A stretch of 64,000 nucleotides of DNA from a candidate division Zixibacteria bacterium SM23_81 (GTDB taxonomy: Bacteria; SM23-81), in NCBI GenBank assembly GCA_001304015.1, contig LJUY01000004.1, forward strand, positions 1-64,000, in the 5' to 3' direction. A model generated the notes under the pieces. It did not search any database. It saw only the letters and a list, made by a program, of their open reading frames with translations, and was not told the origin of the DNA. Shown piece by piece: positions 1 through 64,000 of the stretch. Position 1 is the first letter of the stretch, and each line of letters begins with the position of its first letter. The position numbers were made by a program, and so were the translations under genes.

Positions 1-2916
1 CGTACTAGGACAAATCTCCGAATAGGCACAATAGCGACAAGCCCTCCAACTCGGCTTCGGGCTGTAATCTCGGGAGCGGATACCCTGTGCAGCCTTATCT
101 ATCTGATCGACCGTTTTGCCCAACATCTTCTCAGTGACCCGGGCCGAGCCCACCAGTCCCGACTCCAGAAAGTGCAGCTCCACCGACTGGGGCGTGATGC
201 CCTTGGTCTGTTGATAGGCCAGAGCGTAAATGGCCAGCTGCAGGCTGTCCTTGACCCGCTTGTCGGCGGCCTTGTGATCGCGGATTTCTGAGGACTTGAA
301 GTCCACGATGGTCGCTCCACCATCCCGCTGATCCACCCGATCCCAGCGCCCTTGCACTCTATTGTTGCCCTGCAGAAAGCTGAACTCCTCCTCCACCGCA
401 ATCGGCACAACGCTGCTTTGCTCCTGCTCCTCGTAGAACCGCTTCAGGGCTTCCTCACCGGACTGCAGGCGCTTCTCCTCATGCTCCCGGGACAGGAAGC
501 CCTCGCTGATCCAGGCTCGGCGGAAGATATCGAGGACCTCCTTCAGATCCATTTTCTTGCCGGCGATTTTCTGTTGAAAATAGGCCTGCACGGCCTGGTG
601 CAGCGCTTGACCGTAGACGATGGAGTGGTGAGGTAAAAGGGGCACCCTGAGGATGTGGACATACTTGTAGCGCAGGGGGCAGGTGAGGTAGTCGTCCACT
701 TGGTAGGGGCTCAGATTGAGAACCTCATCCTCGGGGATGGTCCGGGGAGTTACGGATGTGGTCTCGGGAACGGGGGCGTTCTGGCGGATGGCCTCCTCAG
801 GGGAGGTCTTCACATACTGGTCATCGGATCGGGGCTTGTCCGTGGCCTCTAGGACGAACTGGCTGACCTTGCGAGTCCGCATGCCGCCGTAATCAAGGGC
901 GCTGGTCAGATAGAGCTCTCTCTGGGCGCGGGTCATGCCCACATAGAACAGCCGCCGTTCCTCCTGCAGGTGCACATCACCGTGTGGGATGATTTCCTTG
1001 ACCAGCGTGTTAGGCAGCTCGATGAGATCACGACGGTTGATGGGCGGAAACTTATTCTGCACCAGGCTGACCATGAAGACCACGGGATACTCCAATCCCT
1101 TGGCCTTGTGAACCGTGAGGACATTGACGGCATCGATATCCAAGTCGGCCTCAGCTGTGGCGGGATCGTCTCCGGCTTCTAGGAGAAGATCGAGATGCTC
1201 CACGAACTGGGGAATCCTGTCCATCTGGGCCAGATGGGCAAAGCCGCGGACCATCTCGAAGAAGCGGGCGATATTCTTGATCTTTTGATCAGCCCCCGGG
1301 GTTCCATCGTGGGTGAGCCGGTAGAGGTACTTTTTATCCGTTAAAAACCGATATAGAACCACCCCAGAAGGCTGACTCCGGGACAACTTTAGGTATCTCT
1401 CGAGATCATTCATCAACACCCGGATAGTGGCTCGGCCCTCGTTGGAGAGCTCTTTGAGCTCGGAGAAATCTTCCAGATGGAGGAATAAATCGTGAAGGGT
1501 GATGTTACGTCGCTTGGCCAAATTCATACAGCGAGTTAGATCGGCTATGCTGACAGCATAGACCTCAGGGGAAGACGCTAGGTGGTAGAGGCTGACAGAA
1601 TCGTCAAAGTTGGCTAGAGATCGGAGGAAGGCCGTCAGAAAGCGAATTTCCTCCCGGCTATACAGACCGCGGCTGCCGGAGAAGCGATAGGGAATGCCTT
1701 GCATGTTTAGGCTTCGAAGAAAAGGATCGGCATCGGCGTTGGCCCGCACCAGGATGGCGAAGTCGCCAAAATCGCACTCACCCCGTGACTTCTTCTCGGC
1801 GATGGTCCTGGCCACCCATTCGCTCTGACTGGTGACGGTGTCGAAATGGAGGTGTTGGGGAGGTATGCCTTTTGAGGACAAGGCCTTCAAACGCTTGTCG
1901 ATGTCGTTCTTCACTTCCAGGCGCTCGGGATTATTAAACAGTATGAGCCTGCGGGCGGTGTCCAGAATGGCCTGGTGGGAGCGGTAGTTCTTGGTCAGGA
2001 CCACCTGCTTGGCTTTGGGGAAAACGTCCATGAAGCCCAGGATGTTGCTGATGGCCGCCCCACGGAATTTGTAGATGGACTGGTCGTCGTCGCCCACCAC
2101 GGTGATGTTCCGATGGCCGGAGGCCAGAAGTTGCAGAAGCTGGAACTGGGCGTAGTTAGTATCCTGGAACTCATCTACCAAGATGTAACGGAACTTATCC
2201 TGATAGCGCTTCAGAACCAGGGGGTGCTCCCGAAACAGCTTCAGGGTCAGGTTGACCTGATCCCCGAAGTCCACTTTGTCCTCTCGTGCTAAAAGCTCCT
2301 GATACTTCTGATATGTCTCGGCGATCTCGCCCTGCTGAATGGCCAGCTCCACGAGAGCCTCATCATCAGGATTCTTGGCGGCTCGATTCCCGAGTCCAGC
2401 GGCATATTTAAGGTACTCCTGGGGGCTGACATCCTCGTCCTTGGCTCGGGAGATCAGGTTGATCATGGCAGAGACGAACTTGGTGGGATTGCCCAGGGGA
2501 CGATAATAGGACAGGGGGAAGTCGAAAAGGTGCTCCCGGAAGAAGACAACCTGCTCCGGTTGAGACATTACCCGAAAATCGGGGCTCAACCCCAGCTCAA
2601 GAGCGTGCTCCCGGATGATTCGATCGCCGAAGGCATGGAAGGTGCTGATCCAGACGTTGACGAAGCCGTAGGGCACTAGCAGGTCCACCCTCTCCTCCAT
2701 CTCCGCGGAAGCCTTATCGGTGAAGGTGAGGGCCACGATCTCCTCGGGCCGGGCTCTCTTGGCCGCGATGAGGTAGGCGATGCGATGGACGATGACTTTG
2801 GTCTTGCCCGTGCCGGCACCGGCCACGATGAGCAGAGGGCCGCGGTTGTGTTTCACGGCCCTCTGCTGCTGGGGATTTAACCCCTCTAGGATTTTTACCT
2901 TGGCCAGCTCGGCCAT
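1..2916 (-). CDS. UvrD/AdnB-type ATP-dependent helicase with C-terminal PD-(D/E)XK nuclease domain (3' end outside window)
   Basis: Superfamily 1A helicase fused to a RecB-type nuclease, expected to unwind and resect DNA ends in recombinational repair. The frame is open from an ATG at 2916, behind AAGGAAAGG, through 972 codons to the left edge without a stop. Seen in order: Q motif LNPQQQ, Walker A GAGTGKT (33-39), motif II VDEFQD near residue 245, VGDDDQSIYKFRGA near 272, TVHKAKGLE near 605 and FYVGMTRA near 655. The nuclease part shows YLTCPLRY, then GRWDRVD and VDFKSS near 870, QLAIYA, and a last CRYCAYSEIC. The early Cys plus C-x2-C-x5-C matches the Fe-S nuclease signature of AddB/Cas4 relatives. 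It starts 31 bp after mltG, so the two are probably co-transcribed. No RecC/AddB-like partner is visible here. Confidence 0.93.
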   Translation of the reverse strand, partial: MAELAKVKILEGLNPQQQRAVKHNRGPLLIVAGAGTGKTKVIVHRIAYLIAAKRARPEEIVALTFTDKASAEMEERVDLLVPYGFVNVWISTFHAFGDRIIREHALELGLSPDFRVMSQPEQVVFFREHLFDFPLSYYRPLGNPTKFVSAMINLISRAKDEDVSPQEYLKYAAGLGNRAAKNPDDEALVELAIQQGEIAETYQKYQELLAREDKVDFGDQVNLTLKLFREHPLVLKRYQDKFRYILVDEFQDTNYAQFQLLQLLASGHRNITVVGDDDQSIYKFRGAAISNILGFMDVFPKAKQVVLTKNYRSHQAILDTARRLILFNNPERLEVKNDIDKRLKALSSKGIPPQHLHFDTVTSQSEWVARTIAEKKSRGECDFGDFAILVRANADADPFLRSLNMQGIPYRFSGSRGLYSREEIRFLTAFLRSLANFDDSVSLYHLASSPEVYAVSIADLTRCMNLAKRRNITLHDLFLHLEDFSELKELSNEGRATIRVLMNDLERYLKLSRSQPSGVVLYRFLTDKKYLYRLTHDGTPGADQKIKNIARFFEMVRGFAHLAQMDRIPQFVEHLDLLLEAGDDPATAEADLDIDAVNVLTVHKAKGLEYPVVFMVSLVQNKFPPINRRDLIELPNTLVKEIIPHGDVHLQEERRLFYVGMTRAQRELYLTSALDYGGMRTRKVSQFVLEATDKPRSDDQYVKTSPEEAIRQNAPVPETTSVTPRTIPEDEVLNLSPYQVDDYLTCPLRYKYVHILRVPLLPHHSIVYGQALHQAVQAYFQQKIAGKKMDLKEVLDIFRRAWISEGFLSREHEEKRLQSGEEALKRFYEEQEQSSVVPIAVEEEFSFLQGNNRVQGRWDRVDQRDGGATIVDFKSSEIRDHKAADKRVKDSLQLAIYALAYQQTKGITPQSVELHFLESGLVGSARVTEKMLGKTVDQIDKAAQGIRSRDYSPKPSWRACRYCAYSEICPST

Positions 2917-2947
2917 TTTCCTTTCCTTAAAAGGGAATCTGAGCTCA

Positions 2948-4156
2948 CTAGCCTCCCAGATTCTTTTTGATGCGACGGATGGCGTTGATATGCTCCCGGC
3001 TTGTTCGGGAGAACTGATGGCTCCCGTCCCCGCGAGCTACGAAATAGAGATAGTCCACGTCGATTGGGTATAACGCAGCTACAATAGAGGCTTTACCCGG
3101 GCTGCTGATGGGTCCTGGGGGAAGGCCGTAGTGACGATAGGTATTGTAGGGAGATTCCACCTCCAGGTCCTTGCGGGTCAGGGGTGTTGTCTTTCCCCCA
3201 AGGGCGTATATTACGGTAGGGTCGCACTGTAACATCATCCTCTTTTTCAGGCGATTATGATAGACCGCGGAAATGATGGGCCGCTCCTCAGCGATCCTGG
3301 CCTCCTCCTCGATCATAGAAGCCAGCGTGATGACCTGGTGATTGGTCATATCAAGTTCTGCAGCCCGGCGGTTCAGGTCTGTATCGTAAATCTGGCGAAA
3401 TCGCGAGATCATGATGTCGATGAGCTCGTGGGCGGGCATGCCCCAGTGCAGGTCGTACGTATCTGGAAAAAGATATCCCTCCAGGCTTGTGGCTTGGATA
3501 CCGTTCTCTTGAGCCACTTGGGGATCGACGGCTAATCCGACAAAAATCTCAGCATCTATGCCGGATTCTCTCTCTAGAAGCTCTGCCATTTGCCGAATGG
3601 TTAGCCCCTCGGGAATGGTGACCAACCGCGCGCTGACGTATCCCCGAACCAGACTGTTCAGCACTTCAAGAGGTCTGGTTCCCGGTGCGAAGGAGTATCT
3701 TCCCGCTTTGAGCTCGCTTTCCACTCCCAGAAATTTGGACAGGAATAAGAACTGACCGACGCTGGGAATGATGCGCTCATGAGCCAATATGGCGGCTATC
3801 TCTCGAACTCCCAGGCCCCGTTCCAGAACAACTTCTGAAGTGCGTCCCCGGGTTAGGTTCAAGGAGAAGGGGCCGTAAAAAGTGAAGGCTAACAGGATAG
3901 CCAGGGAGACAAGGATGAGGATGGCCTGTTCACGATAAGGATTCCGTGCCCAGAGTTGATTTCTGAACCAGGAGGTCGCTCGGAGACCGGTGTATCCCAA
4001 AGCAACGACGACCAGAATTAGCAGGTATAAGGGAATCAGCAGCAGGTAAGCTAAGATGCGAGCGAAGTGCTGAAAGGTCCCACCCCGTAGCCAGATTTTA
4101 TTTCGCTTTTGGGCTGCCGAACCGGCTGAAGAGGGTATGATTTTTACATTTTTCAT
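2948..4156 (-). CDS. mltG: Endolytic murein transglycosylase MltG (YceG family)
   Basis: Membrane-anchored lytic transglycosylase that cuts nascent peptidoglycan strands and sets glycan length. The 402 residues contain SLEGYLFPDTY (224-234), typical of the family, and ASMIEEEA (279-286), where Glu283 aligns with the catalytic Glu of E. coli MltG; YHNRL (299-303) follows. Two hydrophobic stretches near 33-54 and 78-96 lie at the N-terminus. E. coli MltG has a single anchor, so the N-terminal part is longer than usual. The next gene in the transcript is the helicase-nuclease 31 bp downstream. Upstream, 72 bp separate it from the transposase gene. Confidence 0.95.
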   Translation of the reverse strand: MKNVKIIPSSAGSAAQKRNKIWLRGGTFQHFARILAYLLLIPLYLLILVVVALGYTGLRATSWFRNQLWARNPYREQAILILVSLAILLAFTFYGPFSLNLTRGRTSEVVLERGLGVREIAAILAHERIIPSVGQFLFLSKFLGVESELKAGRYSFAPGTRPLEVLNSLVRGYVSARLVTIPEGLTIRQMAELLERESGIDAEIFVGLAVDPQVAQENGIQATSLEGYLFPDTYDLHWGMPAHELIDIMISRFRQIYDTDLNRRAAELDMTNHQVITLASMIEEEARIAEERPIISAVYHNRLKKRMMLQCDPTVIYALGGKTTPLTRKDLEVESPYNTYRHYGLPPGPISSPGKASIVAALYPIDVDYLYFVARGDGSHQFSRTSREHINAIRRIKKNLGG

Positions 4157-4217
4157 TGTTCGAGACTGTATGAGCGATAATGCTAATTTAACTGTTGGTA
4201 CTTTGCGGGGATCCTCT

Positions 4218-4245
4218 GTAGGGGCGATTCATGAATCGCCCCTAC
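4218..4245. repeat. 28-bp perfect palindrome, copy A, at the 3' end of the RAYT gene
   Basis: A perfect palindrome with half-site gtaggggcgattca. It contains the stop codon of the transposase gene and encodes its last residues (RGDS). An identical 28-bp core recurs at 4510-4537. It behaves like the REP-type hairpin expected to be recognised by this class of transposase. Confidence 0.9.
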
Positions 4246-4786
4246 TAAAAATATCTTTCCAATAATCGCTTTGGTCCATGTTATAGTTCTTTGATTCAGG
4301 GTTTTCTCTATCAAGTTGCCATTTGAGAGGATTATTCTGGATGTATTCCCGGATCCTGTTTAATTCGGATTCATTCCGAATGATATGATCATAGTAACTT
4401 CGTTGCCAGAAAGATTGCCCTGTTCGATTCAATATCTGGTTGATTCGTTTCGCTGTATTCATTTTAAAATAGCCGATAGCCTTGGATAATAGCATGGCGC
4501 GTCGGGATTGTAGGGGCGATTCATGAATCGCCCCTACATTTTTTGCAGGAATGAAGATAATCCCGTGAATATGGTTTGGCATAATAACAAACTCGTCCAA
4601 TTCTATTTCTGGAAATCGTATCGCCAATTCATTCCAATGTGTCAAAATAACATATTTAAGCTTGGGGATTTTTTCAAATGATGCCATATGATTTTTGGTA
4701 CATATTGTGACGAAATATGCTCCTTTCTGAGAGTAATTGAAATGTTTTAACCGAAGAGATCTGCGATGTCGCTGATGTTGTTTCAT
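4229..4786 (-). CDS. REP-associated tyrosine transposase (RAYT, Y1/HUH superfamily)
   Basis: Single-strand DNA transposase-like protein of the IS200/IS605-related RAYT group, domesticated or semi-mobile enzymes linked to REP palindromes. The 185 residues show FVTICT (25-30), the HUH motif MPNHIHG (69-75, His72 and His74), FWQRSYYDHIIRNE (126-139) with candidate nucleophile Tyr131/132, and the usual ending REYIQNNPLKW. Length is normal for the family. One palindrome copy lies inside the reading frame and encodes NVGAIHESPLQ (83-93) between the HUH motif and the Tyr helix; a second copy spans the stop codon. The gene stands alone between a membrane-protein gene and mltG, as expected of a single-gene insertion. 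Confidence 0.93.
   Translation of the reverse strand: MKQHQRHRRSLRLKHFNYSQKGAYFVTICTKNHMASFEKIPKLKYVILTHWNELAIRFPEIELDEFVIMPNHIHGIIFIPAKNVGAIHESPLQSRRAMLLSKAIGYFKMNTAKRINQILNRTGQSFWQRSYYDHIIRNESELNRIREYIQNNPLKWQLDRENPESKNYNMDQSDYWKDIFSRGDS
4509..4538. repeat. 30-bp perfect palindrome, copy B, inside the RAYT reading frame
   Basis: Same core as the palindrome at 4218-4245, extended by one base pair on each side. It lies in frame within the transposase gene and is translated as a loop (VGAIHESPL). I found no third copy elsewhere in the window by eye. Confidence 0.9.
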
Positions 4787-4808
4787 TTTCTAAAAGGCTC
4801 AATTTGAC

Positions 4809-5519
4809 CTATCCCATATCCGGCTCCGCTGCAACAGCACGCCCCTGCTCCCCTCCCCCTTGTGACGTGCTGACCGCATAATACAGGGAGGCGAAGGCTG
4901 AATGGATCCACATGACCGCCGGGATGATGCCCACCACAAGGCAGATGATCCCTGCGATAACAATGGGAATTGCCAACAAAGCCATCAGGAAAACCTTGTT
5001 GGCATGGCCTCTGGTCAGCCGCCAGCTTTCTTTCACCGCTGGGATGGTCTCCATTTTGCGGTCCACCACAAGGTAAGAGACGAAGGCCAGCCGGCAGGCC
5101 AATATGATACCTGGCACGATGAGCACGAAAATTCCCAAGACGATGATAACACCCACCAGCAAATTCGCCAGGACGGCGTGCCAGTAATTCTGAAAGACCT
5201 CGAACATGTCTTTTATCTGTAACCTGTCCCCCCTGGCGGCTTTGAGGAAAGCAAAGGAAACGCCGTACTCTATGGGGTTGGTGAGCAGGATACCATAAAC
5301 CATCGCCATAAGACCCACCAGCACACCAGCGTATTGAAATTCCTCCGCAGCGTGCCCCATAATAGCGCCGGGAAGAGCGATGAAGAAGGCGATCAGCCCG
5401 ATGACGAACAGCTCCAGGATAAATTTCCACAGCTGTCGCCACCCGTGACCGTAACTGGTGATGACCCCCGGTTCAGGGGGAGGCACATTCTGTACAACGC
5501 GTTTGGCTTCTTGATTCAT
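4809..5519 (-). CDS. Multi-pass membrane protein of unknown function
   Basis: A 236-residue integral membrane protein with about five to six hydrophobic segments. These include FVIGLIAFFIALPGAIMG, a long stretch around VGVIIVLGIFVLIVPGIILA, and ALLAIPIVIAGIICLVVG. The part with WRLTRGHANKVFL after a cytosolic DRKMETIPAVKESW resembles the repeated membrane domain of DUF975 and glycerophosphodiester phosphodiesterase membrane-domain proteins. That resemblance is by eye and the function is unknown. The ATG at 5519 is chosen because AAAGGAGG sits 5-6 nt upstream; a GTG at 5525 lies within that ribosome-binding site and is less likely. The tail is soluble and Gly/Glu-rich. Confidence 0.8.
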   Translation of the reverse strand: MNQEAKRVVQNVPPPEPGVITSYGHGWRQLWKFILELFVIGLIAFFIALPGAIMGHAAEEFQYAGVLVGLMAMVYGILLTNPIEYGVSFAFLKAARGDRLQIKDMFEVFQNYWHAVLANLLVGVIIVLGIFVLIVPGIILACRLAFVSYLVVDRKMETIPAVKESWRLTRGHANKVFLMALLAIPIVIAGIICLVVGIIPAVMWIHSAFASLYYAVSTSQGGGEQGRAVAAEPDMG

Positions 5520-5587
5520 TTCCACCTCCTTTGAAGAATAGGTTACGTATTATGCGATAGAGCCCGCAAGATAAAGTCAAAACGTCG

Positions 5588-6352
5588 TTACAGATACTTG
5601 TTAAACCAGGAGATAGCATCTAAGGCCATCTCAAAAGTAGGGGTATGACCTACGCCTCTGTATTCAATGAGCTGTATAAGGGCCTCTTTAGTGTAATGTT
5701 GTTTTGCTTGTTGGTAAAACTCTTTTGTGTCGTCAATGGGCATTATCTCATCTAATTCACCGTTTAGCATAAGCAAGGGAAAATCCTTCAAGGTCGAGAG
5801 ATAATGGCATGGTTGCCTGTTTTCTATTTGAGAGATCTTCTCTTCGTTGAAATGTTTTGCGTAAACAGAATCCCGAGCCAAGTTTTTTCTCACTGTTTTC
5901 CCCCATTCAGGTGTGGCGATAATGGGGACTGCAGCTCTTACATTGGGGGATCGATGGCGACAAATATAGTCATAGACGATCATTCCCCCCATGGAAAAGC
6001 CGATTAGCCCGACGCTGTGGTTATCGACAGACCGGATGTCGGCGAAAGCGCTTATTATCGTGTCGATATTTTTACTCGACTTGAAAATGACTGTGAACAT
6101 GTGGGCCATTTTTTCCGGATCTGAATAGTTTTTAAACTGGGCTGTTTCTAGTTCGCCGTGGTCATGCGCGTCAAAGAGAATCGTATGATATCCCTCCGTC
6201 GCCACATAATAAGCATATGGCAGCACATTTTCCTTGCGAGCCGCCAGACCGTGCATCATAATCACAAGTGGTCGCTTTTTGTGAGCAGTCTGTGAATACA
6301 ATTCAAGAACAGGAATTCCAGTTATTCGTCTGCCTTTTAGGGTAAGTTTCAA
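5588..6352 (-). CDS. Alpha/beta-fold hydrolase (prolyl-oligopeptidase/dienelactone-hydrolase-like)
   Basis: Cytosolic serine hydrolase of 254 residues; the substrate cannot be read from sequence. The catalytic triad is visible: nucleophile Ser120 in GFSMGG (118-123), acid Asp201 in GELDEIMP, and His236 in GVGHTP. The oxyanion region is MMHGLAARK (32-40), and LFDAHDHGE (59-67) forms the usual loop after strand 4. No signal peptide is seen. It lies 74 bp downstream of ruvX on the same strand and could share its transcript, but nothing ties it functionally to the neighbours. Confidence 0.88.
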   Translation of the reverse strand: MKLTLKGRRITGIPVLELYSQTAHKKRPLVIMMHGLAARKENVLPYAYYVATEGYHTILFDAHDHGELETAQFKNYSDPEKMAHMFTVIFKSSKNIDTIISAFADIRSVDNHSVGLIGFSMGGMIVYDYICRHRSPNVRAAVPIIATPEWGKTVRKNLARDSVYAKHFNEEKISQIENRQPCHYLSTLKDFPLLMLNGELDEIMPIDDTKEFYQQAKQHYTKEALIQLIEYRGVGHTPTFEMALDAISWFNKYL

Positions 6353-6426
6353 GTGTGTCGCCTCTTGATTTACCGATGTGATGACAACGCCATTTAGCCG
6401 TCATGTCTGTCTAATTTCACAATGCC

Positions 6427-6864
6427 TCAGCCCCTTTTCGTGCCTCCGCGTTGAGCCACATAATCCAGGTATCCCTGCAATATCAATGTTGCGGCCACCC
6501 CATCCATATGCTTCTTAGCTCGCCTCTGCTTCACCCCGGTCTCATGAAACATCCTCTCTGCGGCCACGGTGGTCAGCCGTTCATCCCAGATCTCGATGGG
6601 AACTTTCAACCTGGATTGTAAAATTTGCACCATGTGTCTGACATCGGCGGCCGCTGGTCCCTCGCTGCCGTTCATATTCCGGGGGAAACCAACGACCACC
6701 TCTCTCACTTGGTATTCTTCCACCAGGTTCTCAATCTCATCGATCCAGTTCTCGCCCTCTTCTCTTTTCACGTGATTGAGACTCTGAGCCACAGCTCCGG
6801 TGGGATCGCTGATGGCCACCCCGATCCTTTTCGTGCCGGGATCAAGGCCAAGTATTCTAGTCAT
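6427..6864 (-). CDS. ruvX: Putative pre-16S rRNA nuclease / Holliday junction resolvase-like RuvX (YqgF)
   Basis: RNase H-fold nuclease of the YqgF family, implicated in 16S rRNA 5'-end maturation in E. coli and annotated historically as a Holliday junction resolvase. The 145-residue form shows ILGLDPGTKRIGVA at the start with the first metal-binding Asp8, VVVGFPRNMNGSEG, EIWDERLTT and KHMDGVAATLIL with the last acidic residue. The ATG at 6864 is preferred over an upstream in-frame ATG because GAAGGAG lies directly before it and the protein then begins at the first family strand. It overlaps the end of the Nudix gene by 8 bp, which suggests translational coupling. Confidence 0.93.
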   Translation of the reverse strand: MTRILGLDPGTKRIGVAISDPTGAVAQSLNHVKREEGENWIDEIENLVEEYQVREVVVGFPRNMNGSEGPAAADVRHMVQILQSRLKVPIEIWDERLTTVAAERMFHETGVKQRRAKKHMDGVAATLILQGYLDYVAQRGGTKRG

Positions 6865-7537
6865 CTTCTCCTTCGAAATATTCTGCGATGGCGCGGCGGT
6901 GGGAAGCAAAGGCTATGTGGCGGGGCAGCGCGTCCCGACCGAATAAAGCCACGTCGCTGGCATCGTCACCGGCTTGGAGCGCACCCCCAACAATTTCCGT
7001 CAGATAGATGATCAGCACCACCCGGGCCCGGGGATCGTCCCGCCCTGGATATACTCCGAAGAGCTCACGCACCCGGATATCCAGACCGGTTTCTTCCTTG
7101 GCTTCTCTTACAGCACATTCCTGAGGGGTTTCGTCGAGCTCCAGAAAACCGGCGGGGAGGCACCAATCGCCCTGAAAGGGCTCCTCGGCACGTCTCACCA
7201 GGATGATCTTTTGTTCCTGGGGGATGATCATACCCACCGCTGGAACCGGGTTCTGGTAGAATACAAAGCCGCAGTGGGAGCAGACCAAACGTCTTTTACC
7301 ATCCACCTGTTTGTGCATCAAGGAGCCACCGCAGTTCGGACAAAAGCGAAGTTTGGCGCCGCCTTTCACAGAAACAGCGGTTTTGCCCCCGGAGATTTTC
7401 TGAAGCATCTCTTGGTCCTGATCCTTCTGGCGGCGGCGATGGTAGATTTTACCACTGGGTTTAATCCGGGTGACCGGCTTGATCTTCCAGGTTTTGCGTG
7501 TCTTGGGAGTCGGAACTTTGATCTTCTTCTTATCCAT
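6857..7537 (-). CDS. Nudix hydrolase with N-terminal zinc ribbon
   Basis: Nucleoside-diphosphate-X hydrolase of 226 residues. A basic N-terminal tail (1-40) is followed by a zinc ribbon with CPNC (66-69) and CSHC (86-89), then a Nudix box that fits G-x5-E-x7-REUxEExGU exactly (G130, E136, R144-E145, E148-E149, G151). The zinc ribbon followed by NPVPAVG is the arrangement seen in NADH pyrophosphatase-like (NudC) and ADP-ribose pyrophosphatase-like enzymes. The SQPWPFPxS array that marks NudC is not seen, so the substrate is open. The Lys/Arg-rich N-terminus is longer than usual. It starts 14 bp after the phosphatase gene and overlaps ruvX. Confidence 0.92.
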   Translation of the reverse strand: MDKKKIKVPTPKTRKTWKIKPVTRIKPSGKIYHRRRQKDQDQEMLQKISGGKTAVSVKGGAKLRFCPNCGGSLMHKQVDGKRRLVCSHCGFVFYQNPVPAVGMIIPQEQKIILVRRAEEPFQGDWCLPAGFLELDETPQECAVREAKEETGLDIRVRELFGVYPGRDDPRARVVLIIYLTEIVGGALQAGDDASDVALFGRDALPRHIAFASHRRAIAEYFEGEDD

Positions 7538-7551
7538 CTCTTTTATCGAAA

Positions 7552-9795
7552 TTAGAAAGATGAGCTCAGCTGCAAGACCATCACGGTGATGTCATCCATT
7601 TGAACTTGGCCTCCGACGAAGGCGTTTATCTGATTAAAGAGCTGGTTCAGGAGACCATCAGGCGGCAGACAGCGTTGTTCAAGAAGAAGTCGGGTCAGCC
7701 TCTCTTCGCCGAACTCCTCGCCAGTCAAATTCTGAGCCTCTGAGATCCCATCGGTATAGAGAAACAGGGTATCTCCGGCCCGCAAAAGTAGCGTTTCCTC
7801 CTCATAGTGAGTATCGGCCACAACGCCCAACACCAGACCGCCTCTGGTCAACTCCTTAACCTGCCCATCAGCGCTGATCAAGATGGGGAAGTTATGCCCT
7901 GCATTGCTGTAAGTGAAATTTCCGTTATCCAGATCCAGCTCACCATAGAAGAAGGTGGCGAACCTGTCCGCCTCTGTGACTCGAGTGAGGTGAGCATTGA
8001 CGCGAGCCACCGTTTCACACACGGAGAGGCGATTTTCTGCTTGGGCATTGAAGCTGGCCTGGAGCACCGCCATCAGCAGAGCGGCGGGCAATCCTTTTCC
8101 GGAGACGTCTCCAATGGCTATTCCCAGCTTTCCGTCCTGACCGGTGATGAAATCGAAATAATCGCCGCCCACCTGTCTGCTGGGTTTGCTCAAGGCTGAG
8201 ATGAGAAACTTATCGCCCTTGGGACAGACCTTGGGCAGGAGAGACTCCTGGATGTCTCTCGCTCTGGCCAGTTCCTCCTCGATGCGGCGTTTTTCCAATG
8301 ACTCCTGGTACAATTGGGAGTTCACCAAAGCGATGGCTGTTTGTCCGGCCAGCACCGAGAGCATAGTCATGTCCTCGAAATTATAGCGTCTGGCACCCAA
8401 CTTGTTGCCCAGACAGAGAACACCTAACAGTTGTTCTCCATGGGCGACGGGAACGAGAAGTTTGGCTCCCCATCGCCTCAGCTTTTCCCGATCTTCAGCG
8501 TCCAGATGACTTTCAATCTCCCTTAAAGAAGTAGGCCCGCGGGCTCTGGCTAGCAGTTTCATGGTGGGACCATTTTCGTTGAAACAGATTTCTCCAGGCA
8601 CACTTTTCGGAGAGATGTACTTGGCAGGCTGCCCCTCTTTGCTTTCTCGCAGTAGCAGTACCATCCTGTCAGTAAAGGAGGCGATCCGAAAGGTCTCAGT
8701 GATCTTTTCCTGGAGCTGTTCAATCTCGAAGATAGAGGAGATGTCATGGGTCAGCCGCCGGAGGAGGTTTCGATAATCCGAAGGATCACGGCGAAAAATC
8801 CGCTCCGAGAGTTCCTCCATACGGCTCAGCATGGGCTGAAAGAAAATCACGGCGATGGCCACAAAGGCAATCTCCAGATAGGGGATTCTCAAACCAAGGG
8901 TTCGAGCCACCAGGTTATCCAATTGCCTGATGACGACCAGGTATGCCCCTAGCAGCAAACCGGTGGTCGCCGAGTAGACGATTCCCTGGCGGACGATGGT
9001 ACGCAGATCAAGGAACTGGTGCCTGACGATGGCCCAAGAGATGGAGCCGGTTCCGACGAACAGAGCGGTGACCACCATAAAGGATCGAGCTTGAGGAGGA
9101 ACGCTTAGAGGGGTGAGCACAGGCAGCAGAATGGCCACGGCATACAATCCCACGCCCCAGGCCACTCCCCAGAGGACTGGGCGGGCCCCTCTCTTCTGGA
9201 GAGGATCCTCCAGATCTCGATATCCCCGGCCCATGAGGACAATGGCGGCGACGACGTATAGCAGGTTGACAGAGGAGAAAAATTTGATGTGAATTTGATA
9301 GATACCGGAAAAGAACAGGGTCACGATCTTAAGGAGCACGATGACCGCCTCCACAAAGGGACCCAGTTGGCTGCCCAAGCGACGGGGAGCCAAGAGGGAG
9401 GCGAGCTTGTCGGGAGAGGAGAAGGCCAGGACCACAAACAAGTGGATGAGGTGGGGTAGAAAGATCCAGATCCACAATCGGGGATGACGGCGGATTAACT
9501 TGTGCTCCCGGGGAAAAATCAGGGAGAAGAAAACCAGCTGGGGAAAGAAGAACTCCCACAAGTAAAAGAAGTTAAAGTAAAAGCTTGTTGCCAGAACATC
9601 TCTGGCAGGGTATAGGTATTGAACCAAGGTACCGAAGGCGCCCAAAAGGGGACCCAGTCCGCCGAAGAACAACATAGTGCTGGTAACCCGGTTTATTCTT
9701 TGTCGGGGGTTTTCCCGGAGGATAACCAGGCCTAGAAGATAAAGGGCTACCCCCACCGCCATATAAAAGGCTGCTATGTATAGGTTTGCTCTCAT
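7552..9795 (-). CDS. Membrane-bound GAF-SpoIIE (RsbU-like) serine phosphatase
   Basis: PP2C-type phosphatase expected to dephosphorylate a STAS anti-anti-sigma protein and so switch on its partner sigma factor or target. Residues 1 to about 310 carry many hydrophobic helices, a sensor region like the N-terminus of some histidine kinases. A GAF-like domain follows near 365-500 with LLVPVAHGEQLLGVLCLG. A coiled linker (RIEEELARARDIQESLLPK) leads into the catalytic domain from about 512: VGGDYFDF, IGDVSGKGLPAALLM, YSNAGHN, FLYTDGISEAQN and MDDITVMVL. The metal-binding Asp residues are all present. It is one of two such phosphatases within 6 kb. The Nudix gene begins 14 bp downstream. Confidence 0.92.
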   Translation of the reverse strand: MRANLYIAAFYMAVGVALYLLGLVILRENPRQRINRVTSTMLFFGGLGPLLGAFGTLVQYLYPARDVLATSFYFNFFYLWEFFFPQLVFFSLIFPREHKLIRRHPRLWIWIFLPHLIHLFVVLAFSSPDKLASLLAPRRLGSQLGPFVEAVIVLLKIVTLFFSGIYQIHIKFFSSVNLLYVVAAIVLMGRGYRDLEDPLQKRGARPVLWGVAWGVGLYAVAILLPVLTPLSVPPQARSFMVVTALFVGTGSISWAIVRHQFLDLRTIVRQGIVYSATTGLLLGAYLVVIRQLDNLVARTLGLRIPYLEIAFVAIAVIFFQPMLSRMEELSERIFRRDPSDYRNLLRRLTHDISSIFEIEQLQEKITETFRIASFTDRMVLLLRESKEGQPAKYISPKSVPGEICFNENGPTMKLLARARGPTSLREIESHLDAEDREKLRRWGAKLLVPVAHGEQLLGVLCLGNKLGARRYNFEDMTMLSVLAGQTAIALVNSQLYQESLEKRRIEEELARARDIQESLLPKVCPKGDKFLISALSKPSRQVGGDYFDFITGQDGKLGIAIGDVSGKGLPAALLMAVLQASFNAQAENRLSVCETVARVNAHLTRVTEADRFATFFYGELDLDNGNFTYSNAGHNFPILISADGQVKELTRGGLVLGVVADTHYEEETLLLRAGDTLFLYTDGISEAQNLTGEEFGEERLTRLLLEQRCLPPDGLLNQLFNQINAFVGGQVQMDDITVMVLQLSSSF

Positions 9796-9949
9796 CGGGA
9801 TTTAAATTTTCTTCCTACTCGCTTCGTATTGCTGGCAGAGGAGGAAAGAATGCTTAGCGAACAATTTAGATATAGTTGTTGGTAAGCCCCAAAAGGAGGT
9901 ATTTGTCAGAGCTATGCTAAAGTTAGCTTCTAAGTTTTTAAGTCATTCG

Positions 9950-10906
9950 TTAATGATCCGACAAGAATTCAGCGATGTATTTGTGGCCGTATTTTGAAAA
10001 ATGAACGCCGTCACCATATAGATAATAGGATTTCGAATGGCAATTTCTGGAAGACAACTCAGCAAAAGGATTGAGAGGAACAATATGTCTATCCTTGAGA
10101 GATTTTATCATAAGGTTTTGTGGCGCGAAATCACCTTTCCTGAGCTGATATTCATAGGGTAGCAGAACCAAGTCGAAGGGGATTTCGCGCTCGGAGCATA
10201 GATCATATACATCAACTATCCTTTTGATGGCGTGTTGAAATTCTGCATTGTTCTTGTGGTAAAAGGACTTATCGAAGAGAAAATAGCTTTTTGAACGGTC
10301 AAACAAAAGGGTCTTGGCGAAATAATAAAGTTTACTGTGAATTCGCATGAACAATAGGATATCGGAGAAGAGATGTCTTATCTTACCACCGGGCATTTTA
10401 AAATCGGGCATATTTAAATATATGTCGTTCAAACACCAGAAGATTGATACTCGTGTAATTTTCAAATCATATTTATTTTCCAACACAAAATACTTAAAAA
10501 CGTCATAATAATTATCTATGCTGTAACCACTAGCAGAAGGATTTAAAATGTTTGTTGAGTTTGTTCTCCTTTGAGCAATTCCGGCGAAGGTAGAGTCGGC
10601 CTCAACGCCGATCCCGAAGGTGACAGAGTCCCCAAGAAAAAGCCAGCTTCCTTTGGAGGTATCAATGCTAACGCTATATTCTCTAAAACCGTATTTATCT
10701 ACTCGTACACTGGCATCGTTTGATTTGCCTGCGCTAAGAGGTTTGAGTCCATGAGAGGCGTAATATAAACTATCGACAAATAGGCCTTTCGTTGTTCCTT
10801 GAGTTTTTATGTGAGGCACGAAGATGCGAACTGCTAATTCGGCGACCAGGAGCAGAAATATAATAATTACGATGTTATAATTGATAAAGATTAGAGTCTT
10901 TCTCAT
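9950..10906 (-). CDS. SGNH/GDSL-hydrolase-like protein with N-terminal membrane anchor
   Basis: A 318-residue protein with one N-terminal hydrophobic helix (about 7-28), probably an uncleaved anchor or signal. The extracytoplasmic domain has SGNH landmarks: block I FLGDSVTFGIGVE with Ser94, a CLNDIY stretch that could be the block III G-x-N-D equivalent (Cys replaces Gly), and C-terminal DGVHFSKYGH with Asp299 and His302. Members of this fold deacetylate or acylate envelope glycans, but the substrate here is unknown. The gene is more AT-rich than its neighbours. It starts 24 bp after the RsbW-like gene, so it is probably in the same operon as the regulators. Confidence 0.8.
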   Translation of the reverse strand: MRKTLIFINYNIVIIIFLLLVAELAVRIFVPHIKTQGTTKGLFVDSLYYASHGLKPLSAGKSNDASVRVDKYGFREYSVSIDTSKGSWLFLGDSVTFGIGVEADSTFAGIAQRRTNSTNILNPSASGYSIDNYYDVFKYFVLENKYDLKITRVSIFWCLNDIYLNMPDFKMPGGKIRHLFSDILLFMRIHSKLYYFAKTLLFDRSKSYFLFDKSFYHKNNAEFQHAIKRIVDVYDLCSEREIPFDLVLLPYEYQLRKGDFAPQNLMIKSLKDRHIVPLNPFAELSSRNCHSKSYYLYGDGVHFSKYGHKYIAEFLSDH

Positions 10907-10930
10907 TATCGATCGGTGAACATCTGTGAG

Positions 10931-11380
10931 CTACTTTCTTCTCCTCACATCTTTATCCCTTAGTCGTTTGATCATCTTCACTTCGGTGCCTCCGCCGGGG
11001 GCGAGGTTAAAGGTCACCTTATCCATGAGAGAACGCAGAATAAGGATGCCCCTCCCGTTACATTTCATCAGGTTCTCTGGATCCAGAGGGTCGCACACGT
11101 CTTCCACGCAGAAGCTCTCTCCCTCGTCGCGAACGCGCACGGTTATCTGTCTTGGGCTGGTATCGACGAGAATGGTCACCTTTTTTCTCTCATCTTGTTT
11201 GTTGCCATGGACGATGGCGTTGTTCACCGCCTCAGAGACGGATATGGCGATATCGACAGTGGCATCATTTTCGAAACCCATTTTTTGGGCCATGCCTTCG
11301 ATAAAAGCCACCGCGTGTTTGAGATATTTGAGCGAGCTGGGTATGATCAGGTTTTGGCGATGGGCCTTTCCCCTTGGCAT
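10931..11380 (-). CDS. RsbW/SpoIIAB-like anti-sigma factor serine kinase (HATPase_c_2)
   Basis: GHKL-fold ATPase of 149 residues that in partner-switching systems binds a sigma factor or phosphorylates a STAS antagonist. Visible motifs are the N-box ISVSEAVNNAIVHGN (46-60, Glu50, Asn53/Asn54), G1 DEGESF (85-90) and G2 NGRGILILRS (108-117), followed by GGGTEVKM. The gene lies 9 bp downstream of the soluble RsbU-like phosphatase and just before the SGNH gene. This phosphatase-kinase pairing is the classical layout. No sigma factor is adjacent; STAS partners occur near 34.5-35.2 kb. Confidence 0.93.
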   Translation of the reverse strand: MPRGKAHRQNLIIPSSLKYLKHAVAFIEGMAQKMGFENDATVDIAISVSEAVNNAIVHGNKQDERKKVTILVDTSPRQITVRVRDEGESFCVEDVCDPLDPENLMKCNGRGILILRSLMDKVTFNLAPGGGTEVKMIKRLRDKDVRRRK

Positions 11381-11389
11381 TCCTCCCCC

Positions 11390-13186
11390 TTACTGGAGCA
11401 CCTTAAGAATGAGCATGGTGATATCGTCGCCCAGCCCAGACGGACCGACGAATTCGCGAAGCTGATCGTGGATTTCATTTTGCAGCTCTTGAGCAGACAA
11501 ATGTCGCCCCCGGCGCGCGGCTTGCACCAAGCGCTCTTCTCCAAACTCCTCTTCCAATACATTCTTGGCCTCCGAGGCCCCATCAGTATAAAAAATTAGA
11601 CAATCTCCTGGCTGTAGCTTGATGGCTTCCTCCTGATAATTGGTCTTCTCTAGAAACCCCAGGGTCAGTCCGCCCGTATTCAGCCGTTGAAAGGAGCCGT
11701 CGGAAGACAGTAAAATAGGCGGATTATGTCCTGCATTGGCATAGGTAAATATTTGGCGTTTGGTGTCCAGCACCCCATAAACTGCTGTGACATACTGGTC
11801 GGGGGCGGTGCTCTCCCAGAGCAAAGCGTTCACCTTGGAGCAAATCTTCCCGATGGCGTAGTTGTTGCGGATCTCCGCCAGTAAACTGGCGCGGAAACTG
11901 GCCATGATCAAGGCAGCCGGGATTCCTTTACCGGAGACGTCGCCGATCACCAGCCCCATCTGTCCCTCTGATACGGGGATAAAATCGAAGTAATCGCCGC
12001 CCACCTCCTGGGAGGGAACATTCATCCCGGCCAGCTCATAGCCCTCTATTCGGGGAGGCTTCTGGGGAAGAAAGCTCTTTTGAATTTGTCGGGCAACGGC
12101 CAGCTCGTGTTCCAGACGTTGCATCTCCAGCGTCTCTTTGAACAGGCGGGCATTCTCGATGGCCACGGCGGCTTGGCTGGCGAAAGCGGTTAAAAGATCA
12201 AGGTCATGGTCGTCATAGACATTTAGCTGATCGCTCTCCATGTTGAAAACGCCTATGACCTGTTCTCCGCTTTTCAAGGGAGCTGCGACCTCCGAGCGGG
12301 TTTGCGGTCGCGCGTTGACGTATCGGGGTTCGCGGGAGACATCGGGAACGATGATGCCCTGCCCCTTTTTGGCCGCCCAGCCCATAACCCCTTCGCCGAC
12401 TTTGAGGCGCACCTTGCCTTCCATCTGGGGATCATATCCCTGGAGGGTTTCGGCCTCTATCTGCTGGGTCTTCGGATCGATGATATAAATGCCCGCAGCG
12501 TCATAGCGGACAACATGGCTGAGGGCATCCATAATTAAAGCGAGCACCTTTTCCAAATCCAGGGAGGAGGTGATGATTTTGCCCACCTCGCACAGAGCCA
12601 TGCGTTCCCGGATTTCTCGTCTGGCCCGCTGATAGAGTTGGCTGTTGTCCAAGGCGATGGCCACTTGGTCGGCCAGAGCAGAGAAGATCTCAAGATCCTT
12701 TTCGGAAAAACCAGCATCGTCTGTTTTGTTGCGTGCCACTAAAGCTCCGCGGACCGTGCCCTTTCTCAAGAGGGGGACGCAGAGGACCGAGCGGGTTTTA
12801 AATCCCGTCAGGCCGTCTATGACACCGCCGAAGCGGGGATCGGTGGTTACATCGTTGACGATGGCCGGTTTTCCCTCACGAACGACCCAACCCACGATTC
12901 CCTTGCCAGTTTGAATAGGGAGCTTTTTGACCTTCTGTCCCATGTCCCCAAGGGCGATCTCATAGCGAAGTTCCCCACTCTGTTCGTCCCTGACCACCAG
13001 AGAGGTGGCCTCGGCATCCACGGCCTGTGCACTTAGCTCCATGATGAGGCTCAGCAGCTGCTGAGTCTCCAAGGTGGAGTTCAGGGCTTTTGCCGCCTCA
13101 ACGAGAAAGCTCCAGCGGCTTTTATGATCGGTTACTCCCCTTTTTTTACGCGTTATCTTCGGACTTTTTGCCACCTCCGCCCTCAC
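11390..13186 (-). CDS. Soluble GAF-GAF-SpoIIE (RsbU-like) serine phosphatase
   Basis: PP2C phosphatase of about 598 residues without membrane segments. The first GAF domain covers about 30-175 (GIVGWVVREGKPAIVNDV, SVLCVPLLRKG); the second covers about 195-345 (GVMGWAAKKGQGIIVPDV, EVAAPLKSGEQVIGVFNME). A linker with ELAVARQIQKSFLPQ leads to the phosphatase domain: VGGDYFDFIP, IGDVSGKGIPAALIM, YANAGHNPP, FYTDGASEAKN and GDDITMLILK. It probably senses a small ligand or redox state through GAF and acts on a phosphorylated STAS protein. The first candidate start is a GTG at 13186; a second GTG at 13174 directly follows GGGCGGAG, so the N-terminus is uncertain by a few residues. The RsbW-like gene follows after 9 bp. 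Confidence 0.93.
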   Translation of the reverse strand: MRAEVAKSPKITRKKRGVTDHKSRWSFLVEAAKALNSTLETQQLLSLIMELSAQAVDAEATSLVVRDEQSGELRYEIALGDMGQKVKKLPIQTGKGIVGWVVREGKPAIVNDVTTDPRFGGVIDGLTGFKTRSVLCVPLLRKGTVRGALVARNKTDDAGFSEKDLEIFSALADQVAIALDNSQLYQRARREIRERMALCEVGKIITSSLDLEKVLALIMDALSHVVRYDAAGIYIIDPKTQQIEAETLQGYDPQMEGKVRLKVGEGVMGWAAKKGQGIIVPDVSREPRYVNARPQTRSEVAAPLKSGEQVIGVFNMESDQLNVYDDHDLDLLTAFASQAAVAIENARLFKETLEMQRLEHELAVARQIQKSFLPQKPPRIEGYELAGMNVPSQEVGGDYFDFIPVSEGQMGLVIGDVSGKGIPAALIMASFRASLLAEIRNNYAIGKICSKVNALLWESTAPDQYVTAVYGVLDTKRQIFTYANAGHNPPILLSSDGSFQRLNTGGLTLGFLEKTNYQEEAIKLQPGDCLIFYTDGASEAKNVLEEEFGEERLVQAARRGRHLSAQELQNEIHDQLREFVGPSGLGDDITMLILKVLQ

Positions 13187-13280
13187 TTCAGTGATGGTAT
13201 GGCTGCTTTGAGATGGTATTTATTTCCTTTCCTGCCGAACAAGGCCTTACGCAATAGTGCTGGTACTGTGAGAAGCAAGG

Positions 13281-13427
13281 CTAATTTCTTTCAAAGAGTT
13301 TGGTGATCCCTCTTGTTGACAATAATCCGAAGAGAATGATGGGCAAGAATTCCTGTTTCTCACTGATGATGAACTCGTGAGTGAGGTCGTCGATGTCGAT
13401 TCCTAAAAGCGAGACTGTATCGCTCAT
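13281..13427 (-). CDS. Small ORF (48 residues) coupled to the phosphoribosyltransferase gene
   Basis: Not recognised. An ATG at 13427 overlaps the TGA of the upstream phosphoribosyltransferase gene by four bases (ATGA), a hallmark of translational coupling. The frame runs 48 codons to a TAG. The peptide starts MSDTVSLLGIDIDDL and has a hydrophobic middle, FLPIILFGLLST, that is too short for a confident membrane helix. Because it is short and has no known homologue that I can name, it could be a chance overlap. The four-base junction is the main evidence. Confidence 0.45.
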   Translation of the reverse strand: MSDTVSLLGIDIDDLTHEFIISEKQEFLPIILFGLLSTRGITKLFERN

Positions 13428-14092
13428 CTTTCTTGAGTCCAACGGCGCTCCTCTTTTTTATGCTCTCTCTGCCATTTTTCCATGGTTTCGATAACCTCTT
13501 CGTCCGAAACGTCGTACCAATTTGCGTAAGCTTGCGCGACTGCTCGGAAAAAAGCAGGCTTACTCAAAACTACGATTTCATGAGCCAATTCTCCAACCTC
13601 TTTCGCGACCTCTTCTCCCGAAACGGGAACTGCCACTATGATCTTCTGTGCTTTTTTATTTTTGCAAAGGTTTATGGCCGCCCGCATGGTGGAGCCCATG
13701 GCGAGACCATCATCCACTAATATGACCACCTTGTCGGTGATTTCCGGCAATGGTGCGCCTTTTCTTAACACCACGATTCTTCTTTGAATCTCCTCCTTTT
13801 GTTGCTCTATGATTTTATCAACAGTCTTCTTTGAAAGCCAATGGGCAGTACCCTGAAAGATGAATGTGCTGCCATCTTCCGCTACTGCCCCGAAGCCCGC
13901 TTCCGGCTCGTCGGGGAAAGGCAGCTTTCTGGAAACCAAGATGGATAAGGTGGCATTGAGATGTTTGGCCACCTGATATCCCACTTCAACCCCGCCCCGG
14001 GGAATGGCCAGCACCAGGGCGTTTTGGTCCGAATATTTCTCAAGAGCTCGAGCCAGCTTTTCGCCGGCATCTCTTCTGTCTTTGAATACCAT
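13424..14092 (-). CDS. Phosphoribosyltransferase-family protein (PRTase type I fold)
   Basis: Cytosolic protein of 222 residues. It has LAIPRGGVEVG (28-38), SRKLPFPDEPEAGFGAVAED (54-73) and the PRPP-binding loop VVILVDDGLAMGST (122-135). This set (PRGGV, K-x-P, D-D-G-x-A-T/S-G-x-T) is that of the stand-alone predicted phosphoribosyltransferases of the COG1926 type, often found beside hydrolases or stress genes; their reaction is not established. The ATG at 14092 is preferred. An in-frame ATG at 14146 would add 18 residues encoded at the edge of a short-repeat tract (14142-14160) and looks like read-through of non-coding DNA. A 48-codon ORF overlaps the stop. Confidence 0.88.
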   Translation of the reverse strand: MVFKDRRDAGEKLARALEKYSDQNALVLAIPRGGVEVGYQVAKHLNATLSILVSRKLPFPDEPEAGFGAVAEDGSTFIFQGTAHWLSKKTVDKIIEQQKEEIQRRIVVLRKGAPLPEITDKVVILVDDGLAMGSTMRAAINLCKNKKAQKIIVAVPVSGEEVAKEVGELAHEIVVLSKPAFFRAVAQAYANWYDVSDEEVIETMEKWQREHKKEERRWTQER

Positions 14093-14183
14093 CACGCTAC
14101 TTCGGTTGGTCTCTCCTTCGCAAAGCCGCTGAAACCGGAACGGCAATTGGCAGTGGCAGTCCCCTCACCCCAACCACCCCAAT

Positions 14184-14374
14184 AGGCATTGAGCAATGGG
14201 CAGTAGGCAGTTTTCACGAGTTTCTAGTCTCGATTCTGTAGTCTCAGGTTTTCGCGAGTCTCGGCTTTTAGAGGATAAATCGAATTTCATGAATAATTCG
14301 TGCGAGAGGCCGAGACTCGATAATCGTGAATCGTGAAAAGAAAGACCGATCCTGGATGCTGGATCCTGGTGAAG
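14184..14374. repeat. 7-bp-period degenerate tandem arrays with inverted arms
   Basis: Three runs with a 7-bp period fill the gap between the ATP-grasp and phosphoribosyltransferase genes. 14184-14211 has four units like aggcagt. 14218-14266 has seven units like tagtctc. 14312-14374 has nine units, first like gagactc, then like ggatcct. The second and third runs pair as inverted repeats, with a perfect 11-bp match (cgagtctcggc at 14255-14265, its complement at 14309-14319). No credible reading frame lies within. The layout resembles the arrays around the two four-helix-bundle genes. Confidence 0.75.
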
Positions 14375-14535
14375 GGCAAAACCAACGGCGATCGAAGATC
14401 GGAAACCGTAAAAAATAGAGATTCGAGAAAGGGATTTCTTAGTCCTAACTCTTTGGTCAAAATGTCTGTTTCTCAACGATCTGAATTTCTTCAAGCCCGT
14501 TTCAAAACGACTACGGAGAGTGCGCCCGCTTTGCT

Positions 14536-15450
14536 TTATTCGGAAGCACCTTGGGCTACTGCCAACCCAACCAAACGTTCAGCAATGGCGCGAACAATAT
14601 CATCAGGTACTCCATCAGGAGTTTTTGATTGCAAACGGAGATCAATCTGATCGTTCACGTAATCCACGACAATCCAAAGACCTTCCTGGGCTAAGCTAAT
14701 TTCCGTAGAAAACAGACCCAGCCCGCAAACTTGGGCAATAGTCACAGACATGTGGCGTAAAGAAGTAAGATCATAGTGATCTTCTTCGGCCATAGTGACG
14801 GGGAGATAGATATGCGTGTGAGGATCCCACCAGCATGCAAAGACCTTCTCCGCACAATAGATGACGCGAAACCATGCCGGACGCGGGCCAATCTGAGTTG
14901 GAGTAATATGGGCCTGCAGCAGGTATTTGTCGGCAGGATATTCCTGTCGAGTGACGAGCACATGGCTGAGAGAGGAGGCTCTGGTGACCACCCCTTCGCC
15001 ACTTCCACCATGGGCGGGCTTGATGACGAAGCTGTCGCCGAGCGAGCTGAGGTTGATAGGCTGAAGATCGGGCTCCTCTTCATAGGATGGTATGACGATG
15101 GTGTGTGGTGTGTGCAGCCCTGCCTTGACGAGGTCCAGATGCATAGCTGCCTTGTTCCAGGCGCGGACAGCTCGTTCACGAGGATTGATGCGATAAATAG
15201 CATGATCATGAGCCCATTGATCAAGGGGGATAAAGCGCACATCCTCATCAGAAGCGCGGTCGAAAAAGACCTGGAAGGTCAACCTGTTGTTGACCAGGGC
15301 ATCAAGCATATCCGTGAGGTTGTCGGGAGTAATTTGGAGCAATGATAGTTCGCGTGCCTGGCAGGTTGCGTTAAGAAGCTTAACAAAGTCGGCATCAGGT
15401 TCCCAGTTCCAGGCAATACAGAAGTCGTAGCGGGTCATGGCCATTCTCAT
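14536..15450 (-). CDS. ATP-grasp family protein (RimK-like)
   Basis: A 304-residue protein with an ATP-grasp core: SFVIKPAHGGSGEGVV (140-155) with Lys144 and the Gly-rich loop, a hinge with KYLLQAHITP, then the late acidic region FSTEISL and IVVDYVNDQIDLR, which supplies Glu and Asn/Asp metal ligands. An N-terminal domain of about 100 residues precedes it. ATP-grasp enzymes join a carboxylate to an amine or thiol through an acyl-phosphate; the substrates are unknown. No ribosome-binding site is obvious and three ATGs lie in the first five codons, so the start could be 6 or 12 nt further in. No peptide, ligase partner or maturation gene lies next to it. Confidence 0.82.
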   Translation of the reverse strand: MRMAMTRYDFCIAWNWEPDADFVKLLNATCQARELSLLQITPDNLTDMLDALVNNRLTFQVFFDRASDEDVRFIPLDQWAHDHAIYRINPRERAVRAWNKAAMHLDLVKAGLHTPHTIVIPSYEEEPDLQPINLSSLGDSFVIKPAHGGSGEGVVTRASSLSHVLVTRQEYPADKYLLQAHITPTQIGPRPAWFRVIYCAEKVFACWWDPHTHIYLPVTMAEEDHYDLTSLRHMSVTIAQVCGLGLFSTEISLAQEGLWIVVDYVNDQIDLRLQSKTPDGVPDDIVRAIAERLVGLAVAQGASE

Positions 15451-15889
15451 TATTGCTGCGCCATTATCGGCCCCGCTTGGGGCTATGGCAGATAACAGTT
15501 GTGTTTTGTAGGGTGAGTCCCAACCCTTAGGTCCTGGTTTTTTAGAGAACTGTCAGTTTTTCTGCTCGAGCGGTTCTAACTCTTAATAACTTCGGAGCAG
15601 ATAGCTTATGGCGACAAGCATTGTGGTGGCAAACGTAGTCAGAAACCTGACCTGAGCGTTATGTAATTTATTTTACTGACTTATTAGGGTTTATGTTTCA
15701 TGAGACCATACAGAGCAATGTTCACTTCAAATGAGGGACGTTATGGCAAGTCGTCAAAGTGACCCCTTGGCAGGATAGCAAGCCCTTTTTTCTGTTTTGG
15801 CAGATTGAAACCTGAATGGGTAAGGCAAGCTTTTTTCGAGAAACTGGGGAATTGAGAGCGATACGGAAGTCTTTTGTGTGAATGTCTGC
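15451..15889. other. 439-bp intergenic region, no gene seen
   Basis: Between the ATP-grasp gene and the DUF3160 lipoprotein gene. It is AT-rich with several stop codons in all frames. No RNA gene, array or strong promoter was recognised. A few T-rich stretches near 15790-15835 could hold a terminator but have no clear stem. Confidence 0.6.
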
Positions 15890-18247
15890 TCATTCGGCAA
15901 AATGAGAAATCCATTCAGGTTTTTCTGGGGGATTCGAGCGCAGCAGCTCTCTCCAGGCTTCGTCAGTAAGCCGTTCTTGTATTGGCTGTTTGAACTCGTA
16001 GTAGGTTAAAACAGGGCCCGCGCCAATTAAGATTCTTCCATCTGGAACGTTGTAGGCGACGGCTATCAAATTCACATAGCCAACCCCTTCTTCTAAAACA
16101 TACTGAGTATTCTGATCTGTGTGCACATCAGCAACTATCGTCGTTTTCTTCGCTTTTTCGTCTACATCGGCGATGACCTTATTCAATGCATCCCCGAAGT
16201 TTTTGATGAACTCATAGTCGCTTTGAGTCAATTCTCTATTCTGCAATTCCTTCACGGACACATCTACCAATCGCTCCAGGATCATCTGCAGGTTTTCTAA
16301 TCTGTATCTTGCCGAGTCATCCAGGAGGTTCATTTCGTCTAAGCCTTTTGTGGTCATTTTCGTCAGCGCCAGCAAGCGATTATAGAAATCGGGAACAGGC
16401 TCAACATAACCGACCACGGGTTTTTGAGGTGGCGGCACGCTGGTGACCTTTAGCGTCATCGTGTAACTCTGCTTGGCATAGAGAATAGTATCGTGTCTGA
16501 GTTCAGCCCAGGATGCCAAGGCGGCTGTGAGTTCTTTATCCTGCCACGCGGATGTTTGCATGAACGCGGGATAACCGGAATCGAATTTTATTAATAAAGG
16601 ATTCAAAGCGAATAACCAGGCCCAGTATAAGTTTTTATTCCAATCTGCCTCGCTAAAGCCCTCGAATTCCTCTTTAAGTCGCTCCAGATGCTTTTCGTAG
16701 TCTTCGTAATGAGAATCGCCCAGCGATGCCAGCAATTCCACAGCCCGCTGTGAGCCCAACAAGGCCATGGCGTCAAGTCCCCGGGGGAAACATCTCACAT
16801 ACCCGTAGTCGGGGATATAGCAAGAGGTGAACGGAGGGTTATCTCCTGTGAATTTCCCCACATTTGGAGAGACTATTTCAGAAAACAGGTATGAATCAGG
16901 GATGAATCTCTGGCCCATCAAGCGCATTCCTTTGGTTTTCTCCAAACATTCGTCCAAGTGCTCCGGCGTGAATTCTTCACCTGGGTCTATGAGTTTTCCG
17001 CATTCGCCAGTTCCTCCGTATATTTTCGGCGGCTCGTATCTGGCCAGCTCAAGCTTGATTTTTGTGATGTTGTTGTCCGTTAAGTCTTTGAGATAAAAAG
17101 TGTCTCCCAAGACACTATTTAAAGCCTTGAGGTATTCGAAGGGGCCCAAATCATCTGCCAGCCCAACGTAAAACGCCGTTATCGAATAAATTCTCTCCCA
17201 TTTCTCTTTTAGTTCCGGACTTGCGGCGAACCTGGCTGCTATTAGGCTAGCCTGAATAGTCTGTATCTCAGCGTCGTAGTCTGAAATCAAAGCTGTGGGA
17301 TGAAATGGATTGGTAGTGGCGCGGGGAATATTGTCAGAGCCCTTGAGAAGCATACTCATTCTTCCATACCATATAAAAGCCTTGAAATAGTTCTTCAGTT
17401 TCTCTGACCGTGTGTAATGGCCTCTGGGAATGTATTGAGAATAGTCCTCTCTGTAGATGAAAATCGGTGATTGGGAAAATCCTCCCTGTTGTTCTATGAG
17501 ATTGAGCTCCTTTTCGACGACCTGTTGTGCGAAATCAGGAACTTCAAAGGTGTATATCTTTAAATCCTGCTCTCTAAAATAGGCGCTGGCTAGCCCGGGA
17601 TCTTTACACTTTTGGCCGTCCTTACAGAGCTGGTCTTCCTTTGGCTTCAGCAAATTCAAACCGACGGCAAAATATTCGACATTTCTCTTAGCCGCCTCTT
17701 TTAAATTACCGGCGGCCTGCTCATATTTCTCCACGGCATCATCTAAGAGTTCCCTGCTCATCTCCCAGATCGTATCGTAAAACGCCCTTTCCTCAATCTG
17801 TCTGAGCGTTTCATCAAATTGGATGTGGTAAAGATGCAACAGAGAAGAAGGCGTGATGAAGATGGGCACGTCGTCATTTTTGAGATTCTTGTATGGCTGA
17901 GTGACATATTCTTCCCTGGCGTTGTACGGATTCTTGATGACCACGAAGCCGTTTTGTTCCAATAACCTCGCTTCAACAGCGCTAAGGGGGATCTTGGAAG
18001 AGAAGTCTTCGAAGTTTGCGATGTGATCTGTCCCTAAGGGCAAATCATAGGGGGGCACTTGTAAGGTCACTTCTAGAGGATTGATAGAATAGTACTTTGT
18101 GAAACTCAGCTCTTCGGTTTGGACATGAGACCACTCAATGGGCTGAAATACGGATGATTCTTGGGCCAGCTTTGATTGCTTGGTGCACGTGGTTCCCGCA
18201 ATTGTCAAAATTAACATGCCACAAATGCAGAATCTTGTTATGATCAT
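15890..18247 (-). CDS. DUF3160 domain-containing secreted protein (probable lipoprotein)
   Basis: A large exported protein of 785 residues and unknown function. An N-terminal signal (MIITRFCICGMLILTIAG) ends near TTCTKQ; the Cys is not in a perfect lipobox, so lipoprotein status is only likely. The body matches DUF3160 as I know it: LLEQNGFVVI, VPIFITPSSLLHLYHIQFDE, YFRE, HPTALISDYD, a long helical region, and late WAELRHDTILYAKQSYT with YVEPVPDFYNRL. DUF3160 proteins occur in many environmental bacteria and archaea. The gene stands between the Tat radical SAM gene (42 bp upstream) and a long intergenic region, so it may end the DUF3006-radical SAM transcript. Confidence 0.88.
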   Translation of the reverse strand: MIITRFCICGMLILTIAGTTCTKQSKLAQESSVFQPIEWSHVQTEELSFTKYYSINPLEVTLQVPPYDLPLGTDHIANFEDFSSKIPLSAVEARLLEQNGFVVIKNPYNAREEYVTQPYKNLKNDDVPIFITPSSLLHLYHIQFDETLRQIEERAFYDTIWEMSRELLDDAVEKYEQAAGNLKEAAKRNVEYFAVGLNLLKPKEDQLCKDGQKCKDPGLASAYFREQDLKIYTFEVPDFAQQVVEKELNLIEQQGGFSQSPIFIYREDYSQYIPRGHYTRSEKLKNYFKAFIWYGRMSMLLKGSDNIPRATTNPFHPTALISDYDAEIQTIQASLIAARFAASPELKEKWERIYSITAFYVGLADDLGPFEYLKALNSVLGDTFYLKDLTDNNITKIKLELARYEPPKIYGGTGECGKLIDPGEEFTPEHLDECLEKTKGMRLMGQRFIPDSYLFSEIVSPNVGKFTGDNPPFTSCYIPDYGYVRCFPRGLDAMALLGSQRAVELLASLGDSHYEDYEKHLERLKEEFEGFSEADWNKNLYWAWLFALNPLLIKFDSGYPAFMQTSAWQDKELTAALASWAELRHDTILYAKQSYTMTLKVTSVPPPQKPVVGYVEPVPDFYNRLLALTKMTTKGLDEMNLLDDSARYRLENLQMILERLVDVSVKELQNRELTQSDYEFIKNFGDALNKVIADVDEKAKKTTIVADVHTDQNTQYVLEEGVGYVNLIAVAYNVPDGRILIGAGPVLTYYEFKQPIQERLTDEAWRELLRSNPPEKPEWISHFAE

Positions 18248-18289
18248 GTTCTTTCCCCCTGATCCAAGTTCATGAGGCCATCGATTTCG

Positions 18290-19405
18290 CTACAGTGGCA
18301 TTCCCTGAATTTCCAAATTTATGAGCCCCGCCTCGCGTGCCCATCTCAAGACCTCGCTGTATTCTTGGCGGGTTATTCTCCGAGAGATCTCGGGATAGTC
18401 GAAGGCTTTGTACATGGGCGTGTACTGCGACATGATGTTGAGATATGTGTCTTTAGGAAGATTCTCTGCGATCCACCCGATGACCTCTTTTGTCCCTCCG
18501 ATACCATTGGGCATGACCAGGTGGCGGATCATCAATCCCCTGTACATGAAACCATCGGCGGCGGGCTTGGCCACTCCTACCTGGCGGTGCATCTCCAGCA
18601 GAGCCATCTGTGTGAGCTCCGGATAGCTCTGGGAGCTGGATGAGTATTTTGCGGCCATTTTGCCGTCTGAGTACTTATAATCGGGCAGGTAAATGTCGAC
18701 GATGCCATCTAGCTTTTTCAGTACCTCCAGACGCTCCCACCCGCAGGTGTTGTAAACCAGAGGTAGTTTCAATCCTTTTGCGGCAGCCAGATCAACTGCC
18801 AGCAGGATGTGCGCAGAGTAGTGGGTGGGCGTCACCAGATTGATGTTGTGGCAGCCCCTCTCCTGCAGACGGAGCATCATCTCCGCCATATCCTCGATAC
18901 TTCTGGGGTGGCCCTGTCCTGCCTGACTGATCTCCCAATTGATGCAGAAGACACATCTCAATCCGCAATTGGTGAAGAAGATGGTTCCGGAGCCTCCCTT
19001 GCCGACCAGGGGCCTCTCTTCGCCAAAATGCGGATGGAATGAGGCAATTTCCAGTTGAGATGAAGCCCGACAGAACCCCTCATTGCCATCCAACCGGTTG
19101 ATGCCGCACTGCCTGGGACAGAGCTGACAACTTTCCATCATGCTCCAAAGTTCTTGACCCCGTCTCTTTAGCTCTCCGCTGCGGTGTAGTTCCAGGTATG
19201 CGGGCTCAAAAGTCTTCGGATCAACTCTCGCCGTCCTCTCATCGAGAAGTGCCTCTTTCTGTAAGTGACTGGAGAGGTCGCGCTTGACGGTAGAATTCCC
19301 ATTTTTTTTGCATCCGGCAAGAAAAGAGAAAAGGGCAGGAGTCAATCCGGTTAGCGTGAGGTAAAAGCAGGATTTGATGAATTTTCGGCGTGGTTGAGTT
19401 TTCAT
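18290..19405 (-). CDS. Radical SAM protein of the PflA/PflX-like (COG1313) type with Tat signal and lipobox
   Basis: A 371-residue radical SAM protein with a full CxxxCxxC site, CGLRCVFC (Cys147, Cys151, Cys154), and an upstream Cys cluster C93-x2-C96-x3-C100-x11-C112 (CQLCPRQCG to EGFC) as in pyruvate-formate-lyase-activase homologues and AmrS-type enzymes. Later motifs include PTHYSAHILLAV, YNTCGWE and DIYLPDYKY. The N-terminus is unusual: RRKFIKS (6-12) is a twin-arginine motif, followed by a hydrophobic stretch and LAGC (29-32), a lipobox. The enzyme therefore looks exported in folded form and lipid-anchored. The start at 19405 follows AAGGAGGAGCTGAC and overlaps the DUF3006 stop (ATGA). 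Substrate and periplasmic electron source are unknown. Confidence 0.9.
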   Translation of the reverse strand: MKTQPRRKFIKSCFYLTLTGLTPALFSFLAGCKKNGNSTVKRDLSSHLQKEALLDERTARVDPKTFEPAYLELHRSGELKRRGQELWSMMESCQLCPRQCGINRLDGNEGFCRASSQLEIASFHPHFGEERPLVGKGGSGTIFFTNCGLRCVFCINWEISQAGQGHPRSIEDMAEMMLRLQERGCHNINLVTPTHYSAHILLAVDLAAAKGLKLPLVYNTCGWERLEVLKKLDGIVDIYLPDYKYSDGKMAAKYSSSSQSYPELTQMALLEMHRQVGVAKPAADGFMYRGLMIRHLVMPNGIGGTKEVIGWIAENLPKDTYLNIMSQYTPMYKAFDYPEISRRITRQEYSEVLRWAREAGLINLEIQGMPL

Positions 19406-19611
19406 GTCAGCTCCTCCTTTTGTCCCCTCAACTCCTCCCATCTTTTCCGCAGCTTTTCCTCCTGCTCGCGGTCCAAGCTCAGAGTGATCCTGAGGACAGA
19501 GCCGGCCTTCGCCCCAGCAGGCAGGTGGTTTTTGTCAATCTCCACGATATCGCCGTCTTCCAGCTCTAAAACGGCCCGCTGTCCCTCTATGCGGTCCACC
19601 ACAGCCCACAT
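19402..19611 (-). CDS. DUF3006 domain-containing small protein
   Basis: A 69-residue protein of unknown function. WAVVDRIEGQRAVLELEDGD is the typical start of DUF3006, followed by HLPAGAKAGSVLRI and a charged helical tail. Family members are usually found beside MBL-fold or other exported hydrolases and are thought to be small beta-barrel domains. Here the stop overlaps the start of the radical SAM gene by four bases, so the two are very likely translated together. It heads the minus-strand arm; rlmN starts 153 bp away in the opposite direction. Confidence 0.88.
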   Translation of the reverse strand: MWAVVDRIEGQRAVLELEDGDIVEIDKNHLPAGAKAGSVLRITLSLDREQEEKLRKRWEELRGQKEELT

Positions 19612-19764
19612 GCTTGTCCCCCGAGGATGTCTGTTGAGAAGAACGACAAAATCCGTATCATAATACGCATCTTTGGCCTCAAATGCAAGCCATTCTTTTT
19701 GCTTTGCCCGGACTTAAACAAGCTTTATATTTATGTCAAAGTCGTAAACTCATCGAGGAAATCT

Positions 19765-20820
19765 ATGAACGTAAAGGAGTCCCAGACTGACCTCAAGGGA
19801 CTTAGCCGGTCAGAGCTGGAGGCCTTCGTGAAGAGCTTGGGTTGGGAGCGTTACCGGGCGGATCAGATCTTCGCCTGGATCTACCGCTGGGGAGTGGACG
19901 ACTTCAACAAGATGACCAGCCTAGCCAAGGTCAAACGGCAGAAGCTCAGGGAGACGGCCCGTATCAGCGCTCTCGGCTTGCGACGCCAGGTCACCTCGAC
20001 CGTGGACGGGACCACCAAGTATCTGTTCCAGTTGGAGGACGGCCAGAGCATCGAGAGCGTGCTCATCAGGGAAGGGAATCGCCGAACCGTCTGTGTGTCC
20101 ACCCAGGCCGGCTGTGGTTTGGGCTGTGTCTATTGCGCCACGGGTGATGTGGGGCTGAGGCGTAGCTTGCAGGCCGCGGAGATCGTGGATCAGGTTCTTT
20201 CTGTTCGACGACTCCTTCCTCAAGATAAGACAATCACCAATGTGGTGCTCATGGGAATGGGAGAGCCTTTGTTGAACTACGAGCAGACGGTAAAAGCCTG
20301 CCGCTTGCTGAACGACCCAGACGGCCTGGCTGTGGGCGCCCGCAAGATCACCGTGTCCACTGCTGGCGTCGTACCAGGCATCAGAAAGCTGGCCCGTGAG
20401 GGGCTGCGGCTGGGCCTGGCTATTTCCCTGAGCGCCACCACCGACGAGGATCGCGACAAACTCATCCCCCTCAACAGGAAATATCCACTGGCTCAGCTTA
20501 TGACCGCTGCACAGGAATATGTCCAGGCTACAGACCGGCCGGTGACCTTTGAGTATGTGCTCATTGGCGGTGTGAATAGCACATCGGAAGATGCGCTCAG
20601 GCTGGCCAAGATGGTCCGCGGCATCCGCTGCAAGATCAACCTCATACCGTACAATTCCATCCCGGGAAAGCCGTATCATCGTCCCAGCAAGGAGGAAGTG
20701 GCCAATTTCATGGGACTGCTCTATCCGCGATGTCCCACGGTGACTTTGCGGGAGAGCAAAGGCGTCGACATCCAGGCTGCCTGCGGCCAACTAAGGGGCG
20801 AGGAAAATTTTACCAGGTAA
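19765..20820 (+). CDS. rlmN: Dual-specificity 23S rRNA/tRNA adenine C2-methyltransferase RlmN
   Basis: Radical SAM enzyme that methylates C2 of A2503 in 23S rRNA and of A37 in some tRNAs. The 351-residue protein has CGLGCVYC (Cys117, Cys121, Cys124) for the 4Fe-4S cluster, Cys110 in VCVSTQAGC and Cys340 in AACGQL, which match the two catalytic cysteines of E. coli RlmN, plus VVLMGMGEPLLNY and NLIPYNSIPG. The ATG at 19765 follows GAGGAAATCT and places the normal N-terminal helices first; an open stretch of 46 codons upstream has no support. It is the first gene of the plus-strand arm, divergent from DUF3006. Confidence 0.96.
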   Translation: MNVKESQTDLKGLSRSELEAFVKSLGWERYRADQIFAWIYRWGVDDFNKMTSLAKVKRQKLRETARISALGLRRQVTSTVDGTTKYLFQLEDGQSIESVLIREGNRRTVCVSTQAGCGLGCVYCATGDVGLRRSLQAAEIVDQVLSVRRLLPQDKTITNVVLMGMGEPLLNYEQTVKACRLLNDPDGLAVGARKITVSTAGVVPGIRKLAREGLRLGLAISLSATTDEDRDKLIPLNRKYPLAQLMTAAQEYVQATDRPVTFEYVLIGGVNSTSEDALRLAKMVRGIRCKINLIPYNSIPGKPYHRPSKEEVANFMGLLYPRCPTVTLRESKGVDIQAACGQLRGEENFTR

Positions 20821-21016
20821 ACCTTTTCCCCTTTCGATTCGTCTAAGCATAGCAAAAGGTTCACTGGAATTTTTTTAGGCTTGACTTGCCCAACTCCAAA
20901 TACGTTCTTTTCAACAGGAAAGACCAGCTAGCCGGATGTCCCGGCGAGTCGCGTCCCCACTTCGTCGCTTTGCCGTCCTCCATGAGCCCCTCCTCCAAAG
21001 GTCAAAGGAATCCTCG

Positions 21017-21421
21017 ATGACCGGAAAGGAAACAGCACCGCTTGTGGGAGTTCTACTGGGTTACGCCCCGACGCCTGAGAAAGCACAACAGATTGTGGAC
21101 GCCCATCATCGCTGTCCCTACTGCGTGTCTTACAGGAGTGCGGGGCAGATGGTCACCGGTGTTTTTTCGATGCCGCCGGACTATCATTGGTGGTTGCAAT
21201 GGGTGGCCGAGGCTCCCGAGGAGACCCTAGGCCTGGAGAGCGCGGCGGTCCACTTCCCAAAAGCGGTGGAGGCTTTGAGTCCGTGGGCTCGTGGTGAGGC
21301 GAGGCCGAATCTGGAGCAAGCTCCGTGTGGAGCAGATTGCCGTGAGTGTCCTAGGTACGGCAAAGAGTGTGAGGGCTGTCCCGCGACTGTTTATTATTTG
21401 GGGAGCCCAGTGCTGGATTGA
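21017..21421 (+). CDS. Small cysteine-rich protein, unknown function (DUF3795-like C-terminus)
   Basis: A 134-residue protein that I cannot assign. It has an N-terminal HHRCPYC (Cys33, Cys36) and a C-terminal cluster APCGADCRECPRYGKECEGC (Cys104, 108, 111, 118, 121), much like the cysteine signature of DUF3795 proteins, so it probably binds zinc or an iron-sulfur cluster. Between them lies an aromatic stretch, PPDYHWWLQW. The start at 21017 follows AAAGGAATCCTCG; the upstream in-frame ATG at 20936 lacks a site. It may share a transcript with rlmN (about 200 bp upstream) or the GNAT gene. Confidence 0.7.
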   Translation: MTGKETAPLVGVLLGYAPTPEKAQQIVDAHHRCPYCVSYRSAGQMVTGVFSMPPDYHWWLQWVAEAPEETLGLESAAVHFPKAVEALSPWARGEARPNLEQAPCGADCRECPRYGKECEGCPATVYYLGSPVLD

Positions 21422-21529
21422 CACAACCTGACTGGACCTCCTGAGGTCATGCCGATTGCCTGAATCGAACAGCCACGAAGGCCCTCCTTTGCCGAATCCC
21501 TTCCCTTGGCTCCAATCTTTTTCCAATCC

Positions 21530-21964
21530 ATGTCAGCATTTACAATCAAAGAGGCACTGGCGAAGGATGCCGGTCCCATTGCAGATTTACTGAAAGAGCT
21601 CGGTTATGCAAGAACGTTGGCCTTCGCCAGACGGAAGATCACAGTCCTGTCCAGAAGCGATAGCGATACAGTGCTAGTCGCCGAGGTCCAGGGGCGAGTT
21701 GTCGGCCTTGCCCATCTGCATCTGGCCGAGCTGTTCCACGAAAAAGGTCTGCTAGGGCGCGTGATGGCCATCGTGGTGAACAAAGAAGCCCGGCAAGCTG
21801 GTGTGGGCACAAAGCTGATGAGCTCTGTGGAAAAGCTGGCGCGAGATGCCGGTTGTGTCAAGATGGAGGTGACCAGCGGGATTCAGCGTGATTGGGCTCA
21901 TGCGTTTTATCGAAAGCTGGGATATATCGAGGAGCCCAAGCGGTTTGTGAAGGTATTAGAATGA
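21530..21964 (+). CDS. GNAT-family N-acetyltransferase
   Basis: A 144-residue acetyl-CoA-dependent acetyltransferase. Motif A is clear: MAIVVNKEARQAGVGTKLM (79-97) with the pyrophosphate-binding R/Q-x-x-G-x-G/A. The C-terminal strand and helix follow: MEVTSG, then AHAFYRKLGYIEEPKRFVK. The acceptor is unknown; the length and HAFYRKLGY ending suit small-molecule or antibiotic acetylators as well as protein N-acetylators. The ATG at 21530 is chosen although no ribosome-binding site is visible; a TTG at 21506 would add eight residues. Confidence 0.87.
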   Translation: MSAFTIKEALAKDAGPIADLLKELGYARTLAFARRKITVLSRSDSDTVLVAEVQGRVVGLAHLHLAELFHEKGLLGRVMAIVVNKEARQAGVGTKLMSSVEKLARDAGCVKMEVTSGIQRDWAHAFYRKLGYIEEPKRFVKVLE

Positions 21965-22169
21965 ATACGATCTTGTCCTTTATACCAGAGCGTTCTCGCG
22001 ATGTAAGTTTAGGTGATTCACTGAACGCTGATGGAGCACTAGGCGCCAGCATAACCAGAGGGTTGTTCCTCAAAATCATGGAAGACACATTGAAAGGAGC
22101 GGTTCGCGCCAACATATGAAAGTACAATCCTGGAGAGCTTAAAGGTCTCCACTTCGGCTTCTTATCTGA

Positions 22170-22236
22170 CCGCCAGTTGTCAATTTGGATCAAGATGCGT
22201 ATAAAGATAATTCTTTCGGCAACTGACGGTTTTTTT
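22170..22236 (+). terminator. Possible intrinsic terminator after the GNAT gene
   Basis: ccgccagttg (22170-22179) pairs with caactgacgg (22220-22229), nine of ten bases, and is followed by seven T residues. The 40-nt loop is long for an intrinsic terminator, so this is only a candidate. Confidence 0.35.
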
Positions 22237-22279
22237 ATTAGCGGTTCCAGAAATTAATGCGACCGTGCTCGAAAAGCAA

Positions 22280-22308
22280 TTGACAGTGGCACAAAAATTT
22301 TCTAAAAT
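22280..22308 (+). promoter_or_regulatory. Sigma-70-type promoter upstream of the TolC gene
   Basis: TTGACA at 22280-22285, a 17-bp spacer, then TAAAAT at 22303-22308. This is a consensus -35, ideal spacing and a -10 one base from consensus. The ATG of the TolC-family gene lies 57 bp further on with a GAGGGGG ribosome-binding site. Confidence 0.7.
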
Positions 22309-22365
22309 AGGTTTTATAGAAGAAGACCATTTTCTTACAGAGCCTAAAAAGCGAGGGGGTAGACG

Positions 22366-23820
22366 ATGAAAACGCGGTTCTTTTTTACGCTGTTACTCGT
22401 TTTCATTCTGGTCCAGCACGGTCATGCTCAGACAATCACTATGGGTGAATTCCTCGGTCTTATTCAGGAGCGCCACCCGTTCTTCGAAAAAGAATCCCTG
22501 TCGGTGGAGATCGAGAATAAAGCTCAAGCTGGACTTCTGGGCTCCGAGGATTGGAATATCGGTGGCAGCTCCTTTTTCACACACCAGAAGTTGCTCGCTT
22601 CCAGCACTTTTAGCCCCGACCGGCTCGATGTGCTGGGCATCGATGCGAGGGCTGAACGCGCCTTCTGGAAGACCGGAGGGCGGTTCTCGCTTTCCTGGTC
22701 ATCCCAGTTCTCAGACCAGAAGCTAGCCGATATCGTCATCCCTTTTCCCAACGGCAGCATGGTTGTTCCCACCGGTCCATCAGAATTCTATCAGCATAGG
22801 GTGTACGCCAGTTATGCGCAACCGCTGCTCCAGAACTACAGCGGAAAGCTGGACCGCCTGGAGTACGAGCTGAGCGACTATGAGATCGATTTCACCGAGG
22901 TGCAGATTCTTGAAAACCAAGAAGGTTTTATGGTGGATCTGGCCGGCCGTTTTCTGGACTGGGTCCTGCTCACAGAGCAGAAACGGATCGCCGGGGAGAG
23001 AACCCGTTTGGCCGAAGAGGAACTCGAGCGAACGGTTCAAAAACGGAAATCCTATCTGGTGGATCAGGTCGATGTTCTTCGGGCTGGGGATGCCGTCCGC
23101 ATCGCCCAGCAGAACGTGGTCCTGATCGAATCGCAGTGGAAGGCGCTCCGAGCGGAACTGTCGGTCCTGTGCCAATCGGAGGAAATGTGCGAGAAACGCC
23201 CCGAATTCGACCTCTACCACATGGAATTGCTCCCCGCCCCGGAGGACGCCCGTCTGAAATTGAGAGAACAATCCAGGATACTGGCGACGCTCGGCATCCG
23301 CAAAGATCAGCTCATACATCTCAAGGGCGGCTTCGAGGAACAGGAGCGGCCGAAGCTGTTTCTCAATCTGGGAGCCGGTCTGCAAGGGGGAGATGATGAG
23401 TTCGCCGACGCTCTGAAACTGGACAAACCCGACATGTCGATTGCCCTCGTGTTTCAATATCCCCTGGAAAACCGCACTGCACAGGCCAACACTGCCAAGA
23501 CAAGATTAGAGATCGACAGGCTCGACAGGGATATCGAGAACATTTCCTTGGATCTGGAATCTGGGGTGGTAAACCTGTTGATCCTTATCCAGGAGATGGA
23601 GAGAGTCTTAGAGCTGAACCAGGAGCAGATTGTGTCGGCCCGAGCAAAAACGGAGGAAGAGCTCAACCTTTACAACCAGGGGCGGGGGGATCTGACCTTC
23701 GTCATCTTGAGCCGGGACAATGAGCAGCAAGCTAAATTAACCTATGCGCAGAATGCCGCGTCGTATCAGAAACTTGTTTTGCAGTATAGAGCTTTGATGG
23801 ACGAGTTCTTTGGGGAATAG
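22366..23820 (+). CDS. TolC-family outer membrane efflux protein
   Basis: Outer-membrane channel-tunnel protein of 484 residues. A cleavable signal peptide is visible (MKTRFFFTLLLVFILVQHGHA). The body shows long amphipathic helices with heptad character, such as RTRLAEEELERTVQKRKSYLVDQVDVLRAGDAVRIAQ (split here: helix near 205-240) and a second set near 385-470 (RLDRDIENISLDL, LNLYNQGRGDLTFVILSRDN), the two-repeat pattern of the family. Length is normal. The likely partner is the RND pump 587 bp downstream; the usual membrane-fusion protein is absent, and a four-helix-bundle gene lies between. A strong promoter precedes the gene. Confidence 0.88.
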   Translation: MKTRFFFTLLLVFILVQHGHAQTITMGEFLGLIQERHPFFEKESLSVEIENKAQAGLLGSEDWNIGGSSFFTHQKLLASSTFSPDRLDVLGIDARAERAFWKTGGRFSLSWSSQFSDQKLADIVIPFPNGSMVVPTGPSEFYQHRVYASYAQPLLQNYSGKLDRLEYELSDYEIDFTEVQILENQEGFMVDLAGRFLDWVLLTEQKRIAGERTRLAEEELERTVQKRKSYLVDQVDVLRAGDAVRIAQQNVVLIESQWKALRAELSVLCQSEEMCEKRPEFDLYHMELLPAPEDARLKLREQSRILATLGIRKDQLIHLKGGFEEQERPKLFLNLGAGLQGGDDEFADALKLDKPDMSIALVFQYPLENRTAQANTAKTRLEIDRLDRDIENISLDLESGVVNLLILIQEMERVLELNQEQIVSARAKTEEELNLYNQGRGDLTFVILSRDNEQQAKLTYAQNAASYQKLVLQYRALMDEFFGE

Positions 23821-24337
23821 CAATGGCAATATATAAAATAAATGCATGTAGAAAGTATTTAGGGGAAAACTCATATAAGATGGGCTTGAAATCACATCGT
23901 GGGGAGGAGTCGCTATGCCCGGCAATTTTTAAGGACATGAAGGTTTACCAAATGGCTTACAGATTAGCCATGGATATATTTAAAATCTCCAAATCATTTC
24001 CTAAAGAAGAGATGTATTCACTTACCAATCAAGTCAGACGTTCTTCTCGGTCAGTATGCTCTAATAACGCCGAAGCTTACCGTAAACGGCGCGATCCAAA
24101 GCATTTATCCCTTAGAATTTCCGACGCTGATAGCGAAGCGAGCGAGACACTCGTTTGGCTAGATTTTGCCAAAGACTGCGGCTATATTTCGTTAAGAACA
24201 TATAAATCTTTGTCTGCAAAGTATGAAGAAGTCGGTAGAATGCTTGGCGGCATAGCTAAACATGCTGAGCCATTTATTCCTAAGTAACCGGACTGAGTAC
24301 CCAACACTGCCATTGCTATTGCCATTGCCATTCTCAT
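23816..24337. mobile_element. Candidate four-helix-bundle (IVS-like) insertion element 1, 6-bp-period arrays
   Basis: A four-helix-bundle gene framed by short inverted tracts. The left tract at 23816-23833 reads as 6-bp units like atggca and includes the tolC stop codon. The right tract at 24308-24337 holds five units of the complementary type (tgccat). A perfect 12-bp inverted pair, gcaatggcaata (23820-23831) and its complement (24317-24328), closes the element. It separates tolC from its pump gene. No transposase is present and no target duplication is evident. Confidence 0.55.
23823..24287 (+). CDS. Four-helix-bundle protein (S23/IVP/Avd-like family)
   Basis: Small helical protein of the family encoded by intervening sequences in bacterial 23S rRNA genes and related to Avd of diversity-generating retroelements; members form basic pentamer-like bundles that bind nucleic acid. 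The recognisable domain starts at FKDMKVYQMAYRLAMDIFKI and continues with LTNQVRRSSRSVCSNNAEAY and SEASETLVWLDFAKDCGYIS. The usual IAEG at helix 2 is NAEA here. The start is uncertain: ATG at 23823 begins 3 bp after the tolC stop, while ATGs at 23880 and 23937 give lengths nearer the family norm of about 120. It lies between two arrays of short repeats. Confidence 0.85.
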   Translation: MAIYKINACRKYLGENSYKMGLKSHRGEESLCPAIFKDMKVYQMAYRLAMDIFKISKSFPKEEMYSLTNQVRRSSRSVCSNNAEAYRKRRDPKHLSLRISDADSEASETLVWLDFAKDCGYISLRTYKSLSAKYEEVGRMLGGIAKHAEPFIPK

Positions 24338-24406
24338 CCTGAATTGAATATCTTAATACAAACTTAATACAACATTAAACATAATTTCACAAGGAGCAGC
24401 CCGATT

Positions 24407-27400
24407 ATGAAACGCTTCTTCCAGTTTTTCGCAGAAAGGCACCTTCTTGCCATCCTCATCACCCTGATGATCCTCCTGCTGGGATATAACACCTTCAGAA
24501 CGATTCGCCGGGATATGTTTCCCGAGGTGGACTTCGGGGAGATGTTCATCAATACGCGCTACCCGGGGGCTTCACCGGAGGACGTGGAGCTGAACGTCAC
24601 CAACAAGATCGAGGAGCAGCTCAAGGAGGTTACCGGCATAAAGACGATGACCTCGGTGTCCATGGAGAACATCTCCTTTGTCGACGTGATCATCGACCCC
24701 AATGCCAAAGACCAGGAAAAGGTTAAAACCGAGGTTCGGGATGCCGTCGGCCGGGTCACGGATCTGCCCGAGGAGGTCACCGACGCACCCCTGGTCACCG
24801 AGCTGAAGACCACCATCTTTCCGGTCATCGAGGTGGGGATTGCCGGAGATTTGCCCTACGCTCAACTTCGTCAAATCGCTAAGGAGCTGGAGAAGAAGCT
24901 GGTCAACGTTCCCGGGGTATCCAGTGTCACCAAGCTCGGCTATCTGGCCCGCGAGATTCAGATCGAAGTTTCTCCCGACGCGATGAGGAAATATCAAATA
25001 CCGCTATGGGAGATCATCGTCGCCGTCCAGGCCCGCAACATCCGCTCCACCGGCGGCTCTTTCGAGTCCTATACTAGCGAGAAAGATCTGGTTACCCTGG
25101 CCCAGTTCGACGACCCCCTGGAGGTGAAAAACGTCATCGTCCGCTCTACCTTCGAGGGTCCTCTTATCCGGGTTAAGGACCTGGCCGTTGTCAAGGATGA
25201 TTTTGAGAACGCCAAGGTGCTCTCACGAATGAACGGCCGGGCAGCCATCTCCTTTCTGGTGAACAAGAAAGAGATGGCCGACGCCATTCGCACGGTGGAC
25301 GCGGTGAAAAAGCTTCTCAATGATGAACGCCAGAGACTTCCGGAAGGCGTCGACATACTGCTCACCGATGACTTCTCCCGCTACGTCCGCAATCGATTCA
25401 GCGTGGTGCAAAACAACGGGCTCATTGGGCTCGCCATGGTATTGATCGTGCTGGGTGTCTTTCTCAATTTCCGGGTGGCTCTCTGGGTGGCCATGGGGAT
25501 TCCGGTGGCTCTGCTGGGTGTCATCTTCCTGCTGCCCCTTTTCGGCGCCTATCTGGACAGCATCGCCCTGGCTGCCATGATCATGGTTATCGGCATCATC
25601 GTCGATGACGCCATCATCATCGCGGAGAACATACAAAAGCACCGGGAACGGGGAGAGCCGCCCTTGAAGTCGGCCGTAGAGGGTATCCAGGAAGTCTACG
25701 GCCCAGTGCTGACCACTATCCTGACCACCTTCATCGCCTTCGCACCGCTGTTTCTGATGACGGGCATTTTGGGGAAGTTCGTCTTCGTCATCCCCCTGGT
25801 CATCAGCCTGGCCCTGTTCGTCTCGCTCATCGAGGCCACCGTTGCTTTGCCGTCCCATCTCATCATGGGGCTGCCCGGGGAGGGCTGCCAACCGGGAAAG
25901 GCCGGCAGCCGGGGATGGTTCCTTCGTCTTCAGGCGCCCTTTCGACGTTTCATCTGTCATATTTTGCGATTTCGCTACATCGTGGTCTTCCTGGCCATTA
26001 TGGCCCTGGCCGCTTCGCTGTGGTACGCCGGTAACTATATGAAATTCAGTTTATTCCCGTCACAGATGGCCGATGAATTCTATATCTTCATCGATCTGCC
26101 GACCGGTTCATCGCTGGCGGCCACCTCCGAGAAGGTCAGGGAGATAGAGGCGTTAGTGATGGACCTGCCCGAGGGAGAGCTGGAATCCTTCAGCACCCGG
26201 ATCGGGGAGAAGGAAGGCTGGTATCAGGTCGGAGAAAACGAGAACTGGGCGGTGGTGTCCGTCAATCTGACCCCCTTCTCGGAGCGAGACCGCAACGCCG
26301 ACCAGATCGTCGAAGAACTTCGCGCCAAAACAGATCAATTGCTCGGTTACGATGAGATCGTCTACTACATCGAGGCCGGGGGTCCTCCGGTGGGGCGGGC
26401 CATCACCCTCAGGGTGGTCGGGTCCGATGACGCCCTGCGGAAATCCCTGGCCGACTCGGTGGTCGCTTACATGGTCTCCTTTGGTGGGATCAAGGACATC
26501 GAGCGGGACGACAAGTTGGGAAAGGAGCAGGTGGAGATCAAGATAAATTACGACAAGCTCTCCCGGCTGGGGCTGACCGTGGCCGATATCGCCCAGAATG
26601 TCCGCATCGCCTATGATGGCCAGACGGTGACCAGCGTGCGCTATGGCGACGAGGATGTGGACTTTCGCGTTCTGTTTCAGGAAAAGGTGCGCACGGGAAC
26701 GAAGTATCTCAGCGACCTTCCCATTCCCAATCAAAGAGGGCGCCTGATACCGCTCAAAGAAGTGGCCTGGTTCCAGGCTGGACCCGGCCCCCAAAACTAC
26801 TATCATTATGATGGCGACCGCGCCATCACCATTACCGCGGATATCGTCAAGGACCAGACCACATCTCTGGAGGCAACTCAGGCTATTTTAAACCACTTCA
26901 AGCTGGACAGTGATTGGCCAGGGATGCGCTTCGAGCTGGGCGGCGAGGCGGAGGAAACCCAGGAGTCCATGGCCAGTCTGGGAAGGGCCTTCCTGGTGGC
27001 CATCATTGGGATCTATTTCATCCTCATCCTGCTGTTCAACAAGCTGACCCAGCCCCTCATGGTCATGACGGCCATTCCCTTTGGCATCGCCGGCGTCATC
27101 TTCGCTTTCGCTCTGCACGGCGAGGCTCTGGGATTTGTGGCCATCATGGGCATCATCGGCCTGGGAGGTGTGGTGGTCAACGACTCCCTGGTGCTGGTAA
27201 GCCATATCAACCGGCTTCAGGTCCAGATGCCCAATGAGGATATCAAAAAGGTAGTCGCCCGAGGGTCCGCAGACCGTTTGCGGGCCGTCGTCCTAACCAC
27301 TCTGACGACCGTGGGAGGGGTTCTGCCCTTGGCCTATGGATTCGGCGGCACTGACCCTTATATGGCTCCCATGTGTCTGGCGCTGGCCTACGGCCTTCTG

Positions 27401-27547
27401 TGCGCCACGCCCATTACCCTGGTCCTGGTTCCCAGCCTGTATGTCATTCGTTATGATGTCGGGTCCATCCTGCTGCGACTGGGCGAGAAGTTGGGTATCA
27501 AGCGAGAATGCCCAGAGCCCGAAACTTCTTCTGAGGAATCCAAATGA
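24407..27547 (+). CDS. RND-family efflux pump inner-membrane permease (AcrB/MMPL superfamily)
   Basis: Proton-driven exporter of 1046 residues with twelve expected membrane helices in two halves. TM1 is followed by the periplasmic pore-domain start FPEVDFGEMFINTRYPGASP. TM4 carries GIIVDDAIIIAENI with Asp400 and Asp401, the proton-relay pair of the family. The second half ends with GIIGLGGVVVNDSLVLVSHI and LPLAYGFG. The ribosome-binding site AAGGAG precedes the ATG. A TolC-type channel is upstream, but no membrane-fusion (HlyD/AcrA) gene is present in the window, so the periplasmic adaptor must be elsewhere or lost. A short ORF overlaps the stop by four bases. Confidence 0.95.
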   Translation: MKRFFQFFAERHLLAILITLMILLLGYNTFRTIRRDMFPEVDFGEMFINTRYPGASPEDVELNVTNKIEEQLKEVTGIKTMTSVSMENISFVDVIIDPNAKDQEKVKTEVRDAVGRVTDLPEEVTDAPLVTELKTTIFPVIEVGIAGDLPYAQLRQIAKELEKKLVNVPGVSSVTKLGYLAREIQIEVSPDAMRKYQIPLWEIIVAVQARNIRSTGGSFESYTSEKDLVTLAQFDDPLEVKNVIVRSTFEGPLIRVKDLAVVKDDFENAKVLSRMNGRAAISFLVNKKEMADAIRTVDAVKKLLNDERQRLPEGVDILLTDDFSRYVRNRFSVVQNNGLIGLAMVLIVLGVFLNFRVALWVAMGIPVALLGVIFLLPLFGAYLDSIALAAMIMVIGIIVDDAIIIAENIQKHRERGEPPLKSAVEGIQEVYGPVLTTILTTFIAFAPLFLMTGILGKFVFVIPLVISLALFVSLIEATVALPSHLIMGLPGEGCQPGKAGSRGWFLRLQAPFRRFICHILRFRYIVVFLAIMALAASLWYAGNYMKFSLFPSQMADEFYIFIDLPTGSSLAATSEKVREIEALVMDLPEGELESFSTRIGEKEGWYQVGENENWAVVSVNLTPFSERDRNADQIVEELRAKTDQLLGYDEIVYYIEAGGPPVGRAITLRVVGSDDALRKSLADSVVAYMVSFGGIKDIERDDKLGKEQVEIKINYDKLSRLGLTVADIAQNVRIAYDGQTVTSVRYGDEDVDFRVLFQEKVRTGTKYLSDLPIPNQRGRLIPLKEVAWFQAGPGPQNYYHYDGDRAITITADIVKDQTTSLEATQAILNHFKLDSDWPGMRFELGGEAEETQESMASLGRAFLVAIIGIYFILILLFNKLTQPLMVMTAIPFGIAGVIFAFALHGEALGFVAIMGIIGLGGVVVNDSLVLVSHINRLQVQMPNEDIKKVVARGSADRLRAVVLTTLTTVGGVLPLAYGFGGTDPYMAPMCLALAYGLLCATPITLVLVPSLYVIRYDVGSILLRLGEKLGIKRECPEPETSSEESK

Positions 27548-27801
27548 GAAAATGGGCATCTTTTTGCTTAATCTTGTTGACCGTTTTTGTCTCTTTTTCC
27601 AGGCCGGCCGATTCGCAAAAGCTCCTTGAGTACGTAGCGCAAGGCGACACCTTGGCTCAGAATAGAAGCGCCCTCCTTTTCCCTCGATACTTTCCTGTTC
27701 GCTGGAGGCTAGAATCGGTTTTGGAGCCGGGGCGGATTATTTTTTTCAAAGATGCTGGACAGCGCCGTTACCCAAAGAGCGTGAGCAACATCTTGCCATG
27801 A
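27544..27801 (+). CDS. Short ORF coupled to the RND gene, possibly a gene remnant
   Basis: Not recognised. The ATG overlaps the RND stop codon (ATGA), and the 85-residue product starts with a plausible signal peptide (MRKWASFCLILLTVFVSFSRP, cut near DSQ), followed by KLLEYVAQGDTLAQN. After about residue 45 the sequence becomes basic and irregular (PRYFPVRWRLES) and looks like a shifted frame. It could be the 5' part of a decayed exported-protein gene, perhaps a lost pump subunit, or a genuine small exported protein. The overlap supports translation; the function is open. Confidence 0.45.
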   Translation: MRKWASFCLILLTVFVSFSRPADSQKLLEYVAQGDTLAQNRSALLFPRYFPVRWRLESVLEPGRIIFFKDAGQRRYPKSVSNILP

Positions 27802-27954
27802 TCGAGACTGGGTCCCACCAGTGTCTTGATTGACTCAGCCTCTCCTTCCCTTCGATTTCGCTCATGTCACAAATTTCTTCTGGATTTCATTCTACACAGA
27901 ACGTATTTTGAGGCCGATATTGATCCTGCCAAATGGAAGTAAAACCTTCCGAGA

Positions 27955-28434
27955 ATGATCTTGAAACAGAAACCAGCCCAGTTGAGAACATACTGGAAGA
28001 ATTACTTCTTTCAGAGCCTTTTTGCCGGCCTGTCAGTGTTTGTATTGTTGGTCGTCCTGCACATGCGGAACATCGTGGTGGTGGCCTCCATCGGATCGAC
28101 GGCCTTCATCATCTTCACCATGCCCCGGGAAATAACGGCTAAGGCAATAAACGTCATCGGCGGACACATGGTGGGTTTCGCTTGCGGGGCGCTGTGCGCT
28201 CTGATCCCAAACTCCTATTATTTTCCGCCCGCTCTGAGTTATTCCGTCGCGGTGGGCCTGTCCATTTTCATCATGGTGGTCACCGACAGCGAACACCCAC
28301 CGGCGGCCGGAACGGCTTTGGGCGTGGCTATCTCTGGTTTTTCCTGGCAGGTGTTCATCTCCCTGGTCATCAGCGTGGTCACCCTCTCTTTGATCCATCA
28401 CTTCTTCAAGGCACATCTGAAAGATTTGGTATGA
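27955..28434 (+). CDS. HPP family membrane protein
   Basis: Integral membrane protein of 159 residues with four predicted helices and the family signature SEHPPAAGTALGVA. Further conserved stretches are ASIGSTAFIIFTMP and GHMVGFACGAL. HPP proteins are widespread; in cyanobacteria and plants some act in nitrite transport across membranes, but bacterial stand-alone members are mostly uncharacterised. No strong ribosome-binding site is visible before the ATG. It lies 31 bp before a kinase-like gene and might be co-transcribed with it. Confidence 0.92.
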   Translation: MILKQKPAQLRTYWKNYFFQSLFAGLSVFVLLVVLHMRNIVVVASIGSTAFIIFTMPREITAKAINVIGGHMVGFACGALCALIPNSYYFPPALSYSVAVGLSIFIMVVTDSEHPPAAGTALGVAISGFSWQVFISLVISVVTLSLIHHFFKAHLKDLV

Positions 28435-28465
28435 GAAATCCCGGATGAGATAGGAATGCTTTCAA

Positions 28466-29107
28466 ATGCCCCCGAAACTGCCGCCCAAGCTCTGTCCCAA
28501 GATCATCCTGGAAGGCACCCGGCTGACGCATAAGACCGACATCGCCTTTAAGCTGAATGAACATCCGCAGATTGTTGGGCCTCGCAAATACCGCTACCAC
28601 GCTCCTATTATTTCCGCTGAATGGTGTGGATTCACGAATTTTCCCTGGGGGCGTGGGCTGATAAACTTCGAGCCACAGGAAGAAGAGATGGCCATGGAGA
28701 CGTATCGAACCTGGGCCAGATTGTTCGAATTGCTCAAGTATTACTCCTGGATTGTGGACCGATTTCACCTTTCAACGATCGTCTACCAATTACGCCAGGG
28801 ACGTCACTATGACTTCAAATGGCTGGAGGAGCGATTGGCACCCCTGGGTTTTTGTATTGTTTTCTGTACCCGGACGAAGGAATCATTCGCACGAGCCAGA
28901 GAGAAACGCGTGAAAATCTCCGGCGAACCAAAGCAATACGGCGACTTAAGCGTTTTCATCGAGGAGCAGGAGAAGTTTCGAAAGGCCCTCTCGACATCAA
29001 CTTTGCCTCATCTCGAGGTGGACATGTCCAACGATGATGTCGAATTGGCCTGCCAGACGATTGCGGACTGGTTGAAAGAAAATGATCTGCTGAGATTCCG
29101 TACTTGA
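28466..29107 (+). CDS. Nucleotide-kinase-like P-loop protein with altered Walker A
   Basis: A 213-residue protein that resembles thymidylate/deoxynucleoside kinases. It starts with a strand and loop KIILEGTRLTHKTDIAFKL (12-30), where a normal P-loop would read G-x4-G-K-T; here Gly22 is replaced by His (G17-TRLT-HKT). Central DRFHLS (98-103) matches the DR-x(H)-x-S motif of these kinases. FCIVFCTRTKESFARAREKR (129-148) fits the strand plus LID Arg region. The conserved Lys23-Thr24 is kept, so nucleotide binding may remain. The substrate is unknown; phage-like dNMP kinase ancestry is possible. The assignment rests on motif order seen by eye. Confidence 0.6.
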   Translation: MPPKLPPKLCPKIILEGTRLTHKTDIAFKLNEHPQIVGPRKYRYHAPIISAEWCGFTNFPWGRGLINFEPQEEEMAMETYRTWARLFELLKYYSWIVDRFHLSTIVYQLRQGRHYDFKWLEERLAPLGFCIVFCTRTKESFARAREKRVKISGEPKQYGDLSVFIEEQEKFRKALSTSTLPHLEVDMSNDDVELACQTIADWLKENDLLRFRT

Positions 29108-29177
29108 TGGAAGCTCCACAAAATAGATGAATCGCTATCTTTGCCCAGGCGGATCTCTGTCTGTTTGGATACTTCAC

Positions 29178-30818
29178 ATGATCTGCAAAAAACCCTTCAT
29201 GCTGATCTTCGTCACGGCCTGCCTGGTCCTATCCTGCCGCTCAGGCCAACGGGCCACACCGTCATCAGCGGACACCGGACCTCGCCGCGGCGGCAAGATC
29301 GTCCTCCTTTCCCAGAACGGGCCCGACTATTTGGACCCCGCACTGGCCTATTTGTCGACATCCTGGGAGATCCTGCCGGCGGTGTACAACGGTCTGCTTA
29401 GCTATGTGAAAGCCGCGGGCGCCGAAGGACTGGACCTAATTCCTGATCTAGCCGCAGATATGCCCGTCGTATCGTCGGATGGTCGAACATACACCTTCGT
29501 CATCAAAGATGACATCCTCTTCGGTCCTCCGCTGAGCCGCCAGGTGAGGGCTGCTGATTTCAAGTATTCCATTGAACGACTATTCAGATTGAACTCGCCG
29601 GGAGTGGGCTTCTACATGAACATTCGAGGGGCGGCGGAGATAAGCAGCGGGAGGGCTGACCACATCGAGGGAATCGAGATCTGGGGCGACACGCTTACGT
29701 TCCATCTTCTGGAACCAGATGCCGTCTTTCTCAACAAGCTGGCTATGCCCTTCACGTACGTCGTGCCCAGGGAGGTGGCCGAGGACCATCCCCAGGACTA
29801 CTCGCAGCACAGTGTGGCCACAGGTCCATACATGATCGCGCAATATGTGCCTCGCCGGCGCATCATCCTGGTGCGAAATCCGAATTATTCCGGCCATGAG
29901 GGCTATGTCGACACCCTGGAGATCCAGCTGGGCGCGAACACACTCAATGCGGTGGCCAAGATCAAGAAGGATCAGGCTGATCTGTTGCTGGACGTTTTGC
30001 CACCATCGGAGATACCCCGCCTCAAGGGAGATCCTCGCTATGAGAATCAGCTGAAAATCTCACCCATTGGCTCCCTGTATTATATTTTCATGAACTTGCA
30101 AGTAGAGCCCTTCGACGACCTCAGGGTCCGACAGGCGGTGTGCTATGCCATCGATAAAGGAGCGCTGCTAAAGGTGTGGTCCGGCCAGGGAACCATCGCC
30201 CACGAAATTATTCCACCGGAGTTCCCAGCCTTCGAGGCCCTGAATCTTTATCCCGGACCGAATCTGGAGAAGGCAAGGGAGCTGCTGGCTGAGGCCGGCT
30301 ATCCTAAAGGCTTCAAGACCGATTTTTATGCCAGCAATTTGGATCCCAACCCGCGGGCAGCTGAGGTGGTCCAGGCTCAACTCAGGCAGGTGGGCATCCG
30401 GACCACCATTAGGCTTTTCGACTCTTCCGTCTACTACCAGCTCCTCGGCCGACCGGCTGAGAACATCCCCATGGGACTCACCGGCTGGTACCAGGATTAT
30501 CCGGACCCCTCCAATTTCATCGACGTCCTGTTCAACGGAAACCGGATTACGGCGGTGAGGAACAACAACGTCTCTCACTATGACAACTTAGAGGTCAACC
30601 GGCTCATAGAAAAAACGCTGATCTCGATGGATCCCGAGACCAGGAAACAGAACTGGCGCCGCCTGGATCGGATGATCAATGCCGATGCCCCTATCGTGCC
30701 CTATCTCCACTTCACCAACCACGCTTTCATCAGTAGCCGACTGGGTGGTTACATTTACCACCCCAGCGTTGGCACCCTTTTGACCCGACTCTATCTGAAA
30801 GAACGAGCCCGCCTGTGA
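29178..30818 (+). CDS. ABC transporter substrate-binding lipoprotein, peptide/nickel family (family 5)
   Basis: Periplasmic binding protein of 546 residues for oligopeptides or similar solutes. The signal ends in VLSC (Cys20), a probable lipobox. The mature part shows GGKIVLLSQNGPDYLDPALA, TFVIKDDILF with VRAADFKYSIERL, ATGPYMIAQYVPRRRIILVRNPNY, RQAVCYAIDKGAL and LTGWYQDYPDPSNFID, which together define SBP_bac_5. The ATG at 29178 is preferred over one at 29127 because it starts the signal peptide. The stop overlaps the GTG of the permease gene by four bases, showing coupling. Confidence 0.94.
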   Translation: MICKKPFMLIFVTACLVLSCRSGQRATPSSADTGPRRGGKIVLLSQNGPDYLDPALAYLSTSWEILPAVYNGLLSYVKAAGAEGLDLIPDLAADMPVVSSDGRTYTFVIKDDILFGPPLSRQVRAADFKYSIERLFRLNSPGVGFYMNIRGAAEISSGRADHIEGIEIWGDTLTFHLLEPDAVFLNKLAMPFTYVVPREVAEDHPQDYSQHSVATGPYMIAQYVPRRRIILVRNPNYSGHEGYVDTLEIQLGANTLNAVAKIKKDQADLLLDVLPPSEIPRLKGDPRYENQLKISPIGSLYYIFMNLQVEPFDDLRVRQAVCYAIDKGALLKVWSGQGTIAHEIIPPEFPAFEALNLYPGPNLEKARELLAEAGYPKGFKTDFYASNLDPNPRAAEVVQAQLRQVGIRTTIRLFDSSVYYQLLGRPAENIPMGLTGWYQDYPDPSNFIDVLFNGNRITAVRNNNVSHYDNLEVNRLIEKTLISMDPETRKQNWRRLDRMINADAPIVPYLHFTNHAFISSRLGGYIYHPSVGTLLTRLYLKERARL

Positions 30819-31759
30819 CAGATCCTGATAAACATTCTCATGATCTTTTGCTGCCGAACTTGAGCTTCCGGTGGCACGCCTGGCGGCGTTTTCGTCGAGA
30901 CCGTCTGGCCATCGCCGGGGGGATCTTCATTCTCTTCCTCATGGTCATTTCAGCGGCTGCTCCTCTGGTGGTCAAATACGGCACTCGGCACTCGCCATTT
31001 CAGCAGCACATGATGGACAAGATCACCGTGGGAAGAGGCCAGTTGGATGTCGTTGACGACGATGGGCTGCCGATGGGACCCAACAGGGTGTTTCTCTTGG
31101 GAGCGGATCTCACCGGCCGTGACGTGCTCAGCCGGGTCATCTACGGCGGGAGAGTTTCCCTGCTGGTGGCTCTGCTGGCCACAGGTGTTTCTTTGGTTAT
31201 AGGACTCATCTGGGGCACTGTGGCCGCCTACTACGGCAGTTTCGTCGACGCGGCTCTCTCTCGGCTCATGGAGCTGATGATGGCTTTCCCCATATTACTT
31301 TTGGCCATCGCCTTGGCTTCGGCAATGCAATCCAGCAGCCTGTTGGTGGTCATCCTGATCATCGGTTTCGTCAATTGGACTTATATCGGACGCATCGTGC
31401 GGGGACAGGTGCTTTCTCTCAGAAAACGCGAGTTCGTGGAGGCGGCGCGAGCTCTGGGGGCCGGAGACGTGCACATCATGTTCCGGGTCATTCTTCCTAA
31501 CCTGGTGGCGCCCCTCATCGTTTACTCTACTCTGGCCGTTGCCGGAAACATCCTTTTTGAGACGGCTTTGAGTTTTTTGGGTTTAGGTGTTCAGCCTCCC
31601 ACGCCAAGCTGGGGGAATATGATCCGCGAGGGCATGAGCTATTATAATGTGGCCTGGTGGATCACCGCTTTTCCCGGCCTGGCCATTCTGCTGACAGTGC
31701 TGGCTTTCAATCTTTTAGGAGATGGACTACGCGATGCTTTGGATCCCAGGTTGAAGTGA
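30815..31759 (+). CDS. Peptide ABC transporter permease, DppC/OppC type
   Basis: Inner-membrane permease of 314 residues. It has an N-terminal TM (GIFILFLMVISAAAPL) and a large loop with GADLTGRDVLSRVIYGGR, typical of DppC/OppC. The EAA loop EFVEAARALGAGDVHIMFRVILPNL (positions about 207-231; contacts the ATPase) is intact, as is the ending LSFLGLGVQPPTPSWG and DGLRDALDPRLK. The start is a GTG overlapping the upstream stop. The partner DppB-type permease lies 577 bp downstream, beyond a four-helix-bundle element. No ABC ATPase gene is present. Confidence 0.95.
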   Translation: MTDPDKHSHDLLLPNLSFRWHAWRRFRRDRLAIAGGIFILFLMVISAAAPLVVKYGTRHSPFQQHMMDKITVGRGQLDVVDDDGLPMGPNRVFLLGADLTGRDVLSRVIYGGRVSLLVALLATGVSLVIGLIWGTVAAYYGSFVDAALSRLMELMMAFPILLLAIALASAMQSSSLLVVILIIGFVNWTYIGRIVRGQVLSLRKREFVEAARALGAGDVHIMFRVILPNLVAPLIVYSTLAVAGNILFETALSFLGLGVQPPTPSWGNMIREGMSYYNVAWWITAFPGLAILLTVLAFNLLGDGLRDALDPRLK

Positions 31760-31791
31760 GTGGCTTGCCGTGACTGTGTCCATGAACAAAG

Positions 31792-31863
31792 TTTAGAGAA
31801 TTGAGCGAGTTAGGCGAGTTGAGAGAGTTAGAAAAATTAAAAGAGTTAGGACAGTTTACAGAG
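31792..31863. repeat. 9-bp-period tandem array, left arm of element 2
   Basis: Eight consecutive degenerate 9-bp units (72 bp exactly) of consensus ttagagag plus one variable base, in direct orientation. The last unit abuts the GTG start of the four-helix-bundle gene. Confidence 0.9.
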
Positions 31864-32225
31864 TGAAAATAAATAAACTCGAGGATATTGAGGCTTGGCA
31901 GAGGGCTAGGAAATTAGTACAGGAGATATATCGAATTACTGCTCGAGATGGGTTCTCAAAGGACTTTGGACTGAGGGATCAAATTCGGCGTGCGGCTGTT
32001 TCCATCATGTCATCGATCGCCGAGGGATTTGGTAGACGTTCAAACCGCGAATTCGCGAACTTTCTGAACTATTCTCACGGATCTACCGCCGAGGTTCAAT
32101 CTCATTTTTACGTCGCGCTTGACCAGAGTTATATCGAGAAGAAGACTTTCAATTCTCTATACAAACAGTGTGATGAAATATCTCGTATGGTGTTATCCCT
32201 CAGTAAATATCTTCGTAAAAAGTAA
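31863..32225 (+). CDS. Four-helix-bundle protein (S23/IVP/Avd-like family)
   Basis: A 120-residue member of the same family as the protein at 23.8 kb, but only distantly similar to it. It shows the full signature: LEDIEAWQRARKLVQEIYRIT, LRDQIRRAAVSIMSSIAEGFGR, REFANFLNYSHGSTAEVQSH and a Lys-rich end. The family is best known from 23S rRNA intervening sequences and from Avd in diversity-generating retroelements; free-standing members have no established role. The start is a GTG at the end of the left repeat array with no clear ribosome-binding site. Location inside a transporter gene cluster suggests insertion. Confidence 0.92.
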   Translation: MKINKLEDIEAWQRARKLVQEIYRITARDGFSKDFGLRDQIRRAAVSIMSSIAEGFGRRSNREFANFLNYSHGSTAEVQSHFYVALDQSYIEKKTFNSLYKQCDEISRMVLSLSKYLRKK

Positions 32226-32226
32226 A

Positions 32227-32326
32227 TTCAGCGAGTTGAGTGAGTTAAGCGAGTTAAGAACTAAGGAAATCCTATGATGATAATCTCTGCAAACTCTCCA
32301 AACTCTCTAAACTCTCCTAACTCTTA
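32227..32326. repeat. 9-bp-period arrays, right side of element 2
   Basis: Four direct 9-bp units (32227-32262, like ttaagcgag), a 22-bp spacer, then inverted units (32285-32326, like ctctctaaa). The inverted part is the mirror of the left arm. The end of the array, ttagg, may serve as a weak ribosome-binding site for the next gene. Confidence 0.88.
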
Positions 32327-32336
32327 GGTCCAAACC

Positions 32337-33284
32337 ATGACCGCCTATCTTCTCCGTCGTCTGATATGGGTAGTGCTGCTGCTGGCGGGGGTCTCACTGG
32401 CGACCTTCGTCATTTTCTTTCAAATTCCCTCAAACCCCGCCGAGCTGGTGGCCGGGAAGAATGCCACCCCTGAAATGATCGCAAACATCGAACGGCGTCT
32501 GGGCCTTGATCAACCGTGGTACGTCCAATACTGGCGATTTCTCCATCGAGCAATACGGGGGGACCTAGGATTCTCTTATATTACCCAACAGGAGGTTGCC
32601 CCCATCCTGCTGGCTGCCTTCCCCGTCACCCTCTCGTTGGCCATTGGTGCGGCCATCATCTGGCTGGCCATTGGTATCCCCATCGGTGTCCTGTCGGCCC
32701 TCAAGCCCCGTTCGCTGCCAGACCGGCTGGCCATGATCTTCGCCCTTGTGGGCATCTCTACCCCCGTCTTCTGGCTGGGTCTGGTTATGCTCAAGGTTTT
32801 CGCCGACACCTTGGGCTGCTTTCCTTTGGGCGATTATATGGAGATCTCCCGAGGGGGTTTTTTCTCTTGGATGCATCATTTGATTTTGCCTTGGATTACC
32901 CTGGCTTTCCTCTATGCCGGATGGTATGCCAGGATGACTCGCGCCAACATGCTGGAGACGCTGGGTGAGGATTACGTCCGCACCGCTCGGGCCAAGGGCC
33001 TGGCCGAAGGAAAAGTGGTCTTCAAGCACGTCTTGCGCAACTCCCTGACTCCAGTGGTAACCATGTTCGGCATGGATCTGGGTTATCTCCTCGGCGGCGC
33101 CGTGTTGACGGAGACGGTCTTTGGCCTCCCCGGCATCGGCGGACTGGCCTGGAGAGCCATTCAGCAGCGTGATCTGCCCATGGTGATGGGTGCGGTGGTC
33201 TTCGCTGCCGTGTTCATCATTTTGGCCAATCTAGTAGTTGATCTTTTCTACGCGGTTTTGGACCCCAGAGTACGCTATCGCTGA
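32337..33284 (+). CDS. Peptide ABC transporter permease, DppB/OppB type
   Basis: Inner-membrane permease of 315 residues. The N-terminal MTAYLLRRLIWVVLLL and LGLDQPWYVQYWRFL are classical for DppB. The EAA loop EDYVRTARAKGLAEGKVVFKHVLRN (about 213-237) and the end FGLPGIGGLAWRAIQQRDLPM are intact. It should pair with the DppC-type permease upstream to form the channel. Usual gene order is binding protein, B, C, then two ATPases; here C precedes B, an element sits between, and no ATPase gene follows, so import needs an ATPase from elsewhere. Confidence 0.95.
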   Translation: MTAYLLRRLIWVVLLLAGVSLATFVIFFQIPSNPAELVAGKNATPEMIANIERRLGLDQPWYVQYWRFLHRAIRGDLGFSYITQQEVAPILLAAFPVTLSLAIGAAIIWLAIGIPIGVLSALKPRSLPDRLAMIFALVGISTPVFWLGLVMLKVFADTLGCFPLGDYMEISRGGFFSWMHHLILPWITLAFLYAGWYARMTRANMLETLGEDYVRTARAKGLAEGKVVFKHVLRNSLTPVVTMFGMDLGYLLGGAVLTETVFGLPGIGGLAWRAIQQRDLPMVMGAVVFAAVFIILANLVVDLFYAVLDPRVRYR

Positions 33285-33388
33285 TGAATTTTTCCCTAAA
33301 AGTGGTTGACAAAACCCATAGGACTTAATATTTTATCACTACCTTTGAGACCAAAGATTTTCGATAGCGGGTTTTTGCCACCAGAATT

Positions 33389-34378
33389 ATGCCTGCAAAT
33401 TTACCACCACAATACTTCGCCGCCGAGCAAAGGTGGCGTGAGGCCTCCACCCTTGAGGAGCAGATCGAGGCCCTGCGCGAGATGTTGGCCATCATGCCCA
33501 AGCACAAGGGCACCGATAAGCTCCAAGCCGATCTCAAAAGGAGAATCGCAAAGCTTCAAAGGGAGGTAAAGGAGCAGCGTAAAAAAGGTGGGCACAGAAG
33601 CCAATTGGGCTATGTGCCTAAAGAAGGGGCTGGCCAGGTGGCCGTTATCGGTCCTCCCAACGCCGGCAAATCGGCCCTGGTGAGAGCTATGACTCATGCT
33701 CATCCTGATGTGGCCCCTTATCCTTTTACTACCCAGAATCCCGCTGCTGCCATGATGCCCTATGAGGATATCCAGATTCAATTGGTGGACACGCCACCCA
33801 TCTCCGACCAGTATAAGCTCCCATGGCTCCCCAATCTTATACGGCTGGCGGATCTGGCCGTACTGGTGGTGGACTTAGGTCATGATCCCATCGGGCAGGC
33901 TCAGATGGTCATCGACGAGATGGAGGAGACCAGCACACACCTGAACGGAAGTGGTGGGAAGAGCAATGGTCAGGAACCCATCGTGTTGGTGAAGACAATC
34001 ATAGCGGGCAATAAGGACGATTTACCTCAGGCGCTGGAGAATTTTCATCAGCTCAGTGATAAGTTCGGGCAGGACTTTCAAATACTGTCCTTCTCGGCGC
34101 AGAAACGCGAGGGATTGGAGAATTTCAAGACAAAAGTCTTCCAGGCGTTGGAGATCCTCCGCGTCTACACTAAGGAGCCAGGCAAAAAGCCGGACCTTGA
34201 GCAGCCTTACGTCCTCAAGCACGGCAGCACCGTTCTTGACGTGGCAGCCTCTATACATCGCGACTTCGCCAGCCAGCTGAGATACGCGCGCATCTGGGGG
34301 TCGGAAAAGTACCAGGGTCAGAGCGTGCAGAAAAATCACCGTGTGGAGGATGGCGATATCATCGAGCTTCATCTGTGA
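33389..34378 (+). CDS. DRG/Obg-type GTPase with C-terminal TGS domain (COG1163-like)
   Basis: GTP-binding protein of 329 residues. An N-terminal helical part (15-65) is followed by the G domain: G1 GPPNAGKS (88-95), G2 around PFTTQNP (112-118), G3 DTPPI (134-138), G4 GNKDD (207-211) and G5 FSAQ (235-238). The TGS domain covers about 262-329 and ends DGDIIELHL. This is the architecture of archaeal/eukaryotic DRG (Rbg) proteins, which bind ribosomes; bacterial members are uncommon. The invariant G3 Gly (DxxG) is Pro here. It stands alone, 104 bp after the permease and before the STAS genes. Confidence 0.88.
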   Translation: MPANLPPQYFAAEQRWREASTLEEQIEALREMLAIMPKHKGTDKLQADLKRRIAKLQREVKEQRKKGGHRSQLGYVPKEGAGQVAVIGPPNAGKSALVRAMTHAHPDVAPYPFTTQNPAAAMMPYEDIQIQLVDTPPISDQYKLPWLPNLIRLADLAVLVVDLGHDPIGQAQMVIDEMEETSTHLNGSGGKSNGQEPIVLVKTIIAGNKDDLPQALENFHQLSDKFGQDFQILSFSAQKREGLENFKTKVFQALEILRVYTKEPGKKPDLEQPYVLKHGSTVLDVAASIHRDFASQLRYARIWGSEKYQGQSVQKNHRVEDGDIIELHL

Positions 34379-34443
34379 AGCTCAGTATCAATTAGAGGTG
34401 GGAAGGAAAAAATTTTTCCCTCATGTCCAAGGAGGATGAGCAT

Positions 34444-34785
34444 ATGGCGATCAAAGAAACGATCAGAGGCGACGTGGCCGTTCTGAATCTGAGAGGGAAA
34501 CTCATGGGAGGGCCCGACTCGACAGCTCTGCATGATAAAGTTCACGGCCTGATCGCCGACGGCATTAAACAGGTGGTCATCGACCTGGGAAAAGTGAAGT
34601 GGATGAACAGTTCCGGATTAGGTGCTCTGATGGCCGCCCTCACCACCCTGCGCAACGCCGGCGGCGATCTGAAGCTGGCCAACGTAACCAAGAAGATCGA
34701 AAGCCTGTTGTTGATTACCAAGCTGATTACCGTTTTTGAGACATACGAGACGGCGGACAGAGCTGTAGTCAGCTTTCGGCAATAG
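34444..34785 (+). CDS. STAS-domain anti-sigma factor antagonist (SpoIIAA/RsbV-like), copy 1
   Basis: A 113-residue partner-switching protein. It has VIDLGKVKWMNSSGLGALM (45-63); Ser57 aligns with the phosphorylated Ser of SpoIIAA, although the preceding Asp of the usual DSSG is Asn. When unphosphorylated it should bind an RsbW-type kinase; RsbU-type phosphatases reset it. Such kinase and phosphatases are encoded at 7.5-13.2 kb. The ATG at 34444 follows AAGGAGGATGAGCAT; an ATG at 34423 lies ahead of that site. A symmetric ggaaaaaatttttcc (34405-34419) precedes it. A terminator follows. Confidence 0.93.
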   Translation: MAIKETIRGDVAVLNLRGKLMGGPDSTALHDKVHGLIADGIKQVVIDLGKVKWMNSSGLGALMAALTTLRNAGGDLKLANVTKKIESLLLITKLITVFETYETADRAVVSFRQ

Positions 34786-34808
34786 GCGAGAACTGCTGAG
34801 AGAAACAG

Positions 34809-34832
34809 GCCCGGGACCGCCCGGGCTTTTTT
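34809..34832 (+). terminator. Intrinsic terminator between the two STAS genes
   Basis: A 7-bp GC-only stem (gcccggg / cccgggc), 4-nt loop and six T residues. It separates the two STAS genes into different transcripts or attenuates the second. Confidence 0.85.
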
Positions 34833-34887
34833 ATGAAGGTACCGCTGAAAAACTGATTATCGACTCCTTACCCAAAGAGGTGATACC

Positions 34888-35229
34888 ATGGCAATTAAGG
34901 AAAGCGTGAGCGACGGCATAGCTGTCCTGGCACTGAAAGGAAAACTCATGGGAGGGCCCGACCCCTTAGCGCTGCACGATAGAGTTCACGGTCTCATCGG
35001 CGATGGCATCAAACAGGTTGTCGTCGATCTGGGAAACGTGAAATGGCTGAACAGCTCGGGCTTAGGAGCGCTGATGGCTAGCCTCACCACGCTTCGTAAC
35101 GCAGGGGGCGATCTGAAATTGGCCAAGGTGGGCAAAAAGATCGAAAGCCTGCTGTTGATCACAAAGCTCATCAGCGTGTTTGAGATATACGATTCTGTGG
35201 ATAGGGCCGCAGCCAGTTTCGGGAAATAG
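34888..35229 (+). CDS. STAS-domain anti-sigma factor antagonist (SpoIIAA/RsbV-like), copy 2
   Basis: A tandem paralogue of the preceding gene with exactly the same length, 113 residues. The two proteins are very similar (GGDLKLA, KKIESLLLITKLI shared), pointing to a local duplication. The site VVDLGNVKWLNSSGLGALM (45-63) keeps Ser57. Its own ribosome-binding site (GAGGTGATACC) and the terminator upstream suggest independent expression. Two antagonists for the RsbU/RsbW proteins 20 kb away could give input-specific switching; that link is inference. Confidence 0.93.
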   Translation: MAIKESVSDGIAVLALKGKLMGGPDPLALHDRVHGLIGDGIKQVVVDLGNVKWLNSSGLGALMASLTTLRNAGGDLKLAKVGKKIESLLLITKLISVFEIYDSVDRAAASFGK

Positions 35230-35402
35230 CAAAGAGTCGCTGAGAGCAAAAAGCCTTGAATAGAAAAGGCTTGCTGGGATCTGAAGGTAAGCTTGATGGG
35301 ATCTATGCATTTGCAAAAAAGTTGGCCTGAGAATGCAGATCCATCGCGAGAGCTTGCTGATCTTCATGAACTTAGTGGACTGTCAAATGGTGAGGAGTCA
35401 CA

Positions 35403-37460
35403 ATGAAAACTAAGCAGGAGCAACTTGATCAACTCTGCATTAACACCATCCGCTTTCTAGCCGCAGATGCTGTGCAGAAAGCCAATTCCGGCCACCCCGG
35501 CTTACCCATGGGCGCGGCGACCATGGCTTACGTGTTGTGGTCACGTCACCTGCGGCATGCTCCCTCCAATCCTCAATGGGCTGACCGAGACCGTTTTATT
35601 CTCTCGGCAGGTCACGGCTCGATGCTCCTGTATGGTCTGCTCCATCTCACCGGCTATGGCCTGCCCCTCTCAGAGCTACAGTCATTCCGGCAATGGGGCA
35701 GCAAAACTCCCGGACACCCCGAGGGTCAAATCACTCCAGGGGTGGAGATCACCACGGGCCCCCTCGGTCAGGGAATCAGCCACGCTGTGGGAATGGCATT
35801 AGCCGAAGCACATTTGGCGGCCCGTTATAATCGGGCCGAGCATCCCATCGTGAATCACTATACGTACGTTATCGCCAGCGATGGCGACCTCATGGAAGGC
35901 GTGGCTTCGGAGGCCTGTTCCCTGGCTGGCCATTTGGGCCTGGGCAAATTGATCGTGTTGTTCGACGACAATCGTATCTCTCTGGCTGGCGCCACTTCCT
36001 TGGCTTTCACCGAGGATGTCGCAGGACGCTTCCAGTCATATGGGTGGCACGTTGACCGTGTTGATGGGGGCAATGATTTGGACGCCATCGACGCGGCTAT
36101 TAAGGCTGCTCGCGAGGAGCCCTCCCGGCCCTCCATTATCCTGGTGCGCACCATTCTGGGCTACGGCGCACCCAATAAGCAAAACACCTTCAAAGTTCAT
36201 GGGTCACCCCTGGGGCCAGCGGAGCTGGAAGCGGCCAAGAAGAACTTAGGTTGGCCCATCGAGCCGGATTTCTTCGTCCCGGAAGATGTCCTTAAACAGT
36301 TCCGGCAGGCCGTGGCTCGCGGTCAGACTTGGGAGGTGGAATGGGAGAAGAGCTTCGAACGCTATGCGAAGACATATCCTGAACTCGCAGCGGAATTCAA
36401 ACGGCGAATGGCCGGCGACCTTCCAGAGGGCTGGGATGAAGATCTTCCCGCTTTTCCTCGGGACGATAAGGGCCTGGCCACACGCAAAGCTTCGGAAGTC
36501 GTCTTGCAGACCCTTGCTGCGCGGCTTCCAGACCTGATGGGTGGCTCGGCAGATCTCAATCCCTCCACCTTCACCTGGCTGAAGGGATTCGGGGATTTCC
36601 AATCGTCCGATAACACACCTGAAGACAGACAGGGAGCCGTGGGGCAAGAGTGGAACTATGGGGGCCGCAACGTGCATTTTGGCGTTCGTGAGCACGCCAT
36701 GGGTGCCATGGCTGGAGGGATGGCGCTGCATGGGGGCTTCATTCCCTATACGGCCACCTTTCTGGTCTTCTCCGATTACATGCGCCCCCCCATGCGATTA
36801 GCTGCCCTGACGGGGGTCCCCGTGATCTACGTCTTCACCCACGACAGCATTGGCCTGGGAGAGGATGGCCCCACTCACCAGCCCATCGAACATCTCATGA
36901 ACCTGCGGGCCATTCCCAATTTGACGGTCATCCGCCCGGCCGATGCCTCCGAGACCACAGAGGCTTGGCGAGCCGCTTTGCTGAGGACTAATGGCCCCAC
37001 AGCCCTGATCTTCTCCAGGCAGGGCTTGCCCATTCTGGACCGCAGCAAGTTTCCGCCGGCTAAGGGGCTGCAACGTGGAGCATACATTCTGTGGCAGTCA
37101 AGGGACGGCATTCCGGACGTCATCATCATAGCCACCGGGTCTGAGGTACACATCGCTCTGGACGCTGCTAAAAAGCTGGCTTCCGAGTGTATCAAGACAA
37201 GGGTGGTCTCAATGCCCAGCTGGGAGTTGTTTGACCAACAGCCGGCCAATTATCGAGAAAAGGTGCTGCCCTCAGAGGTGCGGGCGCGGGTAGCCGTGGA
37301 GGCGGGCATCAAGCTGGGCTGGGAGCACTATGTGGGCACGGGAGGTGCTGTGGTGGGCATGGAGAGCTTTGGAGCCAGTGCCCCTGCAGAGGTACTCTAT
37401 GAGAAATTCGGGATCACCGCAGACGCGGTGGTGGCCCTGGCCAAGGAACTGCTGGATTAA
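35403..37460 (+). CDS. tkt: Transketolase
   Basis: Thiamine-diphosphate enzyme of the non-oxidative pentose phosphate pathway, moving two-carbon units between sugar phosphates. The 685 residues are the normal length. Seen: [21 protein letters not shown], the thiamine-diphosphate motif beginning SDGDLMEG (159-166) with the later [24 protein letters not shown], the pyrimidine-domain [17 protein letters not shown], and [19 protein letters not shown]. The ribosome-binding site GAGGAGTCAC precedes the ATG. It is a single gene here, not joined to other pentose phosphate genes. Confidence 0.97.
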
Positions 37461-37585
37461 TAACGATATTTCAACGGCCTTCTGGGCCATGAGATCATCT
37501 TTGTGTGATGAACAAATCAAATAGCTTTTACAACAGTGATCGAAAATGTTTTAGTTGACGCTAATTCCACCAGGGAGGATATCAT

Positions 37586-38031
37586 GTGGTGAAATTGGGC
37601 GATTTGAAATTTGTGCGAGTGGCTTCCCGAAGTACCTGGAGAGAAAACCTTATTTGCGAAGCGCTGAGCTGGTGGTAGAGGGCACAAGATACCCTTTGGA
37701 GGTCTCCCAGTATATCAAAGAGATCGCCTGTAAGACGCCGGAAGACCAGATGTTGCGAAAACTAGCAACTTCACTGTTGCGCCTAGCGGCCAAACAGGCC
37801 GCCGAATATGCCATCAGCAAAAAGAGTGAGGGACTGGGGGCGCTGCTGTCGGGAGTCAATGCGATTACCGAAAAGACGGATACCCGGAATTAGCAGACGC
37901 TGCCTTACAACATCTCCTATGCCCGAATTCCGCTTCCGGAAGGGACATACGAAATGCAGCTGAAGAGCTATTCCCCTCAAGGGCCGCGCACCTTTTCCAA
38001 GAAATTACAGGTCGCGATTCTCAAAGGGTAG
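37586..38031 (+). pseudogene. Decayed COG3014-family lipoprotein gene (3' part only, frameshift and amber stop)
   Basis: The stretch encodes the last 150 or so residues of the COG3014-type family (normally about 450 residues, as I know it). Reading starts VVKLGDLKFVRVA in one frame; near 37624 one base appears deleted, and FPKYLERKPYLRSAELVVEG continues in another. The frame runs through AAKQAAEYAISKK and AITEKTDTRN, then meets TAG at 37891, where family members usually have Trp, and goes on in frame with QTLPYNISYARIPLPEGTYE to TAG at 38031. The N-terminal two thirds are missing, although a GGAGG still precedes 37586. Two lesions plus truncation make a functional product unlikely. Confidence 0.8.
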
Positions 38032-38485
38032 ATGATATTTCAAAACTTTCACATTCTCGACAGCATCCCCCTGGATTTGTAGCACAATATCGTCGTCTGT
38101 GCGGTGCATAAGACAGATACGCCACTTCTTTTCCAGAGATATTCGCAAATTCACGTTCGATATCATAAAGACTGGGGTAGACATCGGTTGCCAACATCTT
38201 GACACTGAAAATAGTTCCTGCACAGATTCTGATTCTGGAAACCGGCGACCGGGTGGTGGCTGACGCGCCGATCGTTTTTTTCTGTGACAAAACAGCGACG
38301 GATGGGCTTTTCAGCTCAACATGGCTTATGCAAACGAAAAATACTTGATTTGATGCGTATCCAATCTAATTTTAATATGAAAGGTAAATAAATACCACCA
38401 ATGATGTGCTGCGTTAAACAACCCGCCATACCCTTTTAAGAAATATGGCACATTTCTTTGTCTCACAACCAAGGAATGATTCACA
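38032..38485 (+). other. Intergenic region before DUF432, mostly relic sequence
   Basis: No intact gene. On the minus strand two overlapping short frames (between 38005 and 38290) give peptides such as LYDIEREFANISGKEV and QGDAVENVKVLKYHL that look like pieces of one protein split by a frameshift; I cannot name it. A candidate promoter lies at 38350-38378. Together with the neighbouring pseudogene this is a zone of gene decay. Confidence 0.4.
38350..38378 (+). promoter_or_regulatory. Candidate sigma-70-type promoter for DUF432-mscS
   Basis: TTGATG (38350-38355), a 17-bp spacer and TAATAT (38373-38378), 107 bp before the DUF432 start codon. Each box has only partial consensus, so this is tentative. 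Confidence 0.35.
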
Positions 38486-39277
38486 ATGAAAACCAATGCC
38501 GATCAATCGTCTCCCCGCTCACTGGATAAAGAACAAGGACAGCAGCGAACTTATTCTAAGGCAGGGTCTTTCTACGGTCGCCACAACCTCCCTGTCTCCC
38601 TCTCTCGAGAAGGATTTTCAATCTCCATCGATCAGGTAGGAGACACATGGTTATACCAAAGAGAATGTGACGGGGATAGGGTCGAGAAAAAACTCCTCAC
38701 CTCCATCAACATGGTTCTGATCAATCCGGTCGAACCCCTCAACAGGCCGAAGGAGATTACCTCCTACCTGCTGGTAGAATTCGAACGGCCCCTGATGATC
38801 GAGCCCGGGGTCAAGAGGAGGATCTTTGTGACATTCCCCATCGAGATTGGTGTCTTCATGTCCAGCAAAAGAGGCTTTGAGATCATCGATATCTTAACAA
38901 TGCAGAAGCAGAAATTCACATTGTACGGGAATCCGCGAACAGGCGTTATCTGTAAATACTGGAAAAGCAGCATCCATGCGACGGAGCCGCAGGTAGATCC
39001 CATCCGGCAAGGCGTCATGAGGCTGAATGTCAGCAACGTCAGCGATCACTGGGTAGAGGTGACCAGGGCCGTGTTCAACGCTTTTGGAATGAAACTTTTC
39101 TACAGCACGGACCTGGTGGCCATGAAGGCAACTATGAAAATATTAGGCAAATATATGGCAGAAACGGATTTCTCCAACTCACCCCTGAGGAAAGACATGA
39201 CCAATTCCCTGGAGCTATATACCTCAAGAAAGCTTATTGTGACGGCACCAAAATTCATCATGGAGCAGGGCATATGA
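38486..39277 (+). CDS. DUF432 domain-containing protein
   Basis: A 263-residue protein of unknown function without membrane segments. Family landmarks are MVLINPVEPLNRPKEITSYL, VEFERPLMIEPGVKRRIFVT, FPIEIGVFMSSKRG and LYGNPRTGVICKYWKSS. As far as I know DUF432 is mostly archaeal and is commonly encoded next to MscS-type channels, as here: its stop overlaps the channel ATG by four bases. A role as regulator or cytosolic accessory subunit of the channel is plausible inference. The N-terminal 30 residues are polar and Gln-rich, probably disordered. Confidence 0.88.
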   Translation: MKTNADQSSPRSLDKEQGQQRTYSKAGSFYGRHNLPVSLSREGFSISIDQVGDTWLYQRECDGDRVEKKLLTSINMVLINPVEPLNRPKEITSYLLVEFERPLMIEPGVKRRIFVTFPIEIGVFMSSKRGFEIIDILTMQKQKFTLYGNPRTGVICKYWKSSIHATEPQVDPIRQGVMRLNVSNVSDHWVEVTRAVFNAFGMKLFYSTDLVAMKATMKILGKYMAETDFSNSPLRKDMTNSLELYTSRKLIVTAPKFIMEQGI

Positions 39278-40098
39278 GGTTAAATAGAGTAGTCTATGGC
39301 GATGTGACCACGCTTGATCTCCTATCAGTCATTCTGATCTTCTTGGTGGCCGTCATTCTGGCCAAGGGATTAACCATTTACCTGAGAAGATCACTGAAAG
39401 AGAAGGTCAGCAAGGATAAGCTGCAGATTATTTCCAAAGCGATATATTACGGAATCCTGGGTATCGCTGTGCTGGCCTCTTTTCCGATATTGGGGATCAA
39501 TCCATCGGGATTACTGGTTGCTGGCGGCATATTCGGCATCATCATCGGCTTCGCCAGTCAGAGTATTGTGGGCAATCTGATATCAGGCGTCTTTCTGATG
39601 ATGGAACGGCCGATCAAGATCGGAAATTCCGTCCGGATTGGCGAATATTCGGGAATGGTCGAGGATATCCGGGTCATCTCCACCTCGCTACGCACCTGGG
39701 ATGGCATCTATGTCAGGATCCCCAATGAGAAGGTGTTTACCGACAGCATCATCAATTACGTTGCCCATGTGGCCAGGCGATTTGGCTACATGGTGGGCAT
39801 CCGCTACAGCGATGATGCGGATAAAGCCATCTCTATCATCAAGAATCTTATCGAAGACCACCCTATGGCCTTGAAAAATCCACCGCCTCAGGTCTTCGTC
39901 GATAATTTGGGAGACAACGCCGTCAACATCGTCGTCAGGATGTGGACTCCTGCCAAGGAGTGGTATGGCCTGAAAATGGAAATGCTGTGGAAAATCAAAA
40001 AGGCTCTGGAAAAAGAGGGCATCGAGATCGCCTTCCCACAGCGGACGGTCTGGTTTGCCAATGAACCGGACACGAGGGAGGCCGCGGATTCTTCTTGA
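39274..40098 (+). CDS. MscS-family mechanosensitive ion channel
   Basis: Small-conductance mechanosensitive channel of 274 residues, near E. coli MscS in size, that opens under membrane tension to release solutes. Helices lie at about 13-35 and 52-72, and the pore helix TM3 at about 80-110 (SGLLVAGGIFGIIIGFASQS, then GNLISGVFLMMERP). The beta domain begins IGNSVRIGEYSGMVEDI, followed by the C-terminal alpha/beta domain with GIRYSDDADKAISII. The ending IEIAFPQRTVWF is typical. It is translationally coupled to DUF432. Confidence 0.95.
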   Translation: MRLNRVVYGDVTTLDLLSVILIFLVAVILAKGLTIYLRRSLKEKVSKDKLQIISKAIYYGILGIAVLASFPILGINPSGLLVAGGIFGIIIGFASQSIVGNLISGVFLMMERPIKIGNSVRIGEYSGMVEDIRVISTSLRTWDGIYVRIPNEKVFTDSIINYVAHVARRFGYMVGIRYSDDADKAISIIKNLIEDHPMALKNPPPQVFVDNLGDNAVNIVVRMWTPAKEWYGLKMEMLWKIKKALEKEGIEIAFPQRTVWFANEPDTREAADSS

Positions 40099-40426
40099 CC
40101 CGCGACCGTGCGTCCAGCTACTCCGTGAGGTGAATACCAATGGGCATTTAATCTCCTCTTCGGTGAAACGCTGCATGAAGCCCATACCGCTGGACTGCGA
40201 CAGATCGATGACTTCTTTACAAAGGGCACCAGCCAGGACTAATTCGCCCAGATTAGCTGCTTTCCCGCTTCGTGGTATCGGATGTCTATTTCAAAACCCC
40301 ATGGGAACCTTTAGCCGCTCATGATGTTCTGTCTTTCTCTACCCATAGATATTCCTACAGTTACTGATGCATTTCAGCATCACCTCTGAACGTTCGTCGT
40401 GCGTCTATCGCAATTTCGAGTAAGCG
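40099..40426. other. 328-bp intergenic region, possible minus-strand relic
   Basis: No intact gene. On the minus strand around 40130-40260 an open stretch reads like protein (GKAANLGELVLAGALCKEV, then GFMQRFTEEEIKCPLVFT) but has no proper start or end of its own and runs into the mscS gene. It may be a gene fragment that I cannot identify. Confidence 0.3.
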
Positions 40427-43400
40427 ATGAAGAGGTCTAAACGGTCGATTCGTCATAATGTCATCCGCCTGTTGGCCGCATTACTGGCCTGCACCCTCGT
40501 GCTGTTGGTTATTGCGCTTTTTCTCCTGACCACCAGTCCGGGGGAGCGACTGTTTAAAGGGCTGGTCGAGAAACAGTTGAGCCGCATACTGGACCAGGAA
40601 GTGGCCATCGGGCAGATGGAGACGAACCTGCTGTCGCGGCTTCAGATCCGAGACGTCAAGGTCTACCAGTTGCCGTCGGGGGACGAGGAAAAAGTACTTC
40701 TGAGTATGGAATACGCCAAGGTGCAATACCGGCTGACCGATTTGCTGCGCCTTCAGCTCTCAGTTCGATCCCTCGAGCTAGATGGTCTGAACCTGACCGT
40801 TCATCGGGACAGCTTGGGTATTCTCAATATCCCGTCTCCGGAACCTTCCAGCAAACCTGATGCCGAAACGAAAGGACCCTCATTTCAGGTCCTTCTCGGT
40901 CAACTGTCGATTCGAAACTCGTCTTTCCAATATCACGACGCCCAGGTCCCCATTGAAGGACGATTACAGAACCTCTCCGGCACCGTCGAATACGGATCCC
41001 AGGACACCTACCGATACTACATCGAGATCGACTCCATCCTCGCGATTTATAAAGATGTCTCTCTTGCTTTTCACGGGGGGCAAATGAGAGGAACTTGGCA
41101 TCCCCGCCTCTGGAAATTGGACTCGCTGTCCGTGAACCTGCCAGATCTCGCTCTATCAGGCCAGGCTGAGGTTTTCCAAGATGACCAAAAGCCCACCATC
41201 ACTGGAAGGGTAGAGATGCAGGGGAACCCAGGTCTTATGTGGCAACAGATAGGCCCTCTTTTTACCGACGAGGTGCCCTTAGTGGACGGCCATCTCCATC
41301 TCACTGCCGATCTCGAAGGGGCTCTTCCAGAGCCATGCATTCAGGCTCGGTTGGAATTGACCGACTTCCGGGGCTCCTCCATCCGCCTTTCCCGGGGATC
41401 AATAGTGGCGCAATGGGAGTCCGGCGTTGCCACTCTGGAGAAACTGCAGTTGAATGTATTGGGAGGCCAACTCTCAGGCAAAGGCAGTTTCATAGCGGAC
41501 AGCCTGAACACATTTGATCTTTCCCTCGATGTTCAAGCTGTCGATATCGCTCAGACATGGCAGATTCTATACCAAGAGGCTTCTCCATATCAGGGCCGGA
41601 TCAGCGGGCAGGTCTCTCTGGCCGGAACAGGGCGTCAACCGAGAGATTGGACCACATCTGCGAATATACAGCTTCAGCAAGTCCAATACCGTTCTCAGAA
41701 CATTCCGGATTATGTCGCTCGACTCTCATATGGGAGGGGAACAGCACGGCTCTCTCTCGACCATCAGGACTCCCGGGTCTCGGCCCAGGCAAGGCTGGAG
41801 CAGGACCGTCTCACCGGGAGCTTCTCGCTGGACATCGCAGATCTGGAGCCCTTAGCCGCTCTGGCCAATGTGTGGGAGCTAACTGGAACCATGGAGATCC
41901 AGGGTGATCTGTCCGGCACATTGAGCTCGCCGCAAGTGATGATGAATCTGAGGGGGAATAACATCGCTTATCAGAACTTTCCGGTCGATAGTCTTGCCGG
42001 TTCGATGCGTTATCAGGACGGTCAGATTTCTGTCTCTGACATGTTCTGCCGAGGACGCCTGGCGGTTACGGATACGCTCCAGGCTCCATTTCACCTCACG
42101 GGCATTTTGGGAGAGATCTCCTATGAGGGACGTGCCAGCGGTTCGGCAAAAGATCCGGTTGCGCAATTGGACGTAAATATGAATCAAGTGAGTTATGGGG
42201 ATCATCGTTTCGATCGGGGCCACCTGCAGATCGAGCTCAAGAACCACCAGGTCGAGTTGACCGATCTGAATGTGCGCCGTGATTCGCTGCTGGTGAGAGC
42301 CATCGGTCAAGCCGATATCGACTCGAGAAGGGCGATCTGTCAGGTGGATTTGTTCGAAATCCTCACTGGCCAGGACAGCACCGCTCTCGGCCAACCAAGC
42401 TTTCCCGAAGAGTTTGTCGAGGGCGGTGGAAATCTACTCCGTGTCGGCGGGATAACGGGAGCTTTTGATTTTTTGAAAAAGGACGCCCCCGTTCTGCAAT
42501 TGAATGGAGAGCTGTACGATCTCGGGAAATTGGCTCAAGCGCTCCCTCGTCCGGCGGAGGTTACAGGAGCCGTGAAGTTCGATCTGAAAGCACACGGAAA
42601 TCTGGACAATCCCCACGCCGAATTCACCTGCCGGTGCTATAGAATGGGCTACGGTTCTGCCGAGATCGATTCGCTGCGGGGACATCTCATCTTTGCTGAT
42701 AGACAGGTGCAGCTCAAGTCGTTGGACCTCTTCCAGCAAGAGCATCATTCGCTGGCAACGGCACTGATAGAGTTGACCCAAAGAGAACACGGCCGGTATT
42801 CTCTTTCAGATCAGAGCCCATTCCGTGGGCGGATCCAGGGACAGAAACTCGATCTCGGCATCGTCCAAGCCTTCCTTCCGTCGGTGATGGAGATTGCCGG
42901 CCTGTGTTCCTACGATTTGAGCTGGAATGGAACTTTTGCGAATCCCCATCCATTGGGAACGATACAGATCCAGAAGGGCACCTTTCGAGGAAATCCCGCA
43001 GCGCCGCCTATAGAGCAGATTGACCTGGCTATCTCGATACAAGATTCGGTCCTTAATATCGACCAGCTGACAGCTTCCTTTCGCCAAACTCCTCTGTTTC
43101 TGGGGGGACAGATCATAACTTCTCAATTTCAGGACTTTCATGTGCAGCTTGATCTGTCAGTGGCCAATTACGGAACCATCGCCAGCCGGGGCATAGTCAC
43201 ACCGGATTCTCTTCAATTGAAAGCGGATATTCAAAAAATGGATCTGGCGATGATCCAACCTTTCTTCACGACCCTGCAGAAACTCTCGGGCACTTTGAAC
43301 ACGGAGATCTTCCTGTCCGGCTCGCCACAGGACCCTCAGCTGAAGGGCCAACTGGTGATCCGCAATCTGGTTATTCAGCCCCAAGGATTGGACACTCCCC

Positions 43401-44521
43401 TCACCAGGGGGATAGTGACTGCTCGTTTCGACCGGAACACAGCCACCATCGACTCCCTGTTCATGCGCCTTGGAGAAGGTACCATCTTTGTTGCTGGCCG
43501 TGTGGCTCATGGCCGCGGGGAGCTCACTGACATCGATTTGCAGACCCGAGTCAAGGAAGTGAATATCAATCGGCCCAAAGAGATCGCCGTACAGATCCAA
43601 TCGATCGATCTGAACTATCGGAAAATGAATGGTTTCTATCTTCTAGAGGGAGATGTGGTTTTAGGCGAAACGCGTTTTCTAATCGATTTCAAACCGCAAT
43701 CTGTTTCCCCATTCACTCAGAGGATTGAACGCCCAAAGAAGGAACTTCCCGCGTTCTTGGCGCAAACCCGTCTAGACGTTCGTCTCCGGGAAAGCAAGAA
43801 CATCTGGGTAGATAACAATCTGGCACGTCTGCGTTTGCATGCTGAACTGGGCATCATCGGCACGGCCGCTCAGCCGAATCTGTCTGGACGCGTTGCCGTA
43901 GAAGAAGGTTACATTCTCTATTTAGACCGCAAGTTCAAGATCCAGAAAGGCATTGTCGACTTCGCGGATCCCCACCGTCTCAATCCCATCATAGACCTCA
44001 CAGCTGAGTCGTCCGTCAGCAGTTATCAAGAACAAGAGTGGCAGACCTATCAGGTCGCTCTCGCGGTGCAGGGACCACTTGATGAGGTCCAGGTGTCACT
44101 CACTTCAGAGCCGCTATTAGACAAGCCCGATATCGTCTCGCTGCTGACCCTGGGCCGAACCAGGGGGCAACTGGGCAGTCGAGAGGCTGGCAGCAGTGCG
44201 CTGGTCGAACGGGCCAAAGATTTCTCCAGCAGAAGAATAACCGGTTATACTGAAAGAAAATTGGGCAGCCTTCTGGGTCTAGAGCAGATCACCATTGAGG
44301 GAAATCTGTTTCGGTTCGACAAATCATGGGGGCCGAGATTGGTGGCCTCCAAGAGGATCTCGAAGCGCATGGATGTGACCTACACCACCACAGTGGGCTA
44401 TTTGAATGACTACAATATCCAATTGGGCTACCGCCTGACGCCGCATTTCTCCCTGGTCAGTCAGACCGATCAAGTAGGTCATTCAGGTGTCGACCTGCTC
44501 TATAAACTGAGATTTCCATGA
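40427..44521 (+). CDS. tamB: TamB-like translocation/assembly module (AsmA-like, DUF490)
   Basis: Very long envelope-spanning protein, 1364 residues. An N-terminal anchor (about 13-37, LLAALLACTLVLLVIALFLL) is followed by a periplasmic body of repeating beta strands, the groove that moves phospholipids or helps outer-membrane protein assembly. The C-terminal DUF490 domain covers about 1000-1364: RLDVRLRESKNIWVDNN, GTAAQPNLSGRVAVEEGYI, FKIQKGIVDF and PDIVSLLTLGRTRGQL, ending in a strand-like YKLRFP. The last bases overlap the TamA start (ATGA). TamB before TamA is the reverse of the E. coli order. Confidence 0.93.
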   Translation: MKRSKRSIRHNVIRLLAALLACTLVLLVIALFLLTTSPGERLFKGLVEKQLSRILDQEVAIGQMETNLLSRLQIRDVKVYQLPSGDEEKVLLSMEYAKVQYRLTDLLRLQLSVRSLELDGLNLTVHRDSLGILNIPSPEPSSKPDAETKGPSFQVLLGQLSIRNSSFQYHDAQVPIEGRLQNLSGTVEYGSQDTYRYYIEIDSILAIYKDVSLAFHGGQMRGTWHPRLWKLDSLSVNLPDLALSGQAEVFQDDQKPTITGRVEMQGNPGLMWQQIGPLFTDEVPLVDGHLHLTADLEGALPEPCIQARLELTDFRGSSIRLSRGSIVAQWESGVATLEKLQLNVLGGQLSGKGSFIADSLNTFDLSLDVQAVDIAQTWQILYQEASPYQGRISGQVSLAGTGRQPRDWTTSANIQLQQVQYRSQNIPDYVARLSYGRGTARLSLDHQDSRVSAQARLEQDRLTGSFSLDIADLEPLAALANVWELTGTMEIQGDLSGTLSSPQVMMNLRGNNIAYQNFPVDSLAGSMRYQDGQISVSDMFCRGRLAVTDTLQAPFHLTGILGEISYEGRASGSAKDPVAQLDVNMNQVSYGDHRFDRGHLQIELKNHQVELTDLNVRRDSLLVRAIGQADIDSRRAICQVDLFEILTGQDSTALGQPSFPEEFVEGGGNLLRVGGITGAFDFLKKDAPVLQLNGELYDLGKLAQALPRPAEVTGAVKFDLKAHGNLDNPHAEFTCRCYRMGYGSAEIDSLRGHLIFADRQVQLKSLDLFQQEHHSLATALIELTQREHGRYSLSDQSPFRGRIQGQKLDLGIVQAFLPSVMEIAGLCSYDLSWNGTFANPHPLGTIQIQKGTFRGNPAAPPIEQIDLAISIQDSVLNIDQLTASFRQTPLFLGGQIITSQFQDFHVQLDLSVANYGTIASRGIVTPDSLQLKADIQKMDLAMIQPFFTTLQKLSGTLNTEIFLSGSPQDPQLKGQLVIRNLVIQPQGLDTPLTRGIVTARFDRNTATIDSLFMRLGEGTIFVAGRVAHGRGELTDIDLQTRVKEVNINRPKEIAVQIQSIDLNYRKMNGFYLLEGDVVLGETRFLIDFKPQSVSPFTQRIERPKKELPAFLAQTRLDVRLRESKNIWVDNNLARLRLHAELGIIGTAAQPNLSGRVAVEEGYILYLDRKFKIQKGIVDFADPHRLNPIIDLTAESSVSSYQEQEWQTYQVALAVQGPLDEVQVSLTSEPLLDKPDIVSLLTLGRTRGQLGSREAGSSALVERAKDFSSRRITGYTERKLGSLLGLEQITIEGNLFRFDKSWGPRLVASKRISKRMDVTYTTTVGYLNDYNIQLGYRLTPHFSLVSQTDQVGHSGVDLLYKLRFP

Positions 44522-46308
44522 ACAGAACGATCTTTTGGTGCTTGAGCCTCCTGATGAGCCTCCTTATCGGCTCAGGAACTCCGGCCGCCAAGGATTTGGA
44601 GAAGCTCAAGGTTACATCTGTCGTTTTTCAGGGCAACAAGGCCTTCTCTGAGCGTTCTTTGAAGAAGATCATGCTCACCCGCACAGCGGGATTCCTGAGG
44701 CCGGCCTATTACCATCCAGATGTCTTTCAGGATGATGTCACCAGCCTTTTAGAATTCTATCGACGAAATGGTCATTTAGAAGTCAGCATACCCCAGACTG
44801 AGGTCGTCATCGACTCTGCAAAGAGCACAGCGGATGTGCGTATCACCATCGTAGAAGGCGAGCTGACCCGAGTAGACGGCGTTGCTATCCTGGGCAATAC
44901 GGTTTTTTCGGACGATGTCTTGATGGAGCAGATCAAGATCCGCTCCGGAGACCCTCTAAAGCGACAAGAAATCCAAAACGCCACCTTGGCCATTCTGACA
45001 CTCTATTCCAACAATGGCTATCTGGAAGCAACCGTGAGCCCGGACATCCGGATCAATCAGGAAGGCCATCGCGCCCTGGTCGACTTTTTCATCCAGGAAA
45101 ACAACCAGTTTCGGGTCGACAAATTATGTTTTGAGGGATTGGACAAAACAAAACCGGCGATTGCTAGACGAGAGCTCTTGTTTTGTCCGGGAGACATCGT
45201 TCGCTACTCGCAGCTCCTGCAATCACAACGCAATCTGTACCTGACAGGTTTGTTTGAAAGCGTTTTTATCCGCCCACTGTCCCCGGCCGATGAGGATTCA
45301 GCGAAAAAAGATATTCTCGTTGAACTCAGGGAGAGGATGGCCTGGGAGCTCAACACGGGCATCGGATATGGGTCTGTTGAAAAAGCTCGCTTAACCCTGG
45401 GCCTGTTCAACATGAACCTGGCAGGAACGGCCAGAAAAGTTGGATTGACTGGAAAGATGAGCTTTGTGAACCGGCGGGTGGAGGTTTCCTTCACGGAACC
45501 GTGGACGCTGGGGTATCGATGGCGAACGGATATCAACCTGTTGACTGAATATCTCGAGGAACCCGGTTTTGATCTGACCCGTACCGGTGGGCGCATCGAG
45601 GTCGGCCGCTCTTTCTCTCATCGCTCCAGTGCCTCTCTGACCTATCGCCAGGAGCAGGTTAATCTTCGCCGCATCAAGGTGAGACCTGTACCAGAGAAAT
45701 ACAAGACCAATCTACGGACCTTAACTCTTTCTCTGGTATATGACACCCGGGACAACCTATTTAACAGCACCAGAGGATTGTACCTGGAATGGACCAACGA
45801 GATGGCTGGAGCCTTTTTACAGGGCACAGACACGTTTGCGCGATCTATTGGCCGGGCGAAATATTTTCACCGCCTGACGAGCTCCGCCCTTTTGGCCCAT
45901 TCTCTTGAGGCCGGCTGGATGGATGTTTTCGGATCCTCTGATGAGATCCCCTTGAACGAACGGTTTTTCACCGGAGGACCGAACTCTCTGCGTGGATTCG
46001 AATATCGGCTTGCAGGCCCATTGGATGAGAACGGTTACCCGTTGGGAGGAAAGTTCAAAACAACTCTCAACGTGGAGGTGCGTCAAGGTGTATACAAATG
46101 GATCGGCGCAGTGCTTTTCGCCGACATGGGAAATGTGTGGAAAGAAGTGGAACAGGCTCGACTCGACGACATTCGATTTTCTCCCGGCTTCGGCCTTCGC
46201 GTGAACACGCCCCTGGGCATCTTTCGCTGCGACCTCGGCATCAATGTGAAGCCCAGACGAAATGAGGCCTCTGGGAGAGTAGTATTCAACATGGGACAGG
46301 CTTTTTAA
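44518..46308 (+). CDS. tamA: TamA/BamA (Omp85)-family outer membrane protein
   Basis: Outer-membrane beta-barrel assembly protein of 596 residues. A signal peptide (MNRTIFWCLSLLMSLLIGSG) is followed by about three POTRA repeats, beginning LKVTSVVFQGNKAFSER, LTRVDGVAILGNTVFSDD and FRVDKLCFEGLDKTKPA. From about residue 280 the barrel runs to a final GRVVFNMGQAF. The loop-6 motif GGPNSLRGF (486-494) with Arg492 is the hallmark of Omp85 proteins. Coupling to tamB by a four-base overlap supports a TAM-type complex. Three POTRA domains fit TamA better than five-POTRA BamA. Confidence 0.94.
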   Translation: MNRTIFWCLSLLMSLLIGSGTPAAKDLEKLKVTSVVFQGNKAFSERSLKKIMLTRTAGFLRPAYYHPDVFQDDVTSLLEFYRRNGHLEVSIPQTEVVIDSAKSTADVRITIVEGELTRVDGVAILGNTVFSDDVLMEQIKIRSGDPLKRQEIQNATLAILTLYSNNGYLEATVSPDIRINQEGHRALVDFFIQENNQFRVDKLCFEGLDKTKPAIARRELLFCPGDIVRYSQLLQSQRNLYLTGLFESVFIRPLSPADEDSAKKDILVELRERMAWELNTGIGYGSVEKARLTLGLFNMNLAGTARKVGLTGKMSFVNRRVEVSFTEPWTLGYRWRTDINLLTEYLEEPGFDLTRTGGRIEVGRSFSHRSSASLTYRQEQVNLRRIKVRPVPEKYKTNLRTLTLSLVYDTRDNLFNSTRGLYLEWTNEMAGAFLQGTDTFARSIGRAKYFHRLTSSALLAHSLEAGWMDVFGSSDEIPLNERFFTGGPNSLRGFEYRLAGPLDENGYPLGGKFKTTLNVEVRQGVYKWIGAVLFADMGNVWKEVEQARLDDIRFSPGFGLRVNTPLGIFRCDLGINVKPRRNEASGRVVFNMGQAF

Positions 46309-46344
46309 CATCGATGGCGCTCATACGCTGAGATATATTTACCT

Positions 46345-47772
46345 ATGGAGCAACAGGGCAAAAACGATCGCTGGTGGTCGCAGATACGATCCCTGTATTC
46401 AGATATTTGGGACTTTCTGACAAAGGACATCTGGAGTCTCGATCTGACAAAATTGAGCCGTCTGCAGGCCTTCGGCATCCGGCAGGCCAAGGTGCTCATC
46501 TTTGTCTTGCGACAATTCTATTCGGATAAGCTCCTCATCCGAGCATCCTCTCTCACTTACTCCAGCCTGCTGGCCATCGTCCCCTTTCTGGCCGTCGTCT
46601 TCTCCATTCTCAAAGCGATCGGCCTCCACATAAACCTGGCGCCGGCCCTGTCCAATTTTCTGGCCCCGTTGGGTGACCGGGGGGAGATCATCGCGGAGAA
46701 GATCTTGGAATTTGTGGCCAACGCCCAGACCAGCACCCTGGGCCTTGTGGGAACCACCGTTCTTCTTCTGACGGTATACGGCATTTTGAACAAAATCGAG
46801 GGGTCCTACAACGACATCTGGCATGTCCCCGAGGGGCGAACCTGGCCGCGCCGATTGGCAGGTTATACGCTTTTGACCGGGGTCGGCCCTCTGTCGCTGT
46901 TCCTCATCCTCGCCCTGACGGCCTCCCTCACCTCCTTGGACTTCGTCCGCGAATTTCTCAGTTTGCAACACCTCGCCAAGCTGTTTGATCTGGTTGTCAA
47001 GTTGATGCCCTATGTGCTCAGTTGCCTGCTATTTTCCATCGTCATCTGGTTCGTTCCCAACATCCGGGTCAGCATCCGGGCGGCCATCATCGGGGGGGTC
47101 TTTTCAGGCATACTCTGGCAGCTGTCCAACTGGGGTTTTGCACGATTTATCGCTGGGGCGACCCGCGCCAGCACGCGAGACATCCTTTTCGCAGGATTTG
47201 CCGCCTTGCCACTCTTCCTGTTGTGGCTCTATGCCAGCTGGAGCATCCTGTTGCTCGGCGCCGAGCTCGGCTATGTGGTTCAGCATGTGGGAATCATGGA
47301 ATGGCGGGAGCTGGAAAAGCGGTACGGCGAATCACTGCGTCGTTTCATCGCAGTTCGGACAGTTTTGGTCATCGTGAGAGACTCTGCTGCCCATAAAGGT
47401 GCATCAAATTTGGTCGGCCTCGCTAGAGAAGTCGGTGCCCCGGAGCCGGTGGTCCGAAGCGCGCTACAACCGCTGTTTTTTGCTAAAATTATAACTTCTG
47501 CTCCGGCTGGCTCCCTAAACTATGTTCCGGCTCGAGATCCGGCTCGAATCACCATGGCAGAGCTTCTCCTGGCCCTCAGGGGAGAAATCTCGCTGCCCAA
47601 GAGGCTGTTTTCCCGAGACAAGTTCGGACAGAACGTGGTGGCACTCCTCCGGGAAATCGACTCCTCAATGGATGAAGGCATCGCTAACTTATCTCTCAAA
47701 GAGACTACGGACTTCGTGGAAGGACGCTTAAGTCCTGACAAGCACGGCCCGAAACCTTATATAAGCAAATGA
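46345..47772 (+). CDS. YihY/BrkB-family inner membrane protein with C-terminal extension
   Basis: Membrane protein of 475 residues. The N-terminal 330 residues hold the YihY/BrkB core with about six helices: LIRASSLTYSSLLAIVPFLA, GILNKIEGSYNDIW, RRLAGYTLLTGVGPLSLFL, FVPNIRVSIRAAIIGG and FLLWLYASWSILLLGAELGY. An extra 140-residue cytosolic tail (from RRFIAVRTVLVIVRDSA) looks like a winged-helix domain. YihY members have been proposed, in recent work, to help move phospholipids to the outer membrane alongside TamB-like proteins; adjacency to tamBA fits. Biochemical function here is inference. Confidence 0.92.
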   Translation: MEQQGKNDRWWSQIRSLYSDIWDFLTKDIWSLDLTKLSRLQAFGIRQAKVLIFVLRQFYSDKLLIRASSLTYSSLLAIVPFLAVVFSILKAIGLHINLAPALSNFLAPLGDRGEIIAEKILEFVANAQTSTLGLVGTTVLLLTVYGILNKIEGSYNDIWHVPEGRTWPRRLAGYTLLTGVGPLSLFLILALTASLTSLDFVREFLSLQHLAKLFDLVVKLMPYVLSCLLFSIVIWFVPNIRVSIRAAIIGGVFSGILWQLSNWGFARFIAGATRASTRDILFAGFAALPLFLLWLYASWSILLLGAELGYVVQHVGIMEWRELEKRYGESLRRFIAVRTVLVIVRDSAAHKGASNLVGLAREVGAPEPVVRSALQPLFFAKIITSAPAGSLNYVPARDPARITMAELLLALRGEISLPKRLFSRDKFGQNVVALLREIDSSMDEGIANLSLKETTDFVEGRLSPDKHGPKPYISK

Positions 47773-47812
47773 CACTTATCCCTAAACGGATTATCAGCTG
47801 AAAGGTGTGACT

Positions 47813-49219
47813 ATGAAGATCAAACTCAGTTTTTTGGGCGCCGCGCAGAACGTGACCGGTTCCCGATACATGGTGGAGACCAATGGCCAAAGGCTGCTGG
47901 TAGATTGCGGATTGTATCAGGAGAGGGACCTTCGGGGAAGGAACTGGGATCCTTTCCCCATTCCCCCCAAGAGCATCGATGGCGTCCTTTTGACTCACGC
48001 TCACCTGGATCACTGCGGTCTTCTGCCAAAGCTGGTCAGGGAGGGGTTCGCTGGAAAGGTCTATTGCACCGACGCCACCGCTGAGATCGCCCAGATCGTC
48101 CTGCTGGACTCCGCCCATCTGCAGGAAGAGGATGCCGAGTATAAGCGAAAGCGGCACGAACGAGAGGGCCGAAAGGGGCCCTATCCCGAATTGCCACTGT
48201 ACACAACAGAGGACGCCGAAGCCGTGACGCCCCTGTTCACGCCGGTCAAGTATGAACAGCCCCTTCAGCTGGGTGATGGTCTGGAGGCCATCTACCACGA
48301 CGCTGGCCATATCTTGGGGGCATCCACCATTTTGCTGAAGATCAAACAGAATGGCGAGGGGCGAAAAATATCGTTCTCCGGCGATGTGGGCCGGTGGGAC
48401 AAACCGATACTTCAAGATCCAATCCTAGTGGATCAGGCTGATTATGTGGTGGTGGAATCAACTTATGGGGACAGACTGCACGATGACGAGGCATCTGTGA
48501 ACGGTGACCTAGCCAAGGTCATTAATGAGACCCGAAAGGCAGAAGGCAACATCGTCATCCCCAGCTTCGCTGTGGAGCGAGCTCAGGAGGTATTGTATCA
48601 TCTAAACGAGTTGTTGATGGAGAATCTCATACCTCACCTACCGGTCTTTATAGATAGCCCCATGGCCATCAGCGTCACAGAGGTGTTCGAGCATCACCCC
48701 GAGCTGTTTGACGAGGAGATGATGAAGCTGATTCTCAGGAGAAAATCGCCCTTCGATCTTCCCAGGCTGAAGATGACCAGGACCGTTGATGAATCAAAGG
48801 CCATCAACGATGTGGAAGGCACGGCCATCATCATTGCCGGCTCCGGCATGTGCACCGGTGGCAGGATTAAGCATCACCTGGTCCGCAACATATCCAGACC
48901 AGAGAGCGCCATACTCTTCGTGGGCTATCAGGCGGTTGGCACCCTAGGGAGGCACATCGTCGACGGGGCCAAGGAGGTCAGGATTTTAGGGCAGATGCAT
49001 CGTGTTCGGGCCAGAATAGCGCAAATCCACGGTTTCTCAGCTCATGCCGACCGTGACGAGTTGCTCAGATGGTTGTCGGGACTGAAGAAATCTCCCAGGC
49101 ACGTTTTTGTCACTCACGGGGAGCCGGAAGCTGCGGCTGCGTTTTCCAAATTTCTCCATGAAAAAACCGGCTGGGAGACGTCAGTGCCGAGCTATGAAGA
49201 CACTGTCACCTTAAACTAG
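47813..49219 (+). CDS. MBL-fold/beta-CASP ribonuclease-like metallo-hydrolase (YSH1/CPSF-type)
   Basis: Cytosolic zinc-dependent nuclease of 468 residues. The metal site THAHLDHCG (61-69) gives motif 2; AGHILGAS and SGDVGRWDKP are the next motifs; the beta-CASP part contains PSFAVERAQEVLY, DSPMAISVT and GSGMCTGGRIKHHL; the C-terminal RMMBL region has HGFSAHADRDEL and FVTHGEPEAAAAF. This is the bacterial homologue of the cleavage-and-polyadenylation nuclease family, active on RNA in characterised cases. The ATG at 47813 is preferred over a GTG at 47807 that lies inside the AAAGGTG site. Confidence 0.95.
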   Translation: MKIKLSFLGAAQNVTGSRYMVETNGQRLLVDCGLYQERDLRGRNWDPFPIPPKSIDGVLLTHAHLDHCGLLPKLVREGFAGKVYCTDATAEIAQIVLLDSAHLQEEDAEYKRKRHEREGRKGPYPELPLYTTEDAEAVTPLFTPVKYEQPLQLGDGLEAIYHDAGHILGASTILLKIKQNGEGRKISFSGDVGRWDKPILQDPILVDQADYVVVESTYGDRLHDDEASVNGDLAKVINETRKAEGNIVIPSFAVERAQEVLYHLNELLMENLIPHLPVFIDSPMAISVTEVFEHHPELFDEEMMKLILRRKSPFDLPRLKMTRTVDESKAINDVEGTAIIIAGSGMCTGGRIKHHLVRNISRPESAILFVGYQAVGTLGRHIVDGAKEVRILGQMHRVRARIAQIHGFSAHADRDELLRWLSGLKKSPRHVFVTHGEPEAAAAFSKFLHEKTGWETSVPSYEDTVTLN

Positions 49220-49242
49220 TCTGAGATCATTGAGGAAGCGCC

Positions 49243-50931
49243 ATGAGGATACTCGTAACCATTTCTGGCGTGATGGCAATTTTATTTTCGATGTGCTGTT
49301 TTATTCTACCTTCGCATGTTTGTGCGCAAAGTCTCTCCGATCAGGTCGACGAGCTGCTGCGAGGACGCATCGAGGTAGCCGGCGTGCCACCGAAAATTGA
49401 GGTCATAGACGAGCTGATCCATTCCTCGAACGTGTTGCCACTGTTTTACGAAAGACGGGCTTATCGCCCGGCCTGGAGCGGCGACTCCGGCCCTCTATCA
49501 CGGATCGACGATCTCATCAAAGCCATCGGCCAGGCCGATCGGGAAGGCCTCCGCCCTGCCGACTACCATCTGGCCAGGCTCCAGACGACGCTGGAGGAGA
49601 TCCGTCAAAACCAGAAAAAGCGATTGCCATTGAACCCGCACCGCTTGGCAGACTTGGACTTGTTGGCCACGGATGCCTTCCTGATCCTGGGATCGCATTA
49701 TCTGGCCGGGCGTATTAACCCTGAGACCATCGATCCGGAGTGGGTCGCCAATCGCCGGGAGACCGATCTGGCGGTTGTGCTCCAGAAGGCACTGGACGCC
49801 AACCATATCAAGGCGGCCCTGGAGGACCTGCTTCCCCAGCAGCCGGGATACGGCCGGCTCAAAGAGGCGCTTCTGAAATATCGAGATCTAAGCGCCAGGG
49901 GCGGCTGGCCATCTGTGCCCGATGGTCCCAAACTGCAAAAAGGCGACCGCGGGCTTCGAGTCGCGTTGCTTCGCTCCCGCTTGGTGAGCGAAGGCGTTCT
50001 TCGTCAAGGGGAGTCAGTCGAAGCAGAACTGTTCGACAATCTTCTCGACGAGGCCGTTCGGCAGTTTCAGCAGCGTCATGGTCTAGATACCGATGGTGTG
50101 GTAGGCCCGGCCACACTTGGAGCGCTGAACGTCTCGGCCCAAGAGCGTGTCCGTCAGATCGAGGTCAACATGGAGCGCTGGCGCTGGTTGCCCCAGGAGC
50201 TTGGCCAGCAGTACATTCTTGTGAACATCGCCAACTTCGAGCTGGACGTGGTGGAAGACGGCCAGCCCATCCTGGTGATGAAGGTGGTGGTGGGCATGGA
50301 TTATCGCCGAACGCCGGTGTTCAGCGATAAGATGACCTATCTGGTGCTGAGTCCGTGTTGGAACGTACCACCGAGCATCGCAGTGGAAGATAAACTACCG
50401 CTTATCAGGAAGGATCCTGGCTATTTAGCCAAACAGAACATGAAGCTCATTGGGGGTGGGGGCTCCGAGACGAAAGAAATCGATCCCATGACCGTCGATT
50501 GGTCAAAGGTCACCGCCGAGAGCTTCAATTACCGTTTGCGCCAGGCCCCCGGTCCTTGGAATGCCTTGGGAAGAGTGAAATTCATGTTCCCCAACAAGTT
50601 CAACGTCTATCTGCACGATACACCCTCCCGAGAGCTGTTCGCCAAGCCTGAGCGGACCTTCAGCTCGGGGTGTATCCGTCTGGAGAAACCCATCGAGCTG
50701 GCCCAGTATCTTCTCCGAGAAGACCCCAAATGGTCGCCAGAAAACATACTGGCCGCCATCGATAAAAGAGTGGAGCAGACGGTCCAGCTGCCGAAAAAGG
50801 TGCCGGTGCATCTTCTGTACTGGACGGCCTGGGTGACCGAGGATGGAGCGGCTCACTTCCGCAAGGATATCTACGGGCGGGATAAGCTGGTCGCAGCGGC
50901 TCTAGCGGAGAAACCGCCGATAGCTGACTGA
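49243..50931 (+). CDS. Periplasmic L,D-transpeptidase of the YcbB/LdtD type
   Basis: Peptidoglycan cross-linking enzyme of 562 residues that forms 3-3 links. It has a signal peptide (cut near VCAQS), an N-terminal scaffold region (FYERRAYRPAWSGDSG), a peptidoglycan-binding domain (FQQRHGLDTDGVVGPATLGALN) and the YkuD catalytic domain. The active site is seen as YLHDTPSRELF (His458) and RTFSSGCIRLEKP (Cys477), the SSGC form typical of LdtD. AGGAAG precedes the ATG. An M15-type peptidase follows after 8 bp, pointing to a joint role in wall remodelling. Confidence 0.95.
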   Translation: MRILVTISGVMAILFSMCCFILPSHVCAQSLSDQVDELLRGRIEVAGVPPKIEVIDELIHSSNVLPLFYERRAYRPAWSGDSGPLSRIDDLIKAIGQADREGLRPADYHLARLQTTLEEIRQNQKKRLPLNPHRLADLDLLATDAFLILGSHYLAGRINPETIDPEWVANRRETDLAVVLQKALDANHIKAALEDLLPQQPGYGRLKEALLKYRDLSARGGWPSVPDGPKLQKGDRGLRVALLRSRLVSEGVLRQGESVEAELFDNLLDEAVRQFQQRHGLDTDGVVGPATLGALNVSAQERVRQIEVNMERWRWLPQELGQQYILVNIANFELDVVEDGQPILVMKVVVGMDYRRTPVFSDKMTYLVLSPCWNVPPSIAVEDKLPLIRKDPGYLAKQNMKLIGGGGSETKEIDPMTVDWSKVTAESFNYRLRQAPGPWNALGRVKFMFPNKFNVYLHDTPSRELFAKPERTFSSGCIRLEKPIELAQYLLREDPKWSPENILAAIDKRVEQTVQLPKKVPVHLLYWTAWVTEDGAAHFRKDIYGRDKLVAAALAEKPPIAD

Positions 50932-50939
50932 GAAGGAAA

Positions 50940-51965
50940 ATGCACGTACCACTCGGAATCATGGAGACTGAGATGAAAGCCCATTTTCAATCAATACTCC
51001 GATCAGTATTTCCACTATCGTTTACCCTGATCATATCGGTGTCACTGACAGTGAGTCTGCCCAGCGTTGCAGGAGCGGGTTTCTCCGCTGAGAGGGCCGG
51101 ATTCATTATCAAGTTCAGGGATGAGGTCTCGCCATACCGCATCATGAGTGCTTTTGTCTTGCCCGGCGAGGAGCTGGCCATCCGGGTTGAGAACCCCCCT
51201 CCCCAGGAACAATATCTCATGAGGACTTCAGCGGGAGCATTGATAGATACCAAAACCGCTCACTGGCGCTGGCGAGCCCCTGAGAAGCCGGAACTTTACC
51301 CGCTTCAAATCGTTCACCCGGCCTCGGCCGATTCCATCGTTCTGAACGTCTTCGTCATGGTCCCCTTCGACCATCTCAAGGGGGAGGAGCTCAATGGCTA
51401 CCGCATTGGGAAGTACCCCTCCATTCCCCTCAAGCAGCTGCCCATCTATAAACCTCCACAGGGCTTTATCGAGGTCACCGAGGAAAACCAGGAGACCTTG
51501 ATTTCTCCCCATTTCAAACTCAAGAACTTCCTGTGCAAGCAAGAAGACGGCTATCCTAAATATCTTGTGCTCAAAGAGCGGCTGCTCCTAAAACTGGAGC
51601 TTATCCTTGAGAAGACCAACGGAAAAGGATACAATTGTCCCTCATTCCATATCATGAGCGGCTACAGGACCCCGTACTACAACAAGCTTATTGGAAACGT
51701 AAAATATAGCCGTCACCTCTGGGGTGGCGCCGCTGACATCTTCATTGACGAGAATCCTCAGGATGGAATGATGGATGACTTGAATCGGGATGGACATATC
51801 GACTATCGCGACGCCGGAATTTTATACGACATCATCGACCAGATGTACGGAAGACCTTGGTACGAAATGTTTCTAGGAGGTTTGGGCAGATACAAAAAGA
51901 CCAAATCCCACGGACCCTTTGTGCATGTCGATGTGAGGGGATTTCGAGCCAGATGGGGTGAATAA
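50940..51965 (+). CDS. Peptidase M15-family (D-Ala-D-Ala carboxypeptidase-like) exported protein
   Basis: Zinc peptidase of about 341 residues likely to trim peptidoglycan stem peptides. A signal sequence (VFPLSFTLIISVSLTVSLPS, then VAGA) is followed by an uncharacterised beta-rich domain (about 45-180). The C-terminal M15 domain has IMSGYRTPYYNKLIG, the zinc site SRHLWGGAADIFID and HGPFVHVDVRG. An insert, DDLNRDGHIDYRDAGI, resembles a calcium-binding dockerin/EF-hand loop. The ATG at 50940 has an unusually close GAAGGAA; an ATG at 50973 starts directly at the signal peptide and is equally likely. Confidence 0.9.
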   Translation: MHVPLGIMETEMKAHFQSILRSVFPLSFTLIISVSLTVSLPSVAGAGFSAERAGFIIKFRDEVSPYRIMSAFVLPGEELAIRVENPPPQEQYLMRTSAGALIDTKTAHWRWRAPEKPELYPLQIVHPASADSIVLNVFVMVPFDHLKGEELNGYRIGKYPSIPLKQLPIYKPPQGFIEVTEENQETLISPHFKLKNFLCKQEDGYPKYLVLKERLLLKLELILEKTNGKGYNCPSFHIMSGYRTPYYNKLIGNVKYSRHLWGGAADIFIDENPQDGMMDDLNRDGHIDYRDAGILYDIIDQMYGRPWYEMFLGGLGRYKKTKSHGPFVHVDVRGFRARWGE

Positions 51966-52028
51966 GCAGTGATAGCAGAGCTTTTCATAATGTAACGCAA
52001 GACAAAAAGGCGCCCAGATACAAAACGG

Positions 52029-52290
52029 AGAATATAGAGATAGCTTATGCCAGAACTTTCCCGAGGGCTACGGCTTGGTGAAAGGAAACATCACACCAGA
52101 CTCGACTCGCGTCGGGAGCACAATATTGAACAGCAAGCTGAGCAATAAAGGCGTACTGATTTTGGGCATGGAAAGAGGAACAATTTGGATTCCCATACCC
52201 AAGGACGAAGAGACCATTCAGATTGGCGACAAGCTGGTGGTTTATGGTATTCTTAGCTCTCTGAGAGGTGTATTCCATCAAGTATCATAA
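52029..52290 (+). pseudogene. TrkA-C (RCK C-terminal) domain remnant
   Basis: About 70 codons encode a clear TrkA-C domain: STILNSKLSNKGVLILGMER, IPIPKDEETIQIGDKLVVYG. This domain is normally the C-terminal regulatory module of potassium channels, TrkA or anion permeases. The only in-frame start is a TTG at 52075. Just upstream, ENIEIAYARTFP reads as the preceding linker but in another frame, so a frameshift lies near 52060. No membrane or nucleotide-binding part remains. A free TrkA-C protein cannot be excluded, but a relic fits better. The MFS gene begins 27 bp after its stop. Confidence 0.6.
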
Positions 52291-52317
52291 CCTTCCACTC
52301 GTTCTTAACGTTATCAT

Positions 52318-53790
52318 ATGAAGTTCGCAGTTAAAGACGGTTTAACGGAAGAAGAAATCCAATCTGGGCTCAGAAACGTCATCAGAGACGGATTGGCTAC
52401 TCAGGCTATGGTTACCCTTACAGGTGGCGTCTTTCTGGTAGCCTTCGCTTTACGCCTTGGGGCGTCCAATGTCATCATCGGGCTGCTGGCCGCCATCCCT
52501 CCGTTGGCTCAATTGCTCCAAATACCAGCGATTTATTTAGTAGAGAAATACAGGGTCAGACGTGCCATTACGGTATATGCAGCTTCTTCGGCAAGAATAT
52601 TCTGGCTGTTGATCGCCCTGATTCCATTGATAGCGACAACAAGTGCCGGGTTGCCCATTCTCTTAGTGGCGCTATTTTTACACTCTGCCCTTGCTTCAAT
52701 AGGAGGTGGAAGCTGGAATTCCTGGATGCGAGATCTGGTTCCGCAGGAACGCCTGGGATCTTTCTTTTCCAAAAGAATGCGTCTCGCTATTGGTCTGGGG
52801 ATTCCCCTCAGCATCGCCGCCGGTTCTTTTGTGGATATCTGGCAAAGGCAATTTTCCAATTACCAGTTATATAGCTATTCGATTCTTTTCTTTCTTGGAT
52901 TTGTGGCGGGTATGATAGGGATTCGCTTCATATCAACTATACCAGAACCTCGCATGGCCACCATAGTGGAAAAGCCCAGGTTTTTTCGCCTACTGGCGAA
53001 GCCCTTTAAAGACGAGAACTTTAAAAACCTGATCCTTTTTCTGGGCTCCTGGAATTTCGCCATCAATCTGGCCGCCCCCTTCTTCACCGTGTACATGCTT
53101 CGGCGGCTCGAGCTGAGCATGACCTACGTTATTGCTCTGATGGTGTTAAGTCAAATTATGAACGTGTTATTCATCCGCGCATGGGGGAGATTCGCTGACC
53201 ATTTAAGCAACAAATCGGTGCTCGCGGTCAGTGGTCCCCTCTTCATGATCTGCATATTGGCCTGGAGCTTCACCACGTTGCCCGAGAAGTATTTCTTAAC
53301 CGTACCCTTGCTGATCGCCATACACATCTTCATGGGCATCTCCATGGCCGGCGTTACTCTGGCAAGTGGCAACATAGGACTGAAATTAGCGCCGAAAGGG
53401 CAGGCCACGGCCTACCTGGCAGCCAATAGTGTCATCAATTCACTGGCAGCTGGTATTGCCCCTATTCTGGGAGGCCAATTCGCCGATTTCTTCTCCAAAC
53501 AGGAATTATCCTTGACCCTGAGATGGACCAGCCCGACGAGAGAGCTCGCTCTACAACCCCTTAACCTCCAACAATGGGATTTCTTCTTTATCCTGGCTTT
53601 CCTCATCGGGCTGTATTCCATCCACCGCCTTGCTATGGTCAAAGAGGTGGGGGAGGTAGAGGAAAAAGTTGTCGTTCAAGAACTCATTGCCGAGGCCAGA
53701 AGGCTGACCAGAAGCCTCTCTCCCGTTGGTGGCCTGCGCCAGCTGACCCAATTTCCCTTTGCTGCGATTCGAAAAATCTCTGGGAAATAA
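52318..53790 (+). CDS. Major facilitator superfamily transporter
   Basis: Inner-membrane transporter of 490 residues with about twelve helices. Family features are the N-terminal half with GVFLVAFALRLGASNVIIGL, the loop EKYRVRRAITVYAAS, and SWNSWMRDLVPQERLGSFFSKRM (about 131-153), which reads like the motif region of a small MFS group seen in environmental bacteria. A central loop and a second half (IMNVLFIRAWGRFADHLSNK) follow. The C-terminal tail of about 60 residues (VEEKVVVQELIAEARRL) is cytosolic and helical. Substrate unknown. No ribosome-binding site is evident before the ATG. Confidence 0.9.
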   Translation: MKFAVKDGLTEEEIQSGLRNVIRDGLATQAMVTLTGGVFLVAFALRLGASNVIIGLLAAIPPLAQLLQIPAIYLVEKYRVRRAITVYAASSARIFWLLIALIPLIATTSAGLPILLVALFLHSALASIGGGSWNSWMRDLVPQERLGSFFSKRMRLAIGLGIPLSIAAGSFVDIWQRQFSNYQLYSYSILFFLGFVAGMIGIRFISTIPEPRMATIVEKPRFFRLLAKPFKDENFKNLILFLGSWNFAINLAAPFFTVYMLRRLELSMTYVIALMVLSQIMNVLFIRAWGRFADHLSNKSVLAVSGPLFMICILAWSFTTLPEKYFLTVPLLIAIHIFMGISMAGVTLASGNIGLKLAPKGQATAYLAANSVINSLAAGIAPILGGQFADFFSKQELSLTLRWTSPTRELALQPLNLQQWDFFFILAFLIGLYSIHRLAMVKEVGEVEEKVVVQELIAEARRLTRSLSPVGGLRQLTQFPFAAIRKISGK

Positions 53791-53869
53791 ACGCAGGTGT
53801 GAAGTAGAATCTATCCGGCGACGCTTGTGAGCTGACCATCGCGAAAGATTAGAAAAGGAGGTGAGACTT

Positions 53870-54934
53870 ATGTCACGCTTGACCAAACGAATGTCCCACA
53901 AAGCCGGCCTGCCTCCCGGCAGCCTGGTTCACATCGGAAAAAGAAAAGTCGAGAAGACCAGGATCACCCTCATGGACTATGATGAGAGGCAGTTTCAGGA
54001 GAAAGAGGCCAAGACCATTGAGGAGTGTTTCCCGTTCAAGGACACGCCCACCGTCACCTGGGTGAATATCGATGGCGTCCACGATGTGGACATCGTCGAG
54101 AAGATCGGCCGGCATTTCGGCATTCACCCGCTGGTTCTGGAGGATATCGTCAACACCAGACAGCGCCCAAAGATGGAGGACTTTGAGGATTACATCTTTA
54201 TCGTCTTGAAGATGATCACCTACGACGAGAAGACAAGCGAGATGTACTCTGAGCAGGTCAGCATGATTCTGGGCAAGAACTTCGTGATCTCCTTCCAGGA
54301 ACGTCAGGGCGACGTCTTCGATCCCATTCGGGATCGAATCCGCAACAGTAAGGGCCGCATCCGAAAGGCGGGATCCGATTACCTGGCCTACACCTTGCTG
54401 GACGCCATCGTGGATGGCTACTTCTTCGTCCTCGAAAACCTTGGGGAGAGAATCGAGATTCTCGAGGATGAGGTCATCGAGAACCCGACCTCGGAAACAC
54501 TCCAGGTCATCAACAGCCTGAAACGGGAGATGATCCTGCTGCGAAGGTCGGTCTGGCCCCTGCGGGAGGTGATTGGCGCTCTGGACAGGAGCGGTTCTTC
54601 CCTGATCCATGAGTCGACTGGAACCTACCTCCGGGACGTTTACGATCACACCATCCAGGTCGCTGATACCATAGAATCCTTTCGAGACATGATCACGGGA
54701 ACTCGCGATACCTACCTGTCCAGCCTCAGCAACAGGATGAACGAAGTGATGAAGGTGTTGACCATCATCGCCACCATCTTCATTCCAGTAACCTTTATCG
54801 CCGGGATCTACGGGATGAACTTCGAGTTCATGCCGGAGCTGGGTTGGCGCTGGAGCTACTTCATCGTCTGGGGGGTCATGGTTGCGGTCGCTGTGACTAT
54901 GATCGCATATTTCAGAAGGAAAACCTGGCTCTAA
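53870..54934 (+). CDS. corA: Magnesium/cobalt transporter CorA
   Basis: Divalent-cation channel of 354 residues. The cytosolic funnel domain (HPLVLEDIVNTRQRPKMEDF) leads through the long stalk helix to two C-terminal membrane helices. The selectivity motif YGMNF lies at the end of TM1 (Gly315-Met316-Asn317), followed by MPEL and the short basic tail FRRKTWL. The ATG at 53870 follows AAAGGAGGTGAGACTT, nearly a perfect ribosome-binding site; a GTG at 53861 is part of that site. The small LapA gene begins 24 bp downstream. Confidence 0.96.
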   Translation: MSRLTKRMSHKAGLPPGSLVHIGKRKVEKTRITLMDYDERQFQEKEAKTIEECFPFKDTPTVTWVNIDGVHDVDIVEKIGRHFGIHPLVLEDIVNTRQRPKMEDFEDYIFIVLKMITYDEKTSEMYSEQVSMILGKNFVISFQERQGDVFDPIRDRIRNSKGRIRKAGSDYLAYTLLDAIVDGYFFVLENLGERIEILEDEVIENPTSETLQVINSLKREMILLRRSVWPLREVIGALDRSGSSLIHESTGTYLRDVYDHTIQVADTIESFRDMITGTRDTYLSSLSNRMNEVMKVLTIIATIFIPVTFIAGIYGMNFEFMPELGWRWSYFIVWGVMVAVAVTMIAYFRRKTWL

Positions 54935-54958
54935 AAACCTTTAACATACGGGAACATT

Positions 54959-55168
54959 ATGAAACCGAAAACCGTCATCATCGTGCTGCTCTTGCTTCTC
55001 TCCCTGGTGATCCTCATCCAGAACACCGAGGTGGTTACTCTGCGAGTTCTCTTTTGGCATGTAAGCATGTCCCGAATTCTGCTCATCCCGTTGCTCATGA
55101 TCGTCGGGTTCGCCGTCGGGTATCTGGTCGCTGCCCTGAGAAGGAAGAAATCTGGCCGTGAGATCTGA
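54959..55168 (+). CDS. LapA-domain (DUF1049) small membrane protein
   Basis: A 69-residue protein with two membrane helices: an N-terminal one (TVIIVLLLLLSLVILIQNTE) and LLIPLLMIVGFAVGYLVAAL, ending in a basic RRKKSGRE. QNTEVVTLRVLFW between them is the family signature. In E. coli LapA and LapB are linked to control of lipopolysaccharide synthesis; here LapB is not nearby. It is probably co-transcribed with corA. Confidence 0.9.
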   Translation: MKPKTVIIVLLLLLSLVILIQNTEVVTLRVLFWHVSMSRILLIPLLMIVGFAVGYLVAALRRKKSGREI

Positions 55169-55374
55169 GTCTGTCGGAAGTCGGTTAACGACGCCGAAGT
55201 AGGTGACAGTATTCGTGGGTTGTCTGTTGCCAATCGAAGGAAAAAACTCCTGACCAGTATGTCTCCGTCATTCGACATCCTACAGACGAGTGACGTAACG
55301 AGTTTCGAAACCGACAAACGATTCAGGATTCATCGCCCGGATGGCACTGGTTATGTTGCCGCTTCGCTTGTCGC

Positions 55375-55398
55375 TTGGATAGCTGGATAACTTGGATT
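55375..55398. repeat. Three degenerate 8-bp repeats before a membrane-protein gene
   Basis: Three adjacent units of the type ctggataa (55375-55398). They immediately precede the ATG at 55405 and resemble the short-period arrays elsewhere in the window, though too few units remain to be sure. The rest of the 55169-55374 gap shows no gene. Confidence 0.45.
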
Positions 55399-55404
55399 AA
55401 TCAA

Positions 55405-55806
55405 ATGCTCATTATCGATGCGGCTATCAATCTAGTCCTGGGTTTTTTACTACTGGTCTTTCCCCTTGACGTGTTCCAGCTGCTGGGATTGCCCATTGAA
55501 GCGCCCTCCTTTTATACAAGCATCCTAGGAGGTGTGCTTGTTGGGGCAGGGATTGCCCTACTCATCGAGCGTTTCAGAAGCCCAGCAGACATGGTTGGGT
55601 TGGGGCTGGGTGGGGCCATAACCATCAATATCTACGCAGCGCTGATCCTGGCCGGATGGTTGGTGAGTGGGAAACTTAGCCTTCCCCTGCGTGGACGCTT
55701 GGTGCTCTGGGGGTTGGTGGTCATTTTAGTGGCTATTAGCTGGTTTGAATTGCGGGCACATCGGAAGAAAAAACATTCCGGTATTCATGCCAATGCATAT
55801 CAATGA
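55405..55806 (+). CDS. Four-helix membrane protein of unknown function
   Basis: A 133-residue integral membrane protein, not assigned to a named family. Helices are roughly IIDAAINLVLGFLLLVFPL, FYTSILGGVLVGAGIALLIE, LGLGGAITINIYAALILAGW and LVLWGLVVILVAISWFEL, ending in a basic His/Lys-rich tail (RAHRKKKHSG). The motif FPLDVFQLLGLP followed by a second pair of helices suggests a two-fold hairpin. The ATG at 55405 is used; a TTG at 55375 lies within short repeats and is unlikely. tldE follows after 60 bp. Confidence 0.7.
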   Translation: MLIIDAAINLVLGFLLLVFPLDVFQLLGLPIEAPSFYTSILGGVLVGAGIALLIERFRSPADMVGLGLGGAITINIYAALILAGWLVSGKLSLPLRGRLVLWGLVVILVAISWFELRAHRKKKHSGIHANAYQ

Positions 55807-55866
55807 TGAAACTTAATTAACGAAGGTGATGAGGAATCAGTACCCTAAAGAAAGGAGTAAAACGAC

Positions 55867-57213
55867 GTGCTGGGAAAAGAGAAACTCAGTGACATCGCCA
55901 ATCAGGTGCTGAAACTGTCCAGTGCCGACCAGACAGAGGTGCTGATCTTCTCCAACGATGAGCACTTGACCCGCTTTGCGGTGAACACCATTCACCAGAA
56001 CGTCTCGGAAACAGATGTGACGGTGCGAGTGCGGGCCGTGTTCGGGAAAAAGACAGGCGTTGCCTCGGGCAACGACCTGAGCGACAAGGCGCTCCAGAAG
56101 ACGGTTAAATCGGCGGAGATGGCAGCACGCTTTCAGCAGGACAATCCAGACTTTCACTCTCTGCCCAAGCCTCAGGCAGCCAGGGAAGTCGACGCTTATT
56201 TTGAGCCGACGGCGGTGTGTGCTCCAGAAAAGCGAGCCCAAGGTGCAACCGCCATCTGCACCATGTCGCGGGAGAACAATTTGGAGGCAGCAGGCGCCTT
56301 CTCCACGGCGGTCAATGAGCTCATGGTGGTCAACTCTCTGGGCACTGCCGCGTACCATTGCGGGACCATCGCCCACATCGTCACTGTCATCATGGGAGAG
56401 ACCAGCTCCGGATATGCATCGGCCGACGCCATGGACGTATCGAAGCTTGATCCCGCAGCTGTGGGCCGGGTGGCCGTGGAGAAGGCCCTTCGCGGTCAAA
56501 ATCCCTCGGAGATCGAGCCTGGCGAATACACCGTGATCCTGGAGGAGAACGCCGTTGCCGACATGTTGGGGCTTCTGGGATATCTGGGTTTCGATGCGCT
56601 GTCGGTGCAAGAAGGGCGCAGTTTCATGAACGGCCGGTTCGGGGAGAAGATCACCGGTGATAACATCACAATTTGGGACGATGGCTACGATACCAGGGGG
56701 TTGATGCTGCCCTTCGATTATGAGGGGGTACCCAAGCAGCACGTGACTCTCATCGACAGGGGCATCGCCAAAGGAGTGGTCTACGATTCCTTCACCGCCG
56801 GTCGAGAGGAGGGAAAAGTCTCCACCGGCCACAGCTTGCCCGCGCCCAACACGTGGGGTCCCGTGGCCGTGAATCTGTTCATGGCTCCGGGCCAGGCGAC
56901 CAAAGAAGAGATGCTGGCGTCTACAGAACAAGGCATCTGGGTGACGCGCTTTCACTACACCAATCCTCTACACCCGGTGAAAACGGTTATTACGGGCATG
57001 ACCCGCGATGGGACCTTTCTCATCGAGGATGGCCAGATCACTCGGCCCCTAAAAAATCTGCGTTTTACGCAAAGCATCCTGGAGGCGTTCGACAGAGTGG
57101 AGATGTTGGGCTCGGAGCTGAAGCTGATCAAGTCCGATTGGGAGAACTTCGCCACCTGTGCTCCAGCCGCCAAGATTCGGGACTTTCGCTTCACCGGAAC
57201 AACTGAATTTTAA
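55867..57213 (+). CDS. tldE: TldE/PmbA-family metalloprotease subunit
   Basis: Subunit of 448 residues of the TldD/TldE heterodimeric protease that degrades unfolded peptides and matures some RiPPs such as microcins. It has the N-terminal fold (TEVLIFSNDEHLTRFAVNTIHQ), GASGN-like KTGVASGNDLSDKAL, and the late catalytic-domain region GYTV-like EYTVILEENAVADMLGLLGY and DYEGVPKQHVTLIDRG, but no HExxxH motif, as expected of TldE. GTG at 55867 follows AAAGGAGTAAAACGAC. The partner tldD lies 260 bp downstream beyond an inverted repeat array. No precursor peptide gene was recognised. Confidence 0.9.
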   Translation: MLGKEKLSDIANQVLKLSSADQTEVLIFSNDEHLTRFAVNTIHQNVSETDVTVRVRAVFGKKTGVASGNDLSDKALQKTVKSAEMAARFQQDNPDFHSLPKPQAAREVDAYFEPTAVCAPEKRAQGATAICTMSRENNLEAAGAFSTAVNELMVVNSLGTAAYHCGTIAHIVTVIMGETSSGYASADAMDVSKLDPAAVGRVAVEKALRGQNPSEIEPGEYTVILEENAVADMLGLLGYLGFDALSVQEGRSFMNGRFGEKITGDNITIWDDGYDTRGLMLPFDYEGVPKQHVTLIDRGIAKGVVYDSFTAGREEGKVSTGHSLPAPNTWGPVAVNLFMAPGQATKEEMLASTEQGIWVTRFHYTNPLHPVKTVITGMTRDGTFLIEDGQITRPLKNLRFTQSILEAFDRVEMLGSELKLIKSDWENFATCAPAAKIRDFRFTGTTEF

Positions 57214-57248
57214 TGAGGAAAATACTCCTGTTCGTGTTTGTTAAAAAG

Positions 57249-57411
57249 AGGATTCAAGGATTCATAAGATCAAGGGGTCGAGGACTCAAGGGGTCAAGGA
57301 TTCGAGTGCCACCCCACTCTGCCTTTAATTAGTAAGTGTCTCTTTTGCTTTTCCCTGGAATCCTCGAATCCTGGGGTGGTGTAGCAGGGTGGAGGGGAAT
57401 CCTTGAATCCT
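57249..57411. repeat. 8-bp-period arrays in inverted orientation between tldE and tldD (element without a gene)
   Basis: The left array has seven exact 8-bp units at 57251-57306 (type gattcaag). The right array at 57355-57411 has units of the complementary type (ctcgaatc), with one phase shift. Nested perfect inverted pairs occur: 15 bp at 57249-57263 with 57397-57411, and 10 bp at 57297-57306 with 57363-57372. Only 48 bp lie between the arrays and no gene is present. The architecture equals that around the four-helix-bundle genes. Confidence 0.85.
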
Positions 57412-57473
57412 GTTCTAATTGGATCTGGTACTCTCACTTTCACATCGCTCATTCTTTCGGTTAGGAGAATTTC

Positions 57474-58937
57474 ATGAAAGAACTCACAGACCGTGCTCTA
57501 AACCTGGCTCAAGTTCAGGGAGCCAGTTACGCCGATATTCGGATTGTGCAGCGGGAAAGGCAGGACATCTCCGTAAAGAACGGTGTCGTTCAGCAACTTT
57601 CTCTGGACGGCTCCCGGGGATTTGGCGTCAGGGTTGTCGCCGATGGAGCATGGGGTTTTGCCAGCAGCCATATGGTCACCGCTGCCGAGGTGGATCGGAT
57701 CACGGCTCTGGCCGTGTCCATCGCCAAAGCCAGCGCCATGGCCAAGATCCAGGACGTCGATCTTGGGATTGAGGAAGTGCACCAAGACACCTATCGTACA
57801 CCAGTAGAGGTCGATCCCTTTTCCGTGCCGCTCAATGAGAAGATCTCTCTGCTGATGGAGGCAGATAAGGAAGCTCGTTCAGTGAAGGGGGTCAAGGTGG
57901 CCGAGTCCAGCATGGCTTTTATCCGGGAGACCAAAACCTTTGCCAGCACGGAGAGCAGCTACATCGAGCAGGAGATCGTCGAGAGCGGGTTGGGCATTGT
58001 GGTCCGAGCGGTGGCCAAAGGCGAGGTGCAACAGCGATCCTATCCCAACTCCTTCGGGCGGCACCAGGGAACGGCCGGCTACGAGCTCATTAAAAAGTGG
58101 GATTTAGTGGGCAACGCCCGGCGAATGGGCGAGGAGGCCGTAGCCCTGCTCAGCGCGCCGCAATGTCCCAGCGGTGTCACCGCCCTCATTCTGGATGGCC
58201 CCCAGTTGGCTCTGCAGGTCCACGAATCGTGCGGCCACCCCATCGAACTGGATCGAGTGTTTGGCACCGAAGCAGCCTATGCTGGGACCAGCTTCCTGAC
58301 GCCGGACAAGTACAACAGTCTGCGATACGGTTCCGACATCGTCAACATCACCGCCGATGCGGTGACGCCCACCGGACTGGGCACCTTCGGGTATGACGAT
58401 GAGGGGGTTCCTGCCCAGCGCACGGACATCGTCAAGGATGGCCTGTTCGTCGGCTACCTCACCTCCAGGGAGACGGCCGGGCAGCTGAGAAAGATACATC
58501 CCGACGCCCCGGAGCGTAGCAATGGCTCCATGCGCGCCGACGGCTGGAATCGCATCCCCATCATCCGGATGACCAATGTCAGCCTGCAGCCTGGCAAGTG
58601 GACCCTGGATGATCTCATCGCCGACACCGACGACGGCGTTTACATGATTACCAACAAAAGCTGGAGCATTGACGATAAGCGGCTCAACTTCCAATTCGGC
58701 ACCGAGATGGCTTACCAGGTTAAGAACGGCAAGCTGGGCCAGATGTACAAGAACGCCACCTACACGGGCATCACGCCTCAATTCTGGGGAGGCTGCGATG
58801 CCATCTGCAATGCCGACCACTGGCATGTGTGGGGTACGGCAAACTGCGGAAAGGGACAGCCCGGCCAGGTGGCGCACACCGGGCATGGAGCCGCCCCCGC
58901 TCGCTTTCGTAACGTCCAGGTGGGGGTGATGAAGTAA
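57474..58937 (+). CDS. tldD: TldD metalloprotease
   Basis: Zinc-dependent catalytic subunit of the TldD/TldE protease, 487 residues. The metal site HESCGH (250-255) fits HExxxH, and a third ligand Cys should lie in the C-terminal GGCDAICNADHW region. Other landmarks are YADIRIVQRERQDISVKNGV, GFGVRVVADGAWGFAS, NRIPIIRMTNVSLQPG and the end TGHGAAPARFRNVQVGV. AGGAGAATTTC precedes the ATG. It follows tldE on the same strand and should form a heterodimer with it despite the 260-bp gap. Confidence 0.95.
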   Translation: MKELTDRALNLAQVQGASYADIRIVQRERQDISVKNGVVQQLSLDGSRGFGVRVVADGAWGFASSHMVTAAEVDRITALAVSIAKASAMAKIQDVDLGIEEVHQDTYRTPVEVDPFSVPLNEKISLLMEADKEARSVKGVKVAESSMAFIRETKTFASTESSYIEQEIVESGLGIVVRAVAKGEVQQRSYPNSFGRHQGTAGYELIKKWDLVGNARRMGEEAVALLSAPQCPSGVTALILDGPQLALQVHESCGHPIELDRVFGTEAAYAGTSFLTPDKYNSLRYGSDIVNITADAVTPTGLGTFGYDDEGVPAQRTDIVKDGLFVGYLTSRETAGQLRKIHPDAPERSNGSMRADGWNRIPIIRMTNVSLQPGKWTLDDLIADTDDGVYMITNKSWSIDDKRLNFQFGTEMAYQVKNGKLGQMYKNATYTGITPQFWGGCDAICNADHWHVWGTANCGKGQPGQVAHTGHGAAPARFRNVQVGVMK

Positions 58938-58941
58938 TAAT

Positions 58942-58969
58942 AGGCAGGAGGCAGTTGGCAGGAAGCAGG
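58942..58969. repeat. Four degenerate 7-bp repeats after tldD
   Basis: Four adjacent units of the type aggcagg (58942-58969), running into a G tract. The unit is close to that of the array at 14184-14211 (aggcagt). No inverted partner and no gene lie beside it. Confidence 0.6.
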
Positions 58970-58997
58970 GGGGGGAACAGGAAAACACGAGGCAAAG

Positions 58998-60815
58998 TTG
59001 GATATAAAGGTAAAACTGTCCCTTTTGGCGATCCTGACCATCTTCGTGATTCATGCCGTGAGTTTGAATTTCACCCAGGATGACGCCTATATTTCCTACC
59101 GATATGCTAAGAATTTTTTAAACGGCTGGGGATTGGTCTTTAATCCTGGCGAAAGAGTCGAGGGATATACCAATTTCCTATGGATCATCCTTTTGTCTGT
59201 TTTCTCCAACTTGGGCTTGGATATCATAATCGCCTCCAAAATAGTGGGAATTGCATCAGGATGCATTTCTTTATTTCTTCTTTATAAAATCACCACTTTG
59301 CTTTGCCGCCCTCAGAACAGGTCGCGACATCCTTGGTTTTTCTCACTCTTCCCATCCCTGCTTTTGGCCATAAACAGTGCCTTCGCCTATTGGAGCATCA
59401 GCGGTCTGGAGACAGCTTTCTTCGTCATGGCAGTCTTGTTATCGGTGTATTACTATTTCACCAATGAGAGATTGATGATCATCTCCTCTGCTCTGAGCAG
59501 CCTCGTTCGTCCTGAAGGCACTTTGGTATTTGCTATATTCCTTATCCACAAGTTTTTTTTCAAGAAGTATAACCTTAAAGCCTGCCTGTCGCACCTACTC
59601 GGTTTTGCATTACTTTTGCTGCCACACCTCATTTTTAAAATCTCCTATTATGGTGACCTGCTGCCTAATCCTTTCTATGCCAAAGCAGGCCTCTCGCCCG
59701 AATATGTGAAGACAGGTCTTGACTATACCTGGCTCTTCCACAAGCATTATGGTCTCTGGGGTGTTCTTTATCTGATACCCATCGTTTTCTATAAGGGTAT
59801 GGGACGCAAATTGAAACTGATCCTGTTGTTGGTATATGTGTACACCCTTTATGTCACGGTTATAGGAGGAGACGTCCTGCAGGCCCACAGGTTCTTCATG
59901 CCCGTTATCCCCTTTTTGTATCTTTTTTTAAGTTTTTCCTTGAGAAAACTCTTTTTAGTACTGATGAAGGGATTTGCGAGCCAAAGGATTTCAATGCTTG
60001 TTGTTACAGCTTTTTCTGTTTGGACTTTTTTCTGGCCTCGAAGCTGGATAATGAATGTGCGACGCGCTGAACAAGGCTTGTGTTCTAAGATGTCCTTGTC
60101 CGCAAAAAGGTTAAGAGAGACATTTGGAACCGACTTCACCCTGGCCATCAGCACGATAGGAGCGATTTCTTACTTTACAGAGGCAAGAGTCATCGATATG
60201 TTAGGCTTGACTGATCCCTATATTGCCAAACATCCTGAGAAAATTCCTGGAATCAGCTCCACATGGAAAGAAAAGAAGTTCAACACCCGATATTTGCTAT
60301 CTCAAGACCCAGATGTGATCATGTTCTCCACCGGGCTCAAGCCCAGTGCGCCAGCGGAAAGAGCGCTTTTTCTGTCTTCCAAATTCAGGGAAAATTACTA
60401 TCCATATTATTTCCCAGAGGGAATTGCCCTTGCTGTTTATAGGAGCAAAGGAGATTATCTAAAGAAAAACGAAGTTTTTCCAGATGCGAGATTTATCAAT
60501 TTGTATAATGAAGCTCTGAATTTCGAAAACAGAGTGAACTTTCAGGCAGCTCTGAACAAGTTTATGGAGACTTTGGAAGCGGGCCCAAAAGATTTTGCAT
60601 GGGTATATGAGGCAGTGAGCAGATGTCATTATTTGTTGGGTCACATGAAGGAGGCGAAGGAATTCGCAATAAAAGCAGTGGAGTTGGATGATCATTGCAT
60701 GTTGGCCCATCTTGCTCTTCACTATATTTATCTCAAAGAGGAAAATACCACCGCTGCACTGCATGAAAAAAACAAAATCCTTTTACATAATCCTCAAGTG
60801 TTGGTAATGAGGTAA
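58998..60815 (+). CDS. GT-C-fold polyprenyl-linked glycosyltransferase-like membrane protein with C-terminal TPR region
   Basis: A 605-residue protein with about ten membrane helices in the first 370 residues. The first extracytoplasmic loop carries FTQDDAYISYRYAKNF (25-40), with the acidic pair Asp28-Asp29 expected of GT-C enzymes that use lipid-linked sugars, then FNPGERVEGYTNFLW (48-62), conserved in a family of uncharacterised bacterial proteins. A soluble domain follows (from about 375), and the last 100 residues look like TPR helices (NEALNFENRVNFQAALNKFM, HYLLGHMKEAKEFAIKAVEL). The start is a TTG at 58998 without a clear ribosome-binding site. Donor and acceptor are unknown. Confidence 0.8.
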   Translation: MDIKVKLSLLAILTIFVIHAVSLNFTQDDAYISYRYAKNFLNGWGLVFNPGERVEGYTNFLWIILLSVFSNLGLDIIIASKIVGIASGCISLFLLYKITTLLCRPQNRSRHPWFFSLFPSLLLAINSAFAYWSISGLETAFFVMAVLLSVYYYFTNERLMIISSALSSLVRPEGTLVFAIFLIHKFFFKKYNLKACLSHLLGFALLLLPHLIFKISYYGDLLPNPFYAKAGLSPEYVKTGLDYTWLFHKHYGLWGVLYLIPIVFYKGMGRKLKLILLLVYVYTLYVTVIGGDVLQAHRFFMPVIPFLYLFLSFSLRKLFLVLMKGFASQRISMLVVTAFSVWTFFWPRSWIMNVRRAEQGLCSKMSLSAKRLRETFGTDFTLAISTIGAISYFTEARVIDMLGLTDPYIAKHPEKIPGISSTWKEKKFNTRYLLSQDPDVIMFSTGLKPSAPAERALFLSSKFRENYYPYYFPEGIALAVYRSKGDYLKKNEVFPDARFINLYNEALNFENRVNFQAALNKFMETLEAGPKDFAWVYEAVSRCHYLLGHMKEAKEFAIKAVELDDHCMLAHLALHYIYLKEENTTAALHEKNKILLHNPQVLVMR

Positions 60816-60955
60816 CAGAAGATGGAGGAGACAAACTTGCACTGGGCGATTCAAGCTCGGAAGACCGCCTCTGAAGATGATAGTGGCTCACCGCTTTGGA
60901 GGGAAAAATATCAGGGGCGAGCTTCAGACTCATGCAAAATCGCGGGAGAAAGGGA

Positions 60956-61960
60956 ATGAAAAAAGCATATGTTTTTGGAGCTTTGCTTCTCCATATTCTC
61001 ATGGGGGGATGCGATGGGCAGAAAACCCGTTTCGTCACCATCGGCACGGGAGGGGTCACGGGCATCTACTACCCTACCGGCGGCGCCATCAGCAGGATGA
61101 TCAATAAGAAATTTGATGAGTATAGGATAAAAGCCACCGTGGAATCCACGGCCGGTTCGGTGTTCAATATCAACGCAGTGCTAAGTGGAGACCTGGAGTT
61201 CGGCGTCGCGCAATCAGACAGACAGTACCAAGCCTATAACGGACTGGCGGAATGGTCACAATTGGGCGAGCAGACGGATCTGAGAGCTGTGTTTTCCATT
61301 CATCCGGAATCCATCACCCTTATCGCCTCAAGCAAGAGCGGTATAAAAAGAGTTCAGGATCTTCGCGCCAAGAGAGTCAATCTGGGAAATCCCGGATCGG
61401 GGCAACTTCAGAACTCGAGGGATGTGGTGCAGGCCGTGGGCCTTTCTGAAGATAACCTGTTGGCGGAGTATGTGAAAGCCATCGAGGCGCCTGGATTGTT
61501 GCAGGACGAAAGGCTTGACGCCTTCTTCTATACGGTGGGACATCCCAACGGCAATATCAAGGAGGCCACCTCAGGGAGAATCAAGGTTTTCATCGTGCCC
61601 ATCGAGGGTCCAGATATCGAGCAAATGCTACAAAAATATCCCTACTACGCAGAATCGATCATACCATACTCCTTCTATCCCTATGCTTTAAACAACCGGG
61701 ACGTTCAAACGGTGGGCGTTAAGGCGACCTTGGTGACGTCAAGGAATGTGGCCTCCGATATCGTCTATGCCATCACCAAAGAGGTGTTTGAAAACCTCGA
61801 GGAATTCAAGGCTCTTCATCCCGCTTACCAGGTGCTGACCAGGGAAAATATGCTTCGGGGGCTTTCTGCTCCTATACACCAGGGCGCTTTCAGATATTAC
61901 CAAGAGGTTGGTCTGGACAAAATCATAGATCCGAGACTTATCGTCCAAGACAAGCCTTAA
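60956..61960 (+). CDS. TAXI-family TRAP transporter substrate-binding lipoprotein
   Basis: Extracytoplasmic solute receptor of 334 residues. The signal ends in LMGGC (Cys19), a lipobox, so it is probably membrane-tethered. Mature protein begins KTRFVTIGTGGVTGIYYPTG, the classical TAXI start, and continues with STAGSVFNINAVLSGDLEFGVAQSD, RAKRVNLGNPGSGQLQN and DAFFYTVGHPNGNIKEA. TAXI receptors bind dicarboxylates such as glutamate or 2-oxoglutarate, but the ligand here is unknown. The ATG at 60956 follows GGGAGAAAGGGA. The fused permease is encoded 107 bp downstream. Confidence 0.94.
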   Translation: MKKAYVFGALLLHILMGGCDGQKTRFVTIGTGGVTGIYYPTGGAISRMINKKFDEYRIKATVESTAGSVFNINAVLSGDLEFGVAQSDRQYQAYNGLAEWSQLGEQTDLRAVFSIHPESITLIASSKSGIKRVQDLRAKRVNLGNPGSGQLQNSRDVVQAVGLSEDNLLAEYVKAIEAPGLLQDERLDAFFYTVGHPNGNIKEATSGRIKVFIVPIEGPDIEQMLQKYPYYAESIIPYSFYPYALNNRDVQTVGVKATLVTSRNVASDIVYAITKEVFENLEEFKALHPAYQVLTRENMLRGLSAPIHQGAFRYYQEVGLDKIIDPRLIVQDKP

Positions 61961-62067
61961 GGTCACATCTTCCTGACCATCGCGTTTTGAGCTGGTGAAC
62001 AGCTCATCCCATATCAGTTTTCAAATTTCCCCTCATTTCCCCCTTCGCCTAGTGGCTTGAGGAAAAT

Positions 62068-64000
62068 ATGGGTAGCGGGAAGAACCTGGAGTTTGCAGAA
62101 GAACTGCTCCAGGAGGAGACCGGACGTATTAGAAGAGGGAGAGGCGTCGATAGAGTCGTGGTCGGCGTCATCTCCATGGCATGGGCTCTTTTTCAGCTAG
62201 CCCTGCCTCGATTTATCATCTTAGACAGCGTCACCATTCGGGCAGTCCACCTGGCCTTCGCCATCACATTGGTGTTTTTGACAATTCCCGCTGCCAAGCG
62301 TAAAGGAAAAACGAGGTTCTTTCACGCCACAAAGTACATCCCGATTCTTGACTACCTCCTGGCCGGCATCGCCTGTATTACCGTGCTCTACATCGTTTTG
62401 GACTGGACTGGCATCTCCATGCGGTCCGGCATTCCCATCCTTCGAGATATCCTGATCAGCGTAATATTGATCGTGCTGGTGCTGGAGGCGTCCCGGCGTG
62501 TCATCGGGCCTGCCCTGGCCATCATTGCCGTCGTGTTCACCCTCTATGCTTTTCTCGGTCCCCATATGCCCTCCATCTTTGCCCTCCGCGGCATCTCACT
62601 GCGTAAGTATATCAGTCAGATCGCCCTCTCTACAGAGGGAATTTATGGGATCCCCCTGGATGTCTCTGCCAACACCGTTTTTCTGTTCGTGCTATTTGGG
62701 TCCATGCTGGACAAGGCTGGGGCGGGGCGCTTTTTTAATGATCTGGCAGTCTCGTTGCTTGGGCGCTACAAGGGCGGTCCAGCGAAGGCGGCCATCGTGT
62801 CCAGCGGGCTTACGGGTTTGGTGTCTGGATCGAGCATCGCCAATGTCGTAACCACGGGGACCTTCACGATCCCGCTGATGAAAAAGGTGGGATATCCCGC
62901 AAAGATCGCTGCGGCCACCGAGGTCGCCGCCAGCACAAACGGGCAGCTTATGCCCCCGATTATGGGCGCAGCGGCTTTTATTATTGCAGAATATTTGGGC
63001 CTACCATACCTGGCGGTCGTTAAAGCCGCAGCCATCCCCGCTTTTGTCTCTTATTTCGCCCTGTTCTACATCACTCATCTGGAAGCCTCGAAGCTGGGCA
63101 TGCGGGGGTTACCCAGAATAGACACACCGCGGTTTTTCACGGTTCTGAAAAATGGGTTTTATTATCTTGTGCCGTTGGTTATCCTGATCTATGAATTGAT
63201 GGTGATGCGGCACACTCCGAAGTTGGCGGCCTTCAACGCAATCCTTGTGCTCATGGTCATCGTCGTCCTGAAGGAAATCCTTCGGGCAAACAGGGACAAA
63301 ACCGGTCTTCTCGAAGCGGCGGCCAAAGGCTTGAAAACCATCGGCCAGGGAATGATCACCGGGTCGCGAAACATGCTCTCTGTGGCCCTGGCGACGGCCA
63401 CAGCGGGCATCGTCGTCGGTGTGGTGACCATGGGGATCGGCAGCATGGTGGTTCAAATTGTGGAGATCCTCTCCGCCGGCAACATCTTCCTGCTTCTCTT
63501 CATAGCGGCCATTGCCAGCTTGGTCCTGGGGATGGGGCTTCCGACCACGGCGACCTATATCGTCATGGCCTCTATAACGGTTCCTGTCATCATTAAGCTG
63601 AGTTCTGCCAGCGGCGCAATTTTCATTCCCGCCATAGGCGCTCACCTGTTCTGTTTCTATTTTGGCATTCTGGCTGATGATACCCCACCCGTGGGTTTGG
63701 CCGCTTATACCGCCGCCGCCATAGCGAAATCCGACCCTATATCGACGGGAATAAAGGGCTTCATGTACGATTTGAGGACTGCCGTGATCCCCTTCATGTT
63801 CGTGTTCAATGCAGAGCTTATCCTTTACGGAATTGACAGTCTCCCTCAAGCGCTGCTCATTTTTGCCATGGCCACTTTCGGGGCTTGTGCCTTCGCCAAC
63901 GCCGTTCAGGGGTGGTTTCTTACCAAAAACAAATGGTATGAGGTGCCCCTGTTTCTTGTGGCAACGCTGATACTTTTTTATCCTACCATCGTTACTAAGA
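62068..64000 (+). CDS. TRAP transporter permease, fused DctQM type (3' end outside window)
   Basis: Sodium-coupled TRAP permease with the small (DctQ) and large (DctM) subunits fused, as usual for TAXI systems. The frame is open from the ATG at 62068, behind GAGGAAAAT, through 644 codons to the right edge. A soluble N-terminus (about 35 residues) is followed by the DctQ-like helices and then the DctM core: FVLFGSMLDKAGAGRFFNDLA, SGLTGLVSGSSIANVVTTG, ASTNGQLMPPIMGAAAFI, LGMGLPTTATYIVMA and FGILADDTPPVGLAAYTAA. Its binding protein is the gene just upstream. Confidence 0.95.
   Translation, partial: MGSGKNLEFAEELLQEETGRIRRGRGVDRVVVGVISMAWALFQLALPRFIILDSVTIRAVHLAFAITLVFLTIPAAKRKGKTRFFHATKYIPILDYLLAGIACITVLYIVLDWTGISMRSGIPILRDILISVILIVLVLEASRRVIGPALAIIAVVFTLYAFLGPHMPSIFALRGISLRKYISQIALSTEGIYGIPLDVSANTVFLFVLFGSMLDKAGAGRFFNDLAVSLLGRYKGGPAKAAIVSSGLTGLVSGSSIANVVTTGTFTIPLMKKVGYPAKIAAATEVAASTNGQLMPPIMGAAAFIIAEYLGLPYLAVVKAAAIPAFVSYFALFYITHLEASKLGMRGLPRIDTPRFFTVLKNGFYYLVPLVILIYELMVMRHTPKLAAFNAILVLMVIVVLKEILRANRDKTGLLEAAAKGLKTIGQGMITGSRNMLSVALATATAGIVVGVVTMGIGSMVVQIVEILSAGNIFLLLFIAAIASLVLGMGLPTTATYIVMASITVPVIIKLSSASGAIFIPAIGAHLFCFYFGILADDTPPVGLAAYTAAAIAKSDPISTGIKGFMYDLRTAVIPFMFVFNAELILYGIDSLPQALLIFAMATFGACAFANAVQGWFLTKNKWYEVPLFLVATLILFYPTIVTK

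Follow-up and report, generated by a model that had tools for sequence, protein, structure and literature searches.

We analyzed a 64,000-nucleotide stretch from the genome of a candidate division Zixibacteria bacterium (hereafter, "the window") and found in it two full elements, each consisting of an S23-family gene (PF05635) enclosed by short-period arrays that include an inverted copy, together with one gene-less copy of the same layout, at co-oriented gene junctions. S23 elements are present in many bacterial groups and some archaeal ones, far more widely than in the window. The explanation that we favor, on a balance of evidence that tips modestly towards it, is that they are mobile elements dwelling in operons, whose ends would be recognized by their own pentameric S23 protein, the binding being predicted from sequence patterns. 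To our knowledge, S23 is an orphan family that has had crystal structures since 2006 and no assigned function. Our analysis points to a class of mobile element that has received little notice and that may explain the seven-letter repeats scattered through bacterial genomes.

Two S23 elements and a gene-less copy in the window

The window elements (Table 1) lie between protein genes and outside rRNA, and an Rfam search found no rRNA in the window. S23 is the sole gene between the arrays, with no transposase or other nuclease or recombinase in the element. At thresholds of score at least 28 and periodicity z at least 4, the array pairs of elements 1 and 2 were detected in the real window and none was detected in 512 kb of Markov-shuffled window sequence; the gene-less (solo) pair is weaker than both in periodicity. 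The solo copy has no gene inside and, of all the arms tested, those of an S23 locus in its own genome (L001) match it best. In element 1, the 5' arm overlaps a possible start of the S23 gene.

Table 1. Positions of the S23 elements and of a possible remnant in the window (TRF, detected by TRF)
Feature	Position	Strand	Details
Element 1, 5' arm	23815..23831	+	Period 6 (GAATAGCAATGGCAATA); inverted match to 24317-24333, score 29
Element 1, S23-family (PF05635) gene	23823..24287	+	HMM match 23931-24248, 104.4 bits
Element 1, 3' inverted array	24308..24333	+	Unit TGCCAT; TRF and inverted partner
Element 2, 5' array	31805..31863	+	Period 9, frame AGTTAGNNN; TRF
Element 2, S23-family gene	31863..32225	+	PF05635, 127.8 bits
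Element 2, second direct array	32230..32258	+	AGCGAGTTA; between gene and inverted arm; TRF
Element 2, 3' inverted array	32285..32324	+	CTCTCCAAA; TRF; inverted match to 31824-31863, score 40
Gene-less (solo) element, 5' array	57246..57303	+	Period 8, AGGATTCA; TRF, inverted score 31, periodicity z 2.4
Solo element, 3' inverted arrays	57354..57414	+	CCTCGAAT / CCTTGAAT; TRF
Possible remnant	58942..58969	+	Direct period-7 array AGGCAGG; TRF score 35, within the chance-match range of the window; inverted partner absent

A sequence-only reading of this DNA had counted at least four junctions with arrays, plus traces at 55375-55398 and at the possible remnant. Three junctions with direct plus inverted arrays (periods 6, 9 and 8) hold up. 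The remnant is indeed a direct period-7 array, with a unit resembling the inner arrays of two solo copies in the same genome (L244 and L236), but it is weak, being unpaired and at chance level in score. No array was detected at 55375-55398; the sequence just 5' of it (~55303-55335) is similar to the tail end of a repeat dispersed in the same genome.

A PF05635 profile search identified eight S23 loci in this genome, and both window genes score well above the cut-off of 33.8 bits. The AlphaFold model of the element 2 protein (pLDDT 96) is a four-helix bundle whose top Foldseek matches are 2gsc and 2rld (TM 0.88 and 0.79); Foldseek did not return a match to a nuclease fold. Entries for solved relatives each contain five chains, and XCC0516 (2gsc) has been described as a homopentamer; its genome lies outside our samples, in which its relatives at 62-68% were used instead.

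Arrays around S23 genes across genomes

Inverted short-period arrays flank 7 of the 8 S23 genes in this genome. Among 78 named S23 loci from many bacterial phyla and two archaea, 65% have paired arms scoring at least 30, compared with 0.5% at displaced positions (shifted within the same contigs) and 1.7% in cross-locus comparisons. The sequence-only reading had proposed that such elements form a family, placed where co-oriented genes meet and each furnished with a short-period inverted array of its own, and had made the proposal hinge in part on enrichment of arrays near four-helix-bundle genes; these figures bear it out. Its remark that the elements share layout and not sequence is also correct, across phyla: the array unit is private to each S23 locus, and both arms carry that one unit in inverted order.

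Paired-arm periodicity is significant at P<=0.01 in 74 of 79 loci (period 7 in 56, period 8 in 18), and period 9 also occurs. Arms typically contain 4-5 units (median 4.9). We rejected the idea of exactly five units per arm, as a match to the pentamer would have it, because counts peak at 4 and 5 and Xanthomonas-type arms have four. A universal AG core was likewise rejected; AG is common, occurring within 33 of 74 three-base cores. The 5' array is usually richer in G than in C on its strand. S23 is co-oriented with both neighbors at 51 of 68 loci; the flanking genes are co-directional at 55 junctions, and S23 follows their direction at 51. The adjoining genes have no evident common function. 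A motif search placed none of the loci scanned within 23S rRNA. One apparent inverted element (L007/L008) was discarded, as it represents orthologous loci from two organisms.

Closely related genomes reveal which parts of the unit are constrained. Across 21 Flavobacterium orthologs, the frame AG-NNN-C-W-R is fixed (A in 168/168 units, G in 167/168, C in 158/168) and the triplet varies, with about half of the variable-triplet positions unpaired between arms. Flavobacterium S23 arms comprise an AGNNNCAR clade and a AGNNNCTA clade. Array period follows S23 ancestry: mapped onto the S23 tree, the period label requires 9 changes versus 17.2 expected (0/500 shuffles as low) and, in a second test, 8 versus 13.6 (0/1000 shuffles), a signal that weakens to P=0.067 when one member is kept per group of close proteins.

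Probable mobility, gene-less copies and the proposed reader of the arrays

The elements vary in presence and position. At one junction, some Flavobacterium species have no element, some have one and some have a replacement; the empty and filled sites are too diverged for element ends or a target-site duplication to be placed. The same element has different flanking genes in two genomes (L038 and L057). Gene-less copies reuse the unit of a gene-bearing one. Each of six solo pairs in this genome, which was covered by a sample of stretches, is matched best by one of the genome's own S23 arms, with all 93 foreign loci compared scoring lower; one solo in another genome (G413) retains element-internal sequence. 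In a genome-level survey of dispersed arrays, for a Lysobacter/Xanthomonas-type family, (GGGAWTS)3 was present in 17 of 17 genomes with an S23 of GGGAWTS arm, in 10 of 25 with an S23 of other arms and in 14 of 75 without S23. The first and last of these differ at Fisher P 1.9e-10, although the 17 genomes are not independent since they are related and many share one accB-accC insertion. No S23 was detected in some genomes rich in arrays (G693, G655, G669 and G667), and of 5 genomes that combine GGGANTC arrays with an S23 gene, 3 have S23 arms of a different unit.

Under the explanation that we favor, a full copy would consist of a 5' array of 4-5 units, the S23 gene and a like array, inverted. 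The S23 ring would recognize both arrays as element ends, reading a fixed frame that recurs every 7-9 nt. It may do so with one unit per subunit, which is only a guess because unit counts peak equally at 4 and 5. Expression of the S23 gene by read-through from the host operon would account for its co-orientation with its neighbors. Array units would drift among lineages in step with the S23 protein, and gene-less pairs would be derivatives that depend, or formerly depended, on a matching S23. A host enzyme would have to do the cutting and joining, since no nuclease fold is known for S23. That the protein binds the repeats, as the sequence-only reading had suggested, gains indirect support from the fixed frame, the 4-5 units, the period that tracks phylogeny and the unit-specific co-occurrence. 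More tentatively, and with confidence short of even, we suggest that these elements form their own category, in which a pentamer reads a framed array at either end, with roughly one unit for every subunit; each lineage would come to have private ends as protein and array diversify together, and the dispersed heptamers of many bacterial genomes would be gene-less leftovers of these elements.

Among the alternatives, an intervening sequence (IVS) of protein operons fares best, and we still judge it unlikely. The arrays would then be a stem only, pairing in the mRNA; RNase III would cut the stem, and the element would be removed or the transcript split. RNase III does excise the Coxiella 23S IVS, which carries an S23 gene and heptamers (PMC4990558), and the co-orientation counts above, like the perfect 22-36-bp complementary arms at some loci (L004, L017), are in keeping with this account. 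However, ordinary genes lying between two co-directional neighbors usually share their direction too, and a mere stem requires neither a fixed period nor 4-5 units. Covariation did not favor an RNA stem either: G-U-compatible changes are not in excess among arm mismatches (80 vs 103), the unit order pairs barely better than permuted orders (mean percentile 0.58 +- 0.04), and the variable Flavobacterium triplet is about half unpaired. Both arms seem equally constrained, a pattern better suited to a duplex-DNA target, or to the reading of either strand, than to a paired RNA stem.

Slightly less credible again is a regulatory cassette, in which S23 would bind the arrays of its own operon, and gene-less arrays in trans, to control transcription or translation in the manner of TRAP, with mobility incidental or ancient. 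The fixed frame and spacing, the 4-5 units, the intergenic location and the same-unit arrays in trans would all fit, as would the Beggiatoaceae TAACTGA heptamers that lie just 5' of start codons (PMC4679880). Against it, the adjoining genes have no obvious shared function, the element is lost or replaced at one junction between close species, and one element occupies differing junctions in different genomes.

Two further ideas are very improbable. Polymerase slippage, proposed for the over-represented heptameric repeats of bacteria (PMC4692102), could yield arrays anywhere with S23 adjacency fortuitous, but arrays are missing at displaced positions, one locus-specific unit is common to both arms in inverted order, and frame positions are constant between species when others vary. 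Synthesis of the arrays by reverse transcription, with S23 as an Avd-like cofactor, would draw on the match of the S23 fold to Avd (TM 0.75); the kinship that the sequence-only reading had proposed stands at that level and not beyond (E 0.027), and we reject the idea for this genome since no RVT_1 reverse-transcriptase partner was found in its assembly (92.6% complete) by a search that was positive in 3 of 14 control genomes.

Comparison with known systems

The S23 protein shares its four-helix-bundle fold with Avd of diversity-generating retroelements (PDB 4dwl, 8ub7-8ube), but, in contrast to those systems, no reverse transcriptase was found in this genome. As in MITEs and other non-autonomous repeats, short dispersed copies have the same terminal inverted sequences as an element that carries a gene; unlike MITEs, S23 elements lack a recognized transposase and end in short-period arrays, with a different unit for each element. 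TRAP, the trp RNA-binding attenuation protein, is a ring of 11 subunits that binds single-stranded RNA. The resemblance to it is by analogy only, in that S23 is proposed to be a ring protein reading short, evenly spaced repeats; the TRAP fold is unrelated and we claim no homology.

In the literature searched, which covered few subscription papers or preprints, we found no link between S23 and arrays outside Coxiella. Related repeats have been described on their own. TAACTGA direct repeats in marine Beggiatoaceae, cyanobacteria and Bacteroidetes are intergenic and patchy, suggesting horizontal transfer (PMC4679880). They too are short heptamer arrays, and TCAGTTA resembles the S23 arm units of L085 and L009; unlike S23 arms, they are mostly direct and were not tied to S23 in that report. 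The GGGAATC and GGGGA(C/T)T heptamers of Xanthomonas and Nostoc are intergenic, with conserved frame positions and a preference for four units, and each Xanthomonas genome has 70-75 inverted pairs at close spacing; they were reported as G-quadruplex repeats without an S23 link (Rehm et al. 2015, PMC4692102), whereas in our data a related family has S23 elements at accB-accC whose arms are built of that unit. The over-representation of bacterial heptameric repeats has lacked a cause (PMC4692102, PMC4679880), and joining S23 with heptamers offers a predicted ligand for the protein and a predicted origin for the repeats.

The nearest known relative is the Coxiella rRNA IVS with its heptamer arms. 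Located in 23S helix 45 of Coxiella burnetii, it combines a 28-bp stem and an S23 gene with a 5' region of tandem GACAGAT heptamers, whose copy number differs among strains (PMC4990558). Both systems place an S23-family gene between complementary ends; unlike the Coxiella IVS, the window elements, known here from sequence, lie between protein genes, have locus-specific units and are accompanied by gene-less copies. If our explanation is correct, S23 elements would be very small mobile elements with no known recombinase, whose ends drift along with their putative reader protein, and the rRNA IVS would become one special case of them.

Paired arrays around S23 genes in one genome

We find a direct array with an inverted partner at three junctions of the window, two of them enclosing an S23 gene, and no comparable pair in 512 kb of shuffled window sequence. 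The sequence-only reading had named two further traces; that at 58942-58969 is a weak direct array and that at 55375-55398 is unconfirmed.

Arrays and other features of the window
Feature	Position	Period (bp)	Description
Element 1	23815-24333	6	encloses S23 gene (PF05635, 104 bits)
Element 2	31805-32324	9	encloses S23 gene (PF05635, 128 bits)
Gene-less pair	57246-57414	8	inverted score 31; periodicity z only 2.4
Weak direct array	58942-58969		
Perfect 29-bp inverted repeat (TGTAGGGGCGATTCATGAATCGCCCCTAC)	4217-4538		flanks ~265 bp resembling a REP-associated tyrosine transposase terminus; apparent RAYT/REP remnant
Neighbouring small genes	34423-34785; 34888-35229		~113-120 aa, clear duplicates; products look like STAS-domain anti-anti-sigma factors
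Dispersed repeat tail (TTACCAGCTTCGAAGCCGCCAAACGATTCACGACTCATTTATCC)	~55303-55335		partial copy

The genome (3.07 Mb in 99 contigs; window on C82) holds eight PF05635 loci. Seven of them, all but locus L006, have an upstream flank that aligns with the reverse-complemented downstream flank at scores of 29-44. Comparisons between loci mostly give 16-28, and the array units differ (AGGATTCA, CGAGATT, GCGAGTTAG, GGTGATC, GGCAAT and AAATG-type). The outliers in the comparisons between loci, L007 (contig C59) and L008 (C44), are orthologous: both lie in rlpA - S23 - pyrF stretches with ~80% identity within one bin, so the assembly seems to be a mixture of two related organisms. The L008 S23 gene has two stops.

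A 412-kb sample of the genome contains ten periodic inverted pairs, six of which lack an S23 gene. All six find their top match in an arm of an own-genome S23 locus, and none of 93 foreign loci scores as high. Three of the six have a longer dispersed repeat in common; in the gene-less pairs L228, L244 and L236 the tail TTACCAGCTTCGAAGCCGCCAAACGATTCACGACTCATTTATCC follows the right arm.

Generality and unit frame

The proposed family of arrays near four-helix-bundle genes is borne out: a score of at least 30 is reached by 65% of 78 testable named S23 loci, which span many bacterial phyla and include two archaeal MAGs, versus 0.5% of displaced positions on their own contigs and 1.7% of cross-locus pairs. 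Many of the remaining loci carry weaker arrays, as judged by eye. Periodicity reaches P ≤ 0.01 in 74 of the 79 loci that have paired arms; 56 loci have period 7 and 18 have period 8, and in 71 the 5' arm contains more G than C. Units per arm have a median of 4.9, with peaks at 4 and 5 (locus L055 has ~31 CGGTGGA units per arm). Sampled stretches yielded 10 period-7/8 pairs in 663 kb from S23-rich genomes and 1 in 566 kb from genomes without S23 (P 0.012). One genome, G011, has 19 PF05635 matches, many as opposite-strand close pairs ~150-200 bp apart, an arrangement without parallel in any other genome seen.

At one Flavobacterium junction, S23 is present in ~22 species, and an AG-NNN-C-W-R alignment fits four units per arm in 21 of them. 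Within this frame A is present in 168/168 units, G in 167/168 and C in 158/168, counts somewhat inflated by a unit search that itself favours the frame, and the triplet is loose; the raw sequences show the frame plainly too. Within a locus the arms are alike at 86% of frame and 50% of triplet positions; between loci the figures are 77% and 39%. Together these comparisons demonstrate the element's anatomy, its generality and its unit frame.

Mobility, descent and gene-less copies

The element is present or absent at a single junction and recurs at different sites. Five Flavobacterium species (L208, L209, L210, L220, L221) have no element at the same junction and instead a conserved plain hairpin, which recalls rRNA IVSs, themselves situated in rRNA hairpins; two species carry another S23 with other arrays (one of the two S23 genes is frameshifted), and one has only an array remnant. 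Two Thermodesulfobacteriota MAGs share one element beside different genes, with an 85% identical gene and matching arms and outer hairpin.

Across phyla, the arrays go with the S23 protein: period switches 9 times across the S23 tree versus 17.2 by chance (0/500 shuffles as low), and 8 versus 13.6 in a reduced set (0/1000), while distant representatives alone give P 0.067. Arm similarity correlates weakly with protein distance (Mantel r -0.13, 0/1000).

Gene-less copies share their unit with S23 elements. In the family including genome G413, which protein and repeat similarity suggests is Lysobacter/Xanthomonas-type, S23 elements lie between accB and accC; they are 62-68% identical to the S23 protein XCC0516, and each arm consists of four units, GGGAATS or GGGATTC. 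All genomes with such arms (17/17) contain at least three GGGAWTS units in a row (median 53 hits). Groups were assigned by hand from arm sequences, apart from G746, G703 and G674 (arms truncated, not shown or outscored by another pair), which were grouped on protein similarity. The same run of three is present in 10/25 genomes with other S23 arms, a group that also takes in S23 genes with unseen arms, and in 14/75 S23-free genomes, with no difference between these two. Such-arm genomes differ from S23-free ones (Fisher P 1.9e-10) and, at ≥10 hits, from other-arm genomes (P 4e-6), values that overstate the evidence since the genomes are related. Dispersed arrays match the S23 arms in G413 and G255 and mismatch them in G380, G170 and G211; G693, G655, G669 and G667 have many GGGAWTS arrays, and no S23 gene was found in them. 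Rehm et al. (PMC4692102) described Xanthomonas GGGAATC arrays, preferring four units, with 70-75 inverted pairs per genome. Judged from relatives of XCC0516 rather than its own flanks, these would most simply be gene-less S23 elements.

Proposed role of S23 and relation to rRNA IVSs

The S23 protein folds into a four-helix bundle that closely resembles 2gsc and 2rld. Its suggested kinship with Avd survives as a more distant fold match, without a reverse transcriptase partner in this genome (RVT_1 search; assembly 92.6% complete). In 51/68 loci S23 runs in the same direction as both neighbours, as expression from the host operon would lead one to expect, but ordinary operon genes do likewise.

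Conservation in both arms falls on a framed, regularly spaced unit, as a repeating binding protein would require, and S23 is the natural candidate for that protein; XCC0516 has been described as a homopentamer (PMC4990558). S23 would bind both arrays and may take part in the element's mobility, and the gene-less copies would depend on it. If the arms paired as an RNA stem, their differences should be enriched for G-U-compatible ones, but we count 80 compatible versus 103 incompatible, and unit-order complementarity is only slightly above that of permuted order.

The Coxiella 23S IVS, whose 5' region contains heptamers and which RNase III excises (PMC4990558), has the same anatomy as the S23 elements described here. 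It lies inside 23S rRNA, whereas these lie outside rRNA and are therefore not classed as rRNA IVSs; both probably represent a single type of element occupying two habitats.
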